From Frateuria terrea (lineage in GTDB: Bacteria > Pseudomonadota > Gammaproteobacteria > Xanthomonadales > Rhodanobacteraceae), in the NCBI RefSeq assembly GCF_900115705.1, contig NZ_FOXL01000002.1:310001-374000 (forward strand): DNA of 64,000 nt, written 5' to 3'. Within the stretch, counting starts at the first letter, position 1, and each line of letters opens with the position of its first letter. Shown in pieces: positions 1 to 64,000 of the stretch. The translations under genes were made by a program, and so were the position numbers. A model generated the notes under the pieces. The model saw only the letters and a list, made by a program, of their open reading frames with translations. It was not told the DNA's origin and did not search any database.

Positions 1-63
1 GGCTTCCACCGCCTGCGGCTGGTAGCCCTGTTCGTTCGAAACCTGTTCGTGGGAGTCCTGCAT
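1..63 (-). CDS. leuS: Leucine--tRNA ligase, N-terminal fragment cut by window edge
   Basis: Only the first 21 codons are in the window, reading leftward from an ATG at 63. The peptide is MQDSHEQVSNEQGYQPQAVEA. The segment GYQPQAVEA resembles the start of Xanthomonas-type leucyl-tRNA synthetases (Y-x-P-Q-x-V-E-A, just before the conserved WD segment). LeuRS charges tRNA-Leu in the cytoplasm. The call rests on this short N-terminal match only. The 195 bases to the right hold no gene I can support. Confidence 0.6.
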   Translation of the reverse strand, partial: MQDSHEQVSNEQGYQPQAVEA

Positions 64-258
64 GTTCCAGTGCCTGCTGTGGGGTTCGCGCGGCCAGCGC
101 GGCTGCGGCGGCGATGAACCCGTCAGCCTAGCCCAGCGCCTGGCCGGAGCCAAGACGGAGGCCGTCGATGACTCAGCTGGGCGATGCTGCACTCCAGTCC
201 CGCGTCCTTCGGCAAGTCAGCTGATGGGGCGGAGCCCATCCCTTGCCCGCCGGATGGG

Positions 259-861
259 CTATGGCGCTACCGGACAAGGGGGCGCCTGGCCGGCGGCGAT
301 GGCATGGGCGACCTGCGCGATCTGCCCGGCGAGCGCGGCCAGAGCGTGCTGGTGGCCTTCGACCAACGCGTCGTAACCGGGCCCGACCGGTTCGCGGACC
401 TGGCTGGTGCAGGCAAGCATGGCGTCGCCCTGCAGTTGGCGCACGCTCCAGGCCGCGTCGACCAGTGCGTAGTCGCCCGGCGCCGAATCGAAACGGCGCA
501 GGTCAACCTTGATGCGCAGGCGCGACTTGCCGTCGCCCGGCAAACCGGTGGCGTCCTGGGCGTGCAGCGCCTGGGCGAGGTCCGCCGACAGCGCGCCGCG
601 CACTTCGTCGGCCAGCGGCGCGATCCAGCGCTCGCCGCCCAGCGGTACGGCACCCTGCCCGCCCTGGCGGATCACCAGCTGCGGCTGGTCGACCTGGGCC
701 GGGATGCCCACCGGCAACAGCTCGAACTGGAACGGCGCTGCCGGTGCCGGCTGCCCGGCCTGCGCCGGCGGAACCAGGGTGTAGTAGTGCGCCGGTTGCG
801 ACGCACAGGAGGCCAGCGCCAGCACCAGCGAGGCAGCCGGCAGGTATCGCGTGCGGATCAT
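259..861 (-). CDS. pqiC: PqiC/YmbA-like outer-membrane lipoprotein (ABC-type transport auxiliary)
   Basis: A 200-residue protein with a lipoprotein signal: a hydrophobic stretch ends in ALASC at about residues 15-19, with the Cys as lipidation site. The following SQPAHYYTLVPP matches the start of the PqiC/DUF330 family, whose mature domain opens with a Y-Y-x-L motif. PqiC is known to sit on the inner face of the outer membrane and cap the PqiB lipid tunnel. It is the last gene of the pqi operon and overlaps pqiB by 4 bases (ATGA), so co-translation is likely. Length is normal for the family (about 190-200). Confidence 0.85.
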   Translation of the reverse strand: MIRTRYLPAASLVLALASCASQPAHYYTLVPPAQAGQPAPAAPFQFELLPVGIPAQVDQPQLVIRQGGQGAVPLGGERWIAPLADEVRGALSADLAQALHAQDATGLPGDGKSRLRIKVDLRRFDSAPGDYALVDAAWSVRQLQGDAMLACTSQVREPVGPGYDALVEGHQHALAALAGQIAQVAHAIAAGQAPPCPVAP

Positions 862-2558
862 GGCTTGCTCCCTTGCCGAGAGGGCGGCGGGTTGGTGCGC
901 CCGGATTGAGCCGGCGGCGGATCGTCCGGCCGGCCGCGGATCAACGCCTCCGGATGCACGCCCAGGTAATCGGTCAGCGCGCGCAGCGAGCGCGCCATGC
1001 GCTGCAGTTCCTGCAATGTGCTGCCCAGGTTCTGCTGCAGTGGGGAATCCGCCGACAGCGCGTTGTCGGCGCTGCCCAGCGTGCGCTGCGCGCCCTTGAG
1101 CGTGCCCTTGAGCTCCGGCAGCACGCCACCGTTGACCTGCTTGAGCGTGTGGTCCAGGTCCGCCAGCGTGTGGTCCAGATTGCGGCCGATGCTGTCGAAC
1201 GGAACCTTCTGCACCCTGGTCACGATATCGGCCAGTTGCTCCTGCAGCTTGTCGAAGCTGCCGGGCGCGGTGGGCAGCTCGATCGGCGTGGCGGCCGCAT
1301 CGAAAGTGGCCCTGGGTGCCTTGGGCACGAAGTCCAGCGCGATGTAGAGCTGCCCGGTCAGCAGGTTGCCGGTGCGCGCCTGCGCGCGCAGGCCGTGCGC
1401 GACCAGCGGCCCGAACATGCGCGCGAGGTCGACCCGGCCGTCCTTCATGCCCGCCTGCGCGGCAAGCTTGTCGTACGCATGGCCCAGCCGCTGCGGGTAG
1501 ATCACGGCGCCCACGTTCAACGGGAAGCGCGTGTCCTTCGCGTCGTAGTCCATGTTGATGGACACCACCTTGCCGATGTTGATGCCGAGGAATTCGACCG
1601 GCGCGTCCATCGCCAGCCCGCGCAGCGACTGGTTGAAGCGCATGCGGACGTAGCGCGGCGGGCCATCCGGCGGAGCCATCGCGGTGGCCTGATCGTTGAA
1701 CAGGGTGAAGTCGGCATCCTCGGCCGCGGGTGTGGCGTCGTGCGGGCCACGCGGTTCCTCGAAGGCCACGCCGCCGGCGATCACCGTCGCCAGCGACTGC
1801 GTGTTGAGCTTCAACCCGTTGGCCCCCAGCGAGACGTCCACGCCGCTGGCGTTCCAGAAGCGGGTCGAGCGGGTGACGAAGCGGTCGTTCGGACCGTCGA
1901 CGAAGATGCGCAGGGACACGCCCTTGCCGTCCTTGTCCAGCGTGTAGGACGACACCCGGCCGACCTGGATACGCCGGTAGTAGACGGGCGATCCGGTATC
2001 GAGCGAACCCAGGTCGTCGGTATGCAGCACGAAACTCTTGCCCGGCGCCCCGTGCAGCACCGCCGGAGGCGTTTCCAGGCCGGTGAAGTCATACTGCTCT
2101 TCCCTCGAATCGCCCACGTCGGCGCCGATGAAGGCGCCCGAGAGCAGCGTATCCACGCCCGACACGCCACCCAGGCCGATGCGCGGGCGCACCACCCAGT
2201 ACCGCGTGCCCTTGGTGGCAAAGCTCTCGGCGCTCTTGTTGAGCGCCACCTTCACGCGCACACGCTCGCGGTCGTCGGACAGCTCCAGGCTGGTGACCTT
2301 GCCGATCACGACGTTCTTGTATTTGACCGGTGTCTTGCCCGCCTCCAGGCCCTCGGCCGTCTGGAAAGTGAGGGTGATCTCCGGGCCGGCCTGCAGCCAG
2401 GCATGCACCACCAGCGACAGGCCCACCAGCGCAGCCAGCACCGGCACCAGCCAGATCAACGAGAGGCTGAAGCGGTGCGTGCGAACCACCGGCTCGGGCA
2501 GTTCCTCGGGAGGTGGCTGTCCCGTCGGCGGTGTCTGATCAGTCATGGTCGGGTCCAT
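858..2558 (-). CDS. pqiB: Intermembrane lipid transport protein PqiB (three MCE domains)
   Basis: A 566-residue protein with one N-terminal membrane anchor (about residues 33-55, after a Pro-rich cytoplasmic start). Three MCE/MlaD repeats follow, recognisable as GLEAGKTPVKYKNVVIGKV (about 70), SLDTGSPVYYRRIQVGRV (about 185) and GLAMDAPVEFLGINIGKV (about 310), each with the G-x-P-V-x-[YF] core. The C-terminal third has helical stretches expected of the PqiB needle. MCE proteins form hexameric tubes moving lipids between inner and outer membranes. The gene overlaps the upstream pqiA copy; a second possible start is the ATG at 2546 (MTDQTPP), which overlaps the pqiA stop by 8 bases. Confidence 0.9.
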   Translation of the reverse strand: MDPTMTDQTPPTGQPPPEELPEPVVRTHRFSLSLIWLVPVLAALVGLSLVVHAWLQAGPEITLTFQTAEGLEAGKTPVKYKNVVIGKVTSLELSDDRERVRVKVALNKSAESFATKGTRYWVVRPRIGLGGVSGVDTLLSGAFIGADVGDSREEQYDFTGLETPPAVLHGAPGKSFVLHTDDLGSLDTGSPVYYRRIQVGRVSSYTLDKDGKGVSLRIFVDGPNDRFVTRSTRFWNASGVDVSLGANGLKLNTQSLATVIAGGVAFEEPRGPHDATPAAEDADFTLFNDQATAMAPPDGPPRYVRMRFNQSLRGLAMDAPVEFLGINIGKVVSINMDYDAKDTRFPLNVGAVIYPQRLGHAYDKLAAQAGMKDGRVDLARMFGPLVAHGLRAQARTGNLLTGQLYIALDFVPKAPRATFDAAATPIELPTAPGSFDKLQEQLADIVTRVQKVPFDSIGRNLDHTLADLDHTLKQVNGGVLPELKGTLKGAQRTLGSADNALSADSPLQQNLGSTLQELQRMARSLRALTDYLGVHPEALIRGRPDDPPPAQSGRTNPPPSRQGSKP

Positions 2559-3159
2559 CCCACATCAGGCGGGGGTCGAAGCTCATCGAGGCAAACATCG
2601 TAAGTATCACGGTCAGGCCAAAGAACACCACGCCCGTCAGGGGCTCCACCTGGCTGAAGAAGCCGAAGCGCACCAGCGCGGTGAGCAGCGCCACCACGAA
2701 CACGTCCAGCATCGACCAGTAGCCGATGAACTCCACTGCGCGGTACAGCCTGGCGCGTTGGCGCAGCGCCCAGTTGCTGCCGCGCTGGGTGGTCACCAGC
2801 AAGGTGCCCAGTACCAGGAACTTGGTCATCGGCACCACGATCGAGGCGGTGAACACGATCACCGCGAGACTGGGCGAGCCTTTCACCCATAACTCGACCA
2901 CGCCGCTGATGATCGTGTTGTCGTCGATATCGCCCAGGCTCACGGTCCGCATGATCGGCAGCACGTTGGCCGGCACGTAGAGAATGAACGCGGCAATGAG
3001 CAGCGCCCAGGTGCGTCGGATGCTGTCGCGCTTGCGCCGGTGCAGCGCCGCGCCGCAGCGCGGACAGGCCGCGTCGTCCACCGACGGTTCGCGGCAGACC
3101 AGCCCGCACACGTGGCAGCCGATGATGCCCAGTTCGTGCGCGCGTGGCGCGCCGCTCAT
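2539..3159 (-). CDS. pqiA: PqiA-type inner-membrane protein, second copy
   Basis: A 206-residue half-length PqiA domain protein. The N-terminus has a zinc-ribbon-like pattern (CHVC at about 18-21, then CPRC about 17 residues later). Four hydrophobic segments follow, with PqiA-type motifs PANVLPIM (first helix) and GYWSMLDVFVVALL (third). The start at 3159 was chosen because its ATG overlaps the stop of the upstream pqiA copy (ATGA); the longer upstream frame is antisense-like noise. E. coli PqiA joins two such halves in one chain; here they are separate genes. PqiA sits in the inner membrane and works with the PqiB tunnel. Confidence 0.85.
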   Translation of the reverse strand: MSGAPRAHELGIIGCHVCGLVCREPSVDDAACPRCGAALHRRKRDSIRRTWALLIAAFILYVPANVLPIMRTVSLGDIDDNTIISGVVELWVKGSPSLAVIVFTASIVVPMTKFLVLGTLLVTTQRGSNWALRQRARLYRAVEFIGYWSMLDVFVVALLTALVRFGFFSQVEPLTGVVFFGLTVILTMFASMSFDPRLMWDGPDHD

Positions 3160-3830
3160 GCGCGCCGCTCCGTGGTGTCCCACAGCCGGCGCAGGTCGAT
3201 GCCCGAAAAGATGGTGATCAGGAAAGTCAGTACGCCATAGGCCCAGATGCCCGGGTCCGCCTGCACGTCGAAATACGCGCGCGCCTTGACGATGGACACC
3301 AGCGCGCCCAGCACGAACACCTCGGTCATCGTCCACGGCTGCAGGTGGTAGAGCGTGCGCATGATGGCGACGAAACCCGGCGCGCGCCGGCCGTCGCGGG
3401 CGAACAGCAGCACCCAGCCGAGCATCAGCATCTTGTTCAGCGGGAAGAAGAACAGTGTCGCGGCCGCGACCACCGCGATCACTTCCGAGCCCTGTGACCA
3501 CATTCGCAGGATCATGCCCCACAAAGTCGCGCTGCTCTGCTGCGTGCCGAGACCCAATGTGACCACCGGCCAAACGTTGGCGATCAGGAACACCAGCAGC
3601 GCGGTAAGCACCAGCGCCAGCATGCCACCCGCATCGAGCGCGTGGTATCGCTGCAGCAGCGCGCCGCAACGCACGCAGCACATCTCCTCGCCGCGCGCCA
3701 GCGCGCGGCCGCGGTGCACCGTGTCGCAGTGCTCGCAGATCAACAAGGGGCCGGGGGACGCACGCAGCCAAGCGGCCGCGACTTGGCCGGTGGTGTGCTT
3801 GCTGGCGAGGCCATGTTCCGGCGTGCTCAT
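3156..3830 (-). CDS. pqiA: PqiA-type inner-membrane protein, first copy
   Basis: A 224-residue protein from the ATG at 3830. Residues about 35-60 carry a four-cysteine zinc-ribbon-like motif (CEHC, then CVRC about 17 residues later). Four hydrophobic segments follow, with NVWPVVTLGLG in the first and the PWTMTEVFVLGALVSIVKA signature in the third. It is the promoter-proximal gene of the pqiA-pqiA-pqiB-pqiC operon and lies divergent from cnoX across 186 bases. The split two-gene PqiA probably forms a heterodimer matching the two halves of the single-chain enterobacterial protein; that pairing is inference. Confidence 0.85.
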   Translation of the reverse strand: MSTPEHGLASKHTTGQVAAAWLRASPGPLLICEHCDTVHRGRALARGEEMCCVRCGALLQRYHALDAGGMLALVLTALLVFLIANVWPVVTLGLGTQQSSATLWGMILRMWSQGSEVIAVVAAATLFFFPLNKMLMLGWVLLFARDGRRAPGFVAIMRTLYHLQPWTMTEVFVLGALVSIVKARAYFDVQADPGIWAYGVLTFLITIFSGIDLRRLWDTTERRA

Positions 3831-4016
3831 CGGGTCATTCTCGCAAATCGGACGTGGCAAAGTGGATGTGGGATGGATGATCCATCGCGAGGGAGGCCTG
3901 GAGTGCAGGAGAGCGTGTGCAGTACGCGCATGCTCGTATCTGACAGGATGCGGGCCGCCCTCTTGATATGCTGGGCGACGCCCTGATGTCGGACCATCCC
4001 ATCCTGGAGTGCTCAC

Positions 4017-4880
4017 GTGACCGCCGCCGCCCAAGCCCACGTCTTCGACATCGACACAGCCAACTTCGAGACCGAGGTGCTGCGCGCCTCGATGACCACG
4101 CCGGTGCTGGTGGACTTCTGGGCAACCTGGTGCGGCCCGTGCAAGACGCTGGGGCCGATGCTGGAGAAGCTCGCCGCCGAGTACAACGGCGCATTCCGCC
4201 TGGGCAAGGTGGACGTGGACAAGAACCAGGAGCTGGCCGGAATGTTCGGCATCCGCTCGATCCCCACGGTGATGCTGGTGAAGGACGGGCAACTGCTCGA
4301 CGGCTTTGCCGGCGCACTCCCGGAGGGTGAGTTGCGCGAGTTCCTGTCGCGCCACGTCCAGCCGCTGGAGGGCGAGGACCAGGTCGAGCCCGAGCCGGCC
4401 GAGGCGGAAGATCCCGCGCAGACGATCAACCGCCTGCAGCAGGACATCGCCGCCAACCCGGAGCGTTCCGACCTCAAGCTCGACCTTGCGCTGGCCCTGA
4501 TGCGCAATGGCCAGGCTGACACCGCCGAGGCCGAGCTCAATGCGCTGCCGGCCAACCTGGCCACCGACGCGCGCGCCGTGCGGCTGCGCAGCCAGCTGGA
4601 CCTGGCGCGCGCGCTGGAAGGCGCGCCTGCGATGCCCGAACTGCGCCAGCGCGTGCAGGCCGACCCGGCCGACTGGTCCGCGCGCGACCTGCTCGGCGTG
4701 CGCCTGCTGCTGGAGGACGATCCGGCGGCCGGCCTCGACCAGTTCCTGGCGATCCTGGAAAAAGCCCGCGACTGGAACGACGGTGCGGCGAAGAAGCGCC
4801 TGCTGGCCGCCTTCGCCACGCTGGACGATGCCGAACTGGTCGGCCACTACCGCCGCCGCATGGCTTCGTTGCTGTTCTAG
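4017..4880 (+). CDS. cnoX: Thioredoxin-TPR co-chaperone CnoX (YbbN)
   Basis: A 287-residue protein starting at GTG 4017 with a GGAG-like site just upstream. Residues 1-110 are a thioredoxin fold with an intact WCGPC active site (Cys39 and Cys42) and the cis-Pro loop SIPTVMLV. Residues about 130-287 form the TPR-like helical C-terminal region of the YbbN family (paired AETELN/ALPANLA helices). CnoX is known as a holdase that protects proteins from oxidative damage and hands them to GroEL. Some orthologues have lost the first Cys of the motif; this one keeps both, so disulfide chemistry is possible. Single gene, divergent from pqi. Confidence 0.88.
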   Translation: MTAAAQAHVFDIDTANFETEVLRASMTTPVLVDFWATWCGPCKTLGPMLEKLAAEYNGAFRLGKVDVDKNQELAGMFGIRSIPTVMLVKDGQLLDGFAGALPEGELREFLSRHVQPLEGEDQVEPEPAEAEDPAQTINRLQQDIAANPERSDLKLDLALALMRNGQADTAEAELNALPANLATDARAVRLRSQLDLARALEGAPAMPELRQRVQADPADWSARDLLGVRLLLEDDPAAGLDQFLAILEKARDWNDGAAKKRLLAAFATLDDAELVGHYRRRMASLLF

Positions 4881-4923
4881 GCCCGCACTCGGGGGAGTAC
4901 CGGCCGGGGCGATCCATACGGCT

Positions 4924-4941
4924 GCGTACGCTAGAGTACGC
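4924..4941. promoter_or_regulatory. Short perfect inverted repeat upstream of the DUF4442 gene
   Basis: GCGTAC and GTACGC flank a 6-base centre (GCTAGA), ending 22 bases before the ATG at 4964. The position would fit an operator over a promoter, but no regulator is known for this gene and an 18-base dyad can arise by chance. Confidence 0.25.
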
Positions 4942-4963
4942 CTTTGCCGCCAGCCCCTTCCCC

Positions 4964-5422
4964 ATGCGCGCCTCCACTTTCCGACGCCTGCTCAACCTGT
5001 GGCCGCCGTTCCTGTGCAACAGCATCCGCGTGCTGCATCTGGCCGAGGACTGGACCGAAGCGCGCGTGGTGTTGCGCCTGCGCCCGTGGAACCGCAACTA
5101 CGTGCGTAGCCAGTTCGGCGGCAACCTGTTTTCCATGACCGATCCGTTCTGGATGCTGCTGGCGATGCACCGCCTGGGCAGCAACTACTACGTGTGGGAC
5201 AAGGCCGGCGCGATCGAATTCGTCGCGCCCGGCCGTGAAGACGTTCATGCGTCCTTCCACCTGACCGATGCGATGGTCGATGAGCTGCGCACGGCGGCCG
5301 CCGGCGGCGACAAGGTGCTGCGCTGGTTCGAGACCGACGTGGTTACCGCCTCCGGCGAAGTGGTCGCGCGTGTGCGCAAACAGCTCTACGTGCGGTTGAA
5401 GCCGAGGGCCCGGAACGCCTAG
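4964..5422 (+). CDS. DUF4442 hotdog-fold protein (possible thioesterase)
   Basis: A 152-residue protein that matches the DUF4442 family: RLLNLWPPFLCNSIRVLHLAEDW near the start, then the signature YVRSQFGGNLFSMTDPFWMLLAM around residues 45-70. DUF4442 proteins are predicted hotdog-fold acyl-thioesterase relatives; a substrate has not been assigned to this branch. The start at 4964 gives the family's usual N-terminus. It is a lone gene between cnoX and the convergent sigma-factor operon. Confidence 0.8.
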   Translation: MRASTFRRLLNLWPPFLCNSIRVLHLAEDWTEARVVLRLRPWNRNYVRSQFGGNLFSMTDPFWMLLAMHRLGSNYYVWDKAGAIEFVAPGREDVHASFHLTDAMVDELRTAAAGGDKVLRWFETDVVTASGEVVARVRKQLYVRLKPRARNA

Positions 5423-5467
5423 TCCGCCGCGCTGCCGCGGGGAAGACCGGTGGGCTGAAGCCGCTTG

Positions 5468-6139
5468 CTACGCCTCGCGTTCGAAGCGGGCGATTTCCTC
5501 CAGCATCGCTTCGGCCTTGCGCACCGCGCTCCCGGCGAAGTTGTCCTCCAGCCAACGGCGGCGCCCGAACCAGCGCAGCAGCACATAGGCCAGCGCCACC
5601 ACGGCCAGGGATCCCGCGGCGCACAGCAGCAGCCAGGACACCGCACCCTTCATCCCGCCCCACAGGTTCACCCCGGCGCGATCCATGGCGTACTGGGCCA
5701 GCATGAGCATCGCGGGAATCCAGATCACGCTACCCAGCACCGCGAACACCGGTGCCTCCACCTTCACCCGCCATGCGCGCAGCCGCGCGATGCGCTGCTG
5801 GATCTGCAGCACTGGCGCGGCGTAGTCGACCGCCCGCACGAGCCAGAGCACGCGCGCCGGAAAGATGAAGGCCAACGTGCCGAAGGCCTGCATGGCGATG
5901 CCGCAGGCCATGGCCTGCCAGATCCCGAGGTGCGAGGACCAGAAGCTGACGCCCCACGAGGCGATCGCAATGCCGAGAACGATCAGCATCGATTGCCCCC
6001 ACACCAGCGGCCGCAGCCCGCGGCGCAGCCGCTCGGCCTGCCCATCGCGCCAGATCCGCCAGTTCAATGCGTGCTGCCGCTCCAGCTGGCGGTCGAGCGC
6101 CTGCCAGGCCTGCTTCATCTCGTCCAGTTCCATGGTCAT
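5468..6139 (-). CDS. Membrane protein co-transcribed with the ECF sigma factor (possible anti-sigma partner)
   Basis: A 223-residue protein with a charged N-terminal segment (MELDEMKQAWQALDRQLERQ, residues 3-22) followed by four hydrophobic segments at about 45-65, 70-90, 125-145 and 160-180, and a basic/acidic C-terminal helix. The start at 6139 overlaps the sigma-factor stop (ATGA), so the two are translationally coupled, which is typical of ECF sigma/anti-sigma pairs. I see no zinc anti-sigma HxxxCxxC motif or other known anti-sigma domain. Role as sigma-factor controller is inference from gene order; otherwise function unknown. Confidence 0.7.
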   Translation of the reverse strand: MTMELDEMKQAWQALDRQLERQHALNWRIWRDGQAERLRRGLRPLVWGQSMLIVLGIAIASWGVSFWSSHLGIWQAMACGIAMQAFGTLAFIFPARVLWLVRAVDYAAPVLQIQQRIARLRAWRVKVEAPVFAVLGSVIWIPAMLMLAQYAMDRAGVNLWGGMKGAVSWLLLCAAGSLAVVALAYVLLRWFGRRRWLEDNFAGSAVRKAEAMLEEIARFEREA

Positions 6140-6648
6140 GCTCCTGTGGGTGCCGCGACGACCATCTGTCCGCGCAGCTTCTGCTTGATGCGGCCGATCT
6201 TGGTGGCCACGTTGGTTTCGCTGATCCCCAGCACCTGGGCGATCTCCGCATGGCTGCGGTCTTCCAGGTACAGCAGGATCAGCGCCCGGTTGAGCGGATC
6301 GAGCCCGCCGATGAAGGCATACAGCGCAACCAGGCGTTCGTCCGGTTGCGACACGTCCGCGTCGCCGGAAAGCTCCAGGTGCGCGGCATCGAGTGGCTCC
6401 AGGCGGTCGTCCCGCGCGACCTGGCGGGCGTGCGAAATGGCGACGTTCAGCGCCACGCGGTACATCCAGGTGGAGAACTTCGCGCGGGCGGCATCGAAAC
6501 TGCCGAAGGAGCGCCACAGCTGCACCGCGATCTCCTGTGCCAGGTCGCTGCGGTCCTCGCTGCCGCGGGCGTAGACGCTGGCCACCTTGAACACGATCCG
6601 GCGATGTTCCCGCAGCAGCGATTCGAACTGGCGTTGGCGATCCGTCAT
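6136..6648 (-). CDS. ECF-family RNA polymerase sigma factor
   Basis: A 170-residue sigma-70 family protein with only regions 2 and 4. Region 2 spans about residues 8-75 (DLAQEIAVQLWRSFGSFD, FSTWMYRVALNVAISHAR), and region 4 about 105-160 (LDPLNRALILLYLEDRSHAEIAQ and the HTH VLGISETNVATKIGRIKQKL). ECF factors direct polymerase to stress or signal-responsive promoters. A strong ribosome site (AAGGAGA-like) lies upstream. It heads a two-gene minus-strand operon with the membrane protein that overlaps it. Signal and target promoters cannot be told from the sequence. Confidence 0.9.
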   Translation of the reverse strand: MTDRQRQFESLLREHRRIVFKVASVYARGSEDRSDLAQEIAVQLWRSFGSFDAARAKFSTWMYRVALNVAISHARQVARDDRLEPLDAAHLELSGDADVSQPDERLVALYAFIGGLDPLNRALILLYLEDRSHAEIAQVLGISETNVATKIGRIKQKLRGQMVVAAPTGA

Positions 6649-6786
6649 GGCGCATGCACTCCCCTGTCTCCTTCATGATTCGCCTGCGCACGAAAAAAAT
6701 CACAGGTGCGGTAACCGGCCTGGCGGGCTCCTACGGGCGAGCGCGCTGCGGCTTACAATGCGCCTTCCCATTCCCCGCGAACCGCC

Positions 6787-7440
6787 ATGCCGCGCCTGCG
6801 CTTCAAACGCTACCTGCTTACCGGCCTGCTCACCTTCATCCCGCTGTGGGTGACCTGGACGGTGTTCCGGTTCGTACTGGGCTTCCTGGCGGGTATCGGC
6901 GCGCCGATGGTCGCTGCAGGCCTGGGCGCGCTGGCACTGGTCGCCCCGGACACTGCCGCGGCGCTGGGCGGGACCTGGTTCATCCCGATCGTGGCGCTGC
7001 TGATCACGCTGCTGGCGCTGTACCTGCTGGGCTTTCTCGCCAGCCGCGTGATCGGGCAACGGCTGCTGCACGCGTTCGACGGGCTGCTGCATCGCATCCC
7101 GCTGGTGCAGACCATCTACGGCGGCACCAAGAAGCTGATGGCGGTGCTGCAGCAGAAACCCTCGGGCGTGCAGCGGGTGGTGCTCGTGGACTTTCCTCAC
7201 CCGGGCAGCAAGGCGATCGGCTTCGTCACCCGGCTGATGATCGAGGAAGGCAGCGGCCGCGAGATGGCAGCGGTGTTCGTGCCGACCACGCCCAACCCCA
7301 CCGGCGGCTTCCTGCTGACCCTGCCGGTGGAGGCGCTGACGCCGACGGACTGGACCATGGACCAGGGCATGGCCTTCATCATTTCCGGCGGCGCGGTAGC
7401 ACCCGATACGCTGCCTGCCGTCCCGCGGAAAACGTCGTAG
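6787..7440 (+). CDS. DUF502 family membrane protein
   Basis: A 217-residue protein with two strongly hydrophobic segments (about 10-45 and 60-85), then a soluble domain carrying the DUF502 signatures RIPLVQTIYGGTKKLM, VLVDFPHPGSKAIGFVTR and VFVPTTPNPTGGFLL. The DUF502 family is widespread in bacteria and plants and lacks a defined biochemical role. The ATG at 6787 gives the normal family start (RLRRYLLTGLL-like). Upstream, TACAAT at 6754-6759 could be a -10 element but has no good -35 partner. Lone gene. Confidence 0.85.
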   Translation: MPRLRFKRYLLTGLLTFIPLWVTWTVFRFVLGFLAGIGAPMVAAGLGALALVAPDTAAALGGTWFIPIVALLITLLALYLLGFLASRVIGQRLLHAFDGLLHRIPLVQTIYGGTKKLMAVLQQKPSGVQRVVLVDFPHPGSKAIGFVTRLMIEEGSGREMAAVFVPTTPNPTGGFLLTLPVEALTPTDWTMDQGMAFIISGGAVAPDTLPAVPRKTS

Positions 7441-7514
7441 AGCGCACCCGATAGGTCGCCCTGGCATCGCCGCTTTCTTGTCGCGCACAAGCTGCGCTCC
7501 CACAGGGGTTCCCC

Positions 7515-9300
7515 ATGTGTCGCTGGCTGTTTCCCGTCTTCCTGGCGTTCGCCGCGGCCGCCCATGCCGCCGACTGGACCACACCGGCCGAGGCCTCGCA
7601 CTTCCGCACCACGCCGAGCTACGCCGACACCCTGTCCTATCTCCAGCGCCTGCAGAAGGCCGCGCCGGGCAAGCTGAAGCTGGAAACCTTCGGCACCACC
7701 CCTGAGGGCCGGCCGATGACGGTAGTGATTGCCAGCGGCGACGGCGTCTTCTCGCCCGAGGCCGCACGCGCCGCGCACCGGCCCGTGGTGCTGCTGCAGG
7801 CCGGTATCCATCCCGGCGAGATCGAGGGCAAGGACGCCGGCCTGATGCTTCTGCGCGACTTCGCGGTCACCGGCAGGCTGCCGCACCTGCTCGATCACGC
7901 GGTGCTGGTCTACATCCCCGTGTTCAGCGTCGACGGCCACGAGAACTCGAGCCCCTACCACCGGATCAACCAGAACGGCCCGCAAAGCATGGGCTTTCGC
8001 GGCCAGTCGCAATACCTCAACCTCAACCGCGACTACGTCAAGGCCGACGCGCCGGAAATGCGCGCGTGGTTGAAGCTCTGGCGACGCTGGCTGCCCGATT
8101 TTCTGATCGACGTGCACACCACCGACGGCGCCGATTACCAGTACGACCTGACCTGGTACACCGAGGATCCGCACAAGCTCGATCCGGGCGTGGCCGCCTG
8201 GCAACGCAGCCTGATGGACGAGGCGATTCCCGCCTACGAAGCGCGCCCACCTCGCTTCGATCTACCTGGAATTCAAGGACGGCCGCGATCCCCGCAAGGG
8301 CATCACGAACTTCGGCTCCGGCCCGCGCTTCTCCACCGGCTACGCCGCGTTGCAGGACCGTCCGGCGCTGCTGATCGAGACGCACATGCTCAAGACCTAC
8401 GCGGTGCGCGTGCGTGCGGTCTACGACCTGGTCGACGTGCTGCTCGAGCGCATTGGCCAACAGCCGGGCGCGTTGCTGAAAACCACTGCCGCGGCCGATG
8501 CGCGCACCATCGCCCGCGCGCACGATCCAGCGGCACGGGTGGCGCTCACCTTCAAGTTGGATCCCGCTTCAACACCGTACGAACTCAAGGGCTACGCCTT
8601 TACCATCGCCCGCAGCGACGTTTCGGGCAGCGACTGGATCCGCTACGACCCGACGCATCCGCAGCGCTACACGATCCCCAACTGGGACGGCCTGCTGTCC
8701 GATGTCTCGATCGCGCCCCCGGCGGCCTATGCCATCCCGGCCCAGTGGGCCGTGCTGATCGACCGGCTGGACGCTCACGGCATCACCTACCACCGGCTGG
8801 CCGAACCGATGAAAGTCAGCGCCCAGGGCTACCAGCTCGACCAGCCGCACTGGGCGGCCCATCCGTTCGAAGGCCATCTGATGCTGCGCGACGTGCAGGT
8901 CCATGCCGTGCCGCGCGAAACCATTCTGCCGACCGGCTCGGTGATCGTGCCGCTGGGGCAGCGCGCGGCCAACGTGGCGATCGAGCTGCTCGAACCCCAG
9001 GCGCCCGACTCCATGCTGCGCTGGGGCTACCTGGACGCGATCTTCGAGCCGAAGGAATACGGCGAACCGCGCGTCCTTGAAAAGCTCGCCCGCGGCATGC
9101 TGGCCAGCGACCCGGCGCTGGAGGCAGCCTTCGAACGCAAAGTGCATGACGACCCCGCCTTCGCCGCCGACCCGGCCGCCCGGCTGATGTTCTTCTTCGA
9201 GCGGTCGCCCTGGTACGCCGCGCAGGAGGTGGGGGCATATCCCGTGCTGCGGCTGGGCGCGGCCGAGTTGAAGACCCTGGACAGCGGCCCTGCCCACTGA
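7515..9300 (+). pseudogene. Secreted M14-family metallopeptidase, frameshifted
   Basis: Residues 1-18 are a signal peptide ending in AHA-A. The first part carries the M14 zinc motif HxxE (LLQAGIHPGEIEG) and the third zinc ligand region (DFLIDVHTTDG); a second part in another frame carries SIYLEFKDGRD and the probable catalytic Glu (LLIETHMLKTY). The two parts join if one base is removed (or two added) at about 8241-8250, giving roughly 594 residues ending at 9300. As it stands the first frame runs on through shadow sequence to 9080 without the catalytic Glu. Both halves look well conserved, so a recent mutation or a sequencing error is equally possible. Confidence 0.75.
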
Positions 9301-9473
9301 TCCTTGGCTTCCGGACCTCCCACGGCGCACCAGCGCGGGGGAGCCCACCCCTGACCTTTGACACTGTCTGCCCCATGACCAATGGCCTAGCGTGACCGGC
9401 CGTGGCCGCGTCGTGGGGGACGTGGCCGGCAACAACGCAACCGCCGTACGGCGAACCACACAGAGGGAAATCC

Positions 9474-11597
9474 ATGTCCAAGCAGTATCTGAAGCCGCTG
9501 GCGCTCGCGGTGAGCCTGGCGCTTTCGCTGACCGCGTGCGGCAAGCACGAGGCCGCCGAGCAGAAGCCGGCCGCCAGCAGCACCGCGCCGGCCGCCGCTG
9601 GCACCACCGCGATGGCCGCCGCGCCCAAGAGCGTGTTCGACGTCGGCGAGCTGGGCCCGTCGAACGAGGCCTGCGCGGACTTCAACCAGTTCGTCAACGC
9701 CAAGTGGGTCGCCGCCAATCCGATTCCTTCCGACCGCACCCGTTGGGGCGCGTTCGACAAGCTGGCCGAGGACAGCCTCAACACTCAGCACGACATCGTC
9801 GACGCCGCGGCGAAGAACGCCGCCGGCGCGCAGGCGGGTTCGATCCAGCAGAAGATCGGCTACCTGTACGCCTCGGGCATGGACGAGGCGGCCATCGAGA
9901 AGGCCGGCTTCGACCCGATCAAGCCCAAGCTCGACGCCATCGCCGCGCTGAAGAGCAACAAGGACGTAGCCGACTACCTCGACAAGAGCTTCAGCGACGG
10001 CGACGAGCAGGTGTTCTCGTTCGGCTCCGAGGCTGACTTCAAGAACGCCAAGATGCAGATCGGCTACGCCTTCCAGAGTGGCCTGGGCCTGCCGACCAAG
10101 GACTACTACACCGATCCGAAGCATGCGGACGAGCGCAAGGCCTACCTGGCTTATGTCGCCAAGACGCTGCAGCTGACCGGCGTGAGCGAGGCCGATGCCA
10201 AGAAGCAGGCCGACCAGGTGATGGCCTTCGAGACCAAGCTCGCCGGCGCCTCGTTCGCCCCGGTCGAGCTGCGCACGCCCGAGCACCAGTACCACTTCGT
10301 CAGCGTGAAGGAGGCAGACAAGATCACCCCGCACTTTAGCTGGGAGAAGTTCTTCGACGCCCAGGGCGTGAAGGTCGACAAGGGCTTCTCGCTGTCGCAG
10401 CCGAAGTTCTTCGCGGAGTTCGACAAGCTGCTCGCGTCGGCGCCGGTCGACCAGTGGCAGGCTTACCTGCGCTTCCACGTGATCGACGACGCCTCGCCGC
10501 TGCTGTCCAAGGCGTTCCAGGACAATTCGTTCGACTTCTACGGCAAGACCCTTTCCGGCCAGCCCGAGCAGAAGCCGCGCTGGAAGCGCGTGCTCGGCAC
10601 GGTCAACCATTCGATGGGCATGGCGCTGGGCCAGCTCTACGTGGACAAGGTGTTCAAGCCGGAGGCCAAGGAGCGCGCGCAGGTACTGGTCGACAACGTG
10701 CGCAACGCCCTGAAGGCGCGCATCGAGAACCTCGACTGGATGAGCCCGGAGACCAAGGCCAAGGCGATCGCCAAGTGGAATACCTTCCTGCCCAAGATCG
10801 GCTACCCGGAAAAGTGGCGCGACTGGTCCGGCCTGCAGGTCCAGCCTGACAACTACTACGCCAACGTCATGGCCGCCGCCAAGTTCAACTACGAGTACGA
10901 CATCAACAAGATTGGCAAGCCGACCGACCGCATGGAATGGGGCATGACCCCGCAGACGGTCAACGCGTACTACAACCCGACCGACAACACCATCAACTTC
11001 CCGGCCGCGATCCTGCAGCCGCCGTTCTTCTATGCCAACGGCGACGACGCGATCAACTACGGCGGCATCGGTGCGGTGATCGGCCACGAGGCCAGCCACG
11101 GCTTCGATGACGAGGGCAGCCAGTTCGACGGCACAGGCAACAACGTCAACTGGTGGAGCAAGGCCGACCGTGACAAGTTCGATGCGCGCACGGCCAAGCT
11201 GGTCGACCAGTTCAACGGCTATACCCCGATCAAGGACAAGCCGGACGTGCACGTCAACGGCCAGCTGACCCTGGGTGAGAACATCGGTGACCTGGGCGGC
11301 CTGAACGCGGCCTACGACGCACTGCAGGCGGCACTGAGGAAGAACCCGCAGGAAGCCGGCGAAAAGATCGACGGCTATACCCAGGACCAGCGCTTCTTCC
11401 TCAACTGGGCCCGCGTGTGGCGCGGCAACATCCGCGAGAAGCAGGCGGTGCTGCAGCTCAACACCGACCCGCACGCTCCCGCCTCGCTGCGCGCGATCGG
11501 CGCGCCGTCGAACATGGACGCCTTCGCCACCGCGTTCCAGTGCAAGCCGGGCGACGCGATGGTGCGTTCCGGCGACAAGCAGGTGAAGATCTGGTAA
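9474..11597 (+). CDS. M13-family (neprilysin-like) metallopeptidase, lipoprotein
   Basis: A 707-residue protein from ATG 9474 (AGAGGGA upstream). The N-terminus is a lipoprotein signal, LSLTAC-G at about residues 18-23, followed by an Ala/Pro-rich linker. The catalytic domain near the C-terminus has the zinc motif HEASH (in VIGHEASHGFDDEGS), the upstream NAYYNP motif, and the third-ligand segment GENIGDLGGL. This is the full M13 (PepO/neprilysin) set, so an active oligopeptidase facing the periplasm or outer membrane is expected. Length is normal for bacterial M13. Followed by a strong terminator at 11645-11674. Confidence 0.92.
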   Translation: MSKQYLKPLALAVSLALSLTACGKHEAAEQKPAASSTAPAAAGTTAMAAAPKSVFDVGELGPSNEACADFNQFVNAKWVAANPIPSDRTRWGAFDKLAEDSLNTQHDIVDAAAKNAAGAQAGSIQQKIGYLYASGMDEAAIEKAGFDPIKPKLDAIAALKSNKDVADYLDKSFSDGDEQVFSFGSEADFKNAKMQIGYAFQSGLGLPTKDYYTDPKHADERKAYLAYVAKTLQLTGVSEADAKKQADQVMAFETKLAGASFAPVELRTPEHQYHFVSVKEADKITPHFSWEKFFDAQGVKVDKGFSLSQPKFFAEFDKLLASAPVDQWQAYLRFHVIDDASPLLSKAFQDNSFDFYGKTLSGQPEQKPRWKRVLGTVNHSMGMALGQLYVDKVFKPEAKERAQVLVDNVRNALKARIENLDWMSPETKAKAIAKWNTFLPKIGYPEKWRDWSGLQVQPDNYYANVMAAAKFNYEYDINKIGKPTDRMEWGMTPQTVNAYYNPTDNTINFPAAILQPPFFYANGDDAINYGGIGAVIGHEASHGFDDEGSQFDGTGNNVNWWSKADRDKFDARTAKLVDQFNGYTPIKDKPDVHVNGQLTLGENIGDLGGLNAAYDALQAALRKNPQEAGEKIDGYTQDQRFFLNWARVWRGNIREKQAVLQLNTDPHAPASLRAIGAPSNMDAFATAFQCKPGDAMVRSGDKQVKIW

Positions 11598-11644
11598 GCC
11601 GCATCCCCTCCTTTCGGGAGGGGATCGCCAGCATGCTTCAGGTC

Positions 11645-11674
11645 AAGGCCCCGCTTCGGCGGGGCCTTTTTTTG
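11645..11674 (+). terminator. Rho-independent terminator after the M13 peptidase gene
   Basis: A GC stem (AAGGCCCCGC, TTCG loop region, GCGGGGCCTT) runs into seven T residues. A second hairpin without a T run (ATCCCCTCC / GGAGGGGAT, 11604-11626) lies just upstream, between the stop codon and the terminator. Confidence 0.9.
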
Positions 11675-11742
11675 TTACCCCTTGTCACTTCCGCATCCGG
11701 ATCAGGAGTCCCATCGGAGTGCAGTTGCCACCCCGGGCTTGT

Positions 11743-11762
11743 GATTGCAAATCATTCTCATT
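11743..11762 (+). promoter_or_regulatory. Fur box upstream of the catecholate receptor gene
   Basis: GATTGCAAATCATTCTCATT resembles the Fur consensus (GATAATGATAATCATTATC), with the right half AATCATTCTCATT closest. It lies 41-60 bases before the ATG of a Fiu-type siderophore receptor, where iron repression by Fur is the rule. Confidence 0.7.
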
Positions 11763-11802
11763 AAAGTTCGCGGCCTGCAGTACCTGCCAGACAAGGACTC
11801 CC

Positions 11803-14112
11803 ATGGCCGGCATCACCAGCCGCAAGCATCCCACTCCCCCTTCGTTGACCTATAGCGTCGCCGCCGCCAGCCTGCTGGCGCTCGCCCTGCCCGCATACGC
11901 CGGCACCACCGTCACCGCCGACCCGCAGGTGCGTGACGCCAAGCGTCTGCCCGGCATCGAGGTCAATGCGAACCTGGATGCCGGCTACCGCGCGGACATG
12001 GTCGACTCGCCCAAGTTCACCCAACCGCTGATCGACACCCCGCAGACCATCGGCGTCATCACGCGCGACCTGTTCGAGCAGCAGGGCGCCACCACGCTGA
12101 CCGAGGCCCTGCGCAACAGCCCGGGCGTGGGCACGTTCTACGCTGGCGAGAACGGCAGCACGACTACCGGCGACGGCATCTACATGCGCGGCTTCGACAC
12201 GTCCGGCAGCATCTTCGTCGACGGCGTGCGCGACCTGGGTTCGATCTCCCGTGATCTATTCAATGTCGAGCAGGTCGAGGTAACCAAAGGCCCGGACGGC
12301 ACCGAATACGGCCGCACCGCGCCGACCGGCGCGGTCAACATGGTGACCCGCCAGCCGCTGCGCACCGACGCTGCCGTTGCGTCGGTCGCCTACGGCAACG
12401 GACAGCAGCAGCGCGCCACCGCCGATCTCAACCGTCAGTTCGGCGCGGATGACGCGTTCCGCCTTGACGTGGTCGGCCAGGACAGCGGCGTACCAGGCCG
12501 CGACCGCGTGCGTCATCGCCGCTGGGGCGTAGCGCCATCGCTGGCGTTCGGGCTGGGCACCCCCACCCGCGTCTACCTGGATGCACTGCACGTCAAGCAG
12601 GACAACATCCCTGACGGCGGCGTGCCAACCATGGGCCTGCCCGGCTACGCCACACCCGATCCCGCCCGCCCGCAGCTGGGCCAGGCGCCGCGCGTCGACA
12701 GCGACAACTTCTACGGCACCGCCCAAGACCACGACCACGTGACCGAGGACATGCTCACGCTGATCGTGCAGCACGAATTCAATCCCGACATGGCGCTGCG
12801 CAACACCACGCGCTGGGGACGCACCTATCAGGACTACCTGCTCACCTCCTTCGTGGCCAGCGCTGCCAACCTGTCGACGCCGGACCCTGCCGACCCGTCG
12901 ACCTGGGCCCTGGCTCGCAGCAATCCCAACTTCAAGCGGCAGTCCAACCGCATCCTCACCAACCAGACCAACATCACTGCGAATTTCGTCACGGGAAGAG
13001 TCATCCACGACCTGAGCACGGGGGTGGAACTGACCGAGGAGAAGGCGACCGCCGTGGACGTCGCGCCGCTGGGCGGCAGCATCTGGCCGGCCGCGAACCT
13101 CTATCGCCCGGACCCGCGCGCGGGCGGCCTGCGCTACGGCGAAACCGGTGCCTGGAGCACCGGCACCACCGATACCGCCGCGGCCTATGTGTTCGACACG
13201 CTGAAATTCGGCGAGCGCTGGCAGGTCACCGCCGGCGTGCGTCTGGACCGCTACACCACGCGCTACGACAGCATGGCGCTGTGCGGCGCGCGCAACGCGC
13301 CCGGATGCGGCACGCTAGCCCAGGGCACGCCCGTGCAGGGCCTGAAGGCGCGCGTCGTCGATACCCTGCCCAACGGCAAGCTCGGCGTGCTGTACAAGCC
13401 CGCGGCCAATGGCAGCATCTACGCCAACTTCGCCGTGGCACAGCAACCGCCTGGCGGCAACACGCTGCTGTTCAGCAGTTCCGCGCGCAGCGCCGACAAG
13501 CCGCAACTCGATCCGCAGCACGCCAGCACGACCGAAGTGGGCACCAAATGGGACCTGCTCGACCAGCGCGTGCTGTTCACCGCGGCGCTCTACCGCACGG
13601 TGGTCCGCAACGAGCTGACCCAGGACCCGGTCGACGAGCAGTACTACCAGACCGGCAGAAAGTGCGTGCAGGGCATCGAGCTGGGCGTGGTCGGACGGAT
13701 CACCGACGACTGGGGCATCAGCGCCGGCTTCACCCGCATGGACGCCAAGGTCACCGCCGGCCAGGCAGTCAGCAACGACGGCTCGCGCGACCTCGCCTAC
13801 ACCCCACGCCGCGCGTTCACCGCCTGGACCACCTACCACCTGCCGTTCGGGCTCACCCTCGGCGGTGGTGCGCGCTATGCCGGCTCGATGAAGCGCGGCA
13901 CCGACGGCGCGATCGGTACGCCGGCCCAAACCGGTTCGTACTGGGTGTTCGACGCCATGGCGAGCTTCCCGGCCAATCGCCATCTCGACCTGCAGCTCAA
14001 CCTCTACAACCTGCTCGGCCGCGACTACATCGCCGCCATCAACAAGAGCGGCTACCGTTACGTGCCGGGCACGCCGCGCGCCGCAATGCTCACGGCCAGC
14101 ATCCGCTTCTGA
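11803..14112 (+). CDS. fiu: TonB-dependent catecholate siderophore receptor (Fiu/PiuA type)
   Basis: A 769-residue protein from ATG 11803 (AAGGA upstream at 11793), with a signal peptide ending near AYA-G (residue about 33). The plug domain is very close to E. coli Fiu: SPKFTQPLIDTPQTIGVI, QQGATTLTEALRNSPGVGTFYAGENG, YMRGFDTSGSIFVDGVRDLGS and VEQVEVTKGP. The rest is the beta-barrel, ending in aromatic Phe (SIRF). It imports ferric catecholates across the outer membrane with TonB-ExbBD energy. It is followed 42 bases later by piuC, as fiu-ybiX in E. coli, and preceded by a Fur box, so iron-repressed expression is expected. Confidence 0.9.
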   Translation: MAGITSRKHPTPPSLTYSVAAASLLALALPAYAGTTVTADPQVRDAKRLPGIEVNANLDAGYRADMVDSPKFTQPLIDTPQTIGVITRDLFEQQGATTLTEALRNSPGVGTFYAGENGSTTTGDGIYMRGFDTSGSIFVDGVRDLGSISRDLFNVEQVEVTKGPDGTEYGRTAPTGAVNMVTRQPLRTDAAVASVAYGNGQQQRATADLNRQFGADDAFRLDVVGQDSGVPGRDRVRHRRWGVAPSLAFGLGTPTRVYLDALHVKQDNIPDGGVPTMGLPGYATPDPARPQLGQAPRVDSDNFYGTAQDHDHVTEDMLTLIVQHEFNPDMALRNTTRWGRTYQDYLLTSFVASAANLSTPDPADPSTWALARSNPNFKRQSNRILTNQTNITANFVTGRVIHDLSTGVELTEEKATAVDVAPLGGSIWPAANLYRPDPRAGGLRYGETGAWSTGTTDTAAAYVFDTLKFGERWQVTAGVRLDRYTTRYDSMALCGARNAPGCGTLAQGTPVQGLKARVVDTLPNGKLGVLYKPAANGSIYANFAVAQQPPGGNTLLFSSSARSADKPQLDPQHASTTEVGTKWDLLDQRVLFTAALYRTVVRNELTQDPVDEQYYQTGRKCVQGIELGVVGRITDDWGISAGFTRMDAKVTAGQAVSNDGSRDLAYTPRRAFTAWTTYHLPFGLTLGGGARYAGSMKRGTDGAIGTPAQTGSYWVFDAMASFPANRHLDLQLNLYNLLGRDYIAAINKSGYRYVPGTPRAAMLTASIRF

Positions 14113-14154
14113 GCCCGGCCGCCCTCCCTTTCTGAAGGAACGCAGGAAACCGCC

Positions 14155-14832
14155 ATGCTGCTGCACGTCCCCAATGTCCTCGATCGCGCGCAGGTCATGC
14201 GCATGCGCGCGGCGTTGGAAACCGCGGACTGGGCGGATGGCCGTGAAACGGTCGGTCCGCAGGGGGCCGGGGTCAAACGCAACGAGCAGCTGCCGGAAGC
14301 CTCGCCGCTGCGCACGACGCTTGGCCGCGAGATACTGGACGCTCTGGGGCGCCATCCGCTGTTCCATGCGGCGGTGCTGCCGCAGCGCGTGCTGCCGCCG
14401 CGCTTCAACCGCTACGAGGGCGGTGGCCACTATGGCTTGCACGTCGACGGCGCAGTGATGGCGCTGCCCGACGGCGGCCAGCTGCGCACCGACGTGTCGT
14501 GCACGCTGTTCCTCAGCGACCCGGAGGCGTACGAGGGCGGCGAATTGATCATCAATGACCTTTATGGCCAACACGAGGTCAAGCTTGCTGCCGGCGATGC
14601 CATCGTCTATCCGGCGAGCAGCCTGCATCGGGTGCAGCCGGTCACGCGCGGAGCACGCCTGGGTGCCTTCCTGTGGGCACAAAGCCTGGTGCGCGACGAT
14701 GGCCAGCGCCAGCTGCTGCTGGAGCTGGATACCTCCATCCGCCAGTTGAGCGACAGCGGCGCCGATACCGGCGCACTGCTGCAGTTGAGCAGCGTCTATC
14801 ACAACCTGCTGCGGCGCTGGTCCGATACCTGA
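14155..14832 (+). CDS. piuC: PKHD-type Fe(II)/2-oxoglutarate hydroxylase PiuC (YbiX)
   Basis: A 225-residue protein with the family's iron ligands HxD (in [10 protein letters not shown], about residue 97-99) and the distal His ([12 protein letters not shown]), plus the Arg for 2-oxoglutarate ([10 protein letters not shown]). N-terminal [13 protein letters not shown] and the central [19 protein letters not shown] are typical of YbiX/PiuC. These enzymes are always found beside PiuA/Fiu receptors and are thought to modify siderophores or their products. An AAGGAA site precedes the start. Probably transcribed with the receptor from the Fur-controlled promoter. Confidence 0.93.
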
Positions 14833-15022
14833 TCCACCGAAGCACGGCCACTCGAGCACCGCCGGCCTGCCGGACTTTCGTCACGCCTTAACCACTGGCC
14901 CATCCGGGCTCCTTCCCGCGCGAAGAAGGTGACGGCGCACAGCATTTCTTTGGCGACAGCGGTTCCCTCTACACGATCGGGAGCGGATAATCGGCGCCCC
15001 TTCATGCAACCTCGGCAGCACG

Positions 15023-17863
15023 ATGTTCGTACCCGGTCAACGCTGGATCTCCACCGCCGAACCCGAACTGGGACTGGGTACCGTCCTGCGTGTGGAGGGC
15101 CGCGGCGTGCAGGTGCTGTTCGCCAAGGCCGGCGTGCTGCGGCCCTACGCGGCCGACTCGGCGCCGCTGGTGCGCGCCGAGTTCCGTCCCGGCCAGCGCG
15201 TGGCCGGCAAGGGCGTGGCGTTCCTTGTCGAGCGGGTGGAGATCAAGGACGAGCTCCTGATCTACCGCGGCGAAGGACGCGAGCTGCACGAGGGCCAGCT
15301 CGATGACGAGCAGAGCGTGAGCCAGGCCGACGATCGCCTGGTCGGAGGCCGCACCGATCCGGTGGCACAGTTCGAGCTGCGCCTGGAAGGCCTGCGCCGC
15401 CGCGCACAGGCACGCCGCTCGCCGACCTGGGGACTGGAAGCGGCGCGCATCGGCCTGGTGCCCCACCAGCTGCGCGTAGCCAGTATCGCCGCCTCGCGCC
15501 GCCCGCCGCGCGTGCTGCTTGCCGATGAGGTGGGCCTGGGCAAGACCATCGAGGCAGGCATGATCCTCGCCCGCCAGTTGGCCACCGGCCGCGCCTCGCG
15601 CGTACTGGTGCTGCTGCCCGACACGCTGGTCTACCAGTGGTTCGTCGAACTGCTGCGCCGTTTCAACCTGAGCTTCGCCATCTACGACGAGGAACGCTGC
15701 GAGGCACTGGAGCAGTCCGGTGACGGCAGCAATCCGTTCGACGATGAGCAACTGGTCATCGCCGACTTCCGTTTCCTGGAAGAAAACCCCAAGCGCGCGC
15801 GGCAGCTGCAGGAAACCCACTGGGACCTGCTGATCGTCGACGAGGCGCACCACCTGGCCTGGACGCCCGAGGCAGCCAGCCCGCGCTACACGCTGGTCGA
15901 GCAACTGGCCGCAAGGACCCCTGGCGTCATCCTGCTCACCGCCACGCCGGAGCAACTCGGCCGCAGCGGCCATTTCGCCCGCCTGCGCCTGCTCGATCCG
16001 CAGCGTTACCACGACCTGGACGTCTATCTGTCCGAAGCCGAGCGCTTCCAGGCGCTCTCGCCGATCGCCGACCGGCTGCAGTCGGGCGAGACCCTGGATG
16101 ACGCGCATCGGACCACCCTGCGCGAGGTCTTCGCCAGTGACGCCGGCCTGCTCGCGTTGCTGGAAGACACCACCCGCCCGGCCGCAGCGCGCGAGTTGCT
16201 CGATGCGCTGATCGACCGCCACGGCACCGGCCGCGCCATGTTCCGCAACCGCCGCGCGGGCATCGGCGGCTTTCCGCGCCGCTTGCCCGAATGGCAGCTG
16301 ATCGATGCCGGTGCACTGGATGAAAACGCCCGCCAGGTGCTGCTCGCCGAATTCCATGCAGACATCCAGCAACCGGCACCGGTGTTGGAACTGGACTACG
16401 CGACCGACCCGCGCCTGGACGCGCTGGTCGCCCTGCTCGATGCGCACCCCCAGGACAAGTTCCTGCTGATCTGCCGCAGCCAGGCCAAGGTACTGGCGCT
16501 GGAGGAAGCGCTGCGCACCCGCACCGGCGCCGGGATTGCCCGATTCCATGAAGGGCTGGGCATCGTGCAGCGAGACCGCAACGCCGCCTACTTCGCGCAG
16601 CCCGACGGAGCGCGGCTGCTGCTGTGCTCGGAAATCGGCTCGGAAGGCCGCAACTTCCAGTTCGCGCACCGGCTGATCCTATGGGACCTGCCGCTCGATC
16701 CCGACCTGCTCGAGCAGCGCATCGGCCGCCTGGACCGCATCGGCCAGACCCACGGCATCGCCATCCACATCCTGGCCGTGCAGGACAGCGCGCAGCACGT
16801 GCTCGCGCGCTGGTACGACGAGGGCATCGACGCGTTCCGTTCCAGCCCGGCCGACGGCCGCGAGTTGCTGCGTCGTTACGGCGAGCCGCTGGTGCGCCTT
16901 GCCGAGGAGCATGCGCGCAACGCCGACAGCCGCGACCAGGAGCTCGATGCCCTGATCGCCGACACCCGCGCCAGCCACGAGGAACTGGCCGCACTCATCC
17001 GTGCCGGCCGTGACCACCTGCTCGAACTGGCTGCCAGCCGCGACCCGCAAGCCGACGAGCTGGGCCAGGCTTTCCGACGCGAGGACGTCGACCCGTCGCG
17101 CGACTCCTATGTCCAGCGCCTGCTGGAGGCCTTCGGCATCCACGCCGAGGAACTCGGCGGCCAGGTACTGCTGCTCGACCCGCAATACCTCTCCACCGAC
17201 GCGCTGCCCGGCTTCGCCGAAGGCCCGATCTCGGCCACCTTCGCGCGCGAAGTAGCGCTGGCGCGCGAGGAACTGCCGCTGCTGCGCTTCGACCACCCGC
17301 TGGTGCAGGGCGCGCTGGACCTGGCGCTTTCGGGTGAACAGGGCAATGCCGCCTTCATGGTCGACGACGCCCTGCCGCCGCGCAGCGCGCTGTTGCAGGC
17401 GGTGTTGCTGCTCGAATGCGTGGCCGACCGCACGCTCGACGCCGAGCGTTTCCTGCCCGCGCTGCCGCTGGTGGTGACCATCGATACGCGGCTGGCCGAA
17501 CGCGCCGGATTCGAACCCAGCGAAGCGGCCGTGCGCAAGGCCGCCGACCGCAATATCGAGGTGCCCCGCTATCGCAAGTTCCTCGCCAAACTGGTGCCGC
17601 CCATGCTGGAGAGGGCCGAGGCCATCGCCGGGGAGCGCGCACGGGAACACGTAGCCGAGGCCGTTGCGCAGGCCACTGCGACGTTGGACGCGGAATTGTC
17701 CCGCCTGCGCGCGCTGCGCGCGGTCAATCCGTCGATCAACCCCGCGGAGATCGCGCTGCTGGAAGCCGAACGCACGGCCCTTCTCGCCGCGCTGCCGCAA
17801 TCGCGCCTGCGCCTGGACGCTGTCCGCTTCATCGCCAGCCCGGACTTCCTCGCCCTGCGCTGA
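15023..17863 (+). CDS. rapA: RNA polymerase-associated ATPase RapA (HepA)
   Basis: A 946-residue SWI2/SNF2-family protein, close to the 968 residues of the E. coli enzyme. The N-terminus FVPGQRWISTAEPELGLGTV is the RapA Tudor-like domain. The helicase core has Walker A LADEVGLGKTIEAGM (about 170), DEAH box LIVDEAHHLAW (about 272) and the C-lobe motif LEQRIGRLDRIGQTHGI (about 565). RapA recycles stalled RNA polymerase. It is a single transcription unit with 190 bases upstream that hold no other gene; GATAAT at 14986-14991 may be a -10 but lacks a clear -35. Confidence 0.95.
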   Translation: MFVPGQRWISTAEPELGLGTVLRVEGRGVQVLFAKAGVLRPYAADSAPLVRAEFRPGQRVAGKGVAFLVERVEIKDELLIYRGEGRELHEGQLDDEQSVSQADDRLVGGRTDPVAQFELRLEGLRRRAQARRSPTWGLEAARIGLVPHQLRVASIAASRRPPRVLLADEVGLGKTIEAGMILARQLATGRASRVLVLLPDTLVYQWFVELLRRFNLSFAIYDEERCEALEQSGDGSNPFDDEQLVIADFRFLEENPKRARQLQETHWDLLIVDEAHHLAWTPEAASPRYTLVEQLAARTPGVILLTATPEQLGRSGHFARLRLLDPQRYHDLDVYLSEAERFQALSPIADRLQSGETLDDAHRTTLREVFASDAGLLALLEDTTRPAAARELLDALIDRHGTGRAMFRNRRAGIGGFPRRLPEWQLIDAGALDENARQVLLAEFHADIQQPAPVLELDYATDPRLDALVALLDAHPQDKFLLICRSQAKVLALEEALRTRTGAGIARFHEGLGIVQRDRNAAYFAQPDGARLLLCSEIGSEGRNFQFAHRLILWDLPLDPDLLEQRIGRLDRIGQTHGIAIHILAVQDSAQHVLARWYDEGIDAFRSSPADGRELLRRYGEPLVRLAEEHARNADSRDQELDALIADTRASHEELAALIRAGRDHLLELAASRDPQADELGQAFRREDVDPSRDSYVQRLLEAFGIHAEELGGQVLLLDPQYLSTDALPGFAEGPISATFAREVALAREELPLLRFDHPLVQGALDLALSGEQGNAAFMVDDALPPRSALLQAVLLLECVADRTLDAERFLPALPLVVTIDTRLAERAGFEPSEAAVRKAADRNIEVPRYRKFLAKLVPPMLERAEAIAGERAREHVAEAVAQATATLDAELSRLRALRAVNPSINPAEIALLEAERTALLAALPQSRLRLDAVRFIASPDFLALR

Positions 17864-18098
17864 GCGCCCTGCTGCCTTTCCTTCGGGAACGGGTCCGGAA
17901 TATCGGCGCGTTCTTCCCAGTCGCCTGCCTGCAGCCTTTCAGCGACTGGGCACGTTTTGGGACGGACTGGTCCCTTGCTCTTAATCGAGCTGCAGCGGCT
18001 CTACCGCGCGCGCTCGGGGGTTGAGGCAAGAGAGGCGTGCAAACGGCAGACGCTCGGATGCGCCGAGGCCGATGCCTGCAGGCGTGCGACGTTCTACT

Positions 18099-18133
18099 CC
18101 CCTCTCCTTCGGAGAGAAGGTTGGGGTGAGGGG
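18099..18133. repeat. REP-like intergenic palindrome (copy 1)
   Basis: A small hairpin (CTCTCC-TTC-GGAGAG, 18102-18116) is followed by GGTTGGGGTGAGGGG. A degenerate relative with the same TTGGGGTGAGGG tail is at 29391-29419. This resembles the short extragenic palindromes common in Xanthomonadales genomes. The element sits in the 369-base gap between rapA and the racemase gene (17864-18232), in which I see no other feature. Confidence 0.5.
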
Positions 18134-18232
18134 CCGCGGCTTGCGACGTTGCTGCCCCGTGCAGCGAACCCACCGTTGAGATCAAGACTTCCGCAGGTCC
18201 ACACTGCACGCCCCTACCCAAAGGAAGCAGGC

Positions 18233-18925
18233 ATGCGCACCATCGGCCTCATCGGCGGCATGAGCTGGGAATCGACCGTCGAGTACTACCGCCTGATCAA
18301 CCGAGGCGTACGCGATCGCCTTGGCCCGCTGCATTCCGCGCGCCTGCTGCTGGACAGCCTGGACTTCTCGGTCATCGCCACCTGCCAGCGCGAGGGCGAC
18401 TGGGACCGCGCCGGAACACTGCTGGCCGAGTCCGCGCGCCGCCTGCAGGCCGGCGGCGCCGGTTGCATCCTGATCGGGGCGAATACCATGCACCGCGTGG
18501 CCGCTGCCGTGGAAGCCGCGACGCCGCTGCCGCTGCTGCACATCGTCGATGCCACCGGCAGCGCAGTCCGCGCGCAGGGGCTGAACACGGTGCTGTTGCT
18601 CGGCACCGCATTCACGATGGAGCAGCCCTTCTTCCGCGACCGCATGCAGCGCGACCACGGCGTGCGCTGCCTGGTGCCCGGACCGGCGGAACGGGCCGAG
18701 CTGCATCGGGTGATCTACGAGGAACTCTGTGCCGGCCGGTTCAGCCCACAGGCGCGCGAGTATCTACTGCGCCTCGTCGCCGCCGGCGTGCACGCCGGCG
18801 CGCAGGGCGCGATCCTGGGTTGCACGGAACTGGGACTGCTATTGGGCGACGCCGAAGCGGGCGTGCCGGTGTTCGACACCGCCGCGCTGCACGCCGCCGC
18901 GGCGGTGGAATTCGCGCTCGCTTAG
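18233..18925 (+). CDS. Aspartate/glutamate racemase family protein (RacX/YgeA type)
   Basis: A 230-residue cofactor-independent amino-acid racemase. The start IGLIGGMSWESTVEYYRLIN is the family signature; the first catalytic-region segment is GCILIGANTMHRVA (about residue 78-90, here Thr-Met where many members have Cys-Thr) and the second is GAILGCTELGLLL (about 195-205, Cys present). The loss of the first catalytic Cys position is also seen in YgeA-like branches, so substrate and activity are uncertain. An AAGGAAG site lies before the ATG at 18233. Its stop overlaps the stop of the convergent permease gene. Confidence 0.85.
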   Translation: MRTIGLIGGMSWESTVEYYRLINRGVRDRLGPLHSARLLLDSLDFSVIATCQREGDWDRAGTLLAESARRLQAGGAGCILIGANTMHRVAAAVEAATPLPLLHIVDATGSAVRAQGLNTVLLLGTAFTMEQPFFRDRMQRDHGVRCLVPGPAERAELHRVIYEELCAGRFSPQAREYLLRLVAAGVHAGAQGAILGCTELGLLLGDAEAGVPVFDTAALHAAAAVEFALA

Positions 18926-20286
18926 GGCACGGTCGCCAGGTTCGCGCGCATGCGGCGGTCAATGCCGAAAAGCCAGTAGGCCACGGTCAGCAGCACCACC
19001 CATGCCACGCCGACGTAAAGCGCCACGCGCGTATCCGGGCTGTAGCCGAGCATCACCAGCACGAAGGCGAGGAAGGCCAGCGCCAGCAGGCTGCTCGCCG
19101 GCCACAGGCGCAACCGGAACGCCAACGGCTCCGGCTGCCGGCGGTGGAAGCGCCAGTGCGCCACCAGCACGGTGCCCCAGGTCCACACGGTGTTGAACGC
19201 CAGGATCGACATGATCATGCCGAAGATGCGCTCGGGCACCAGGTAGTTCATCAGCACACCCAGCAGCAGGAAGAAGATCGTCACCAGCACACCGCGCACC
19301 GGCACGCCGCTTGCGCTCAGGCGCCCCATCGCCGCCGGCGCCTGGCCTTTGCTGGCCAGGCTGTGCAGCATGCGGCTGCCGCTGAAGGTGGTCGAGTTGA
19401 AACTGGACAGCGCCGCGGTGATGACGACGAAATTGATCAGCCCCGCCGCCTGTGGAATGCCGAGCTTGGCAAAGGTGGTGACGAACGGGCTGCCTTGCGT
19501 ACCCAGCTCGTTCCATGGGTAGATCGCCATGATCACGAACAGCGCGCCGACGTAGAAGATCAGGATGCGCCAGATCACCGAGTTGACCGCCTTCGGAATG
19601 GTGCGTTCCGGATGCGCCGCTTCGGCCGCCGCCATACCGATCGTCTCGATACCGCCGAAGGAGAACACCAGCACCGGCAGTGCCAGCACCATGCCGGTGA
19701 AGCCATTGGGGAACCAGCCGCCGTGCGTCCACAGGTTGGAGATGCCGACCGGCTGCCCAGCGTTGCCCCAGCCCAGCCAGATCATCCCGAAGCCACCCAG
19801 GATCATCAGCACCACGGTGAGCACCTTGATCAGCGCGAACCAGAACTCGAGCTCGCCATAGACCTTGACCGCCATCAGGTTCAGTCCACCGATCATCACC
19901 ACGCTGGCGAACGCCCAGATCCACTGCGGCAGCTCGGGGAACCAGTCCTTCATATAGATGCCCACCGCCGTGCTTTCGGCGATGCCCACGCCCATCATCA
20001 GCACCCAGTAGTTCCACCCGGTGAGATAGCCGGCGTACGGCCCCAGGTACTTGTGCGCATAGGTGCTGAAGGAACCGGCGATCGGCTCGTGCGCGGCCAT
20101 CTCGCCCAGCGCACGCATGATCACGAAGATCATCGCACCGCCGAACAGGTAGGCGATCAGCACCGACGGCCCGGCCAACTTGATGGTGCTGGCCGAGCCC
20201 AGGAACAGCCCGGCGCCGATGCACATGCCCAGCGCCATGAAGGTGATGTGGCGCGGCGTGAGCTGCCGCTGCAATTGCTCGCTCAT
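18922..20286 (-). CDS. Amino-acid permease of the AAT/APC family
   Basis: A 454-residue protein with about 12 hydrophobic segments. The N-terminal LTPRHITFMALGMCIGAGLFLGS and GPSVLIAYLFGGAMIFVIMRALGEMAAHEP are the diagnostic opening of AAT-type transporters (ProY, GabP, AnsP), which import amino acids with protons. The exact substrate cannot be read; the N-terminus is closest to ProY-like members. It follows the rhomboid gene by 25 bases on the same strand, so the two may share a message. Confidence 0.9.
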   Translation of the reverse strand: MSEQLQRQLTPRHITFMALGMCIGAGLFLGSASTIKLAGPSVLIAYLFGGAMIFVIMRALGEMAAHEPIAGSFSTYAHKYLGPYAGYLTGWNYWVLMMGVGIAESTAVGIYMKDWFPELPQWIWAFASVVMIGGLNLMAVKVYGELEFWFALIKVLTVVLMILGGFGMIWLGWGNAGQPVGISNLWTHGGWFPNGFTGMVLALPVLVFSFGGIETIGMAAAEAAHPERTIPKAVNSVIWRILIFYVGALFVIMAIYPWNELGTQGSPFVTTFAKLGIPQAAGLINFVVITAALSSFNSTTFSGSRMLHSLASKGQAPAAMGRLSASGVPVRGVLVTIFFLLLGVLMNYLVPERIFGMIMSILAFNTVWTWGTVLVAHWRFHRRQPEPLAFRLRLWPASSLLALAFLAFVLVMLGYSPDTRVALYVGVAWVVLLTVAYWLFGIDRRMRANLATVP

Positions 20287-20311
20287 GTAAGGCCCGTAAA
20301 GGAAGGAAGGG

Positions 20312-20962
20312 TCAGCGATTTAACCGGCGCTTCGGCTTGATCGGCAGCCGTCCACGCCAGTATTCGATCAGCACGTAGCCGCCGAGCATGCCGCCCAGGT
20401 GAGCAAAATGCGCCACGCCCGCCTGCGTCCCGGTCACGCCGAGCACCAGCTCTATCACGGCGTAGCCGGTCACGAACAGCCAGGCCGGCATCGGGATCGG
20501 CAGGAAGATCAGCATCATCTTCTCGTGCGGATACATCATGCCGAACGCCAGCAGCAGGCCGAAGATCGCGCCGGAGGCGCCCAGCGTCGGATAGAAGCCA
20601 TGGGTGAACCAGTGCACCACCAGCAGTTGCGACAGCGCCGCCACGACCAGGCATACGAAGTAGTACAGCAGGAACTCGCGCCCACCGAACAGCCGCTCGA
20701 TCGGTCCGCCGAACATCCACAGCGCCAACATGTTGAACGCGATGTGTTCCAGGCCTCCGTGCATGAACGCGTAGCTCACCAGTTGCCAGGGCCGGAAACC
20801 GACAGCGACCAGCCCATTGGCGGTCTGCGCCCACTGGTCCGGCCCCCACGGCCATAAGGCGAAGTGCAATACCAGTACGTCGCCCAGCAGCATCTGCAGC
20901 AGGTAGACGGCGATATTGGCGATCAGCAGGTTACGGGTGACAGGGGGAAGCTGGTAGGGCAT
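20312..20962 (-). CDS. Rhomboid family intramembrane serine protease
   Basis: A 216-residue protein with six hydrophobic segments. The catalytic Ser lies in TLGASGAIFGLLLAFG (GxSG motif, about residue 133) and the catalytic His in VAHFAHLGGMLGGY (about 185); the upstream HGGLEHIAFNMLALWMFG loop carries the conserved H and N residues. Rhomboids cleave membrane proteins within the bilayer. The start at ATG 20962 gives a short cytoplasmic N-terminus (PYQLPPVTRNLLIANI). A terminator for the upstream NlpC/P60 gene separates it from that gene. Confidence 0.93.
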   Translation of the reverse strand: MPYQLPPVTRNLLIANIAVYLLQMLLGDVLVLHFALWPWGPDQWAQTANGLVAVGFRPWQLVSYAFMHGGLEHIAFNMLALWMFGGPIERLFGGREFLLYYFVCLVVAALSQLLVVHWFTHGFYPTLGASGAIFGLLLAFGMMYPHEKMMLIFLPIPMPAWLFVTGYAVIELVLGVTGTQAGVAHFAHLGGMLGGYVLIEYWRGRLPIKPKRRLNR

Positions 20963-21031
20963 GGTGGATCCGATGGCGACCTCGTCAGGGTAACGCAAAC
21001 GGCACCCGCACACGGACGCTGTCCGGGCATG

Positions 21032-21055
21032 AAAAAAGGCCGCCTGCTGGCGGCC
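21032..21055 (-). terminator. Rho-independent terminator after the NlpC/P60 gene
   Basis: Read leftward, the stem GGCCGCC / GGCGGCC with a short loop is followed by six T residues (A run at 21032-21037 on the given strand). Confidence 0.85.
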
Positions 21056-21086
21056 CGACTGCGGAAACCCCCGTGGTGTTTCCCAT

Positions 21087-21713
21087 TCAACCGTTCTGCG
21101 CGATGCCCTCGGGCCGGCGTGCGCCAGCGAAATGCTTGGCCCAGTAGGCCTCGTCCAGGCTGGACACTTCCACCGACTTGCCTGCCGAGGGCGAGTGAAT
21201 GAAGCGACCGTTGTCCAGGTAGATGCCCACGTGCGAGATGCGCTTCTTGCCGCGGGTGTGGAAGAAGACCAGGTCGCCCGGCTGCATGTCGTCGCGCTTG
21301 ACCTTGATGCCCGCCAGGAACTGGCGCGCCGAATTGGCCGGCAGGTGCAGGCCGATCGCATGGGCGAATACGTAGCGGACGAAGCCGCTGCAATCGAAAC
21401 CGGTGGAAGGCGAATGGCCGCCGCGGACGTAGCGCACGTCGCGCAGCTTCATCGCCAGTGCGACCAGCTCCTGGCGCAGGTCGGCCACTTCGCTGGCCGG
21501 TTCGGACTCTTTCGCCTGTGCCGGCACCAGCGCCGACGGATCGGCCGGCAGGGTCGCGTGAGCCAGCGCCGGTGCCAGGTTGGCCAGCGGCAGCGCCAGC
21601 AGCGGCGCGGCGGCGACAGCAGCCGGGGCGGCAGGCTCGGCAGCATGCGCAGGCACGATCGCGAACAGCGCGGCAAACAGGGCGGCGGTCACGATCGGGC
21701 GCTGGAAGGGCAT
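21087..21713 (-). CDS. Secreted NlpC/P60 (C40) peptidoglycan endopeptidase
   Basis: A 208-residue protein with a signal peptide ending AHA-A at about residue 24 and an Ala/Pro-rich linker to about 70. The NlpC/P60 domain shows the catalytic Cys in GFDCSGFVRYVF (about 107), the His in ISHVGIYL (about 161) and the FIHSPSAGKSVEV segment with the third polar residue. Such enzymes cut the D-Glu/diaminopimelate-side bonds of peptidoglycan stem peptides in the periplasm. Single gene with its own terminator. The region to the right (21714-21939) contains a 12-base palindrome CGTTTCGAAACG at 21834-21845. Confidence 0.92.
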   Translation of the reverse strand: MPFQRPIVTAALFAALFAIVPAHAAEPAAPAAVAAAPLLALPLANLAPALAHATLPADPSALVPAQAKESEPASEVADLRQELVALAMKLRDVRYVRGGHSPSTGFDCSGFVRYVFAHAIGLHLPANSARQFLAGIKVKRDDMQPGDLVFFHTRGKKRISHVGIYLDNGRFIHSPSAGKSVEVSSLDEAYWAKHFAGARRPEGIAQNG

Positions 21714-21939
21714 GCGGGAAAATCCCTTTGCTGACGAAGGCTTTGGCCGTGGCTGCGGTCGCGGCCTGGCAAGGGATCGAAGTTAGCAAAGCGATCCGGC
21801 CCGGATGTTGGATTGACGTTAACTAAACCCCGGCGTTTCGAAACGTTCACACAAGCGTGTGATCGGGAGCACGGCAGCCAGCTCCCACCAGCTCCCGCAC
21901 CTTGGCGGGCACGCCCGGGATACGTCGCGCGCGGCGCGC

Positions 21940-22647
21940 CTACTTGGCCGGCACGGGGCGTCGGCCGAAGATGGCCGTGCCGATGCGCACCTCGGTCGCG
22001 CCTTCGGCGATCGCCTGCGGAAAATCGCCGCTCATGCCCATCGACAGCCGTGGCAGCTGGTGGCCCCGAGCTGTAGCGGCATCGCGCAGCTCGCGCAACC
22101 GACGGAAGCAGGCACGTACGGCCGCGTCATCCTCCGATTGCACGGCCAGCGTCATCAGGCCGCGCACGCGGAGCGTGGGGTAGCCCCCCAGGCGGTCGAG
22201 GAAGGCCGGCAGCTCGTCCGGCGGCAGGCCGTGCTTGCTTTCCTCGGGCGAGGTCTTGACCTGCACCAGCACGTCGATCGCGCGGCCTTCGGCGCCCAGC
22301 CGCCGGTGCAGCGCTTCGGCCAGCTCCAAACGGTCCAGCGACTGCACTTCGCTGGCCAGCCGTGCGGCGTCCTTGGCCTTGTTGGTCTGCAGGTGGCCGA
22401 TCAATACCCAATCGAGCGGCAGCTCGGCCAGCGCAGCGGACTTGTCGCGCAACTCCTGCACCTTGTTTTCGCCGAAGCGGGTCAGTCCCAACGCCACTGC
22501 CTCGCGAACGGCTTCCACGCCGAAGGTCTTGCTGACTGGCAGTACGGTCACCTCGGCCGGATCGCGGCCGGCGGCGCGGCATGCCGCGTCCACGCGCTGG
22601 CGCACGGCGGCCCAGCGCGCGGCGAGCGTGTCGGCCGTCTCGCCCAT
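21940..22647 (-). CDS. yggS: PLP homeostasis protein, YggS/PLPBP family
   Basis: A 235-residue alanine-racemase-fold protein with the PLP-binding Lys in LPVSKTFG (about residue 40), FGENKVQEL, WVLIGHLQTNKAK and the C-terminal phosphate-binding LSMGMSGDFPQAIAEGATEVRIGTAIFG. The family buffers pyridoxal phosphate and has no known catalytic activity. In many Xanthomonadales and pseudomonads it is near pilT/proC; here it follows an M20 peptidase gene by 4 bases, suggesting a two-gene operon. Confidence 0.93.
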   Translation of the reverse strand: MGETADTLAARWAAVRQRVDAACRAAGRDPAEVTVLPVSKTFGVEAVREAVALGLTRFGENKVQELRDKSAALAELPLDWVLIGHLQTNKAKDAARLASEVQSLDRLELAEALHRRLGAEGRAIDVLVQVKTSPEESKHGLPPDELPAFLDRLGGYPTLRVRGLMTLAVQSEDDAAVRACFRRLRELRDAATARGHQLPRLSMGMSGDFPQAIAEGATEVRIGTAIFGRRPVPAK

Positions 22648-22651
22648 CTGG

Positions 22652-24085
<1,434 letters not shown>

Positions 24086-24300
24086 GGGGGCCAGACTCCT
24101 TGCATATACGGGAAGCCCTCTAGTGTACCAGCGGCACTGGAACGGCCTGTCATGCCCACACGGCGTCGGCCACCACCCACATCCGCAAGCGTCCTACCCG
24201 TCGGGAAGCCAAGTCTCGCGCCGACGGCGCCCGGCCGCGCGCATGGCCACACTTTCCGGGCGGCAACGGTGCCGTCCAATCATCCCAGGGAGGGAAACCC

Positions 24301-24648
24301 ATGCAGTCGAAGTTCCGCAACCTGCTCGTCGCGCTGGCCCTCGCGGCCTCGCTCGCGTTGCCGGCGTTCGCCGCCACGCCGGTGAACGTCAACAAGGCCG
24401 ATGCGGCCACCATCGCCAAGTCGCTGGACGGCATCGGCCAGTCCAAGGCGCAGGCGATCGTGGCCTGGCGCCAGGCGCACGGCCCGTTCAAGAAGGTCGA
24501 GGACCTGGCCCAGGTCAAGGGAATCGGCAAGGGCACGCTCGAGCGCAACCGTGACGCCATCCGCTTCAGCGGCGACCTGCCGCCGCCAAAGGCCGCGCCG
24601 GCCAAGAAGGCTGCGCACCGCAAGACCAAGGCCGTTGCCAAGAGCTGA
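24301..24648 (+). CDS. ComEA-like helix-hairpin-helix DNA-binding protein
   Basis: A 115-residue protein with a signal peptide ([14 protein letters not shown], cut near residue 25). The short mature protein has the double HhH motif [30 protein letters not shown] ... [20 protein letters not shown], the ComEA pattern, and a basic Lys/Ala tail. ComEA proteins bind incoming DNA in the periplasm during transformation, and this is the minimal single-domain type found in Gram-negative bacteria. A GGGAGGG site precedes the start. Divergent from the M20 gene across 215 bases that show no other gene. Confidence 0.85.
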
Positions 24649-24869
24649 TCGGCGCGGCTTCCATTCCTTCCCTCGACAGCTCCGGGGGAGGGCCTGGAAG
24701 GGTTGACTTCCGGCCTCCCCTCGCCGGTTCCCCGACCCTTCGTCGGGAGCGCGGAGCGCTCCTGTCGCCATGGCAGTGGCTACGCCCATGGATGGGCACC
24801 CTGGCGCCGCCAACAGCGCTGCGCCGGGCTTGCGCTACACTCGCGCGCTTTCCACGCTACCGGCCCGCC

Positions 24870-25322
24870 ATGATCCTCCCGCGCTACCGCATTGCCGCCT
24901 CTGCCATCGGCGGCGCCGGCAAGGGTTTGTTCCTCGACGAGGACGTAGCCGCCGGACGCATCATCACCGCGCCGGACGCGATCGACCGTACCTTCAGCCC
25001 GGCCGACCTGGCCGCGCGCCCGGAGCTGGCCTATGCCAGCGCCCGCTGGTTCGAGGACCGCTACACGCTCTCGCCCGACTGGCCGGACGAGTGCTACATC
25101 AACCACAGCTTCGAACCCACGGGCCTGTGGCACCTCGGCTTCGTGTTCGCATTGGCCGACCTGCCGGCCGGTACCGAGCTGACGGTGGACTACCGCCACC
25201 TGCTCCCGCCCGGTCAGGCCGAGGACTTTATCGATACCGCCACCGGTGAGAAGATCGTCGGGTATGCATGGGCCGAGAGCCTGGCCTCAAGTACGCATGC
25301 GCTGAGCCGATTGCTCAAGTGA
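24870..25322 (+). CDS. SET domain protein (putative protein-lysine methyltransferase)
   Basis: A 150-residue minimal SET domain: the N-terminal SAIGGAGKGLFLDEDVAAGR, the substrate/AdoMet motif YINHSFEPTG (NHSxxP; Asn and His bind AdoMet) and the closing ELTVDYRHL (E-x4-DY). It lacks the pre- and post-SET cysteine clusters of eukaryotic enzymes, as usual for small bacterial SET proteins. The start at 24870 was chosen because the SET core begins at once after it. The target protein is unknown. Twenty bases upstream of the next GNAT gene, so probably co-transcribed. Confidence 0.88.
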   Translation: MILPRYRIAASAIGGAGKGLFLDEDVAAGRIITAPDAIDRTFSPADLAARPELAYASARWFEDRYTLSPDWPDECYINHSFEPTGLWHLGFVFALADLPAGTELTVDYRHLLPPGQAEDFIDTATGEKIVGYAWAESLASSTHALSRLLK

Positions 25323-25341
25323 CGGCCTGCCATTCGGACCG

Positions 25342-25884
25342 ATGATGTCCCACATTCCCACTCTCCAGACTCCGCGCCTGCGCCTGGTTGCACTGGCCGC
25401 CAGCCATTTCGACGATTACGCCGCCATGCTGGCCGATCCCGACAGCACTCGCTGGATCGGCGACGGCCAGCCGCTGGACCGCACTGGCGCATGGCGCTCG
25501 CTGGCCATGCTGCTGGGTCACTGGGAACTGCGTGGCTGCGGCATGTGGGCGCTGGAACTGAAGGACACGGGCGAATTCGTCGGCCGCGCCGGCCTGATGT
25601 ATCCCGAAGGCTGGCCCGACCTGGAACTGGGCTGGATGCTCAAGCCCGAATTCCGCCACCACGGCTACGCCACCGAGGCCGGCCACGCCGTGCTCGACTT
25701 CGCCTGGAACCAGTTGCACGCGCAACGGGTGATCAGCCTGGTGCGCATCGGCAACGAGGCCTCCGACCGGGTCGCCGAGCGGCTGGGCGGCGAGCACATC
25801 GAAGACATGGACTTCTACGGCAGCCACAACCACGTGTTTGCCTACTACCCGCCGTACCGCGAGACGCGCAGGGCCTGGGCCTAG
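25342..25884 (+). CDS. GNAT N-acetyltransferase, RimJ/RimL type
   Basis: A 180-residue protein with RimJ/RimL-type layout: LQTPRLRLVALAASHFDDY at the start, the beta4 strand LELGWMLKPEFRHHGYATEAGHAVLDFA with the acetyl-CoA loop (RHHGYA; usual form R-x-x-G-x-A), and the C-terminal VISLVRIGNEASDRVAERLGG. It probably acetylates an N-terminal or small-molecule amine with acetyl-CoA. The acceptor is unknown. Follows the SET gene. Confidence 0.9.
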   Translation: MMSHIPTLQTPRLRLVALAASHFDDYAAMLADPDSTRWIGDGQPLDRTGAWRSLAMLLGHWELRGCGMWALELKDTGEFVGRAGLMYPEGWPDLELGWMLKPEFRHHGYATEAGHAVLDFAWNQLHAQRVISLVRIGNEASDRVAERLGGEHIEDMDFYGSHNHVFAYYPPYRETRRAWA

Positions 25885-26086
25885 CCGGCCCCTGGAGCAC
25901 CTGCCCGGGACTGCACCCTCGGGCAAGCTTCGATTCCGGCTCGCCGCCGATCCTCGAAGCGAAAGACTGGCAGTCCGTAAGCTCCGGGCACGGACACGCA
26001 CGCCGAAACATCCCGGTTGGTCCCAGCGCAGGTGCAAGGCGCGCGAAACCGAAGCGCGTCCCTCTTGCAAGGGACTACACAAGGGA

Positions 26087-26995
26087 CTACAGCGCCGGCG
26101 TAAACCCGCCCCGCCGCGACACCAGCGAACGACCCACCGCCGCCAGCGCGAACAGCCGCGCTACGCGCATCCAGCCGACCGCGAGCACGGCCAGCTCGGT
26201 GAACAGCAGCGCCAGCAGGAAGCCGCCCAACCCCACCGCCGTGGTCTGCAGGCGCGCCACACCGAAGGCCAACGCGACCGCCGAACCGATGGCGCCGACG
26301 ATCACGTAGCTCAGCAACGTACCCAGCGGCCGGCGCAGCAACTGCATGAAGCCGCGACCCAGCGCGCGGGTCGCCGAGCGCAGGCCCGGGTCGACGATGA
26401 AGGCGGCGCGGGCCGAGTCGACCATCGCATGGGCCAGCACGAACAGCACCGCCAGCACCCATAGCGCCGTGTGCTGGTAGCGATCGGCAGCGCTCTGCAG
26501 CACCGCATGGTCGGCCGACTTGTGCGCCGCGCCGATGGCCATGGCGCCCAAGCCGATGGCGACCGCGTACGGCAGCAACGACCACAACATCAGGCGGAAC
26601 ATGCGGCCGTATTCGATCACCCCGGACTGCATCAGCTGGCCGAAGCCCAGCGCGCGGCCGGCGCGGCCGGTAGCCACGGTCATCCCGGTCAGGAACGGCC
26701 CCAGCAACAGCGCGAACGCCACCGCGAGCACCAGCGAGCCATGGAACCACGCGCTCGCTTGGTCCAGCGCCGTGATCATGTCGCCGAACATCAGGCCGTC
26801 GAACCGGCGCGCCCATGGCGCGGCATGCACCGAATGGTCGAGCAGGTCCGCCAGCGCCCGCCAGAACGGCAGCGCCGCCGCCGCGGTGGGCAGCAACAGG
26901 AACAGCAACCACAGCAGCAGAAGCCGCCACTGAAGGGCCACCACGGGAGCACGCAGCACGGCACCCACATCGGTACGTCGGGTCGAGGTCATCAT
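26087..26995 (-). CDS. Polytopic membrane protein paired with the M1 peptidase
   Basis: A 302-residue protein with about six hydrophobic segments (about 22-42, 75-100, 130-155, 175-195, 235-260, 262-285). The start at 26995 overlaps the stop of the M1 peptidase gene by one base (TGATG), indicating coupled translation. I do not recognise a family. A structural partner or localiser for the peptidase is possible but only from position. Confidence 0.65.
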   Translation of the reverse strand: MMTSTRRTDVGAVLRAPVVALQWRLLLLWLLFLLLPTAAAALPFWRALADLLDHSVHAAPWARRFDGLMFGDMITALDQASAWFHGSLVLAVAFALLLGPFLTGMTVATGRAGRALGFGQLMQSGVIEYGRMFRLMLWSLLPYAVAIGLGAMAIGAAHKSADHAVLQSAADRYQHTALWVLAVLFVLAHAMVDSARAAFIVDPGLRSATRALGRGFMQLLRRPLGTLLSYVIVGAIGSAVALAFGVARLQTTAVGLGGFLLALLFTELAVLAVGWMRVARLFALAAVGRSLVSRRGGFTPAL

Positions 26996-29217
26996 CACAG
27001 CGACACCAGCAAGGAGAAGAAGGCCTGCACCAGGGCGGCGAAGTCGGCGCTCCAGCGGCGCGAAGCGCTGCCGTCGGGTTCCGTCGTGCGACTGTCGTTC
27101 AATTTGTCCGCATCGAGATAGATCTTCTGCCGCGGATCGAGCTCGGCAGATACCACCTTGGCGGGACCGGTGAAGTCGAAGCGCGCCCAACGGCGGTCGT
27201 CGTTCCAGCGCAGTTCCTGGTGGCTGCCGTCGGCGAAGGTCACACGCAGCGTCTGCGGCACCGGTGCTCCGTCGCGTACCACGCTCACCGTGCTGTGCCA
27301 GGGGAACGGCCCGGTGCCGGGCTTGGCGTTCGGATGGGCTTTCGCCCAGTCCTTGCGCTGCTTGTCGACCTGCTCGTCGAGCGCCTTGCTGTCGCCATCG
27401 GTGTGCTTGCCGTTGACGATCATGCTGCCCGCGGGCGGCAGCACCTCTTCGCTGTCGATGCTGGCGATGCGATCGTCGATGCGCGCGGTGCCGTACACAT
27501 ACTGGTCGAACACTTCGTTGACTGTCCGGGCGTCACCGGAAACGTCGATCAGCGTCGCGCGCAGGTCGGCCGCCGAAGGATGGCGGAAGTGCCAGCGCCG
27601 GTAGTACTCGCGGAAGGCGCGCTCGGTGACGTCCTTGCCAAGCCGCTCTTCCAGATCGTGCATGGCCGTGGCGGTACGCGCATAGACGGTTCCGTAGCTA
27701 CTGCTGGAATAGCGGTCCCAGGCGTTCTCGCCGAGCGGATCGTAAGGATGCTTGAGGCCTGCGGTGAGCCGCTCCATCGCAAAGCCGCTGATCGATGGCG
27801 CAAGGCCCAGGCGCCTCAGGCCCGGCGTGGTCAGGTCGATACCCTGGTCGCGCGCGCGCAGCATGCGCTGGTCCCAGTATTCATTGAGGCCCTCGTCGAG
27901 CATCGGCTCCTCGAACTCGTTCGAGGCAAGCAGGCCGTAGAAGTAGCCGTGGCCGAACTCGTGGATGGTCACGAAATCGATCGCGTACTGGCTGAGCGTT
28001 CCGGGCGTGACTTCCTTGTAGCCCTCAGCGGTGAAGAAGGTCGGGTACTCCATGCCGCCGGCCTCTGACGCGTTGTACGGCGGCACCACCGCAGTAAGCG
28101 TGCGGTAGGGGTAGGGCCCGAGCGTGTCGGAGAAATAACTCAGCGAGTCGGTGCTGGCCTTGAGCACCGGCTGCGCGCTGGCGGCGTATTCGGGGGGATA
28201 GAGCACGCGCACGGCGACCTTCGGGCTGCCCGGCCCCTGCCAGCTGCCGTCGAGCACCTTGTAGCCCTTGGCCGCCACCCAGGCGAAGTCATGCACGTCG
28301 CCCTGCACGTAGTGGTAGGTGGTCTTGCCGTTGGCGGTGACCGGCGCGCCCTGCTGCTCGCCGACCGCGCCGACGGTGTAATCGCTGGGCACGGTCATGG
28401 TGACGTCGAAGCGGCCGAAGTCGGCGTAGAACTCGCTGTTGAAGTGGAACTCGTGCACGTTCCAGCGCACCTGCGTGGCGCCCCGTTCGCCGGGCAGCTC
28501 CAGCACGCCGATCTTCGGAAACCACTGTGCGACCAGGTTGAAATCGCCCCACCAGCCGGTGCGCTCGACCACGCGCGGCAGCTGGCTGAGGAAATCGATG
28601 TCCAGCGTCAGCGTGCCGCCGGCGGGCACCGGCTGAGCCAGATCGATGCGCGCCACTGTCTGGTCGGTCTTGGGGCCGCCGTCGGGATGCACGAACGACC
28701 ACTTCAGCGCGCTGCCGTTCTGGCTGACCTGCTTGAGGTCGATCCAACCCCACTGGCCTTTCTCGAGCTTGGCCTCGCCGCGCGAGCCGCTGTGCGCAGT
28801 GAGGACCTCGCGCTCGGTGAAGAAGGTGCTGCCTTCGTTCTGGAACGCATTGAGGTAGAGGTGCACGTAAATGCTGCGCACTTCGCGGTCGCTGCGGTTG
28901 CGCCAGGTCAGCTGTTCCTTGCCGCTGACCGCATGCTTTGCCGCGTCGAGGGCGGCGTCGATGCGGTAGTCGACCACGCGATCGGACAGCGTCGGCTCGG
29001 TGCCGGTACGCGGACCGCCCCAGGCGTTCGGCGCACTGGCCGTGCGGGGTGCGGCGGCGTTCGCGGGAGCGAAGGGAATCGGCGTGTATGCCGGCGCGGC
29101 GCTCGCCGCGGGCGCAGGAGCCGCGGCTTGCGCGACTTGGGCGTGCAGCAGGCCCGGCATGGCGACCGCGCCGCACAGCGCGAGCACGCCCAGCCATCCG
29201 GTGACGATCGGTTTCAT
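26995..29217 (-). CDS. Secreted M1-family aminopeptidase-like metallopeptidase
   Basis: A 740-residue protein starting at ATG 29217 with a GGGGGAG ribosome site. Residues 1-26 are a signal peptide (LLHA-Q), followed by an Ala/Pro linker. The gluzincin zinc motif is HEFGH with the third ligand 19 residues on in LDEGLNEYW; the substrate-binding exopeptidase motif appears as GGMEYP (usual GxMEN). The first domain binds the peptide N-terminus (WRNRSDREVRSIYVHLYLNAF). Expected to trim peptides in the periplasm or outside. It forms an operon with the membrane protein that overlaps its stop. Confidence 0.88.
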   Translation of the reverse strand: MKPIVTGWLGVLALCGAVAMPGLLHAQVAQAAAPAPAASAAPAYTPIPFAPANAAAPRTASAPNAWGGPRTGTEPTLSDRVVDYRIDAALDAAKHAVSGKEQLTWRNRSDREVRSIYVHLYLNAFQNEGSTFFTEREVLTAHSGSRGEAKLEKGQWGWIDLKQVSQNGSALKWSFVHPDGGPKTDQTVARIDLAQPVPAGGTLTLDIDFLSQLPRVVERTGWWGDFNLVAQWFPKIGVLELPGERGATQVRWNVHEFHFNSEFYADFGRFDVTMTVPSDYTVGAVGEQQGAPVTANGKTTYHYVQGDVHDFAWVAAKGYKVLDGSWQGPGSPKVAVRVLYPPEYAASAQPVLKASTDSLSYFSDTLGPYPYRTLTAVVPPYNASEAGGMEYPTFFTAEGYKEVTPGTLSQYAIDFVTIHEFGHGYFYGLLASNEFEEPMLDEGLNEYWDQRMLRARDQGIDLTTPGLRRLGLAPSISGFAMERLTAGLKHPYDPLGENAWDRYSSSSYGTVYARTATAMHDLEERLGKDVTERAFREYYRRWHFRHPSAADLRATLIDVSGDARTVNEVFDQYVYGTARIDDRIASIDSEEVLPPAGSMIVNGKHTDGDSKALDEQVDKQRKDWAKAHPNAKPGTGPFPWHSTVSVVRDGAPVPQTLRVTFADGSHQELRWNDDRRWARFDFTGPAKVVSAELDPRQKIYLDADKLNDSRTTEPDGSASRRWSADFAALVQAFFSLLVSL

Positions 29218-29390
29218 CTGCAACTCCCCCCTGTCCTGGCGACCCATGGCCGCCGCTATCCAAGATGCTGGCAGCCGCCCCCAAAGCGACCACCGCAGGC
29301 GCGCAGCGTGCGGCATCCATGGCTGGGCCACATAGGCCAAAGGTCATGCCCTGGCAACAGTGGAAGGCGCAAACACTGAGCCTCCAGCTG

Positions 29391-29419
29391 CCCTCCGGAT
29401 AGAGGTTTGGGGTGAGGGA
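29391..29419. repeat. REP-like intergenic palindrome remnant (copy 2)
   Basis: CCCTCCGGATAGAGG followed by TTTGGGGTGAGGGA shares the TTGGGGTGAGGG tail of the element at 18099-18133, with a decayed stem. It lies in the 240-base gap between the M1 peptidase start and the Rieske gene, where I see no gene. Confidence 0.4.
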
Positions 29420-29457
29420 TCCCCTAGCGATGGGCCAGGTTCAAATGCGCGGCATGC

Positions 29458-29784
29458 TCAGCGGTCGTCGCGCGTCCAGATCGCGCCAGCCTCTTCTCGC
29501 ACCGGGAAGCTGGCGATCGGCTCGTAGGCCGGGGGGCGAGTCACCGCGCCCGTGCGCAGGTCGAAGCGCGCGCCGTGGCGCGGGCATTCGACCTCGAATC
29601 CGAATACCTCGCCACCGGCCAGATCGCCACCGTCGTGGGTACAGACATCCTCGACGGCATACAACCCGCCGTCGACGTTGTAGACCGCGATCGGCGTGTC
29701 GCCGTCGAACACCACCCGGAACTCGCCCGGCAGCAGTTCGCCCGGCGCGCACACGCGCACCCAGCCCTGCGCCGCCAGGCTCAT
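29458..29784 (-). CDS. Rieske [2Fe-2S] ferredoxin-like protein
   Basis: A 108-residue single-domain Rieske protein with both cluster-binding boxes: CTHDGG (about 47-52) and CPRHGARF (about 66-73), giving the Cys-His/Cys-His ligand set. Such small soluble Rieske proteins carry electrons, often for oxygenases; no oxygenase lies nearby. The start at 29784 overlaps the stop of the upstream GNAT gene (ATGA). Position downstream of sufS on the same strand, beyond an antisense gene, suggests an Fe-S-related role. Confidence 0.88.
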   Translation of the reverse strand: MSLAAQGWVRVCAPGELLPGEFRVVFDGDTPIAVYNVDGGLYAVEDVCTHDGGDLAGGEVFGFEVECPRHGARFDLRTGAVTRPPAYEPIASFPVREEAGAIWTRDDR

Positions 29785-30335
29785 GCGGTCACTCCGGCCA
29801 GTTGCTTGACCAGGAGTTCGAAACGCAGGTCGTCGCGGCGGGGTATACCGAAGCGCTCCTGGCCGTAGGGGAACGGCTTGTAGGTGCCGGTACGGCGGTA
29901 GCCGCGGCGCTCGTACCAGGCGATCAGCTCCTCGCGCTGCACGATCACCGTCATCTCCATCAGCCGGCAGCCCCACTCCGACCGCGCGACGCGCTCGGCC
30001 TCGCCCAGCAGCAGCCTGCCCAAGCCGCCGGCCTGCAACGTGGGATCAACCGCAAACATGCCGAAGTAGGCCGCCTCGCCCATCCGCTCGACATGGCAAC
30101 TGGCGAGCAGCCGACCGTCGCGTTCCAGCAGCATGATGCGGCTGTCCGGACGGGCGATCGCCTCGGCAACGTCGGCCGCGTCGGTGCGCTGGCCGTCGAG
30201 CAGGTCCGACTCGGTGGTCCATCCGCGCCGACCCGAATCCCCGCGGTAGGCCGATTCGACCAGCGCGACGATGGAGGGGATATCGGCCGCGCTGGCCGTG
30301 CGGAAACTGGGCGTGGGAAGCATCGACATGCGCAC
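29781..30335 (-). CDS. GNAT family N-acetyltransferase
   Basis: A 184-residue GNAT protein: [22 protein letters not shown] at the N-terminus, [36 protein letters not shown] with the acetyl-CoA loop (QAGGLG, usual Q/R-x-x-G-x-G/A), and [21 protein letters not shown] near the end. Acceptor unknown. Translationally coupled to the Rieske gene downstream. The start could also be the Met at 30323 or 30329. Confidence 0.88.
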
Positions 30336-30451
30336 ATGATAGCGAGGGCCGCGCGAGCGGCGATGACCTGGGACAGGATCGCGGCCGTGCCGCGCTTCAC
30401 GCCGCTTTCTGGCCGCAACCGTTCCACTGGCTCACCCTTGGAGGCATCTCT

Positions 30452-31813
30452 GTGCCGCTCATCCAACGCCCGCTGTGGCTCGTCCCGTGCATGCTGGTGC
30501 TGGCCGCCTGCGGCGTGCGCGCACGGTTGCCCGTGGCGGCGGGCTTCGGTCCGGACCCCGCGTTGCCGCCGCCCGATTCGGCCTTGATCCCCACGGTGAA
30601 CATCGCCCCAGCCAAAGGCTGGCCACCGGGCGCCAAGCCCACGGCCGCACCCGGCCTGGTCGTGCAGGCCTTCGCCCGCGGGCTGGACCACCCGCGTTGG
30701 CTCTATGTGCTGCCCGATGGCGACGTGCTGGTGGCCGAGACCAATGCCCCGCCCCGCCCACAGGACGCCACGGGCCTCAAGGGCTGGGCCATGCGGCGGA
30801 TCCAGAAGCGCGCGGGCGCCGGCGTGCCCAGTGCCGACCGCATCACCCTGCTGCGCGACGCCAATGGGGACGGCATCGCCGAAACGCGCGACGTGCTGCT
30901 CGACCACCTGCACTCGCCCTTCGGCATGGCGCTGGTCGGCGACGCGCTGTACGTGGCGGATACCGATGCGCTGCTGCGCTTCCCCTACCGCAACGGTGCG
31001 ACCCGCATCGATGCGGCCGGCAGCAAGGTGGCCGACCTGCCGGCCGGGCCGATCAATCACCACTGGACCAAGAACGTGGTCGCCAGTCCGGACGGCCGGC
31101 GGCTGTACGTCACGGTCGGCTCGAACAGCAACGCGGGCGAAAATGGCCTCTCGGTGGAACGCGATCGTGCGCGCATCCTCGAGATCGACCGGGCCAGCGG
31201 CGCCACCCGCGTCTATGCCACTGGCCTGCGCAATCCGGTCGGCATGGCTTGGCAACCGCAAAGCGGCGCGCTGTGGGTGGCAGTGAACGAGCGCGACGAG
31301 CTGGGCAGCGACCTGGTGCCCGACTACATGACCGCGGTGCGCGAAGGCGCCTTCTACGGCTGGCCTTACAGCTACTATGGCGCGCACGTGGACGAACGGG
31401 TGAAGCCGCAGGATCCCGCACGGGTCGCCCGCGCGGTCGTGCCCGACTACGCTTTGGGCCCGCACACCGCTTCGCTGGGCCTGGCGTTCTACGACGCGGC
31501 CCTGATGCCGCAGTTCCGCGACGGCGCCTTCGTCGGCCAGCATGGCTCGTGGAACCGCAAGCCGTTGAGCGGCTACCGCGTGATCTTCGTCCCGTTCGCC
31601 GATGGCACACCCGCCGGCCCGCCACAGGACGTGCTGACCGGCTTCGTCGACAAGGACGGCAACGCGCAGGGCCGCCCCGTCGGCGTGGCGGTGGCCCGGG
31701 ATGGCGCGCTGCTGGTCGCCGACGACGTGGGCAACACGATCTGGCGCGTCGCTCCGGCCCATCCGCGGGGCGGGGGCCAGCCCACCGGTCGCAACCACAA
31801 ACCGGTGGACTGA
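30452..31813 (+). CDS. PQQ-dependent sugar (sorbosone-type) dehydrogenase, lipoprotein
   Basis: A 453-residue protein from GTG 30452 with GGAGG upstream. The N-terminus is a lipoprotein signal (MLVLAAC-G, Cys near residue 20). The mature part is a six-bladed beta-propeller of the glucose/sorbosone dehydrogenase family: [67 protein letters not shown] and [16 protein letters not shown], including PQQ-site His/Arg-Asn motifs. It oxidises sugars or aldehydes in the periplasm with PQQ, which the cell must obtain elsewhere since no pqq genes are here. It sits antisense between sufS and the GNAT-Rieske pair. Confidence 0.88.
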
Positions 31814-31829
31814 CGCCCGCCCGGACGCA

Positions 31830-33083
31830 TCACATCAGCAGCCTGCGCACCTTCTGCAGCGCTGCGACGAATACGTCGACCTCGTCCATCGTGTTGTAGA
31901 ACGCCAGCGAGGCGCGCAGCGTGGCGGGCACGCCGTAGTGCTGCATGAGTGGATGCGCGCAGTGGTGACCCGAGCGCACGGCCACGCCTTCGAGATCCAG
32001 CAGCGTTGCCAGGTCGGTCGATTGCGTGCCCTGGATCAGGAACGAGATGACCGGTTCCTTGTCCGCCACCTCGCCGAACAGCCGCAACCCGGGTACCTCT
32101 CGCAACCGGTCGGTGGCGTAGGCCAGCAGCTCCTGCTCCCAGGCATGGATCGCGGCCAGGTCGAGCGAGTGGTAGTAGTCCACCGCCGCGCCCAGGCCGA
32201 CGAAACCGGCGATGTTGGGCGTGCCCGCCTCGAACTTGTGCGGCGGGTCGGCAAAGGTGGTGCCGTCCACGCGCACCTGCCGGATCATGTCGCCGCCGCC
32301 GAAGAACGGCGGCATCGCGTCCAGGTGCGCGCGGCGCGCCCACAGCGCGCCAGTGCCGGTCGGGCCGAGCATCTTGTGCCCGGTGAAGGCGTAGAAATCG
32401 CAGCCTAGCGCCTGCACGTCGACCGGCCGGTGCGGCACCGCCTGCGAGCCGTCGACCAGCAGGGGAATGCCGCGGCGCGTGCACTCGCGCGCGATCTCGC
32501 GCACCGGGTTGACCGTGCCCAGCACGTTGGAGACGTGCGCCACGCAGGCAAGCTTCACGTCGGGAGTGAGCATGTCCAGGTAACGCTCCACGATCAGCTC
32601 GCCGCGCTCGTCGATGGGCGCGAACTTCACCGAGGCGCCACTGCGCTGGGCCACCAGCTGCCACGGCACGATATTGGCGTGGTGCTCCATCAGCGTGGTG
32701 AGGATCGCATCGCCAGGCTTCAGCTGCGGCAGCGCGAAGCTGTAGGCCACCAGGTTGATCGCCTGCGTGGTACCGGAGGTGAGCACCAGTTCGTTGCGCG
32801 AGGATGCGTTGATGAATCGCGCCAGCTTGTCGCGTGCACCCTCGTAGGCCAGCGTGGACTCCTCGCCCAGTTGGTGCACGGCACGCGAGACGTTGGCGTT
32901 GTGCAACCGGTAGTGCGCGTCCACCGCCTCGATCACCATCGCCGGCTTCTGGCTGGTATTGGCGTTGTCCAGGTAGACCAGCGGCTTGCCGTGCACGCTG
33001 CGCGCAAGCAGCGGGAAATCGGCGCGGATGCGCGCGACGTCGAAAGCGGGCGCCGGGTGCGCGTGGGCGGCAGTGGCGGACAT
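31830..33083 (-). CDS. sufS: Cysteine desulfurase SufS
   Basis: A 417-residue class V aminotransferase-fold enzyme. PLP Lys237 is in DFYAFTGHKMLGPTG and the sulfur-accepting Cys375 in RSGHHCAHPLM, the type II (SufS) arrangement; LDNANTSQKP and NVSRAVHQL are also SufS-like. It removes sulfur from cysteine for Fe-S assembly on SufBCD. The start at 33083 (MSATAAH) was preferred to 33110. It lies 131 bases after sufD with no other gene between. No SufE or SufU sulfur carrier gene is found next to it in this window. Confidence 0.93.
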   Translation of the reverse strand: MSATAAHAHPAPAFDVARIRADFPLLARSVHGKPLVYLDNANTSQKPAMVIEAVDAHYRLHNANVSRAVHQLGEESTLAYEGARDKLARFINASSRNELVLTSGTTQAINLVAYSFALPQLKPGDAILTTLMEHHANIVPWQLVAQRSGASVKFAPIDERGELIVERYLDMLTPDVKLACVAHVSNVLGTVNPVREIARECTRRGIPLLVDGSQAVPHRPVDVQALGCDFYAFTGHKMLGPTGTGALWARRAHLDAMPPFFGGGDMIRQVRVDGTTFADPPHKFEAGTPNIAGFVGLGAAVDYYHSLDLAAIHAWEQELLAYATDRLREVPGLRLFGEVADKEPVISFLIQGTQSTDLATLLDLEGVAVRSGHHCAHPLMQHYGVPATLRASLAFYNTMDEVDVFVAALQKVRRLLM

Positions 33084-33214
33084 CGGTGTCTCGTTTTGTG
33101 AAGGGATCACGACGTTTTAGCCTGCCGAATGTGAAGGAAAGTTGCGCTTGCCCCAGCGGGAGGGTGGCGAACTGCTCATCCTCCCGTGAAGACCGAAGGC
33201 CGGAAGGAGATGCG

Positions 33215-34515
33215 TCAGTCCGGAAGCCGGGCCAGCAGCAACTGCTGGATGTGTTCGCGCAGCGCCGCGTCGGCCAGCGATTCGAATGGCGCGCGCGCGA
33301 AGGCCGTGGTCAGCAGCGTGCGCGCCTGCGCTTGGGGAATGCCGCGCGAGCGCAGGTAGAACAGCGCGCGCTCGTCGAGCTGGCCGACGGTCGCGCCGTG
33401 CGCGGCTTTCACCTCGTCGGCGTAGATCTCCAGCTCCGGCTTCGTATCGATCTCTGCCTGTGCCGACAGCAGCAGGTTCTTGTTGCCCAGCGAAGCATCG
33501 GCACCGTCGGCACCGGCGTTCACCACGATGGCTCCGCGGAACACGCCGCGCCCCCGTCCACTGGCCACCCCGCGCCAGGTCGAGGTGGAGACGGTCTGGC
33601 GCGCCTGATGGTGGATCGCCAGCTGGGTATCCATGTGCTGGCGACCGTCCGGCAGGAATGCACCGTGGGTGTGGAAAGCGGCCGCGTCGCCGACGAGCTC
33701 GGCCCGCAGGTCATGGCGGACCAGCAGGCCACCCAGCTCCAGCACGTGCAGGTGCGCCCGGGCACGCGCATCGAGCCGGTAATGGCTGCGGCGGACCAGG
33801 CTGCTGCCGGCGCCAGCCTGCTGCAGCACGACATGGTGGAGGGTCGCGTCCGCATGCACGGTGAAATCGGTGAGCTGGGTAGCCAGGTGCGCCTGCTCGC
33901 CGGAGCCCAGGTGCTGTTCGACCCATGTCAGTTCGGCACCCTCGCCTACCTCCACGAGATGGCGCCCGTGCCAGGCCAGATCATGTCCGGCCGCCGCTCC
34001 GATGGAGAGCACGCGCAACGGCGCGGCGATCCTGGCCCCGGCAGCCACGCGCAGCACGGTGCCGTCGGTGGCGAAGGCGCCATTGAGGCGGGCGAATGCG
34101 TCGCCGGGCTCGCGGTAATGCCGCGACATGGCGAATCGCAACGCTTCGGGTTCATCGACCAGGGCGCGCGACAGCGGCTGCAGGCTCACGCCAGCCGGCA
34201 ACGCGTCGAGCACGGAAAGATCGCCGCGGAATACGCCGTTGACGAACACGAGCGCGGGACCGTCGATGCCTGCCATTGCCCATGCCGATGGGTCGACCAC
34301 CCGCTCGCACGCCTGCGCATCGCCGACGGCGAAGCTGCGCTGCGCCAGCGCCCGCAGCGCGGTGTACTTCCATGCCTCCACGCGCGTGTCCGGCAGGCCG
34401 GCGTCGGCGAAGGCCTCGAGATTTCCGCGGCGCGCCTGGTCCAGCCAGGCGATGCCGCTGGCCGGCAGCGGCGCGTCGGCCAGTGCGGCCACGAACGGCG
34501 TGCGGGCGGGCTGGT

Positions 34516-34519
<4 letters not shown>
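33215..34519 (-). CDS. sufD: Fe-S cluster assembly scaffold protein SufD
   Basis: A 434-residue SufB/D-family protein: ARRGNLEAFADAGLPDTRVEAWKYTALRALAQRSF near the N-terminus, the beta-helix core (RGVASGRGRGVFRGAIVVN, NLLLSAQAEIDTKPELEIYADEVKAAHGATVG) and the C-terminal LDERALFYLRSRGIPQAQARTLL. The KPELEIYADDV-type segment with a conserved His is characteristic of SufD. It pairs with SufB and SufC2 in the scaffold. The ATG of sufD (34519) overlaps the sufC stop by 4 bases. Confidence 0.95.
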
Positions 34520-35283
<764 letters not shown>

Positions 35284-35294
35284 GGTGGTGTCCA

Positions 35295-35710
35295 TCAGGC
35301 GGAAAGGTGCGCGAGCGCGTCGAGCGCGTCCTCGCGGCGGTCCCAGGGCACGAACACGTGGTCGTGCAGGAACGCCGAAACCGGGTTGCAGGAAATGCCG
35401 CGCGCGGCCAGCGCGGCGGACACGGCGGCCATCATGCCGACCGCGTCGAGGCTCGATTCCACGCCGAGCGTGATCTGCGCCCACAGCAGCCGGTCGGCGA
35501 CCAGCTCGGGGCCTTCCAGGTCGTGGTCGACGATCAGCGTGACGCCCTCGTCCTCGCGGAACATCATCAGCGCCTCATGCAGGCGTGCGGCGGCCTTGTC
35601 GTGCGCGACGAACAGGAACCGGCGCGGCATCGGGTGCAGGCGCGGGTTCAGGCCGGCGAGCAAGGCATGCAGGTCGGTGCCGCCGGGATGGGCGCTGGTG
35701 GCGGCAGTGG

Positions 35711-35714
<4 letters not shown>
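35295..35714 (-). CDS. ACT-domain protein embedded in the suf operon
   Basis: A 139-residue protein of the COG3602 type: a first half [27 protein letters not shown] with DEGVTLIV, then an ACT-like half [52 protein letters not shown] domains usually bind amino acids and regulate enzymes. Its ATG overlaps the sufB stop (ATGA), and its stop overlaps a possible sufC start, so it is expressed with the scaffold. A link to cysteine or other amino-acid sensing in Fe-S assembly is a guess. Family call is firm; role unknown. Confidence 0.82.
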
Positions 35715-37185
<1,471 letters not shown>

Positions 37186-37189
<4 letters not shown>

Positions 37190-37641
37190 GCGTGGGTCCT
37201 GCCTTTCAGTTCGCTCAGCGCCACGGTGGCGACCGCCGGGCGCGGCGGCTGCAGCATGTCGGCCAGGCTCACCGCACGCAGCGCGCTGTCCAGCACGCTG
37301 CTGATGCGCCGCCAGCTGCCACGCACGCCGCACTGCGACTCGCGGTCGCACTGTCCTTCGACGCTGCATTCGGTCATGCCGATCGGTCCTTCCATCGCCT
37401 CGACGATCTGTGCCAGGCTGATCTCGCGCGCCGGGCGCGCCAGGCGGTAGCCGCCGTTGACGCCGCGGAACGATTCGACCAGGCCGGCGTGGCCCAGCGA
37501 TTTCAGGAGCTTGCTCACGGTCGGCAGTTCCAGCCGCGTCTCGTCGGCGATCTGCGCCGTGCTCAACACGTCGTGCGGATGGGCGGCGATGCAGGTCATC
37601 ACCACCGCGGCGTAATCGGTGAGGCGGCTGACGCGGAGCAT
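37186..37641 (-). CDS. SUF-system Rrf2-family Fe-S regulator (IscR-like)
   Basis: A 151-residue Rrf2 protein. The winged-helix domain is at residues 1-75 ([49 protein letters not shown]). Three cysteines, Cys92, Cys98 and Cys104 ([13 protein letters not shown]), occupy the same positions as in E. coli IscR, so a [2Fe-2S] cluster is likely bound. The protein heads the suf operon and probably represses it when clusters are plentiful. A 25-base dyad over its own promoter (37659-37683) is the likely operator. Start chosen at 37641 because the HTH begins immediately. Confidence 0.93.
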
Positions 37642-37658
37642 GGGATGCGGGCCGATTG

Positions 37659-37683
37659 AATCCAGACCAAAATGGTACGGATT
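37659..37683 (-). promoter_or_regulatory. Probable operator of the suf Rrf2 regulator
   Basis: A 25-base inverted repeat with arms AATCC-N2-ACC and GGT-N2-GGATT around a 5-base centre; all 8 specified positions of each arm pair exactly. It begins 17 bases upstream of the regulator's start codon and covers the -10 element, the arrangement expected for autorepression. No footprint data; binding is inferred from position and symmetry. Confidence 0.65.
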
Positions 37684-37700
37684 ACATGGCCGCGCGTCAA
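37672..37700 (-). promoter_or_regulatory. Sigma-70-type promoter of the suf operon
   Basis: On the minus strand, TTGACG (37695-37700, 5 of 6 matches to the -35 consensus) and TACCAT (37672-37677, 4 of 6 for the -10) are separated by exactly 17 bases. Initiation would fall around 37665, about 25 bases before the regulator's ATG. The operator dyad overlaps the -10. Confidence 0.6.
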
Positions 37701-37713
37701 CGACACAAGCCGC

Positions 37714-37730
37714 TGCACCGCAACGGTGCA
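37714..37730 (+). promoter_or_regulatory. NtrC (GlnG) enhancer site
   Basis: TGCACCGCAACGGTGCA is a perfect dyad fitting the NtrC consensus TGCACC-N5-GGTGCA. It is centred about 107 bases upstream of the expected start point of the sigma-54 promoter at 37803-37818, a normal enhancer distance. Confidence 0.75.
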
Positions 37731-37802
37731 GGCGCCGCACCGAGGCGAGGCAGTCCGTGAACCACGCTTGCCACGACGGCGACCGCACGGGCCCGCGAAC
37801 GC

Positions 37803-37818
37803 TGGCATGCCACGTGCT
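37803..37818 (+). promoter_or_regulatory. Sigma-54 (RpoN) promoter of glnK-amtB
   Basis: TGGCATGCCACGTGCT has GG and GC exactly 10 bases apart and matches TGGCACG-N4-TTGCW at most positions. Transcription would start near 37829, 25 bases before glnK. With the NtrC site upstream this makes expression under nitrogen limitation likely. Confidence 0.68.
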
Positions 37819-37853
37819 GTCCTGCAGCGGACGCCGGCCAATGGAGGTGCGCG

Positions 37854-38192
37854 ATGAAGTGGCTCGTAGCGGTCATCAAGCCGTTCACGCTCGAGGACGT
37901 GCGGCAGGCGCTGGCCGATGCCGGCGTCCGCGGCATGACCGTCGGCGAAGTCCGGGGCTGCGGTCGCGAGCGCGGCGACACCGAGCTCTATCGTGGTGCG
38001 GGGTATGCGGTCGACTTCCTGCCCAAGCTCCGGATCGAGGTCGCGGTAGCGGACGACCGGGTCGAGCGGGCGATCGAGGCCATTTGCGAGGCCGCGCATA
38101 CCGGCAAGGCAGGCGACGGCAAGCTCTTCGTACTGCCGCTGGAACACGTCGTGCGCGCCCGCACGCGGGAGGTCGACGCCGATGCTCTCTGA
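37854..38192 (+). CDS. glnK: P-II nitrogen signal protein (GlnK type)
   Basis: A 112-residue PII protein, standard length, with a strong GGAGGT site at 37841. The T-loop Tyr51 (uridylylation site) is present in ELYRGAGYAVDFLPK, as are Lys58, the B-loop TGKAGDGK, and the VVRARTRE segment with Arg101/Arg103. Residue 39, normally the Gln that contacts ATP-Mg-2-oxoglutarate, is Glu (GRERG instead of GRQKG), and residue 36 is Cys. It senses ATP/ADP and 2-oxoglutarate and blocks the ammonium channel. It overlaps the amtB start by 11 bases and is preceded by a sigma-54/NtrC control region. Confidence 0.93.
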   Translation: MKWLVAVIKPFTLEDVRQALADAGVRGMTVGEVRGCGRERGDTELYRGAGYAVDFLPKLRIEVAVADDRVERAIEAICEAAHTGKAGDGKLFVLPLEHVVRARTREVDADAL

Positions 38193-39521
38193 AACCAGAG
38201 CGCGAAAGACAGGCCGCCTGCAACGGCTCGCCATGGCGCTGGCCTGTGCTGCGCCGGCACTGGCGCTGGCTGCCCCCGCCCGGTCCGACAGCGGCGATAC
38301 CGCCTGGATGCTTACCGCGGTGATGCTGGTGCTGCTGATGACCCTGCCGGGCCTGGCGCTGTTCTACGGCGGCATGGTGCGCGCGAAGAATCTGCTGTCA
38401 GTATTGATGCAGTGCTTCGCCATCACCGCGCTGGTCTCGGTGCTGTGGCTGCTCTACGGCTATTCGCTGGCTTTCAGCACGGTCGGGATGCAGGCAGGCG
38501 CGGTCGAGCTGCATTCGTTCGTGGGCGGTTTCGATCGAGCGTGGCTGGCGGGACTGCGACCAGATTCCCTGCATGGCGACATCCCCGAAAGCCTGTTCGT
38601 GATGTTCCAGCTCAGCTTCGCCATCATCACGCCGGCGCTGATCGTGGGCGCCTTCGCCGAACGGATGAAGTTCAGCGCCCTGCTCTGGTTCACCGGCCTG
38701 TGGCTGACGATGGTCTACCTGCCGATGGCACACATGGTGTGGGGCGGGCCCGGTGCGCTGCTCGGCGACCTGGGCGTGCTGGATTTCGCCGGTGGCACGG
38801 TGGTGCACATCAAGCCGGCGTCGCCGGGCTGGCCGCCTGCATGGTGATCGGCAAGCGCCGCGGCTGGCCGGCCACGCCGATGCCGCCACACAACGTCGGC
38901 TACACCGTGATCGGGGCGAGCCTGCTCTGGCTGGGCTGGTTCGGCTTCAACGCCGGCTCGGCGCTGGCCGCCGACGGCAGCGCGGGGATGGCCATGCTGG
39001 TGACGCAGATCGCCACGGCCGGCGCTGCGCTGGGCTGGTTGGCCGCCGAGTGGGCACTGCATGGCCGCCCGAGCGTGCTCGGCATCGTGTCCGGTGCGGT
39101 GGCCGGACTGGTGGCGGTGACGCCCGCCGCCGGCACGGCCGGACCGGCCGGCGCGCTGCTGCTGGGCAGCGTCGCCGGCGTCGTGTGCTTCTTCACCGCC
39201 ACACGGCTGAAATACCGGCTCGGCTACGACGATGCCCTGGACGTGTTCGGCGTGCACGCGGTGGCGGGCATTCTCGGCGGCTTGCTGACCGGGCCGCTGG
39301 CCTCGCCCGCGCTCGGCGGCTTCGGGACGGTGGCATCGCCGCTGGTGCAGCTGCGGATCCAGGCCGAGGGCGTCGGCTTCACCATCGCCTGGAGCACGGC
39401 CTGGAGTTTCGGGCTGCTCAAGCTGATCGACCGCACCATCGGGCTGCGCGTCACCGACGAGCAGGAGCTGATCGGACTGGATCTGGCGCTGCACGAGGAG
39501 CGCGGATACAACCTTTCCTGA
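38182..39521 (+). pseudogene. amtB: Ammonium transporter AmtB, single-base frameshift
   Basis: The first frame (38182-38847) encodes a signal-like segment, FYGGMVRAKNLLSVLMQ and the helices to TVVHI; the second frame (from 38814) continues with GVAGLAACMVIGKRRG, PHNVGYTVIGASLLWLGWFGFNAGSA and ends at 39521. The conserved junction VVHINAGVAGL (with the first channel His) is restored if one C is added between 38813 and 38814, giving about 446 residues, normal for Amt. All other Amt motifs, including the second channel His in FGVHAVAGILGG, look intact. As read, the product would stop at about residue 221 after five helices. Mutation or sequencing error cannot be told apart here. Confidence 0.88.
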
Positions 39522-39542
39522 AGCCGCCTTGCCTGGGGCGGC

Positions 39543-40817
39543 TCAGAGTCGGCCGTCGACCGCCTGCTGTGGCAGCACCGACTTGACGTCGTAGATCACC
39601 GCGCCTGGCTTGCCGAGCGCGCGGATGCGCGCAGCACCCATGTCGTGGAACTGGCGGTGCGCCACCGCCACGATGATCGCGTCGTAGCCCTGTGCGGGCT
39701 CGTCCACCAGCCGTACCCGGTAGGTGCGTTCGGCTTCGGCCGCATCGACCCAGGGGTCGTACACGTCCACCTGCGCGGCGGAGGATTCGAGTTCGCGCAC
39801 GATGTCGATCACACGCGTGTTGCGCAGGTCCGGGCAGTTCTCCTTGAAGGCGAAGCCCAGCACCAGCACGCGCGCATCGACGATGTGCAGGCGCCGCTCG
39901 CTCATCAGCCGGATCACGCGATCGGCCACGACGCTGCCCATGCGGCTGTTGATGCGCCGTGCCGCCAGGATCAGTTCCGGGTGATACCCAGTGACCTCGG
40001 CCTTGTGGGTGAGGTAGTAGGGATCCACGCCGATGCAGTGCCCGCCGACCAGGCCCGGGCGAAACGGCAGGAAGTTCCACTTGGTGCCGGCGGCGGCGAG
40101 CACTTCCTCGGTATCGATGCCCAGCCGGTGGAAGATCAGCGCCAGCTCGTTGACCAGCGCGATATTGACGTCGCGCTGCACGTTCTCGATCACCTTGGCC
40201 GACTCGGCGACGCGGATCGAGGAGGTCTTGTGCGTGCCGGCGTGGATGATGGTGCGGTAGAGCGCATCGACCCGCTCGGCCGCTTCGGGCGTCGACCCGG
40301 AAGTGAGCTTCACGATGTCGGTCACGCGCCGCGCGTGGTCGCCTGGATTGATCCGCTCCGGGCTGTAGCCACAGAAGAAATCGGTATTGAAGGTCAGCCT
40401 CGAGCCCTCGGCCAGCAGCGGCACGCAGACTTCCTCGGTCGTGCCTGGATACACGGTCGACTCGAACACCACCAGGTCGCCCCGCTTGAGCAGCGGGCCG
40501 AGCATGCGGCAGGCCGACTCCAGGGGCCTGAGGTCCGGCCGCTGGGCTTCGTCGATCGGGGTCGGCACGGTGACGACGAAGACATTGCAACGGGCCAGGT
40601 CGACAGCCCGGTCGGTGAAGGACAGCCGCGTGGCGATGCGCAGCTGTTCGGCCGTGGTTTCCAGCGTATGGTCATGGCCCTCGCGCAGTTCGGCCACGCG
40701 CGCCGCATCGATGTCGTAGCCGAGCGTGTCGAAGTGACGGCCGAATTCGACCGCCAGCGGCAAGCCCACGTAGCCCAGTCCGATGATGCCGATGTGTGGA
40801 GGAGTGCTGGCTTCCAT
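39543..40817 (-). CDS. tviB: UDP-sugar 6-dehydrogenase of the TviB/WbpO type
   Basis: A 424-residue nucleotide-sugar dehydrogenase. The Rossmann motif [17 protein letters not shown] is at the start, [13 protein letters not shown] and [13 protein letters not shown] are typical of TviB (VipA), and the catalytic Cys lies in [18 protein letters not shown] (about 265). It should oxidise UDP-N-acetylhexosamine (GlcNAc or GalNAc) at C6 to the uronate for capsule or O-antigen. No other polysaccharide gene is beside it. The start at 40817 gives the usual length of 424-425. Confidence 0.9.
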
Positions 40818-40928
40818 GGGTTCTGGCAGGCGATGAAATTCGCTGAGCCTACAGGATGCCGGCGGCCGGGAGCCTGCCCCGCTTTGCATTTCGCCCATCA
40901 TGCACAGCCACCGCTCGAGCGTTCCTGC

Positions 40929-41432
40929 GTGGACGAACAGGCCCATCCCGAGCTTCCCTGGCCCGGCTTCTCGCCAGAGCGCCCGTTCGTGCTGCCGCTG
41001 CAGGCAGGACGCATGGCCACGCCCTTCGGCGAGGCATGCGAGATCGAGGGCGTGCGGCTTGTGCGCAAACCGGAATTCCACGTCACCGTGCTGAGCCAGG
41101 AGCTGTCCCGCACCGCCGCGGTCCTGGGCACGGCTCGGCTGCGTGCGTTGTACGAGTCCCGGCCGTGGACGCCGCGCCGGACCGGCCGCTACGCCCTGCT
41201 CCACGACGCCAAGCCGGCGCTCGGCGGCACGCTCGAACGCTGGTCGCTGATCGAGCATCTGGAGCTGCCTGCGATGGATCATTTCCGCGGCGAACTGGCG
41301 CGCATGCTGGGCCCGACCCTGGCCGACCCGGTGCCGCACGTGACCCATTTCGTGCGCGGCGCCCCCAACGGTATCGGCGTGCCGAACACCCGTGCGCTGC
41401 AGGCGCTTCAGCTGCGCGAGGTGTTGCTCTGA
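40929..41432 (+). CDS. Uncharacterised protein with two HxT motifs (possible 2H phosphoesterase)
   Basis: About 167 residues if read from GTG 40929; the next in-frame Met is at 41013, so the start is uncertain. Two HVT motifs (about residues 51-53 and 137-139), 86 residues apart, match the H-x-T pairs of the 2H phosphoesterase superfamily (RNA ligase/cyclic phosphodiesterase-like). The region between has [16 protein letters not shown] and [18 protein letters not shown]. The fold call is inference from these motifs. Divergent from tviB. Confidence 0.6.
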
Positions 41433-41496
41433 CCATCACCCGGCCCGCACGCCGGCCGCACCACACTGGGGCCCTCCAGCCAGCGAGGGCAGCCTC

Positions 41497-41793
41497 ATGC
41501 GAGAACCGATCGAACCGGGCTTCATGGTCTTCGTCGCCGACGGCGAACTCGGCGTGGGCGCCGTGCGCGAAGTGCATGCGGAGAGCCGGGAACTGGTGGT
41601 CAACGTCGAGAACGGCGGCGATTTCACGCTGCCGGCCGAGGCCATCCGCGACGTGCACGAGGGCAAGGTGATCCTCGACATCGACCACCTGCCGCAGGCG
41701 ATGCGCAACGCGCTGAGGCACCCGCACGACGCCGAGTACCCGGACTCGGTCTACGCCGCGACCGACCCGCGCGACGGTGCGCTCAAGGACTGA
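41497..41793 (+). CDS. Small PRC-barrel/DUF2171-like protein
   Basis: A 98-residue protein from ATG 41497 with GAGGG about 10 bases upstream. It has a small beta-rich pattern: IEPGFMVFVADGELGVGAVREV, LVVNVENGGDFTLPAEAIRDVHEGKVILDI, similar to PRC-barrel or DUF2171 domains (D-G-x-G-V...E-A-I-x-x-V-x-x-x-x-V-x-L). No catalytic motif. Placed between the 2H-like gene and the Maa acetyltransferase, with 7 bases to the latter. Confidence 0.6.
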   Translation: MREPIEPGFMVFVADGELGVGAVREVHAESRELVVNVENGGDFTLPAEAIRDVHEGKVILDIDHLPQAMRNALRHPHDAEYPDSVYAATDPRDGALKD

Positions 41794-41800
41794 AGCGCAG

Positions 41801-42349
41801 GTGCGCGGCGAGAAGGAAAAGATGCTCGCCGGCGATCTCTACGACGCCAGCGATGCTCAGCTTCAGTCCGACCTCGCCGCGAACCACCGCTGGCTGGCCC
41901 GCTACAACGCCGCGTTGGCCGAAGGGCCGGCGCAGTGGCATGCCCTGCTGAAGGAACGCCTGGCCATGGTCGGTGACGGCGCGGTCATCCGACCGCCGTT
42001 CCATTGCGACTACGGCTTCAACATCCACCTGGGCGCGGGCGTGTTCATCAATTTCAACTGCGTCATCCTGGACGTGGTCGAGGTGCACATCGGCGAACGC
42101 ACGCAGATCGGACCTGGCGTGCAGGTCCTCGCCGCCGACCATCCGCGCGATCCGGCGAAGCGCGCCACCGGCGAGGAATTCGGGCGGCCGGTGCGGATCG
42201 GCCGCAACGTGTGGATCGGCGCCGGCGCGCTGATCCTGCCGGGCGTCAGCGTGGGCGACGACGCCCTCGTCGGTGCCGGCAGCGTGGTCACCCGCGACGT
42301 GCCCGCCGGTGCCACCGTGGTCGGCAACCCGGCGCGCGTTCGCGGCTGA
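41801..42349 (+). CDS. maa: Maltose O-acetyltransferase-like sugar acetyltransferase
   Basis: A 182-residue hexapeptide-repeat enzyme. From GTG 41801 the N-terminus reads MRGEKEKMLAGDLYDASD, closely matching E. coli Maa (EKEKM-AGELY) and giving the same length (183), so this start was preferred to ATG 41822. The left-handed beta-helix repeats run from about residue 70 to 175, with the catalytic His in VLAADHPRDPAKR and the closing AGATVVGNPARV. It transfers acetyl from acetyl-CoA to sugars such as glucose or maltose. The true acceptor may differ. Confidence 0.88.
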   Translation: MRGEKEKMLAGDLYDASDAQLQSDLAANHRWLARYNAALAEGPAQWHALLKERLAMVGDGAVIRPPFHCDYGFNIHLGAGVFINFNCVILDVVEVHIGERTQIGPGVQVLAADHPRDPAKRATGEEFGRPVRIGRNVWIGAGALILPGVSVGDDALVGAGSVVTRDVPAGATVVGNPARVRG

Positions 42350-42479
42350 CCGCAGCGATCAGGGAACCGCCGTACTGATCCGTTCAGTGCCCGCGGCCAC
42401 CACGCTCGCGGTGCTCAGGCGTGCCCCGTAGGCGGCATGCCAAGGCGCTGCTGACCATATCCTCTCAGCAGGGGAGCGC

Positions 42480-43118
42480 TCAGCCGGGCGTGGCCACGTC
42501 GAACGCATACGCCGTGCGCTGCGCGGCGGGCCGCTCGCGCCAGGCCGCGGCGAAGGCGGCGAGATGGCGATAGGGCGCGAGCGGCAGCGTGTCACGGAAC
42601 GCCAGGTGTTCGAGCAGGCAGAACAGCGACGCTTCGAGCAGGCTGAGGTCGTGCGCAGGCAGCCCGCGCAAGACCGACTCCAGGTTCGCATCCAGCCACG
42701 CCAGGGCGTTGCGGAAGCCGTCCGCCGCCTTGGCGAAATACACGTTCTCCGCCGGCAGCCGCGCCACCTGCATGCCGAACACCAGCTGCACCTGCGCGTT
42801 CATGCCGTGCCAGACGAGTTCCTGCGCGTTGCGCGCGCGCAGGTCGGGCAGTTGCCCGGTCCAGACGATGCGAGCCGGCTGGCTGGCACGTTCCGCCAGG
42901 GCGTGGCAGATGTTCTCCGCGCCGAACACGGGCCCTTCAGGCAGCACCAGCACCGGCAGCTTGAGTGCCGGGTTGCCGGCGTAGTCCGCTGGATCGCGCG
43001 ACGCCAGGTCGTGCAACGGCACGAACGCATAGGCGACGCCCAATTCCTCGGCGAACAGGCGCACAAGCCGGGTGAAGTGGGAACTGCTGCGTCCGACGAG
43101 GCGCGGCTGATCGGGCAT
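42480..43118 (-). CDS. Glutathione S-transferase family protein
   Basis: A 212-residue GST-like protein: an N-terminal thioredoxin-fold half (RLVGRSSSHFTRLVRLFAEELGVAYAFVPL, NPALKLPVLVLPEGPVFGAENI with the cis-Pro and the E-N/S glutathione-binding turn) and a helical C-terminal half (LAWLDANLESVLRGLPAHDLSLLEASLFCLLEHL). The Ser-rich SSS near residue 10 would provide the glutathione-activating Ser. Substrate unknown. Start set at 43118; an upstream Met is possible. Confidence 0.8.
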   Translation of the reverse strand: MPDQPRLVGRSSSHFTRLVRLFAEELGVAYAFVPLHDLASRDPADYAGNPALKLPVLVLPEGPVFGAENICHALAERASQPARIVWTGQLPDLRARNAQELVWHGMNAQVQLVFGMQVARLPAENVYFAKAADGFRNALAWLDANLESVLRGLPAHDLSLLEASLFCLLEHLAFRDTLPLAPYRHLAAFAAAWRERPAAQRTAYAFDVATPG

Positions 43119-43182
43119 GCGGCGTGTCCGGTGGGGGCGGGCCTCGCCAATGTAGGACATCGGCCCGCTTCGCGCAGTCGCT

Positions 43183-43575
43183 TCAAGCCGCGCCGGCCGC
43201 CATCGCTTCGGCGGCGCGGCAATGCCCGCTGTCAGGGCCTTCCATCTGGCGCACCTCGCATTCGAGATCCCATTCGTTCCCGTGCAGCGCCAGGAACCGC
43301 TTGGTGAGCTCGATTGCCTGGACCATCGATTCGGCGTTGAGGATGGCGTAGCCGCCAATCACCTCTTTGCTTTCGGTGAACGGCCCGTCGGTGGTCGACA
43401 GCCGGCCCTGGCACAGCCTGAGCCGCACGCCCTCGGCGCTGGGGCGCAGGCCCGCGGTATCGACCAGGGTGCCTTCGCGGGTCATCTGTTCGATCAGCCT
43501 GCCCATGTCGGCGGTCAGCTGCTCGCTGGGCATCCGGCCGGTTTCCTGGATACGGATCATGGATAGGAAGCGCAT
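43183..43575 (-). CDS. YCII/DGPF-domain protein
   Basis: A 130-residue protein with the DGPF motif (STTDGPFTESKEVIGGYAIL, about residues 61-80) and the family start MRFLSMIRIQETGRMPSEQL. YCII-related proteins have a ferredoxin-like fold and unknown enzymatic roles; DGPF members are often next to ECF sigma factors, but none is adjacent here. A good GAAGGAGAA ribosome site precedes the ATG at 43575. Confidence 0.85.
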   Translation of the reverse strand: MRFLSMIRIQETGRMPSEQLTADMGRLIEQMTREGTLVDTAGLRPSAEGVRLRLCQGRLSTTDGPFTESKEVIGGYAILNAESMVQAIELTKRFLALHGNEWDLECEVRQMEGPDSGHCRAAEAMAAGAA

Positions 43576-43889
43576 GGTGGTTCTCCTTCGATGGGGTGAT
43601 CGGCTGCGGCGCGCTCGCTGCGCCTGCGGGTACGACGCGCGGGGGCGCGCCGAATCGACACGCCCGGCTGGCCCTTGCGGGACGCAGCGGCTCCTCGGTA
43701 CCGCTACCGCGGCAAGGCCAGGGTGGGACGGAGGATCGGATGCGCCGTCGGTGGCGCATGACCGGCCTGTGGACAGGGCCCGCGCGCAACGCTCCCCGGG
43801 CCCCATCAGGCGATCAGCGCCGGGACGCCATGGCAACCGGGATGGTCCCAGCTTCCATGGGCCAGGACTTTCCTCTAACGCGGACGTTG
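43576..43889. other. Intergenic stretch, no gene supported
   Basis: The 314 bases between the YCII gene start and the stop of the next minus-strand gene contain only short shadow frames. No terminator or repeat stands out; the YCII promoter must lie in its left part. Confidence 0.6.
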
Positions 43890-44429
43890 TTACCGGTGGC
43901 GCGGCGCCGGGGCCGGTGCGACACCGCGCGAGGCGTTCTGAGTCGGCGGGTTGAAGATGCGTGGCTGGCTGGGCCAGTAGTAGCCGGGCGGGCGCTGGTA
44001 GAACCGTTGCCGCGGCGACATGTCGGTGCGGCTCTTCAACGCCAGCCGATGGCCGTCGATGTGCACCCAGTACCAGGAGCCCGGCGGCACCGGCGAGGTC
44101 GATACGTAGACGAAGCGGGCGTCGTACTGGCCGTCCGGCCGCGAAGAGGTTTCCAGGCCCAGGTTGATGACGAACTGGCTCGATACCGCCCGCCCGTGGT
44201 CGTTCGCCGGCTTGGTGATCATCTCGTCCAGGGTCTGGCGCAACAGCCGGTCGTAGCGCGGCGCCAGCTCGACCGCGGGCGAGACGTCGGTGACCTTGCC
44301 GTGGCTGTCCACCTGCACCAGCACAGGCAGGACCCTGGGCGTGAAGTGGTTGATCGACATCGAGGTGGCCGCCGCGCCCTGGCCAGCGACCAGCGCGCCC
44401 GACGCCAGGAACGCACAGAACCTTTTCAT
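43890..44429 (-). CDS. Secreted protein with a TonB-C-terminal-like region
   Basis: A 179-residue protein with a signal peptide (LASGALVAGQGAA-A, cut about residue 20). The stretch LPVLVQVDSHGKVTDVSPAVELAPRYDRLLRQTLDEMITKP resembles the beta-alpha-beta C-terminal domain of TonB-like proteins. The C-terminal 50 residues are Pro/Arg/Tyr-rich and probably unstructured. No membrane anchor remains after cleavage, so it is not a TonB itself. An excellent CGGAGG site lies before ATG 44429. Divergent from the GST gene at 44572. Confidence 0.65.
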   Translation of the reverse strand: MKRFCAFLASGALVAGQGAAATSMSINHFTPRVLPVLVQVDSHGKVTDVSPAVELAPRYDRLLRQTLDEMITKPANDHGRAVSSQFVINLGLETSSRPDGQYDARFVYVSTSPVPPGSWYWVHIDGHRLALKSRTDMSPRQRFYQRPPGYYWPSQPRIFNPPTQNASRGVAPAPAPRHR

Positions 44430-44571
44430 GAAGACCTCCGCGTTTCGTGGCCAACCCCCTTGTTGATAGTAGTACCGCCATGGGGGTGCCACCAGCAGCC
44501 CCGTCCATGTGCCGACTGTCGATTCCCGGCCTGCCCGAGCGTCGTGATGCACGACCCCGAGGAAACCCGCC

Positions 44572-45234
44572 ATGCCCGGAACCCTGCCCCGGCTCTATGC
44601 CCACCCGTTTTCCTCCTACAGCCAGAAGGCGCTCGTCGCCCTGTACGAGAACGACACGCCGTTCGAATACCGCTCGCTGGAGGATCCCCAGGCCAACCAG
44701 GAGCTGGCGGCGTTGTGGCCGATGCGCCGCTTCCCCGTACTGGTCGACCAGGGCCATACGGTGATCGAGGCGAGCTGCGTCATCGAGTACCTGGAGCTGC
44801 ACCATCCGGGCCCGGTGCGCCTGATCCCAGCGGACCCGAAAGCGGCGCTCCAGGTGCGCATGCTGGACCGGTTCTTCGACAACTACCTGTCGACGCCCCA
44901 GCAGAAGGTCGTGATCGACCGCCTGCGTCCGGAAGCGAGCCGCGATGCCCACGGCGTGGACGAAGCCCGCAGGATGCTGGAGACGGCCTACGCCTGGCTG
45001 GACAGGCACATGGCCGGACGCGAGTGGGCTGCCGCCGATGGCTTCAGCCTGGCCGACTGCGCGGCCGCGCCCTTCCTGTTCTATGCCCACTGGACCCACG
45101 CCATCGATCCGGCGTTTGCCAATGTGCACGCCTATCGCGCGCGCCTGCTGGCGCGGCCCTCGTTCGCCCGTGCGGTCGACGAGGGACGGCCTTATCGCCA
45201 TTACTTCCCGCTCGGCACGCCCGATCGCGACTGA
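44572..45234 (+). CDS. Glutathione S-transferase
   Basis: A 220-residue cytosolic GST: the N-terminal half LPRLYAHPFSSYSQKALVALYENDTPFEYRSL with the active Ser/Tyr region, FPVLVDQGHTVIEASCVIEYLE with the cis-Pro and the E-x-S-C glutathione motif, and an all-helical C-terminal half ending in the G-FSLADCAAAPFLFY N-capping box. Probable detoxification or peroxide role; substrate unknown. Followed by the DUF899 gene after 20 bases, so likely co-transcribed. Confidence 0.88.
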   Translation: MPGTLPRLYAHPFSSYSQKALVALYENDTPFEYRSLEDPQANQELAALWPMRRFPVLVDQGHTVIEASCVIEYLELHHPGPVRLIPADPKAALQVRMLDRFFDNYLSTPQQKVVIDRLRPEASRDAHGVDEARRMLETAYAWLDRHMAGREWAAADGFSLADCAAAPFLFYAHWTHAIDPAFANVHAYRARLLARPSFARAVDEGRPYRHYFPLGTPDRD

Positions 45235-45254
45235 ACCTGCCCGGAGACCCGACC

Positions 45255-45989
45255 ATGATCCCATCCACCCTCGTACCCGCCACCGAGCTGGCACGACGCA
45301 ACCCCATGCGCTTCCCCAACGAGAGCGAGGCTTATCGCCTGGCCCGCCAGGCCCTGCTCGCGGAGGAAATCGAGCTGCGCCGCCACATCGAGCGCGTGGC
45401 TGAACAGCGTCGCGCGCTGCCGCCGGGCGGCGAGGTGACCGGCAACTACCGTTTCGCGGGCGAGCAGGGACCAGCCGACTTCGCCGGCCTGTTCGGCGAC
45501 AAGCAGACGCTGGTGGTCTACAGCTGGATGTTCGGACCGCAGCGCGCACGCCCTTGCCCGATGTGCACTTCGCTGCTCAGCGCATGGGACGGCGAGGCGC
45601 GCGACATGGAACAGCGCATCGCGTTGGCGGTGGTGGCGCGTTCGCCGATCGAACGGCTGAGCGCGTTCAAGCGCGAGCGCGGCTGGCGCCAGCTCAGACT
45701 CTATTCGGACCTCGATGGAGCCTACAGCCGCGACTACTTCGGCATGGCAAGCGACGGCAGCGACGGTGACCAGGCCGGCTTCAACGTGTTCACCCGCCGC
45801 GGCGGCGTGATCCGCCATTTCTGGAGCGGCGAGATGGGCTTCGAGAGCGCCGATCCGGGCCAGGACCCGCGCGGGGCACCGGACCTGATGCCGTTGTGGA
45901 CGGTACTCGATTGCACGCCCGAAGGGCGCGGCACCGACTGGTATCCGCGACTGGACTACCAAGAGCCGACGCACGCCACCACCGGCTGA
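45255..45989 (+). CDS. DUF899 family thioredoxin-like protein
   Basis: A 244-residue DUF899 protein. After an N-terminal helix (SEAYRLARQALLAEEIELRRHIERVAEQRR) it has the family pattern YRFAGEQGPADFAGLFGDKQTLVVYSWMFGPQRARPCPMCTSLLSAWDG, with a CPMC redox-type pair, and GFNVFTRRGGVIRHFWS. These proteins are thioredoxin-fold with no assigned substrate. In an apparent two-gene unit with a GST, and followed by a terminator-like hairpin at 46018-46040. Confidence 0.82.
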   Translation: MIPSTLVPATELARRNPMRFPNESEAYRLARQALLAEEIELRRHIERVAEQRRALPPGGEVTGNYRFAGEQGPADFAGLFGDKQTLVVYSWMFGPQRARPCPMCTSLLSAWDGEARDMEQRIALAVVARSPIERLSAFKRERGWRQLRLYSDLDGAYSRDYFGMASDGSDGDQAGFNVFTRRGGVIRHFWSGEMGFESADPGQDPRGAPDLMPLWTVLDCTPEGRGTDWYPRLDYQEPTHATTG

Positions 45990-46017
45990 GCACCCGGCCG
46001 CGCCATCGTTGGATGAC

Positions 46018-46040
46018 GAAGGGCCGCATGGCGGCCCTTC
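46018..46040. terminator. Bidirectional terminator-like hairpin between convergent genes
   Basis: GAAGGGCCGC and GCGGCCCTTC pair around a 3-base loop, between the stops of the DUF899 gene and a convergent small gene. There is no T run, so termination is probable but unproven. Confidence 0.55.
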
Positions 46041-46061
46041 CGGTCATGGCATCGCCCAGAG

Positions 46062-46241
46062 TCATCCCCGCCTGCCGTCGTGGTCGCCGTCCTTGCGGCG
46101 CACCAGGCCCCGCCCGCTGCCCTCCTCGCGGTAACCCTGCTTCGACGCCGCCTGTGGCTGGCGGCGGCTCTGGATATCCCTGGCCTCGCTCTTCAGTCCC
46201 TCCTTGTGTTGCGCATTGAGCTTCTGCTGCTCGGGACGCAT
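46062..46241 (-). CDS. Small charged protein, unknown
   Basis: A 59-residue Lys/Arg/Gln-rich protein (MRPEQQKLNAQHKEGLKSEA at the start, a Gly/Arg/Asp-rich end). I do not recognise a family. It is accepted as real because a perfect AGGAGG ribosome site lies 7 bases before the ATG at 46241, and because it is placed tandem to the secreted Gly-rich gene. The composition suggests an unstructured protein such as those induced in stress; that is inference. Confidence 0.5.
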   Translation of the reverse strand: MRPEQQKLNAQHKEGLKSEARDIQSRRQPQAASKQGYREEGSGRGLVRRKDGDHDGRRG

Positions 46242-46324
46242 GCATCCTCCTGTCGCGAACCGGGCCACGAGTGGGTCACGGGAGGCGGGCCCGACCATCC
46301 GCCTCGCCGCGCACTCGGCCGGCG

Positions 46325-46726
46325 TCAGCCGCCGCCGTTCCTGGGATTCTGTCCAGCGCCGGAGTGCTTGCCGTAGCCGCCCTGCCGGTTGGCGCAGTTG
46401 GCCTGGTCGCCCCAATCGGTCGATCCCCTGCTGGCAGCGCCCTGCACTGGGGAGCCCGGTGGGCGGTTGGCTTCGGCGACGTTGCCCGCGGCGGTCGAGA
46501 CCCGGTTGGCGCAACCTTCGGTGGTGCCATTCATGCCGTTGGCACCGTTGGCTCCGTTCATGCCGGCGGTGGCTCCGCCCATCGTGCCCTGGGCGCCGTT
46601 CTGCCGTTGGCCGGCCTGTCCCGGGGCGGACCCGCTGTTGCCGGCATTGCCGCCGCCGGTGCTCTGCGCGTAGGTGCCGCCACAGGCCATCGTGATGGCG
46701 ATCGCACCGGCCACCAGGGTTTCCAT
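46325..46726 (-). CDS. Small secreted Gly/Asn/Ala-rich protein
   Basis: A 133-residue protein with a signal peptide (VAGAIAITMACGGTYAQ-S, cut about residue 22). The mature part is made of low-complexity Gly/Asn/Ala/Gln repeats (GMNGANGANGMNG, with G-N-x units) and a tail holding two Cys (EGCANR, ANCANRQGG). No family recognised. AAGGACA precedes ATG 46726. Probably periplasmic or surface-exposed; role unknown. It lies 205 bases downstream of the HWE kinase gene on the same strand. Confidence 0.6.
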   Translation of the reverse strand: METLVAGAIAITMACGGTYAQSTGGGNAGNSGSAPGQAGQRQNGAQGTMGGATAGMNGANGANGMNGTTEGCANRVSTAAGNVAEANRPPGSPVQGAASRGSTDWGDQANCANRQGGYGKHSGAGQNPRNGGG

Positions 46727-46931
46727 GCAAATGTCCTTGGGCCATCGCCTCGTCTGGATGGGGAGCACGGCCAGGAAAAGCGGTCCGGCCGATAGGCAAG
46801 AGTGCGCAGCATCGGGTTCGATGGGCGCGACCCCGCCGCGCCGCAGGTGAAACCAGGCGCGGCCATGTTGCTGGCGTTCGGGGTCCGCAAGAGGGCAGAC
46901 ACAAGTCTGCGCGCCGCGCGCAACCCGTGGT

Positions 46932-48017
46932 TCAGGCGGACAGATCGGCGTGCGACACGTACAAGTCAGCCTCCACGCCCGATACAGCATAGCGACGTTC
47001 GACCCGACCGGTGCCCGACCACGCGATGTCGATCAGACGCGAGCCGAAACCCACGCGCTCCGGCGCGGCCACCGGCGGCCCGCCCGCTTCGCGCCAGCAA
47101 ATCAGCAACCCGTCGGGACTCAACCGCCACTGCAGCGCGACGCGCCCGCCGGGTACCGACAACGCGCCGTATTTGATCGCGTTGGTGGCCAGTTCGTGCA
47201 GCACCAGCGACAGCGCGACCATCGTGCGCGGGCCCAACGGCACGTCCGGTCCAGCCATGTCGATACGCTCGGCGTACGGCGCCAGCAACGTATCGATCAT
47301 GCGACGCATCGGCGCGGCGCCCCAGCGTTGCTGCAGCAGTACGTCGTAGGCCTCGCCCAGGGCACGCAGCCTCGCCTGGAAGGCGTTCATACCCGTGGGG
47401 TCGTTGAAGGTACGTGCGGCAATCCCCTGGACCATTGCCAGGGTGTTCTTCAACCGGTGCGCCAATTCATCGCGCAGAATCTCGGCCTCGCGACGGGCGG
47501 TGACCATCGCGGTCGTCTCGACCACCGTGTCCATCACGCCGCCGACACGGCCGTCGCCCATCCGCACCGGATGATAGGAGAAGGTAAACCAGCCGCTCTC
47601 GAGCTCTCCGAAACGGTCGAGCTCCACCTCGAAATTCTCGATGTAGGTGGGCTCGCCCTCGAGCGCGCGGTCTGCAATCGGACCAAGCACCTCCCAGGCC
47701 TCGGCCCAGATGTCGCGGAAGCTGCGCCCCAGCGCCTCAGGCTTATTGCCCAGGATCGGCCGGAACGCATCGTTGTAGATCGTGGTCAGCGACGGCCCCC
47801 ACATCAGCGCTTTGGGAAACCCCGACTCGAGCACCAGGCCGGCGGCCGTACGCAGCTCGATCGGCCACTGTTCCATCGGCCCCAACGGCGTCGACGCCCA
47901 ATTGAATTCCCGTACCCGCCGCGCCATGCCGTCCCTGTCGGGCAGCCAGGCAAGGTCGTGCTGGCTGTGTTCCGGTCGATTCAAGGGTGGCTCCGACTGG
48001 CGGGTGAACTCGTGCAC
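46932..48017 (-). CDS. PAS-HWE sensor histidine kinase
   Basis: A 361-residue soluble sensor kinase. A PAS domain spans about residues 40-160 (FNWASTPLGPMEQWPIELR, IYNDAFRPILGNKPEALG). The HWE kinase domain has the phospho-acceptor ELAHRLKNTLAMVQGIA (His near 187), HELATNAIKYGALS (the N box, about 270), the defining W-x-E of WREAGGP and GFGSRLI. HWE kinases often control the general stress response (PhyR/sigma-EcfG in alphaproteobacteria) or light/oxygen responses; the partner is not in the window. Start at 48017; internal Met31 is an alternative. Confidence 0.88.
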   Translation of the reverse strand: MHEFTRQSEPPLNRPEHSQHDLAWLPDRDGMARRVREFNWASTPLGPMEQWPIELRTAAGLVLESGFPKALMWGPSLTTIYNDAFRPILGNKPEALGRSFRDIWAEAWEVLGPIADRALEGEPTYIENFEVELDRFGELESGWFTFSYHPVRMGDGRVGGVMDTVVETTAMVTARREAEILRDELAHRLKNTLAMVQGIAARTFNDPTGMNAFQARLRALGEAYDVLLQQRWGAAPMRRMIDTLLAPYAERIDMAGPDVPLGPRTMVALSLVLHELATNAIKYGALSVPGGRVALQWRLSPDGLLICWREAGGPPVAAPERVGFGSRLIDIAWSGTGRVERRYAVSGVEADLYVSHADLSA

Positions 48018-48279
48018 TGCCCGGGTACGCGAGACGGCAACATGCCATGGAAAACCCCTGCTGCGAATGCGCCCGGGGCGCGCCAGCCGCCTCGCCTGGA
48101 CAGTCCATGGACCGCTCTCCTTGAATCCATCCAGCTGGCACGACTCGCCGACTTACCGGTTTCTAACAGCCGCGGGCGCATTGTCGGGAAACCGGGCGCC
48201 TGCCGATGCCGGACGCCCAATGTTGTCCGCGCGCGCGGCCTTCCACCGTTTCCGCAACCGACTCGCCAGGAGCCACACC

Positions 48280-48465
48280 ATGCCACACAAGCAACGCCCT
48301 GTATCGGTCGCCGACATCCACACCATCTACGGCGGCAAGCGGCCGGCCGAAAAGCCTCACGAATCGGCGAGCTATCGCAAGGCCTCCTTCTCCGTCCGCG
48401 AGCCGGGCCACCCCGGAGCGCCGCCACCGCGCCTGCCGCCAGAGAGCAAGACGCGCAGCCGTTGA
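48280..48465 (+). CDS. Small basic protein, unknown
   Basis: A 61-residue Pro/Arg/Lys-rich protein (MPHKQRPVSVADIHTIYGGK at the start, proline-rich end). A CAGGAG ribosome site precedes ATG 48280. No family recognised. It is divergent from the HWE kinase gene and may be a target of it; that is conjecture. Confidence 0.45.
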   Translation: MPHKQRPVSVADIHTIYGGKRPAEKPHESASYRKASFSVREPGHPGAPPPRLPPESKTRSR

Positions 48466-48818
48466 TCCTACGCGGGCCCCGCGCGACACGCGTGGCCCGC
48501 TGACTTGCGACAAAGCCCTTGCCGCTCCCCGCGCAGATCCCGCCCGGCCTGCGCCCGCGCCATCCTCGCTGAACAAGCGCGTCCGCGGTCGCGGCCTGGG
48601 TCAGCGCGTGCGCACCCGACGCGACGCACGCGCTGCCCTGCCGGCCTTGGCGCGCACGATCCGCTTCCGCACTGTCTGGCCGGCTCGTCCCCGGCAGCTT
48701 TGCCATATTCGGACGCAACCCCCGACCCGCTCACCGCACACTTGCAGGGCGCGGAAAGGAGCGAGAAAGATCGCGCGGCTAGTGTCCGCATCGTCTTCGA
48801 CGAACCCGTGCGAATCCG
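48466..48818. other. Intergenic stretch before the biosynthetic operon
   Basis: The 353 bases contain no supportable gene. The promoter for the six-gene operon that follows must lie here; CCATATTC at about 48702-48709 is the only AT-rich -10-like spot, without a convincing -35. Confidence 0.55.
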
Positions 48819-49523
48819 ATGTCCCTCACCGGCTGGACCATCCTCTGCGATTTCGACGGCACCATCTCCGTCGAAGACGTGATCGACTCGTTGCTGGACC
48901 GGTACGGCCGCCCGGGCTGGGAACAACTGGAGCACGACTGGCGCGCAGGCCGGATCGGTTCGCGCGCCTGCATGAGCGGCCAGGTGTCGCTGCTGGACCT
49001 GAGCCGGGACGAACTCGACGCCCACCTGGCCGAAGTATGGATAGACCACGCCTTTCCCGCGTTCGTGGCCAAGGCGCGCGGACTGGGCGTTCCCATCCAC
49101 GTGGTGAGCGATGGGCTGGACTATGCGATCCAGCGCATCCTGGGCCGCCATGGGCTCGGTGACCTGCCCGTCTCGGCCAACCACCTGGCCCCCGCCGTCC
49201 CGCCGCAGCGCTGGCTGCTGACCTCGCCGTTCCAGGCGCCCGGCTGCGGCAGCGGCACCTGCAAATGCGCCTGCGCCGAACAGGCACGCGCCGGCGGAAC
49301 CAGGACGCTGCTGATCGGCGACGGCGCCTCCGACTTCTGCGCGGCTGACCGTGTCGACTTCGTCTTCGCCAAGCACCGCCTGATCGAGCACTGCCGTGCC
49401 GCGGGCATTCCCTACGTGCCGATCACCGGCTTCGAGGATGCGCTGGAGCTGCTGCCCGCATTGCTCGACGGCAGCCTGGTCGGCCACCCGACGCTGCCCG
49501 CCCCGCTGGGCTCCCCTGCCTGA
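48819..49523 (+). CDS. HAD-IB family phosphatase, MtnX-like
   Basis: A 234-residue HAD-superfamily phosphatase: nucleophile motif ILCDFDGTIS (Asp11, Asp13), second motif HVVSDGLD (Ser97), and the acidic motif IGDGASDFCAA (Asp168, Asp172). Between motifs II and III is a loop with four Cys (Cys143, 148, 150, 152: PGCGSGTCKCACAEQ), partly shared with MtnX-like enzymes and possibly metal-binding. It hydrolyses a small phosphate ester, unknown here; no methionine-salvage genes are around. First of six plus-strand genes, 17 bases before the aminotransferase. Confidence 0.85.
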   Translation: MSLTGWTILCDFDGTISVEDVIDSLLDRYGRPGWEQLEHDWRAGRIGSRACMSGQVSLLDLSRDELDAHLAEVWIDHAFPAFVAKARGLGVPIHVVSDGLDYAIQRILGRHGLGDLPVSANHLAPAVPPQRWLLTSPFQAPGCGSGTCKCACAEQARAGGTRTLLIGDGASDFCAADRVDFVFAKHRLIEHCRAAGIPYVPITGFEDALELLPALLDGSLVGHPTLPAPLGSPA

Positions 49524-49540
49524 TCCCGGAAAAAACACTC

Positions 49541-50944
49541 ATGACCTTGTTCGACAAGCACGCCTCGGTAGTGATCGACGACGCCCAACTGCTCGCCGAC
49601 GAAGCGCAGTACAGCTCCTTCGGCGACACCGTCCACTACGTCGACCCGCCGAAGATCTTCCGCCGCTGCGAAGGCAGCTGGATGTACGACAGCGCCGACG
49701 TACCGTTCCTGGACCTGCAGATGTGGTACTCGGCGGTCAACTTCGGCTACGGCAACCCGCGCCTGAACGACACGCTCAAGCGCCAGATCGACCTGTTGCC
49801 GCAGGTGGCCAGCCAGTACCTGCACCAGAGCCGCATCGAGCTGGCCAAGACCATTGCGCTGGACGTGCAGGGCAAGTTCGGCACCAAGGGCCGCGTGCAC
49901 TTCAACGTGGGCGGCGCGCAGGCGATCGAGGATTCGCTCAAGCTCGTGCGCAACGCCAGCAACGGCAAGAGCCTGATGTTCGCGTTCGAGGGCGGCTACC
50001 ACGGCCGTACGCTCGGAGCCTCGTCGATCACCTCCAGCTACCGCTACCGCCGCCGCTTCGGCCACTTCGGCGAGCGCGCGATGTTCATCCCGTTCCCCTA
50101 TCCGTTCCGCCGCCCGAAGGGCATGACGCCGGAGGAATATTCGGACGCCTGCGTGCGCCAGTTCGCGCGCTTGTTCGAGACCGAATACAACGGCGTGTGG
50201 GACCCGAAGGTGAACCAGGCCGAGTACGCAGCCTTCTACGTCGAGCCGATCCAGGGCACCGGCGGCTACGTGATCCCGCCGGCGAATTTCTTCCGCGACC
50301 TGAAGAAGGTGCTCGACCAGTACGGCATCCTGCTGGTGGTCGACGAAATCCAGATGGGTTTCTGGCGCACCGGCAAGCTGTGGTCGATCGAGCATTTCGG
50401 GGTGACGCCGGACGTGCTGGTGTTCGGCAAGGCGCTGACCAATGGGCTCAATCCGCTCTCCGGCCTGTGGGCGCGCGAGGAACTGATCAACCCCACCGTG
50501 TTCCCTCCCGGCTCCACGCACTCGACGTTCAACTCCAACCCGCTCGGCACCTCGCTCGGACTGGAAGTGATCCGGATGGGCTACGAGCTCGACTACGAAA
50601 CCAGCGTGCCGGCCAAGGGCGCGCACTTCCTCGAGGGCCTGCGCGATCTGCAGAAGCGCCACAAGGAAATCGGCGACGTCGACGGCCTCGGCCTGGCGCT
50701 GCGCGCGGAGATCTGCACCGAGGACGGCTTCACGCCGAACAAGGCGCTGCTCGACCGGATGGTCGACATCGGCCTGGCCGGCGATCTCGAACACAACGGC
50801 AGGAAGACCGGCCTCGTGCTCGATGTCGGGGGCTGGTACAAGAACGTGATCACGCTCGCGCCCTCGCTGGACATCACGCATGAGGAGATCGACCTGGCGA
50901 TCGCGCTGCTGGACCAGCTGCTGACCCGTGCCAAACGCGGCTGA
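49541..50944 (+). CDS. Class III PLP aminotransferase
   Basis: A 467-residue fold-type I aminotransferase of class III (ornithine/GABA/beta-amino-acid type). PLP Lys297 is in DVLVFGKALTNG; Asp268 (VVDEIQMGFWRTG) contacts the PLP nitrogen; the FEGGYHGRTLGA phosphate/ring loop and STHSTFNSNPLG substrate loop are present. Placed directly before an ACP and ketosynthase, it may aminate an acyl-ACP- or aldehyde-linked substrate, as in some lipid/polyketide pathways; this is inference. RBS is a moderate GGAAAAAAC. Confidence 0.92.
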   Translation: MTLFDKHASVVIDDAQLLADEAQYSSFGDTVHYVDPPKIFRRCEGSWMYDSADVPFLDLQMWYSAVNFGYGNPRLNDTLKRQIDLLPQVASQYLHQSRIELAKTIALDVQGKFGTKGRVHFNVGGAQAIEDSLKLVRNASNGKSLMFAFEGGYHGRTLGASSITSSYRYRRRFGHFGERAMFIPFPYPFRRPKGMTPEEYSDACVRQFARLFETEYNGVWDPKVNQAEYAAFYVEPIQGTGGYVIPPANFFRDLKKVLDQYGILLVVDEIQMGFWRTGKLWSIEHFGVTPDVLVFGKALTNGLNPLSGLWAREELINPTVFPPGSTHSTFNSNPLGTSLGLEVIRMGYELDYETSVPAKGAHFLEGLRDLQKRHKEIGDVDGLGLALRAEICTEDGFTPNKALLDRMVDIGLAGDLEHNGRKTGLVLDVGGWYKNVITLAPSLDITHEEIDLAIALLDQLLTRAKRG

Positions 50945-50965
50945 TCCATTTTAGGAGGACGCACC

Positions 50966-51250
50966 ATGAACGCCTCGCTTTCCGACGAATCCATCCGCGA
51001 CGAGATCTACGCCATCGTCGCCAAGCAGGCCAAGCTCGACGTCGCGTCGCTTCGGCCCGACGCGACCCTCAAGGACCTGGGTGTCGCCTCGCTCGAAGCC
51101 ATCGAGCTGATCTTCGACATCGAGGAGCACTTCGACATCACCTTCCCCGACGAGGGCGCGAACTTCGACACCGATACCGTGCAGCACCTGATCGACGCGG
51201 TGCGCGGCGCGCTGCAGGCGAAGTCCGGTGGTTCGGAGGCGACCGCGTGA
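50966..51250 (+). CDS. Acyl carrier protein
   Basis: A 94-residue ACP with a strong AGGAGG site. Helix I (SIRDEIYAIVAKQAKLD), the loop, and the Ppant motif are followed by helix II-III DIEEHFDITFPDE. The phosphopantetheine Ser42 is in GVASLEAIEL; the usual preceding Asp of DSL is Ala. Not next to fab genes, so it is a dedicated carrier of this pathway rather than housekeeping AcpP. The stop overlaps the start of the ketosynthase gene (GTGA). Confidence 0.9.
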   Translation: MNASLSDESIRDEIYAIVAKQAKLDVASLRPDATLKDLGVASLEAIELIFDIEEHFDITFPDEGANFDTDTVQHLIDAVRGALQAKSGGSEATA

Positions 51251-52473
51251 ATCCTTCGCGGCGGCGTGTCGCGATCACTGGAATGGGCGCGATCAGCCCG
51301 TATGGCGAGGGCGCCGCGCTGTTGTGGAGCGGCCTGCGCGCCGGCCTCAGCGCGATCCGGCCCTTGCGGCACGCTCGTGCCGAGGAAGTCCGCGTGAAGG
51401 TGGCGGCGCAGGTACCGGACAGCTTCGACCCCGCCGCGCGGTTCGACGAACGCATCCTGCCGCAGCTCGACCGGACCTCGCAGTTCGCACTGCTGGCGGC
51501 GCGGGAAGCCGTGGCGCAGTCCGGCCTGGACTTCGCCTCGGCGGGACTGGGCCGGCGCACCGCTGTGGTCATCGGCACCGGTGTCGGTGGCGAGAACACG
51601 CAGAGCGAACAGGCCCGGCGGCTGTACGGCGAAAACGCGACCCGGCTGCATCCGCTGACCATCGTGCGGGTGATGCCCAATGCGCCGGCAAGCCAGATCA
51701 GCATCGCCCTGGGCGCGCATGGCCCGACCTTCGGCATCGTCAGCGCCTGCGCCTCCTCGAACCACGCGATTGCACAGGCGGCCATGCTGATCCGTGCAGG
51801 CATGGCCGACGTGGCGATCGCCGGCGGTACCGAAGCATGCATCACCTACGGCGCGCTGCGCGCCTGGGAAGCGATGCGGGTCCTGGCCGACGACACCTGC
51901 CGCCCGTTCAGCGTCAACCGGCGGGGACTGGTGCTGGGCGAAGGAGCCGGCGTATTCGTGCTCGAAGCCATGGACCATGCCTACGCCCGTGGCGCGACGC
52001 CGCTGGCCGAACTGGCCGGCTTAGGCATGACCGCCGACGCCGGCGACATCGTCGCGCCCGATCCGGCCGGCGGTGCCGCGGCGATGGCACAGGCGCTGGC
52101 CGACGCCGGCCTGGTCCCCGAGGAGATCGACTACATCAACGCCCATGGCACCGGCACGCCGGCCAACGATCCGACCGAGACGATGGCCATCCACCGGGTT
52201 TTCGGACCGCACGCACGGCGCCTGGCAGTCTCCTCGACCAAGTCGATGCACGGCCATGCGCTGGGCGCCTCGGGCGCGCTGGAGCTGGTCGCGGTGCTGG
52301 GCGCGCTCGCCGAAGGCGTGGTGCCGCCGACCGCCAACCTGGACCAGCCCGACCCGGCCTGCGACCTCGACTACGTGCCCAACACCGCGCGCGACATGCC
52401 GGTGCGCGCCGCGCTCAGCAACTCGTTCGCCTTCGGCGGGCTCAACGCGGTGCTGGCGCTCAAGCGCGCATGA
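51247..52473 (+). CDS. Beta-ketoacyl-ACP synthase (FabF/KAS II-like)
   Basis: A 408-residue thiolase-fold condensing enzyme starting at GTG 51247. The full Cys-His-His triad is present: Cys168 (IVSACASSNHAIA), His300 (INAHGTGTPANDPTE) and His337 (STKSMHGHALGASG), so decarboxylative condensation with malonyl-ACP is expected. It most resembles FabF-type and dedicated KS enzymes in specialised-metabolite clusters. With the ACP gene it forms the chain-extension core. The start overlaps the ACP stop. Confidence 0.93.
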   Translation: MNPSRRRVAITGMGAISPYGEGAALLWSGLRAGLSAIRPLRHARAEEVRVKVAAQVPDSFDPAARFDERILPQLDRTSQFALLAAREAVAQSGLDFASAGLGRRTAVVIGTGVGGENTQSEQARRLYGENATRLHPLTIVRVMPNAPASQISIALGAHGPTFGIVSACASSNHAIAQAAMLIRAGMADVAIAGGTEACITYGALRAWEAMRVLADDTCRPFSVNRRGLVLGEGAGVFVLEAMDHAYARGATPLAELAGLGMTADAGDIVAPDPAGGAAAMAQALADAGLVPEEIDYINAHGTGTPANDPTETMAIHRVFGPHARRLAVSSTKSMHGHALGASGALELVAVLGALAEGVVPPTANLDQPDPACDLDYVPNTARDMPVRAALSNSFAFGGLNAVLALKRA

Positions 52474-52483
52474 GGCAGCCATC

Positions 52484-53548
52484 ATGGCGTACTCCACCGC
52501 GCTTGAACCGGCCGCACTGGTCGAGCAGTTCCTGGCGCATCCGCCGATAGGATTCACGGCCGAGTCCTCGCCCTCGGGCATACCGACCTTTTTGGCGCGC
52601 TTCGACCTGCTGACCACGGCCGACGACGCGCTGCGCAAGCGCATCACCGGACTGCCGCTGTATCCCCTGTGGGGAAGGCTGTTGCGCTGGCGCACGCGTT
52701 TCGCCGGCTGCACCGTGACCGAGTACACGCCGCTGCCGACCGGCACGGCCGAGGGGCTGGCGGACGAACTGCTCGCCGCCTATGGCCGCGAGTGCGCTTT
52801 GCTCATCGTCAAGGACCTGCCGCAGGATTCGCCGCTGCTCGACGCGTCGGCCAACAGGCAGGCCGACGCGTTAGCGGCCGCGCTCGCGGCACGCGGGTTC
52901 CTACTGCTCGAGGGCATGCCACTGGCCTGGGTGCCGGTGGACTTCCATTCGACCGACGACTATCTCGCACGGCTGTCGGCGGCCCGCCGCAAGGACATCC
53001 GGCGCAAGCTGCGCGCGCGCGAACGGCTGCAGATCGACGCCGTGCCGACCGGCGCGCCCTGCTTCGCCCAGGCCGACGTCATCGGCGAGTACTACGCCCT
53101 GTACCGCAACGTGCATGCGCAGAGCGAGATCCAGTTCGACCTGCTCGACGAGGCGTTCGTCGCTGCATTGCTCAACGACGGGCACAGCGCAGGCATCGTC
53201 TTCACCTACCGCAGCGGCGGGCGGCTGATCGGCTGGAACCTCTGCTACGAATACGCCGGCAAGCTGGTCGACAAGTACGTCGGCTTCGTCTATCCCCAGG
53301 CGCGCGAGCACAACCTGTATGCGGTCAGCTGGATGCACAACCTGGACTACGCCTGCGCGCGCGGCCTGAGCCACTACGTCGCCGGCTGGACCGACGCACG
53401 GGCCAAGGCCCATCTGGGCGCGCAACTGAGCCGCACGCGGCATGCGGTCTACCTGCGCAACCCGCTGCTGCGCGCGCTGCTGCGCCGCCTGGCGCATCGT
53501 TTCGAGGGCGAGCCGGTGGCCACCGCCCAGGCCGGAGCAGGCCCGTGA
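52484..53548 (+). CDS. GNAT/FemAB-like acyltransferase (DUF482 type)
   Basis: A 354-residue protein resembling COG3146 (peptidoglycan-like GNAT; BioF2/FemAB fold): residues about 140-290 show PLAWVPVDFHSTDDYLARLSAARRKDIRRKLR, the IGEYYALYRNVHAQSEIQFDLLDEAFVAALLND pattern and the IGWNLCYEYAGKLVDKYVGFVYPQAREHNLY core. These enzymes transfer acyl or aminoacyl groups; the substrate here could be ACP-bound acyl chain, but this is inference. It starts 10 bases after the ketosynthase and its stop overlaps the start of the ureohydrolase (GTGA). Confidence 0.78.
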   Translation: MAYSTALEPAALVEQFLAHPPIGFTAESSPSGIPTFLARFDLLTTADDALRKRITGLPLYPLWGRLLRWRTRFAGCTVTEYTPLPTGTAEGLADELLAAYGRECALLIVKDLPQDSPLLDASANRQADALAAALAARGFLLLEGMPLAWVPVDFHSTDDYLARLSAARRKDIRRKLRARERLQIDAVPTGAPCFAQADVIGEYYALYRNVHAQSEIQFDLLDEAFVAALLNDGHSAGIVFTYRSGGRLIGWNLCYEYAGKLVDKYVGFVYPQAREHNLYAVSWMHNLDYACARGLSHYVAGWTDARAKAHLGAQLSRTRHAVYLRNPLLRALLRRLAHRFEGEPVATAQAGAGP

Positions 53549-54438
53549 CCCGGCCGATCGTGCTCGACATCGACCAATCGGTGGGGCCGCTGACGGGACG
53601 GCTGGTGGTGCCACTGGCGCACTGGCAGGAGGCGCTGCGCTTCGGGTGCTCGCTGCGGACGCTGGGACGGTTCGACCGCGTGCTGGACGACCTGCTGCCC
53701 GACCCCCACGCCACCGCGATGCTGGGCAGCGGCGATTTCCACCATCTGAGCCTGCCCCTGATCGCACGCGCGGGCGACGCCAAGCCGTTCCAGGTGGTCG
53801 TACTGGACAACCATCCGGACAACATGCGCTATCCGTTCGGCGTGCATTGCGGCTCGTGGGTGCGACGGGTCGCGCAGTTGCCGCAGGTCAGCCACGTACA
53901 CGTGGTGGGCATCGGCTCGGACGACATCGGCCGTGCCCATGCATGGGAGAACTACCGCGCGCCGCTGCGCAGCGGCCGGCTGAGCTACTGGAGCGTCGGC
54001 GTCGATGTCCGCTGGGCCCGCGACGCCGGCCTGGCCCATGCATTCCATGGGTTCGATACCCCGGCCGATCTCGTGGATGCCTTCCGCGAGCAGCAGCTGG
54101 CCCGGCCGCTGCCCACCTATCTGTCCATCGACAAGGACGTCTTCGCGCCGGACGTGGCGCGCACCAACTGGGACCAGGGCCAGCTGCGGCTCGAACACGC
54201 CCTCGCCCTCATCGACAGCCTGCGCGGCGGACTGGTGGGCAGCGACATCACCGGCGAGGTCTCGCTCTACCGCTACCGCAGCTGGTGGAAGCGCCAGTTG
54301 TCCGCGATGGACGCCCAGCCGGTCGTGGACGAGCGCGAGCTGGGGCAGTGGCAGGCGCAGCAGCATGCGCTCAACGAGCGCTTGCTGGCGGCGATCGGGA
54401 AACGCGTCGAAGCAGGCAGCCTGGGCGCGATCAGTTAG
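53545..54438 (+). CDS. Arginase/ureohydrolase-fold metalloenzyme, divergent
   Basis: A 297-residue protein from GTG 53545. It has all metal ligands of the arginase/agmatinase fold: His66/67 in GSGDFHHL (usual GGDHS), Asp88-x-His90-x-Asp92 in LDNHPDN, Asp196-x-Asp198 in SIDKDVF, and Glu238 in SDITGEVS. The remaining sequence is distant from known agmatinases, formiminoglutamases and arginases. It should hydrolyse a guanidine, amidine or amide on a pathway intermediate; substrate unknown. Its stop codon overlaps that of the convergent PepSY gene. Confidence 0.78.
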   Translation: MTRPIVLDIDQSVGPLTGRLVVPLAHWQEALRFGCSLRTLGRFDRVLDDLLPDPHATAMLGSGDFHHLSLPLIARAGDAKPFQVVVLDNHPDNMRYPFGVHCGSWVRRVAQLPQVSHVHVVGIGSDDIGRAHAWENYRAPLRSGRLSYWSVGVDVRWARDAGLAHAFHGFDTPADLVDAFREQQLARPLPTYLSIDKDVFAPDVARTNWDQGQLRLEHALALIDSLRGGLVGSDITGEVSLYRYRSWWKRQLSAMDAQPVVDERELGQWQAQQHALNERLLAAIGKRVEAGSLGAIS

Positions 54439-54728
54439 TCCTTGTCGTTGTCGATCGAGTTCTCCAGCACCTGTCCGTCCATCGCGTCCACGCCCACCTC
54501 GTGGGTGACGCCCCTGGCCATGATGTCGAAGGAATAGCGCAGGCCGCTGCCGCCCTTTTCCTTTTCCAGCTCTTCCTTGGTGATCTTGCCCGGGAAAGTC
54601 TTCAGGGCGATGGTGCGCGCCTCGGTCATGCTGACATGCGGCTTCATGCCGGACCTGGTGGGTGCGGCGGCGGCGAAGGCGGCGGTGCCGAAGGCTAGCG
54701 AGGAAGCGAAAAGAATCCACTGGCGCAT
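54435..54728 (-). CDS. Secreted PepSY-domain protein
   Basis: A 97-residue protein with a signal peptide (FASSLAFGTAAFA-A, cut about residue 18) and one PepSY domain: SMTEARTIALKTFPGKITKEELEKEKGGSGLRYSFDIMARGVTHEVGVDAMDGQVLENS. Small periplasmic PepSY proteins are known to inhibit peptidases or modulate sensor kinases. Here it is the last gene of the operon headed by a two-component system. CAGGAGA site before ATG 54728. Confidence 0.88.
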   Translation of the reverse strand: MRQWILFASSLAFGTAAFAAAAPTRSGMKPHVSMTEARTIALKTFPGKITKEELEKEKGGSGLRYSFDIMARGVTHEVGVDAMDGQVLENSIDNDKD

Positions 54729-54790
54729 GACAGTCTCCTGTTGGGTTGCCGATAGGACGTTCGCGGCGCCTACAAGGTGACCTCTATCGA

Positions 54791-56044
54791 TTAGATGGCG
54801 CTTACCTGCGTCTCGCCGCGGCGTGAAGGCAGCGCCCCAAGCACGCGCCCGATGACCGTGGCGACCTCTTCGAACGTGGCGTCGTCCAGCCAAGGGCTGT
54901 TGCTGAGCGTGAGCGTGCGCTGCGCGAAGTCGCGCGCGTTGGGCATCGGCTCCCGCGGCACCCGGTCAGCGAGGTAGGCGTAGTCGGGCAAGGCATGGAC
55001 GAACAACCGGCTCACGCCCACGCCCGCCGTCCACAACCGGGCCAGCACGGCATTGCGGAGTGCCTCGTCGGGCAAGCGCAGCAGCAGAAACGGCCAACTG
55101 CCCTCGGCATCGGCACCCGGCCGGATCACCTCGAGGCCGTCGATCTGCTGCAGGCGGGCCACACGCGGGCTGGCTTGCGCGCGGCGCTCGGCGAGGAAGG
55201 CCGGCCAGCGCGCGGCCGCATGCGTGCCCACGCCCTGGCGCCAACGGCCTACGCGGTGCAGCGGGATGCCGGCAGCAAAGCGGTCGCCCACGGCCGCGAC
55301 CGGATCGCCCTGCCGCAGCTTCCGCCGCAGCGGCCGGCCATAGGCGAGGGCCAGTCCTTCGGGCCGATATAGCGCAGCCAGTCCCAGCAGTTCCACGCAG
55401 CGGCGCAGTTCCCACCCGCCGCCGCGCGAGGCCAGCATGTCGTGCACGCGCTGCAGCGCCGCGCGCAACGACGGGTCGCGCGCGGTCAGCAGGCCGCCCT
55501 CGTAGATGGAAAGCCCCTTGCCCGCGGCGAGGCTGAAGAAGCCGATGTCGCCGCGCAGCCCCACGCTCCAACCGCGATCTCGCGCGCCCAATGCCTGGGC
55601 CGCATCCTCGACGACCCACGCCCCGGCCTGTCGCGCGATGGCACGAGCCATGTCGACGTCCGCGACCAGGCCGGCCAGGTGCGTCGGGACGACCGCCAGC
55701 GTGTCCGCGCCACAGACCCGTGCCAGCGCCGCCGGATCCATGTCGAAGTGACCGGGACGGGTGTCGCACAGCCGCAGGTGCAGGCCCAGGCTGTGCACCG
55801 CGATGGCGACCAGCGGGCAGGTGTAGGCCGGCACCACAACGACGCGGCGGTGCGGCGCGCGTTCGCTCAGCGTGCGCAGCGCCACCAGCAGCGCGGCGGT
55901 GCCGGAACAGGTCAGCAGCAGCGGCGGCGTACCGAGTTGCTCCGCCAGGGTCTCGGGCAGTGCGCCGCGGCGCGGCAACAGGTCAGCGGCCCGCAGCGGC
56001 AGGCCGGCCGTGGGCGGAATCTCGCGGAAGGCGCGGCGGCGCAT
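54791..56044 (-). CDS. DegT/DnrJ/EryC1/StrS-family aminotransferase, divergent
   Basis: A 417-residue PLP enzyme with the DegT pattern: TCSGTAALLVALRTL, PAYTCPLVAIAV, HLAGLVADVD, VVEDAAQALGAR (Asp147) and PLP Lys176 in FFSLAAGKGLSIYEGGLL. Family members aminate keto-sugars (ArnB, PseC), though this one is distant and its substrate need not be a sugar. It follows two small SMR genes, an order reminiscent of ArnB with ArnE/ArnF, but no other arn genes are present. It lies 5 bases after the second SMR gene. Confidence 0.85.
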   Translation of the reverse strand: MRRRAFREIPPTAGLPLRAADLLPRRGALPETLAEQLGTPPLLLTCSGTAALLVALRTLSERAPHRRVVVVPAYTCPLVAIAVHSLGLHLRLCDTRPGHFDMDPAALARVCGADTLAVVPTHLAGLVADVDMARAIARQAGAWVVEDAAQALGARDRGWSVGLRGDIGFFSLAAGKGLSIYEGGLLTARDPSLRAALQRVHDMLASRGGGWELRRCVELLGLAALYRPEGLALAYGRPLRRKLRQGDPVAAVGDRFAAGIPLHRVGRWRQGVGTHAAARWPAFLAERRAQASPRVARLQQIDGLEVIRPGADAEGSWPFLLLRLPDEALRNAVLARLWTAGVGVSRLFVHALPDYAYLADRVPREPMPNARDFAQRTLTLSNSPWLDDATFEEVATVIGRVLGALPSRRGETQVSAI

Positions 56045-56049
56045 GGGGC

Positions 56050-56448
56050 TCAGCCTGCGATGTCGGGCACCGCCTCGGGCGCGTCCCGCTCGGCCGCGCC
56101 CAGGCAGACGATGCCGGCCACGATCGCCACCGCCCCGAGCACGCGCGGCGTGGTCAGCGGCTCGTGCAGCAACCAGACCGACAGCAGCATCACGCTGACC
56201 ACTTCCAGGTGCGAGGCGGCGAAGGCGGGCCCGATCGGCGCGTGCTTGAGCAGGCTCATCCAGGTGAAGAACGCGCCCAGGTAACCCACCAGCGCGCCAT
56301 AGATCCAGGGCTGTCCGAATACACGCAGCAGCCAGCCAAGGTTCGCTGCGACCGGCAGCGCGTGGCTGCCTGCCAGCTTGAAGGAGAGCTGCGCGAGCGT
56401 GTCGAAGCTCATCAGCAGCAGGAAGCCGAACAGGTAGAACCGCCTCAT
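56050..56448 (-). CDS. Small EamA/SMR-type transporter, subunit 2
   Basis: A 132-residue protein with four hydrophobic segments (LFGFLLLMSFDTLAQLSFKLAG, GALVGYLGAFFTWMSLLKHA, AFAASHLEVVSVMLLSVWLL, VLGAVAIVAGIVCLGAAE). This is a half-size EamA/drug-metabolite unit like ArnE/ArnF or SMR pumps, which work as pairs. ATG 56448 overlaps the stop of the first SMR gene (ATGA). The pair probably flips or exports the pathway's product or a lipid-linked amine. Confidence 0.82.
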   Translation of the reverse strand: MRRFYLFGFLLLMSFDTLAQLSFKLAGSHALPVAANLGWLLRVFGQPWIYGALVGYLGAFFTWMSLLKHAPIGPAFAASHLEVVSVMLLSVWLLHEPLTTPRVLGAVAIVAGIVCLGAAERDAPEAVPDIAG

Positions 56449-56804
56449 CCGCCCGCTCCCACGATGGCCACGCCCAGGCTCACCAGGCCGATGCCGAGCA
56501 CGCGCAGGCGGGTGAGCTTTTCGCCGAACAGCAGCCGCCCCGCCAGCATGATCGCCACGATGTTGATGGAGCCCAGCAGCACGCCCTCGGACAAGGGCAC
56601 CAGGGAGAGGAAGGCGATCCACACCAGGAACTCGACCACGTAGCAACCGATGCCGAGCCACAGCCATGGCCGCGCGGCCATGTGGCGCCAGCGCGCCAGG
56701 CCGTCACCGGCATGCGGGTCGCCGGCGGCGGCCTTGAAGGCGAGCTGGCCGACGCTGTCGAACGTCACGTTGGCAATCCACAGGGTGAGCGTCAGCGGCG
56801 CCAT
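56445..56804 (-). CDS. Small EamA/SMR-type transporter, subunit 1
   Basis: A 119-residue protein with four hydrophobic segments (LTLWIANVTFDSVGQLAFKAA, WLWLGIGCYVVEFLVWIAFLSL, GVLLGSINIVAIMLAGRLLFGE, LRVLGIGLVSLGVAIVGAG). Its conserved Glu in VVEFLVW and the GEKLTRLRVLGIGLV motif match ArnE/ArnF-like members. The two SMR genes together correspond to the heterodimeric flippases that move undecaprenyl-phosphate-linked aminoarabinose in E. coli. Substrate here unknown. It starts 5 bases after the alpha/beta hydrolase. Confidence 0.82.
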   Translation of the reverse strand: MAPLTLTLWIANVTFDSVGQLAFKAAAGDPHAGDGLARWRHMAARPWLWLGIGCYVVEFLVWIAFLSLVPLSEGVLLGSINIVAIMLAGRLLFGEKLTRLRVLGIGLVSLGVAIVGAGG

Positions 56805-56809
56805 CGCCG

Positions 56810-57646
56810 TCAGTCCACCGACACCGGGGCCGTGCGCCCGGCGGCGATCCCGTCGAAGAAACGCGCCGAATGCTCGATCAGCGTGCGCCGCTGCTTGTCG
56901 ATCGTGATCATGTGGTAGCTGTCTTCCAGCAGCAGCAGCTCGGCCGGCGCGCTTACCCGACGCATCACCAGCTCGGCGTTGCGCACGCTGGCCACGTCGT
57001 CGTCGCTGGCGTGCGCCACCAGGCAGGGCGAGACGACCTCCGGCAGCTGGCGGCGCACCTGCATCGACAGCAAATGCAGGTCGGCCAGCGAGTGCCAGGG
57101 ATTGCCGAGCAGCCCGGCAATGGTGCTGTCGCCGCTGCGCATCGCCGCGCTGACCTGTTCGCGCAGGCGTTCGTCGCGCAATCCATACGGCGGCTGTTCG
57201 AGGAAGGCGCGCGCGCGCCCGAGGCCGAGCCGCTTGGCCAGCGGCAACAGGAAGGACAGGCGCGCCGACCAGGGAATGCTCCAGCCGTCATAGCGGAAGG
57301 TGGCGCCGTAGACACCCACGCCGGCGACCTGGTGCGGTCGGTCGGCGGCAAGCTTCAAGGCCAGCAGCGCGCCCATCGACAGGCCGCCGACGAACAGCTG
57401 GTCGACCTTCGCGAGCAGCGCATCGGCGGCCTGCTCCACGCTCGCGTACCAGTCACGCCAGCCGGTAGCCAGCAGGTCGTCGGTGTCGCCGCAGTGGCCG
57501 GCCAGTTGCATGCCGTGCACGGTGAAGCCGGCGTTGTTGAGGCCCTTGCCGAGCAGCCGCATTTCCATCGGCGTGCCGGTCAGGCCATGGATCAGCAGGA
57601 CGCCGCGGCGGTCGCCTTCGAGAAAGAAATCGGCCTGGCGGATCAC
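56810..57646 (-). CDS. Alpha/beta-hydrolase (carboxylesterase/lipase-like)
   Basis: A 278-residue alpha/beta hydrolase from GTG 57646 with GAGGTA upstream. The fold shows VLLIHGLTGTPMEMRLLG (oxyanion loop), the nucleophile elbow VGGLSMGALLAL (Ser about 107), the acid in HASDDDVAS and His in LEDSYHMITID. This is the carboxylesterase type (Est30-like). It may release the acyl product from ACP or trim an ester. In the export operon between adaptor and SMR genes; substrate unknown. Confidence 0.85.
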   Translation of the reverse strand: MIRQADFFLEGDRRGVLLIHGLTGTPMEMRLLGKGLNNAGFTVHGMQLAGHCGDTDDLLATGWRDWYASVEQAADALLAKVDQLFVGGLSMGALLALKLAADRPHQVAGVGVYGATFRYDGWSIPWSARLSFLLPLAKRLGLGRARAFLEQPPYGLRDERLREQVSAAMRSGDSTIAGLLGNPWHSLADLHLLSMQVRRQLPEVVSPCLVAHASDDDVASVRNAELVMRRVSAPAELLLLEDSYHMITIDKQRRTLIEHSARFFDGIAAGRTAPVSVD

Positions 57647-57692
57647 GCGGCTACCTCGGGATGGACGACACACAGCCTCGCATGAGCCCGTT

Positions 57693-58616
57693 TCATCGGC
57701 CTTTCGCGGCCGGACCGGAGCCCGCTCCGAATCGCACCATGACGCGCTGGCCCACGCGCGGCGTCTGCGCGGTATCGAAGGCGAGCACGCACTCGACCGT
57801 GCGGCTGTTGGCGCGCAGCTGCGGATCGTCCTCCAGCGTGGACGGCCCGACCACCGTGCCCACCCGCAGCACGTGCGCATGCCAGGGCCTGGCGTCGGGC
57901 GAGGCATCGGCGCTGACCAGCGCCGGCATGCCCGGCCGCACCGCATCGACGTAGGCTTCGCTCAGGTCCGCACGCACGATCCGCGGCGTGCGCGGCAGCA
58001 GCACGAACAACGCGCCGGCCTGTGGCGAGACGCTGGCGCCGGGCTGGGCGGACACGCGCACCACGTCGGCGTCGATCGGCGCGCGCAGCGTGCGCTGCGC
58101 CAGCTCGAAGCGGGCGCCTGCGAGCTTCTGCTCGGCCGCCGCCACGCCCGCGCGCATGGCGGTCTGCTGCGCGGTCAGTTCGGTCGCCGCGTTGTGCGCT
58201 TCGTCGGCGCCTGGACCGTCGCCGGCACCGGCCCGCTCGGCCTCGGCCAGCCGTTGGGCGCGGGTTTTCGCGGCCGCCAGCCTGTCGCCGAGCAGCGTCA
58301 GCTGCGCCCGCGCCTGGTCCAGTTCGGCCTGCGCCGCGGCGACGGCGAGCCGGCCCGGCTCGAGGTCCAGCGACGCCAGCGGTTGGCCGCGGCGCACCCG
58401 CTCGCCTTCGTGCACGTCGACCTCGGCCAGGGTGCCCTCGCGCGGCATGCCCAAGCTGAGCAGGCCGCCTTCGACGTCGATGCGCCCGCGCGCGACCGCC
58501 GCATAGGCCGGCGCCGGCGCGGTGGTCGGCGGGTCGTCCTGCTGGGCGCAGGCGCACAGCAGCAACGGCGCCAGCAGCGCGAGCGCCGTTGCACGCCGGA
58601 GGATGGGCGAAATCAT
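57693..58616 (-). CDS. HlyD-family periplasmic adaptor lipoprotein
   Basis: A 307-residue membrane-fusion protein: lipobox ALLAPLLLCAC (Cys near 22), then the lipoyl half-motifs REGTLAEVDVHEGERVRRGQPLASLD and LRAPIDADVVRVSAQPGASVSPQAG, around a coiled-coil hairpin (about 90-160). It bridges the inner-membrane ABC pump and the outer-membrane factor. ATG 58616 overlaps the ATPase stop (ATGA). Confidence 0.9.
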   Translation of the reverse strand: MISPILRRATALALLAPLLLCACAQQDDPPTTAPAPAYAAVARGRIDVEGGLLSLGMPREGTLAEVDVHEGERVRRGQPLASLDLEPGRLAVAAAQAELDQARAQLTLLGDRLAAAKTRAQRLAEAERAGAGDGPGADEAHNAATELTAQQTAMRAGVAAAEQKLAGARFELAQRTLRAPIDADVVRVSAQPGASVSPQAGALFVLLPRTPRIVRADLSEAYVDAVRPGMPALVSADASPDARPWHAHVLRVGTVVGPSTLEDDPQLRANSRTVECVLAFDTAQTPRVGQRVMVRFGAGSGPAAKGR

Positions 58617-59353
58617 GAAGCGGTCCCTTCGATGGCGGCGATCGGCGCGGGCATGCGCCGGTCGCTCAGGATACGGCCGTCCTCCATCGCCAGCACGCGG
58701 TCGGCGTGGCCGATCAGGCGCGGGTCGTGGCTGACGCAAAGCACGGTCGTGCCGTGCACCCGCGCGATACGGTGCAGGATGTCGATGATGACCTGTCCAC
58801 TGGCGGCGTCGAGCGCGCTGGTGGGTTCGTCGGCGAACAGCAGTTGCGGTTGCTTGGACAGCGCGCGGGCGATTGCGACGCGCTGCTTCTCGCCGCCGGA
58901 CAGTTCCGCCGGTTTGAGCGTCATGCGGTGGGCCAGGCCCACTTCCTCCAGCGAACGCGCGGCGCGCTCGCGAGCCTCGCGCTTGGTCACGCCCAGGTAA
59001 TGCAGCGGCAGTTCCACCTGCTCGCGCGCGCTCAGTGCGGGAAAGAGATTGAAGCCCTGGAACACGAAGCCGGTGTGCAGCAGCCGGAAACGCTCCAGCG
59101 CGTTGGCATCGAGCTGGTCCAGGGCGGTGTCGAGCGCGAATACGCGTCCGGTGTCGACCTTCTGCAACCCGCTGAGGATCGCCAGCAGCGTGCTCTTGCC
59201 GCAACCGGACGGCCCGGAGATCAGGGTCAGCTCGCCGGCATGGATGGACAGCGACAGGTTGTCCAGGACCTGCGTGCGCACGCGGCCGGAGACGAACGCC
59301 TTGGCGACGCCTTCGGCGCGCAGGGTGACCGCACCGCCCGCCACGGCACTCAT
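58613..59353 (-). CDS. ABC transporter ATP-binding protein (MacB/LolD/DevA type)
   Basis: A 246-residue ATPase with Walker A GPSGCGKSTLL (about 48), Q-loop, signature LSGGEKQRVAIARAL (about 150), Walker B LLFADEPTSALD and H-loop VSHDPRL. Closest to the LolD/MacB/DevA subclass, which pairs with FtsX-type permeases and drives export through tripartite machines instead of ordinary import. The start at 59353 overlaps the permease stop (ATGA). Confidence 0.92.
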   Translation of the reverse strand: MSAVAGGAVTLRAEGVAKAFVSGRVRTQVLDNLSLSIHAGELTLISGPSGCGKSTLLAILSGLQKVDTGRVFALDTALDQLDANALERFRLLHTGFVFQGFNLFPALSAREQVELPLHYLGVTKREARERAARSLEEVGLAHRMTLKPAELSGGEKQRVAIARALSKQPQLLFADEPTSALDAASGQVIIDILHRIARVHGTTVLCVSHDPRLIGHADRVLAMEDGRILSDRRMPAPIAAIEGTAS

Positions 59354-60483
59354 CGCAGCAGGCTCGCCGGATCGGCGTGGCGCAGGCTGCGGATCGCCGC
59401 CAGGCCGGACACCGCGGCCAGGCCCATCGCGAGCACCACGCAGGCCAGCGTGGCCGGGGCGTTCAGCACCACCGGCACGTCCTGGCCATGGGCCACCCCG
59501 AGCAGCGCACCGCCGAGCAGGGTGGCGCCGAGCAAGCCCAGCGCGCCGACCCAGAAGGCCTGCTCCAGCACCACCCACCGCAACGCGCCGACACCCACGC
59601 CGAGCGCGTTGAGCATGGCGTACTCGCGCACCGAGCCGGCCACCGCGGCGACCAGGGTCTGGCTGGTGATCACCGCGCCGACCAGGAACACGACGCCGGC
59701 CAGGAACAGCACGCCGGCACCCGCGCCGGTGTCGAGCATCCAGTAGAGCGCGGAACGGCGCGCGAACGCGTGGGCGGTCCACACTTCGTAGGGGCCGAAC
59801 GAGCGATCGCCGTCGAGGCGCCGGGCCACCGCGTCGGCCTGCGCCGGGTCGCGCAAGCGGGCGACCAGGTAGGTGGGCTGCCCACTGTCGCCCGGATCGG
59901 TATCGAGTTGCCTGGCGGTGGCGAGCGAGCTGACCACGTTGACCCCGCCGAGTGCGCGCAGGCCGCTGCTGACGCCGACCACCCGCACGGTATGCCCGTT
60001 GATGGCGGCGGTACCGCCGACGGCGACGCCGAGCTTGTCGATGTCGGCGCGGTCCACGATCACCGCATCCGGCTCTTCGAGGCGTGCGCGCAGGGCCGGC
60101 GGCAGTGCGTGGGCGAACATCAGCCCATCGGCGTGCGGGTCGATGCCGGAAACGAATACCGATACACCGCCGGTATCGGCATGGCCGCGCCAATCGGCGT
60201 CCAGCCAGATGAAAGGTTCGACCTGGGAGACCGCCGGATCCATCAGCAGGCGGTCCTCGATGTTCGGATCGATCGGCCGGCCGAGATTCACGCTCTGGGT
60301 GCCCGGGAATCCGATCCACAGGTCCGCGGCCGAGCCGGTGATGTAGACGCTGGCGCTGCCGAAGATGCCCAGCACCAGGGCCGCCTGCAGCAGCTGCAGC
60401 AACCCGGCGAAGCCGACCGCGAGGATGGCAGGCAGGAAGCGCCGCCATTCGTGCACCAGCGTCTTGCGGGCCAGGGCGACCAT
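59350..60483 (-). CDS. ABC transporter permease (FtsX/MacB/DevC type)
   Basis: A 377-residue protein with one N-terminal helix (about 17-40), a large periplasmic domain, and three C-terminal helices (about 255-280, 305-330, 345-365) ending in the FtsX-like VSGLAAIRSLRHADPASLLR. The N-terminal VALARKTLVHEWRRFLPAILAVGFAGLL matches DevC-like members. Together with the ATPase, adaptor and outer-membrane factor it makes a type I-like efflux pump. The ATG overlaps the stop of the OMF by one base (TGATG). Confidence 0.9.
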   Translation of the reverse strand: MVALARKTLVHEWRRFLPAILAVGFAGLLQLLQAALVLGIFGSASVYITGSAADLWIGFPGTQSVNLGRPIDPNIEDRLLMDPAVSQVEPFIWLDADWRGHADTGGVSVFVSGIDPHADGLMFAHALPPALRARLEEPDAVIVDRADIDKLGVAVGGTAAINGHTVRVVGVSSGLRALGGVNVVSSLATARQLDTDPGDSGQPTYLVARLRDPAQADAVARRLDGDRSFGPYEVWTAHAFARRSALYWMLDTGAGAGVLFLAGVVFLVGAVITSQTLVAAVAGSVREYAMLNALGVGVGALRWVVLEQAFWVGALGLLGATLLGGALLGVAHGQDVPVVLNAPATLACVVLAMGLAAVSGLAAIRSLRHADPASLLR

Positions 60484-61940
60484 CAGTCGTGACCCTCGGC
60501 CAGCGTGGCCTGCTCACCTGCGGGCAGCGGCGCGCCGCCCACGGCCTTGAACAGCGCCACGAACGCCAGGCCGTGGCTGGCGCGTGCCTGGACCAGCGAC
60601 AGTGCCGCCTGGTCGCGTGCAATGGCGCTCTCCGCCCGGTCCATCGGGCCGGCCAGCTTCAAAGCGGCGCGCCGCGCGACGATCCCGTCGGCATGCTCCA
60701 GGGCTGCTGCGGCCTCGCTGCAATGGCGCTCGTACTCGGCCTGCCGCTGCAATCTCCCGATCGCCGTCTCGACCTCGCCAACGCCCTGCAGCACCGCCTG
60801 CCGGTACGCCAGCACGCTTGCCTTGAGCTCATGTTGCTTCGCATGCGCCTGTGCCGCCCGCATGCCCCAGTCGAACAGCGGGATATCGATCACGGGACCG
60901 AGCGACAGCACCGCGTTGTCGTTCGTGGGCCGGTGCGCCTGCAGGCTGGTCGACCGGATCAGCGAGCCGCCGAGGGCCACGCGCGGATAACGGTCCGCGC
61001 GCGCCACGCCGGCCTCGCCCGCGGCGCGCAGCACATCGGCTTGCGCGTGCAGGATTTCCGGACGCGAGCGCAACATGTCCGCCGGTGCGGCCTGCAGCCG
61101 CCAGGCGCCGAGCGAGGGCATCGGGGCAGCCTTGAACCAGGCGGGGTCGGGCTCGGCCCGGCCGAGCAGGACTGCCAGTCTCTGCGCGTTGGCGTCCACC
61201 GCATCGCGCGGTTCGGCCAGGGCCGCGTCCGCCTGGGCGAGCGCGGCCTTCGCCCGGTCGAGCTCCTGCGCACCCGCCAGGCGCAGCTGCTGGCGGATCT
61301 GGAGCGAGGCGTATTGCTGCCGACGCGTGTCGCGGATCCGCTGCAGCCAGCGCTCCTGTTGTTGGGCGGCGCGCAGTTCGAGCCAGTCGCGGGTGACTTC
61401 GGCCACCAGCGACACCTGCGCGCCCCGCAGGCCGGATGCCGCGGCGTCGAGATCGCCCTGAGCCATGCGCCGCTCGGCGGTACCGCGGCCGAAGAGATTC
61501 AATTCCCACTGCGCGTCGAGACCCACCACGAAGAACGAAGCGCTCGCATCAGGGTCGGGCAGGTCTTCCGTCTTCGCGCTCAGCTGGGGCAGGAATGGCG
61601 CACCGACGACGCGGTGCAGGGCGCGCGCGGCGCGCAGGTGCTCCACGGCCTGCGCGACGTCCAGGTTGCGCGCCAGCGCCTGGTCGATCAGCGCATCCAG
61701 CTGCGCATCGCCGAAGGCATGCCACCAGCCGTGCAGGTCGGTGGGTGCGGAAGCTGCATCGCCACTGGCATGGCGCCAATGACCGGGCGCGGCTGGACGT
61801 AGTTCGGGCAGGGGCGTGGCGGCACAGCCGGCCAATGCGATGCACAGGACGGGGGGCGCGAGCCCTTGCATGCGTCGACGCCAGGCGGGCGCGACCATCG
61901 GGCGCCGGAGGGCAAGCATGCAGTGACGTCGAAAAAACAT
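60483..61940 (-). CDS. Outer-membrane efflux factor (NodT/OprM type)
   Basis: A 485-residue OMF lipoprotein: lipobox VLCIALAGCAATP (Cys near 39 if read from 61940), WWHAFGDAQLDALIDQALARNLDVAQA, then two repeats of barrel/alpha-hairpin (about 60-250 and 260-480) with YPRVALGGSL. The NodT family forms the outer channel of RND or ABC tripartite pumps. A later start (MQGLAPPVL, 61871) would give a more normal signal peptide. Last seven bases before it carry the sensor kinase stop. Confidence 0.9.
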   Translation of the reverse strand: MFFRRHCMLALRRPMVAPAWRRRMQGLAPPVLCIALAGCAATPLPELRPAAPGHWRHASGDAASAPTDLHGWWHAFGDAQLDALIDQALARNLDVAQAVEHLRAARALHRVVGAPFLPQLSAKTEDLPDPDASASFFVVGLDAQWELNLFGRGTAERRMAQGDLDAAASGLRGAQVSLVAEVTRDWLELRAAQQQERWLQRIRDTRRQQYASLQIRQQLRLAGAQELDRAKAALAQADAALAEPRDAVDANAQRLAVLLGRAEPDPAWFKAAPMPSLGAWRLQAAPADMLRSRPEILHAQADVLRAAGEAGVARADRYPRVALGGSLIRSTSLQAHRPTNDNAVLSLGPVIDIPLFDWGMRAAQAHAKQHELKASVLAYRQAVLQGVGEVETAIGRLQRQAEYERHCSEAAAALEHADGIVARRAALKLAGPMDRAESAIARDQAALSLVQARASHGLAFVALFKAVGGAPLPAGEQATLAEGHD

Positions 61941-61947
61941 GGCGATC

Positions 61948-63354
61948 TCAGGCGGCGGCTGGCGGAGGAAATTGCACTTCCACGCTTAGGCCGTGCTGTG
62001 CGGTCCGCAGGTAGCGGATGGTAGCCCGATGCCGCTCGGCGATGTGCTGCACGATCGCCAGGCCCAGCCCGGTGCCCTCCTCGTTGGTGCCCGGTACGCG
62101 AAAGAACCGCTCGCCCAGCCTGGACAACAGCGCGTCGGGCACGCCCGGGCCGTCGTCCTCGACGCGCAGGCGTACGCCGCCGCCGGGCGATGCCACGAGG
62201 CTCACGGTGACGCTGCTGCCGGGCCCGGCATAGCGCAGTGCATTGTCGAGGAGGTTGTCCAGCATCTCGTGCAGGCTGGCGGCATCGCCGTTGACCGGCA
62301 GCGGGCCGGGCGGCCCGTGGTAACCAAGGTCGATCCGGGCCGCCAGGGCCTCGGGTACCCGCAGGCTCACTGCCTCCGGCACCAGGCGGGCAAGATCCAC
62401 CGGCACGTGGGTTGCAGGCTCGGCCAGCGGCGACTGCGCCCGCGTCAGTGCCAGCAGCTGCGCCGAGGTGCGCGCCGCGCGCAGGGTCAGGCGGCGCATG
62501 TGACCCAGCGCGTCCCGCAAGGTCTGCGGGCTGTCGTCCGCGAGGGCGCGTTCCACGTGCAGGCTCAGGCCGGCCAGTGGCGTGCGCAGCTGATGGGCAG
62601 CGTCGGCAATGAAGCGTTCCTGCAGTGCCAGGGTATCCCTCAGCCGCATGAACAACGCATCGATGGTGCGCGTCAGCGGCAGGATTTCCTGCGGTACGTC
62701 CTCTTCGCCGATCGGCGTGATCTCCCGTCCGCGTGCGGCCAGGCGGGCGGTAAGCGGCTGCAGCACGCGAAGCCCGTAGTCCACGCCGAACCAGACCAGC
62801 GAGAGCACGCCCAGGATCAGCAGCGTCTGCAGCGGCACGGCCATCAGCAGGATTTCGCGGGCGCGCCGATGCCGGTCGGCCAGGGTTTCCGCCTTGGTTA
62901 CCGTCAGCGTGTCGCGAGGGTCGAAGTCGGGACGGATGCTCACGGCCGCCACGCGCAGCTTGTGCGAACCCAGCGTGGCGTCGTAGAGCACGGGCGGCTG
63001 GTCGACCGGCGGCGGGGCGATCTGGCGGAACTGCGCGTTGTCGGCCAGCACCCCGTGCAGCCGGCTGCGCACGCTGAAATAGCTGCCCTCGTCCGGGTCG
63101 TACGCGAGCAGGAAGCGCGCCTGCGGCGAGACGGTGTCTTCGAGCCGGTCGCCGCGCAGCATCTGCGCCAGCGTGAGCGCGTCGTCGCCCAGGTCGCGGT
63201 CGTGCACGTGGTTGGAATAGGCCAGCGCCACGCCGTAGGTGAGCAGGGCATCCAGCAGCAGCAGCACTCCGACCGGGATCAGCAGGAACGCCAGCAGGCG
63301 CCGCCGCAGGCTCGGTTGCGCCGACCGGCGCGCGGCCGCCGCGACTTCAACCAC
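61948..63354 (-). CDS. Sensor histidine kinase (QseC/PmrB-like)
   Basis: A 468-residue kinase with an N-terminal helix (about 20-40), a periplasmic domain (about 45-165), a second helix (about 168-188), HAMP-like linker, H-box FIADAAHQLRTPLAGLSLHVERAL (His about 254), N-box NLLDNALRYA, G1 VEDDGPGVP and G2 GTGLGLAIV. The N-terminal sensor type with short periplasmic loop is common in QseC/PmrB-type kinases. It overlaps the response regulator by 8 bases. Confidence 0.93.
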   Translation of the reverse strand: MVEVAAAARRSAQPSLRRRLLAFLLIPVGVLLLLDALLTYGVALAYSNHVHDRDLGDDALTLAQMLRGDRLEDTVSPQARFLLAYDPDEGSYFSVRSRLHGVLADNAQFRQIAPPPVDQPPVLYDATLGSHKLRVAAVSIRPDFDPRDTLTVTKAETLADRHRRAREILLMAVPLQTLLILGVLSLVWFGVDYGLRVLQPLTARLAARGREITPIGEEDVPQEILPLTRTIDALFMRLRDTLALQERFIADAAHQLRTPLAGLSLHVERALADDSPQTLRDALGHMRRLTLRAARTSAQLLALTRAQSPLAEPATHVPVDLARLVPEAVSLRVPEALAARIDLGYHGPPGPLPVNGDAASLHEMLDNLLDNALRYAGPGSSVTVSLVASPGGGVRLRVEDDGPGVPDALLSRLGERFFRVPGTNEEGTGLGLAIVQHIAERHRATIRYLRTAQHGLSVEVQFPPPAAA

Positions 63355-64000
63355 CGGCCTCGCCCTCTTCGAGCATGTAGCCCAGCCCGCGGATCGTGCG
63401 TACGCCGGTACCGCAACCGTGCAGCTTGCGGCGCAGGCGGTGGACCGCGATGTCCAGGCCGTTGTCGGTGAGCTCCTGGTCCCAGTTGCACAGCGACTCG
63501 ACCAGTTGCGCGCGGCTGGTCAGCCGTCCCACCCGCGATGCCAGTGCCGCGAGCACGCCGAACTCGCGCGCGGTCAGGTCGAGCGCGGTTTCGTCGATCC
63601 AGGCGCGCTGCCCGGGCAGGTCCACCCGCAGACGCCCCAGCTTCAGCTCCGGCGTCCCCTTGCTGGCGACCCGCCGCAGCAACGCGCGCACCCGGGCGTT
63701 GAATTCGTCCAGCGCGAACGGCTTGACCAGGTAGTCGTCCGCTCCCAGGTCGAGGATCCGCACGCGTTCACGCAGGCCCTCGCGTGCGGTGATCACCAGC
63801 ACGGGAATTTCGGCGCCGCGTCGGCGCAACCGATGCAGCACGTCACTGCCGTCTAGCTTGGGCAGCCCCAGGTCGAGCACCAGCAGATCGTAGGGCGAAT
63901 GCTCGTCCAGCATGGCATCGGCCCGCGCACCGTCATCCACCAGGTCGACCGCGTGCCCGCCATGGCGCAGCGCCGCCGCCACGCCGGCGGCGATCGCCCT
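63347..64000 (-). CDS. OmpR/PhoB-family response regulator, cut by the window edge
   Basis: 217 residues are inside the window; the gene continues past base 64000, where the frame reads RAIAAG before the VAAALRHGG segment. The receiver has the phospho-acceptor Asp in LLVLDLGLPKLDG and Lys in YLVKPFALDEF. The C-terminal OmpR winged helix runs through LTAREFGVLAALASRVGRLTSRAQLVESL and DNGLDIAVHRLRRKL. First gene known of the minus-strand operon that ends with the PepSY gene; it probably controls that operon and maybe the convergent biosynthetic one. Confidence 0.92.
   Translation of the reverse strand, partial: RAIAAGVAAALRHGGHAVDLVDDGARADAMLDEHSPYDLLVLDLGLPKLDGSDVLHRLRRRGAEIPVLVITAREGLRERVRILDLGADDYLVKPFALDEFNARVRALLRRVASKGTPELKLGRLRVDLPGQRAWIDETALDLTAREFGVLAALASRVGRLTSRAQLVESLCNWDQELTDNGLDIAVHRLRRKLHGCGTGVRTIRGLGYMLEEGEAGG

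Follow-up and report, generated by a model that had tools for sequence, protein, structure and literature searches.

At the end of the 64-kb window, by which we mean the whole stretch of DNA that was analyzed and which comes from a Frateuria-like genome of the family Rhodanobacteraceae, about 17 genes form an island in which 6 packed plus-strand genes converge on 11 minus-strand genes. The plus-strand genes encode an MtnX-like HAD-IB phosphatase (48819-49523; PF12710, NCBIfam TIGR01489 above cut-off, PDB 2fea), a class-III PLP enzyme of a Thr240/Thr438 subfamily (AT3, 49541-50944; PF00202, class III aminotransferase fold), a dedicated acyl carrier protein (ACP, 50966-51250; PF00550), a FabF-like ketosynthase (KS, 51247-52473; family match and conserved residues), a FemAB-like double-GNAT acyl or aminoacyl transferase (52484-53548; PF04339, PF13480, and fold matches of a predicted model), and an arginase-fold metallohydrolase (53542-54438; PF00491). 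On the minus strand, in order of coordinates, are genes for a small PepSY protein (54435-54728; PF03413), a DegT/DnrJ/EryC1/StrS-type PLP enzyme (54791-56044; PF01041), two ArnE/F-like SMR/EamA proteins (protein 2, 56050-56448; protein 1, 56445-56804), and a lipase/esterase-like alpha/beta hydrolase (56810-57646; PF12146, matched from the longer frame). These are followed by a HlyD/DevB-type adaptor (57693-58616), a DevA/LolD-type ABC ATPase (58613-59353), an FtsX-type permease nearest DevC (59350-60483), a NodT/TolC-type outer-membrane factor (60483-61940), a QseC/PmrB-type sensor histidine kinase (61948-63354), and a PmrA/TctD/QseB-type response regulator (63347-64000); these six and the SMR pair were assigned by family match. 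The layout and the intact catalytic residues described in the first-pass annotation were confirmed, except that the response regulator gene runs on past the end of the window (L006:348-1085).

Among the sequences compared, the HAD phosphatase motif residues were kept in 98/98, the DegT lysine in 87/87, and the ACP serine in 82/82 (preceded by Ala in 57 of the 82 and by Asp in 5). The KS, proposed earlier to carry a full Cys-His-His set, indeed has its catalytic Cys/His/Lys/His invariant in all 87 sequences. The alpha/beta hydrolase retains its serine in 98 and its histidine in all of 101, and the phospho-His of the histidine kinase (39/39) and the phospho-Asp of the response regulator (41/41) are likewise kept. 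The HAD, arginase-fold, and alpha/beta hydrolase members are all hydrolytic and the two-component system is of an envelope-stress type, as might be expected if the island served catabolism, salvage, or detoxification coupled to efflux, with three hydrolases and a phosphatase breaking down an acyl-amine or lipid head group and the pump removing the remainder. We consider this quite improbable, since the dedicated ACP and the KS with full catalytic residues, together with the flippase-like SMR pair, point toward synthesis.

In the class-III enzyme, Thr240 and Thr438 were found in 78/78 sequences; among the nearest solved relatives, the aligned PDB chains carry Glu (2/4) or Asp (2/4) at the first position and Arg at the second in all three chains that reach it. 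Class-III transaminases that use glutamate and 2-oxoglutarate (GabT/OAT) have Glu and Arg as gate residues, and the island enzyme lacks this gate in the comparison with the four PDB chains. Because Thr replaces Glu/Asp and Arg at both gate positions, the enzyme is unlikely to be a glutamate-dependent transaminase. The model of the FemAB-like protein (pLDDT 92.2) has as its nearest folds aminoacyl-tRNA-dependent transferases, including the lipid-modifying enzyme MprF, and also streptothricin synthases; its profile found no relative among PDB sequences up to an E value of 1. The predicted arginase-fold enzyme has the fold and the binuclear metal ligands of the ureohydrolase superfamily (arginase, agmatinase, proclavaminate amidinohydrolase), with PF00491 above cut-off, a fold match at E 2.1e-7 and TM 0.54, and six metal-ligand positions. 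It differs from these enzymes in the invariant motifs peculiar to its own family (GSGD-HH, DNHPD, DKD, and NW-QG), and it matched no NCBIfam family at E values up to 0.01.

The island families remain together in relatives, with gene order and strand reshuffled, and all 16 tallied families were present in 17 of the 56 loci with full flanks. The gene set is thus a real unit: its families cluster despite reshuffling, and their presence and absence are correlated. For instance, among 28 genomes picked by arginase status, the hydrolase was found in 20/20 arginase-positive and 0/8 arginase-negative genomes. Among six same-genus genomes, three carried the arginase, FemAB, and AT3 genes and three lacked them. 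We dropped a division of the island by strand in favor of two natural units that do not follow the strands, which we call modules A and B. Module A comprises the HAD phosphatase, the class-III enzyme, the DevBCA-type exporter, and the two-component system; module B comprises the hydrolase, the two SMR proteins, the ACP, and the KS, usually with the FemAB-like, arginase-fold, and DegT genes. The deepest core consists of the hydrolase, the class-III enzyme, and the HAD phosphatase. The KS/ACP, DegT, FemAB, and arginase genes are each absent from some lineages, so the product may differ among them, and the PepSY gene is rare among relatives (4/95 loci).

The set is nearly ubiquitous in the Rhodanobacteraceae, to which 62 arginase matches of one search belong, and was found in Rhodanobacter, Dyella, Luteibacter, Frateuria, some Xanthomonas, and Delftia. 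Related forms occur in Rhizobium, Agrobacterium, and Bartonella, and in Roseomonas the class-III neighbor is only 27% identical. Our table of phyla omits 3 of the 18 arginase matches of one search, all weak (E 1.9e-4 to 8.3e-4). We did not find the strand halves occurring independently in related genomes; modules A and B, however, are apart from each other in Dyella-type genomes and also in a further genus, g17, which has no arginase gene. The g17 operon is adjoined by a penicillin-amidase gene with a weak PvdQ-like score and by a NAGPA gene, both no more than possible members of it given a gap of ∼570 bases in locus L299.

Upstream of both modules we found a candidate response-regulator box. 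It is an 11-bp direct repeat (CTTTCS-N5-CTTTCS) that resembles in form the sites of OmpR-family regulators. In the window it lies at 48753..48769 on the minus strand, opposite in orientation to the HAD gene that begins ∼50 bases further on. A degenerate second box of the same geometry, with two mismatches, is at 57690..57706 on the plus strand, before the hydrolase gene in the gap between it and the HlyD gene; this hydrolase gene has no box at one mismatch, and stronger copies are found in relatives. Because of the degenerate box in this gap, the minus-strand genes, first annotated as an eleven-gene operon, may be two transcription units.

We counted boxes in the 150 or 180 bases before each tblastn start, with identical upstream sequences counted once and matches starting after residue 30 dropped. 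Of 71 distinct regions upstream of the HAD gene, 56 contained the box, whereas shuffled sequences gave an expectation of 0.1; for the hydrolase gene the count was 37 of 86. Where no island gene lay directly upstream (none within 1,500 bases of the fetched stretch), the latter proportion was 23/25. It is important to note that these loci are often close relatives and that about ten Dyella-type loci have one hydrolase box in common. Other matches were two in forward orientation in HAD regions, 8/79 in reverse before ACP genes, and 3/114 forward before FemAB genes; lone matches at response regulator and outer-membrane factor genes were slicing artifacts at distances of ∼15 kb, and those rows were discounted. 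Beyond the Xanthomonadales, 13 regions upstream of HAD genes were read, and none of them had a box. We rejected the box as a genome-wide finder of further regulon members, since total counts were not above those of a reversed-pattern control (62 versus 60, 22 versus 27, and a third comparison also alike). Exact boxes in 15 relatives fell at the HAD gene in 11 of 22 cases, with one more at a detached hydrolase gene; one other pair of exact-box loci (L271 and L276) grouped together, with no island biosynthetic gene in either neighborhood, and this genome has a third exact site at L218.

The candidate box fits the pattern of an OmpR-family regulon, in which a direct repeat of 11-bp period precedes targets adjoining the regulator genes, and the island response regulator would bind it. 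Its position before the HAD and hydrolase genes ties modules A and B together. The alternative is that two unrelated modules are adjacent by chance in this genome, as might be suggested by their separation in Dyella-type genomes and in g17, along with the 13 of 66 arginase-positive relatives without a close AT3 and the 9 of 62 AT3-positive relatives without arginase (with AT3 presence set at 1e-150, a limit that may miss divergent or broken copies). We give this only a very small probability: the identical box type is retained before both modules where they lie apart, their presence is correlated across genomes, and they are intermixed elsewhere, as AT3-FemAB-arginase in Delftia and KS-HAD-AT3-hydrolase in family f57. 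The first-pass view of one conserved system is supported in part: a shared cis-element ties the system to its two-component genes, and biosynthesis, flipping, and export genes are all present, but the strand halves are not the working modules.

The island resembles parts of several known systems. The Arn pathway, regulated by PmrAB, places 4-amino-4-deoxy-L-arabinose on lipid A; the island regulator is nearest PmrA, the SMR pair nearest ArnE and ArnF, and the DegT enzyme falls in the ArnB superfamily, all below curated cut-offs. Unlike the Arn pathway, the island carries KS, ACP, AT3, arginase-fold, and DevBCA-type exporter genes, and by Pfam none of its proteins is of the ArnA, ArnC, ArnD, or ArnT type. 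PmrA-type TTAA boxes were absent from the window and from the upstream regions checked. DevBCA-TolC is the heterocyst glycolipid exporter, to which the island ATPase, permease, and adaptor are nearest with 225.5 (DevA), 77.2 (DevC), and 57.8 (DevB) bits, all under the cut-offs of 295.8, 290.35, and 129, respectively; the island has no glycolipid synthase-type gene. The predicted fold of the FemAB-like protein is shared with the aminoacyl-phosphatidylglycerol synthases MprF/LpiA and with FemX, but at TM ∼0.5 and 10 to 14% identity and without the MprF membrane part. Bacterial ceramide and sphingolipid synthesis uses a GNAT-type N-acyltransferase, an ACP, and a serine palmitoyltransferase-like alpha-oxoamine synthase; the island has the first two by type, and Pfam found no such synthase among its proteins. 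Aryl polyene ligase, ketoreductase, and dehydratase genes were also lacking among the island proteins. The earlier view that the island is not an aryl polyene, Arn, or sphingolipid pathway is in line with these absences among the island proteins. No matching pathway was found, and a full-text search of openly licensed PMC articles, judged by titles and abstract openings, returned no recognizable literature on this gene set. Anti-phage defense was set aside, with no PADLOC family for the ten island proteins examined.

On balance, we favor a single pathway under two-component control whose product is an acyl compound with an amine, most likely a lipid of the envelope, that is transported outward; we infer each chemical step, the direction of transport, and the lipid nature from the sequences. 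Counting against this reading are the patchy occurrence of several biosynthetic genes, the distant class-III neighbor in Roseomonas, the absence of the box outside the Xanthomonadales and its unremarkable genome-wide counts, and the lack of any island gene for a glycosyltransferase, a ligase, or a reductase. The KS and ACP would supply a dedicated acyl chain, and the class-III enzyme and its partner HAD phosphatase would convert a phosphorylated precursor into an amine/hydroxy part. The FemAB-like enzyme may transfer an acyl or aminoacyl group to form an amide, the arginase-fold enzyme may hydrolyze a C-N bond, and the lipase-like hydrolase may cut or transfer an ester or thioester; in some lineages, DegT may introduce one more amine. 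The SMR pair would flip the product across the inner membrane, the DevBCA-type exporter and outer-membrane channel would carry it onward, and the PmrAB/QseBC-type system would control both modules through the boxes.

A diffusible specialised metabolite, such as an N-acyl amine serving as a signal or resembling an antibiotic, could instead be secreted by the exporter. An ACP, a KS, and a pair of PLP enzymes, encoded alongside all three parts of a tripartite exporter, would suit such a product, as would the streptothricin synthases near the FemAB-like model, the plasmid location of the set in several genera, and the penicillin-amidase gene beside the g17 operon. We nevertheless think it rather unlikely, given the ArnE/F-type SMR pair, the lipase-like hydrolase as the universal member, and lipid-modifying genes beside related sets (a desaturase and a cyclopropane-fatty-acyl synthase in Rhizobium, an MBOAT in Bartonella), and near-ubiquity in the Rhodanobacteraceae would be more usual for a housekeeping role. 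Within the preferred lipid reading, a tentative further step is that the island represents a new class of bacterial aminolipid, combining an AT3 that lacks the usual gate residues, a partner phosphatase, N-acylation or aminoacylation by a FemAB fold, trimming by a ureohydrolase fold, SMR flipping, DevBCA-type export, and its own PmrAB-like regulon, with relatives in several proteobacterial classes.

The island thus seems to be a regulated biosynthesis-and-export pathway that is widely shared and uncharacterized, and the direct repeat before both of its modules is newly found here. Three enzyme folds are represented in the set by new subfamilies, and the candidate box, together with the hydrolase and class-III enzyme as marker genes, gives a direct experimental handle on the pathway. 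Genomes of the same genus with and without the set exist, which provides a basis for comparative lipidomics.

All six plus-strand and eleven minus-strand genes that the first-pass annotation had described between window positions 48819 and 64000 were found there, closely spaced, within a genome of 3.84 Mb. The genes for PepSY and the arginase-fold protein are convergent, with slightly overlapping 3' ends, and the response regulator gene extends past the window end. An HWE-type histidine kinase gene (46932-48017, minus strand) lies directly upstream of the island; nothing indicates that it is a member.

We mapped the window's proteins onto the loci of relatives. For the tally of families, with identity limits set per family, we used the 56 named loci (of 80 returned) whose 10-kb flanks were complete. 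The arginase fold, as the query, was found in 56 and FemAB also in 56, followed by the ArnE/F-like proteins SMR2 and SMR1 and the hydrolase (46 each), DegT (45), the FabF-like ketosynthase (KS) and ACP (44 each), the class-III PLP enzyme (AT3; 42), and the HAD phosphatase (39). FtsX and the outer-membrane factor occurred in 33 loci, HlyD and the ATPase in 32, the kinase in 21, and the regulator in 18; all 16 tallied families were together in 17 loci. Because the families remain together in relatives despite changed order and strand, the island is a real unit.

Gene presence across genomes was likewise correlated. Among 147 relatives, arginase fold and FemAB were both present in 65 and both absent from 75 (arginase only, 1; FemAB only, 6), and arginase and AT3 were both present in 53 and both absent from 72 (arginase only, 13; AT3 only, 9); Fisher P values for both pairs were tiny, with genomes counted as independent and relatedness uncorrected. 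Within the window's genus, arginase, FemAB, and AT3 were all present in three genomes and all missing from three. The hydrolase was found in 20/20 arginase-positive versus 0/8 arginase-negative genomes, which had been picked by arginase status, and the kinase (E value of 1e-100 or better) in 12 of 16 family members that carry the island versus 1 of 8 genomes that lack it.

The island is split over two sites in Dyella-type genomes (e.g., G007) and in genus g17. Module A holds AT3, HAD, outer-membrane factor, FtsX, ATPase, HlyD, and the two-component genes, which adjoin it in some but not all stretches; module B holds the hydrolase, SMR1, SMR2, ACP, and KS, accompanied by FemAB, arginase, and DegT. 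In g17 (five genomes), module B reads hydrolase-SMR1-SMR2-ACP-KS; arginase was not found in these genomes, nor was FemAB, except for a weak match in G067, and no DegT was seen in the fetched g17 stretches. At both g17 loci scanned (L298:2605-5876 and L299:14094-17350), NAGPA and penicillin-amidase (weakly PvdQ-like) genes follow this operon. In a phylum sample of 398 genomes, AT3 was present in all 15 with a strong arginase match and alone in 10 more; in 8 of the 9 AT3-only neighborhoods read, HAD and hydrolase adjoin AT3, 4 of these also having KS. Since HAD, the class-III enzyme, and the hydrolase persist together in most AT3-only genomes read, they form the deepest core, with KS recurrent.

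Complete or partial sets are plasmid-borne in Xanthomonas sacchari, Rhizobium, Roseomonas, and Bartonella, and further sets lie on contigs of Delftia, Herminiimonas, Xylophilus, and Pigmentiphaga; AT3 or arginase matches also occur in Agrobacterium, Sinorhizobium, and others. The Roseomonas class-III neighbor is just 27% identical to AT3 and therefore belongs to a different subfamily. The Rhizobium set includes fatty acid desaturase and cyclopropane-fatty-acyl synthase genes (L077:15202-19767), and an MBOAT gene adjoins the Bartonella set (L075:14040-15422). MipA/OmpV genes adjoin the set in a family f17 genome (L176:12403-13578) and in Rhizobium (L077:19708-20532), as does a DUF2147 gene in a family f61 genome (L180:6152-7213).

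A de novo scan for hexamer repeats with a 10- to 12-bp period upstream of island genes yielded one standout, GAAAGG/CCTTTC with an 11-bp period, upstream of HAD in 63/75 regions (top pattern in the single shuffled control, 3), with related repeats upstream of the hydrolase and at the ACP/FemAB promoter. In the fixed form CTTTCS-N5-CTTTCS (at most one mismatch), the box occurred in 56 of 71 distinct HAD upstream regions, oriented opposite to the gene, against a shuffled expectation of 0.1, at a median distance of 47 bases (middle half, 46 to 49). The spacer varies among these 56 boxes and the repeat bases are invariant, in part because the search pattern fixed them. Of the 15 HAD regions without a box, 13 come from outside Xanthomonadales; the others are loci L070 and L156. 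No box was found upstream of AT3 (0/77), KS (0/76), arginase (0/119), or DegT (0/82). Hydrolase genes carry it in 37/86 upstream regions: HlyD is the preceding gene in 14 of these, and the other 23 come from a group of 25 that lack an island gene immediately upstream. All five g17 genomes have it both at HAD and at the detached hydrolase operon. At five boxed loci, the nearby regulator is only distant (30 to 34% identity); but in four genomes of g10, the genus of two of these loci, the orthologous kinase is encoded at another site.

In the window, the box lies at HAD (48753-48769), with a degenerate copy at the hydrolase gene (57690-57706). Two of the genome's three exact matches are at the island, and since one-mismatch matches genome-wide show no excess over the reversed-pattern control (62 versus 60), specificity rests on position and conservation. 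We infer from these patterns that the island's OmpR-family response regulator would bind the box. Another box (L006:1289-1305), outside the window, stands ∼45 bases before a PAP2-family phosphatase gene just past its end (L006:1350-1964), which is probably a further target of that regulator.

AT3 is 73 to 97% identical among the main lineages (intact copies) and 55 to 70% in some AT3-only genomes, and it scores far under the cutoffs of the 25 NCBIfam models among the matches listed. It retains Lys297, Asp268, and Arg156; relative to the nearest PDB chains, Thr240 replaces the Glu or Asp within the QG(E/D) motif and Thr438 replaces the Arg preceding the C-terminal PPL motif, in 78/78 sequences (E value of 1e-60 or better over at least 420 residues). 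In GabT, the Glu/Arg pair handles glutamate/2-oxoglutarate. The arginase-fold model (pLDDT, 90.9) matches amidinohydrolases and agmatinase, and H67, D89, H91, D93, D197, and D199 are present in 20/20 aligned sequences. The FemAB-like model (pLDDT, 92.2) is nearest to streptothricin aminoacyl-tRNA-dependent synthases, FemX, and an MprF domain, and the HAD phosphatase is MtnX-like. The ACP (50966-51250) belongs to a family with mostly ASL, not DSL, at the phosphopantetheine serine (A in 57 and D in 5 of 82).

Matches of the transport and sensing proteins all fell below cutoff: the ATPase to DevA, the permease to DevC, the adaptor to general RND adaptors ahead of DevB, the SMR proteins to ArnE/ArnF, the regulator to PmrA, and the kinase to QseC first and PmrB second. 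Searches of openly licensed PMC articles turned up no recognizable description of the gene set. The reading that fits best is a regulated pathway for a putative aminated acyl compound that would be moved outward. Because lipid-type genes neighbor the set elsewhere, we lean toward the putative product being an envelope lipid; the chief alternative is that the pathway would yield a secreted metabolite.
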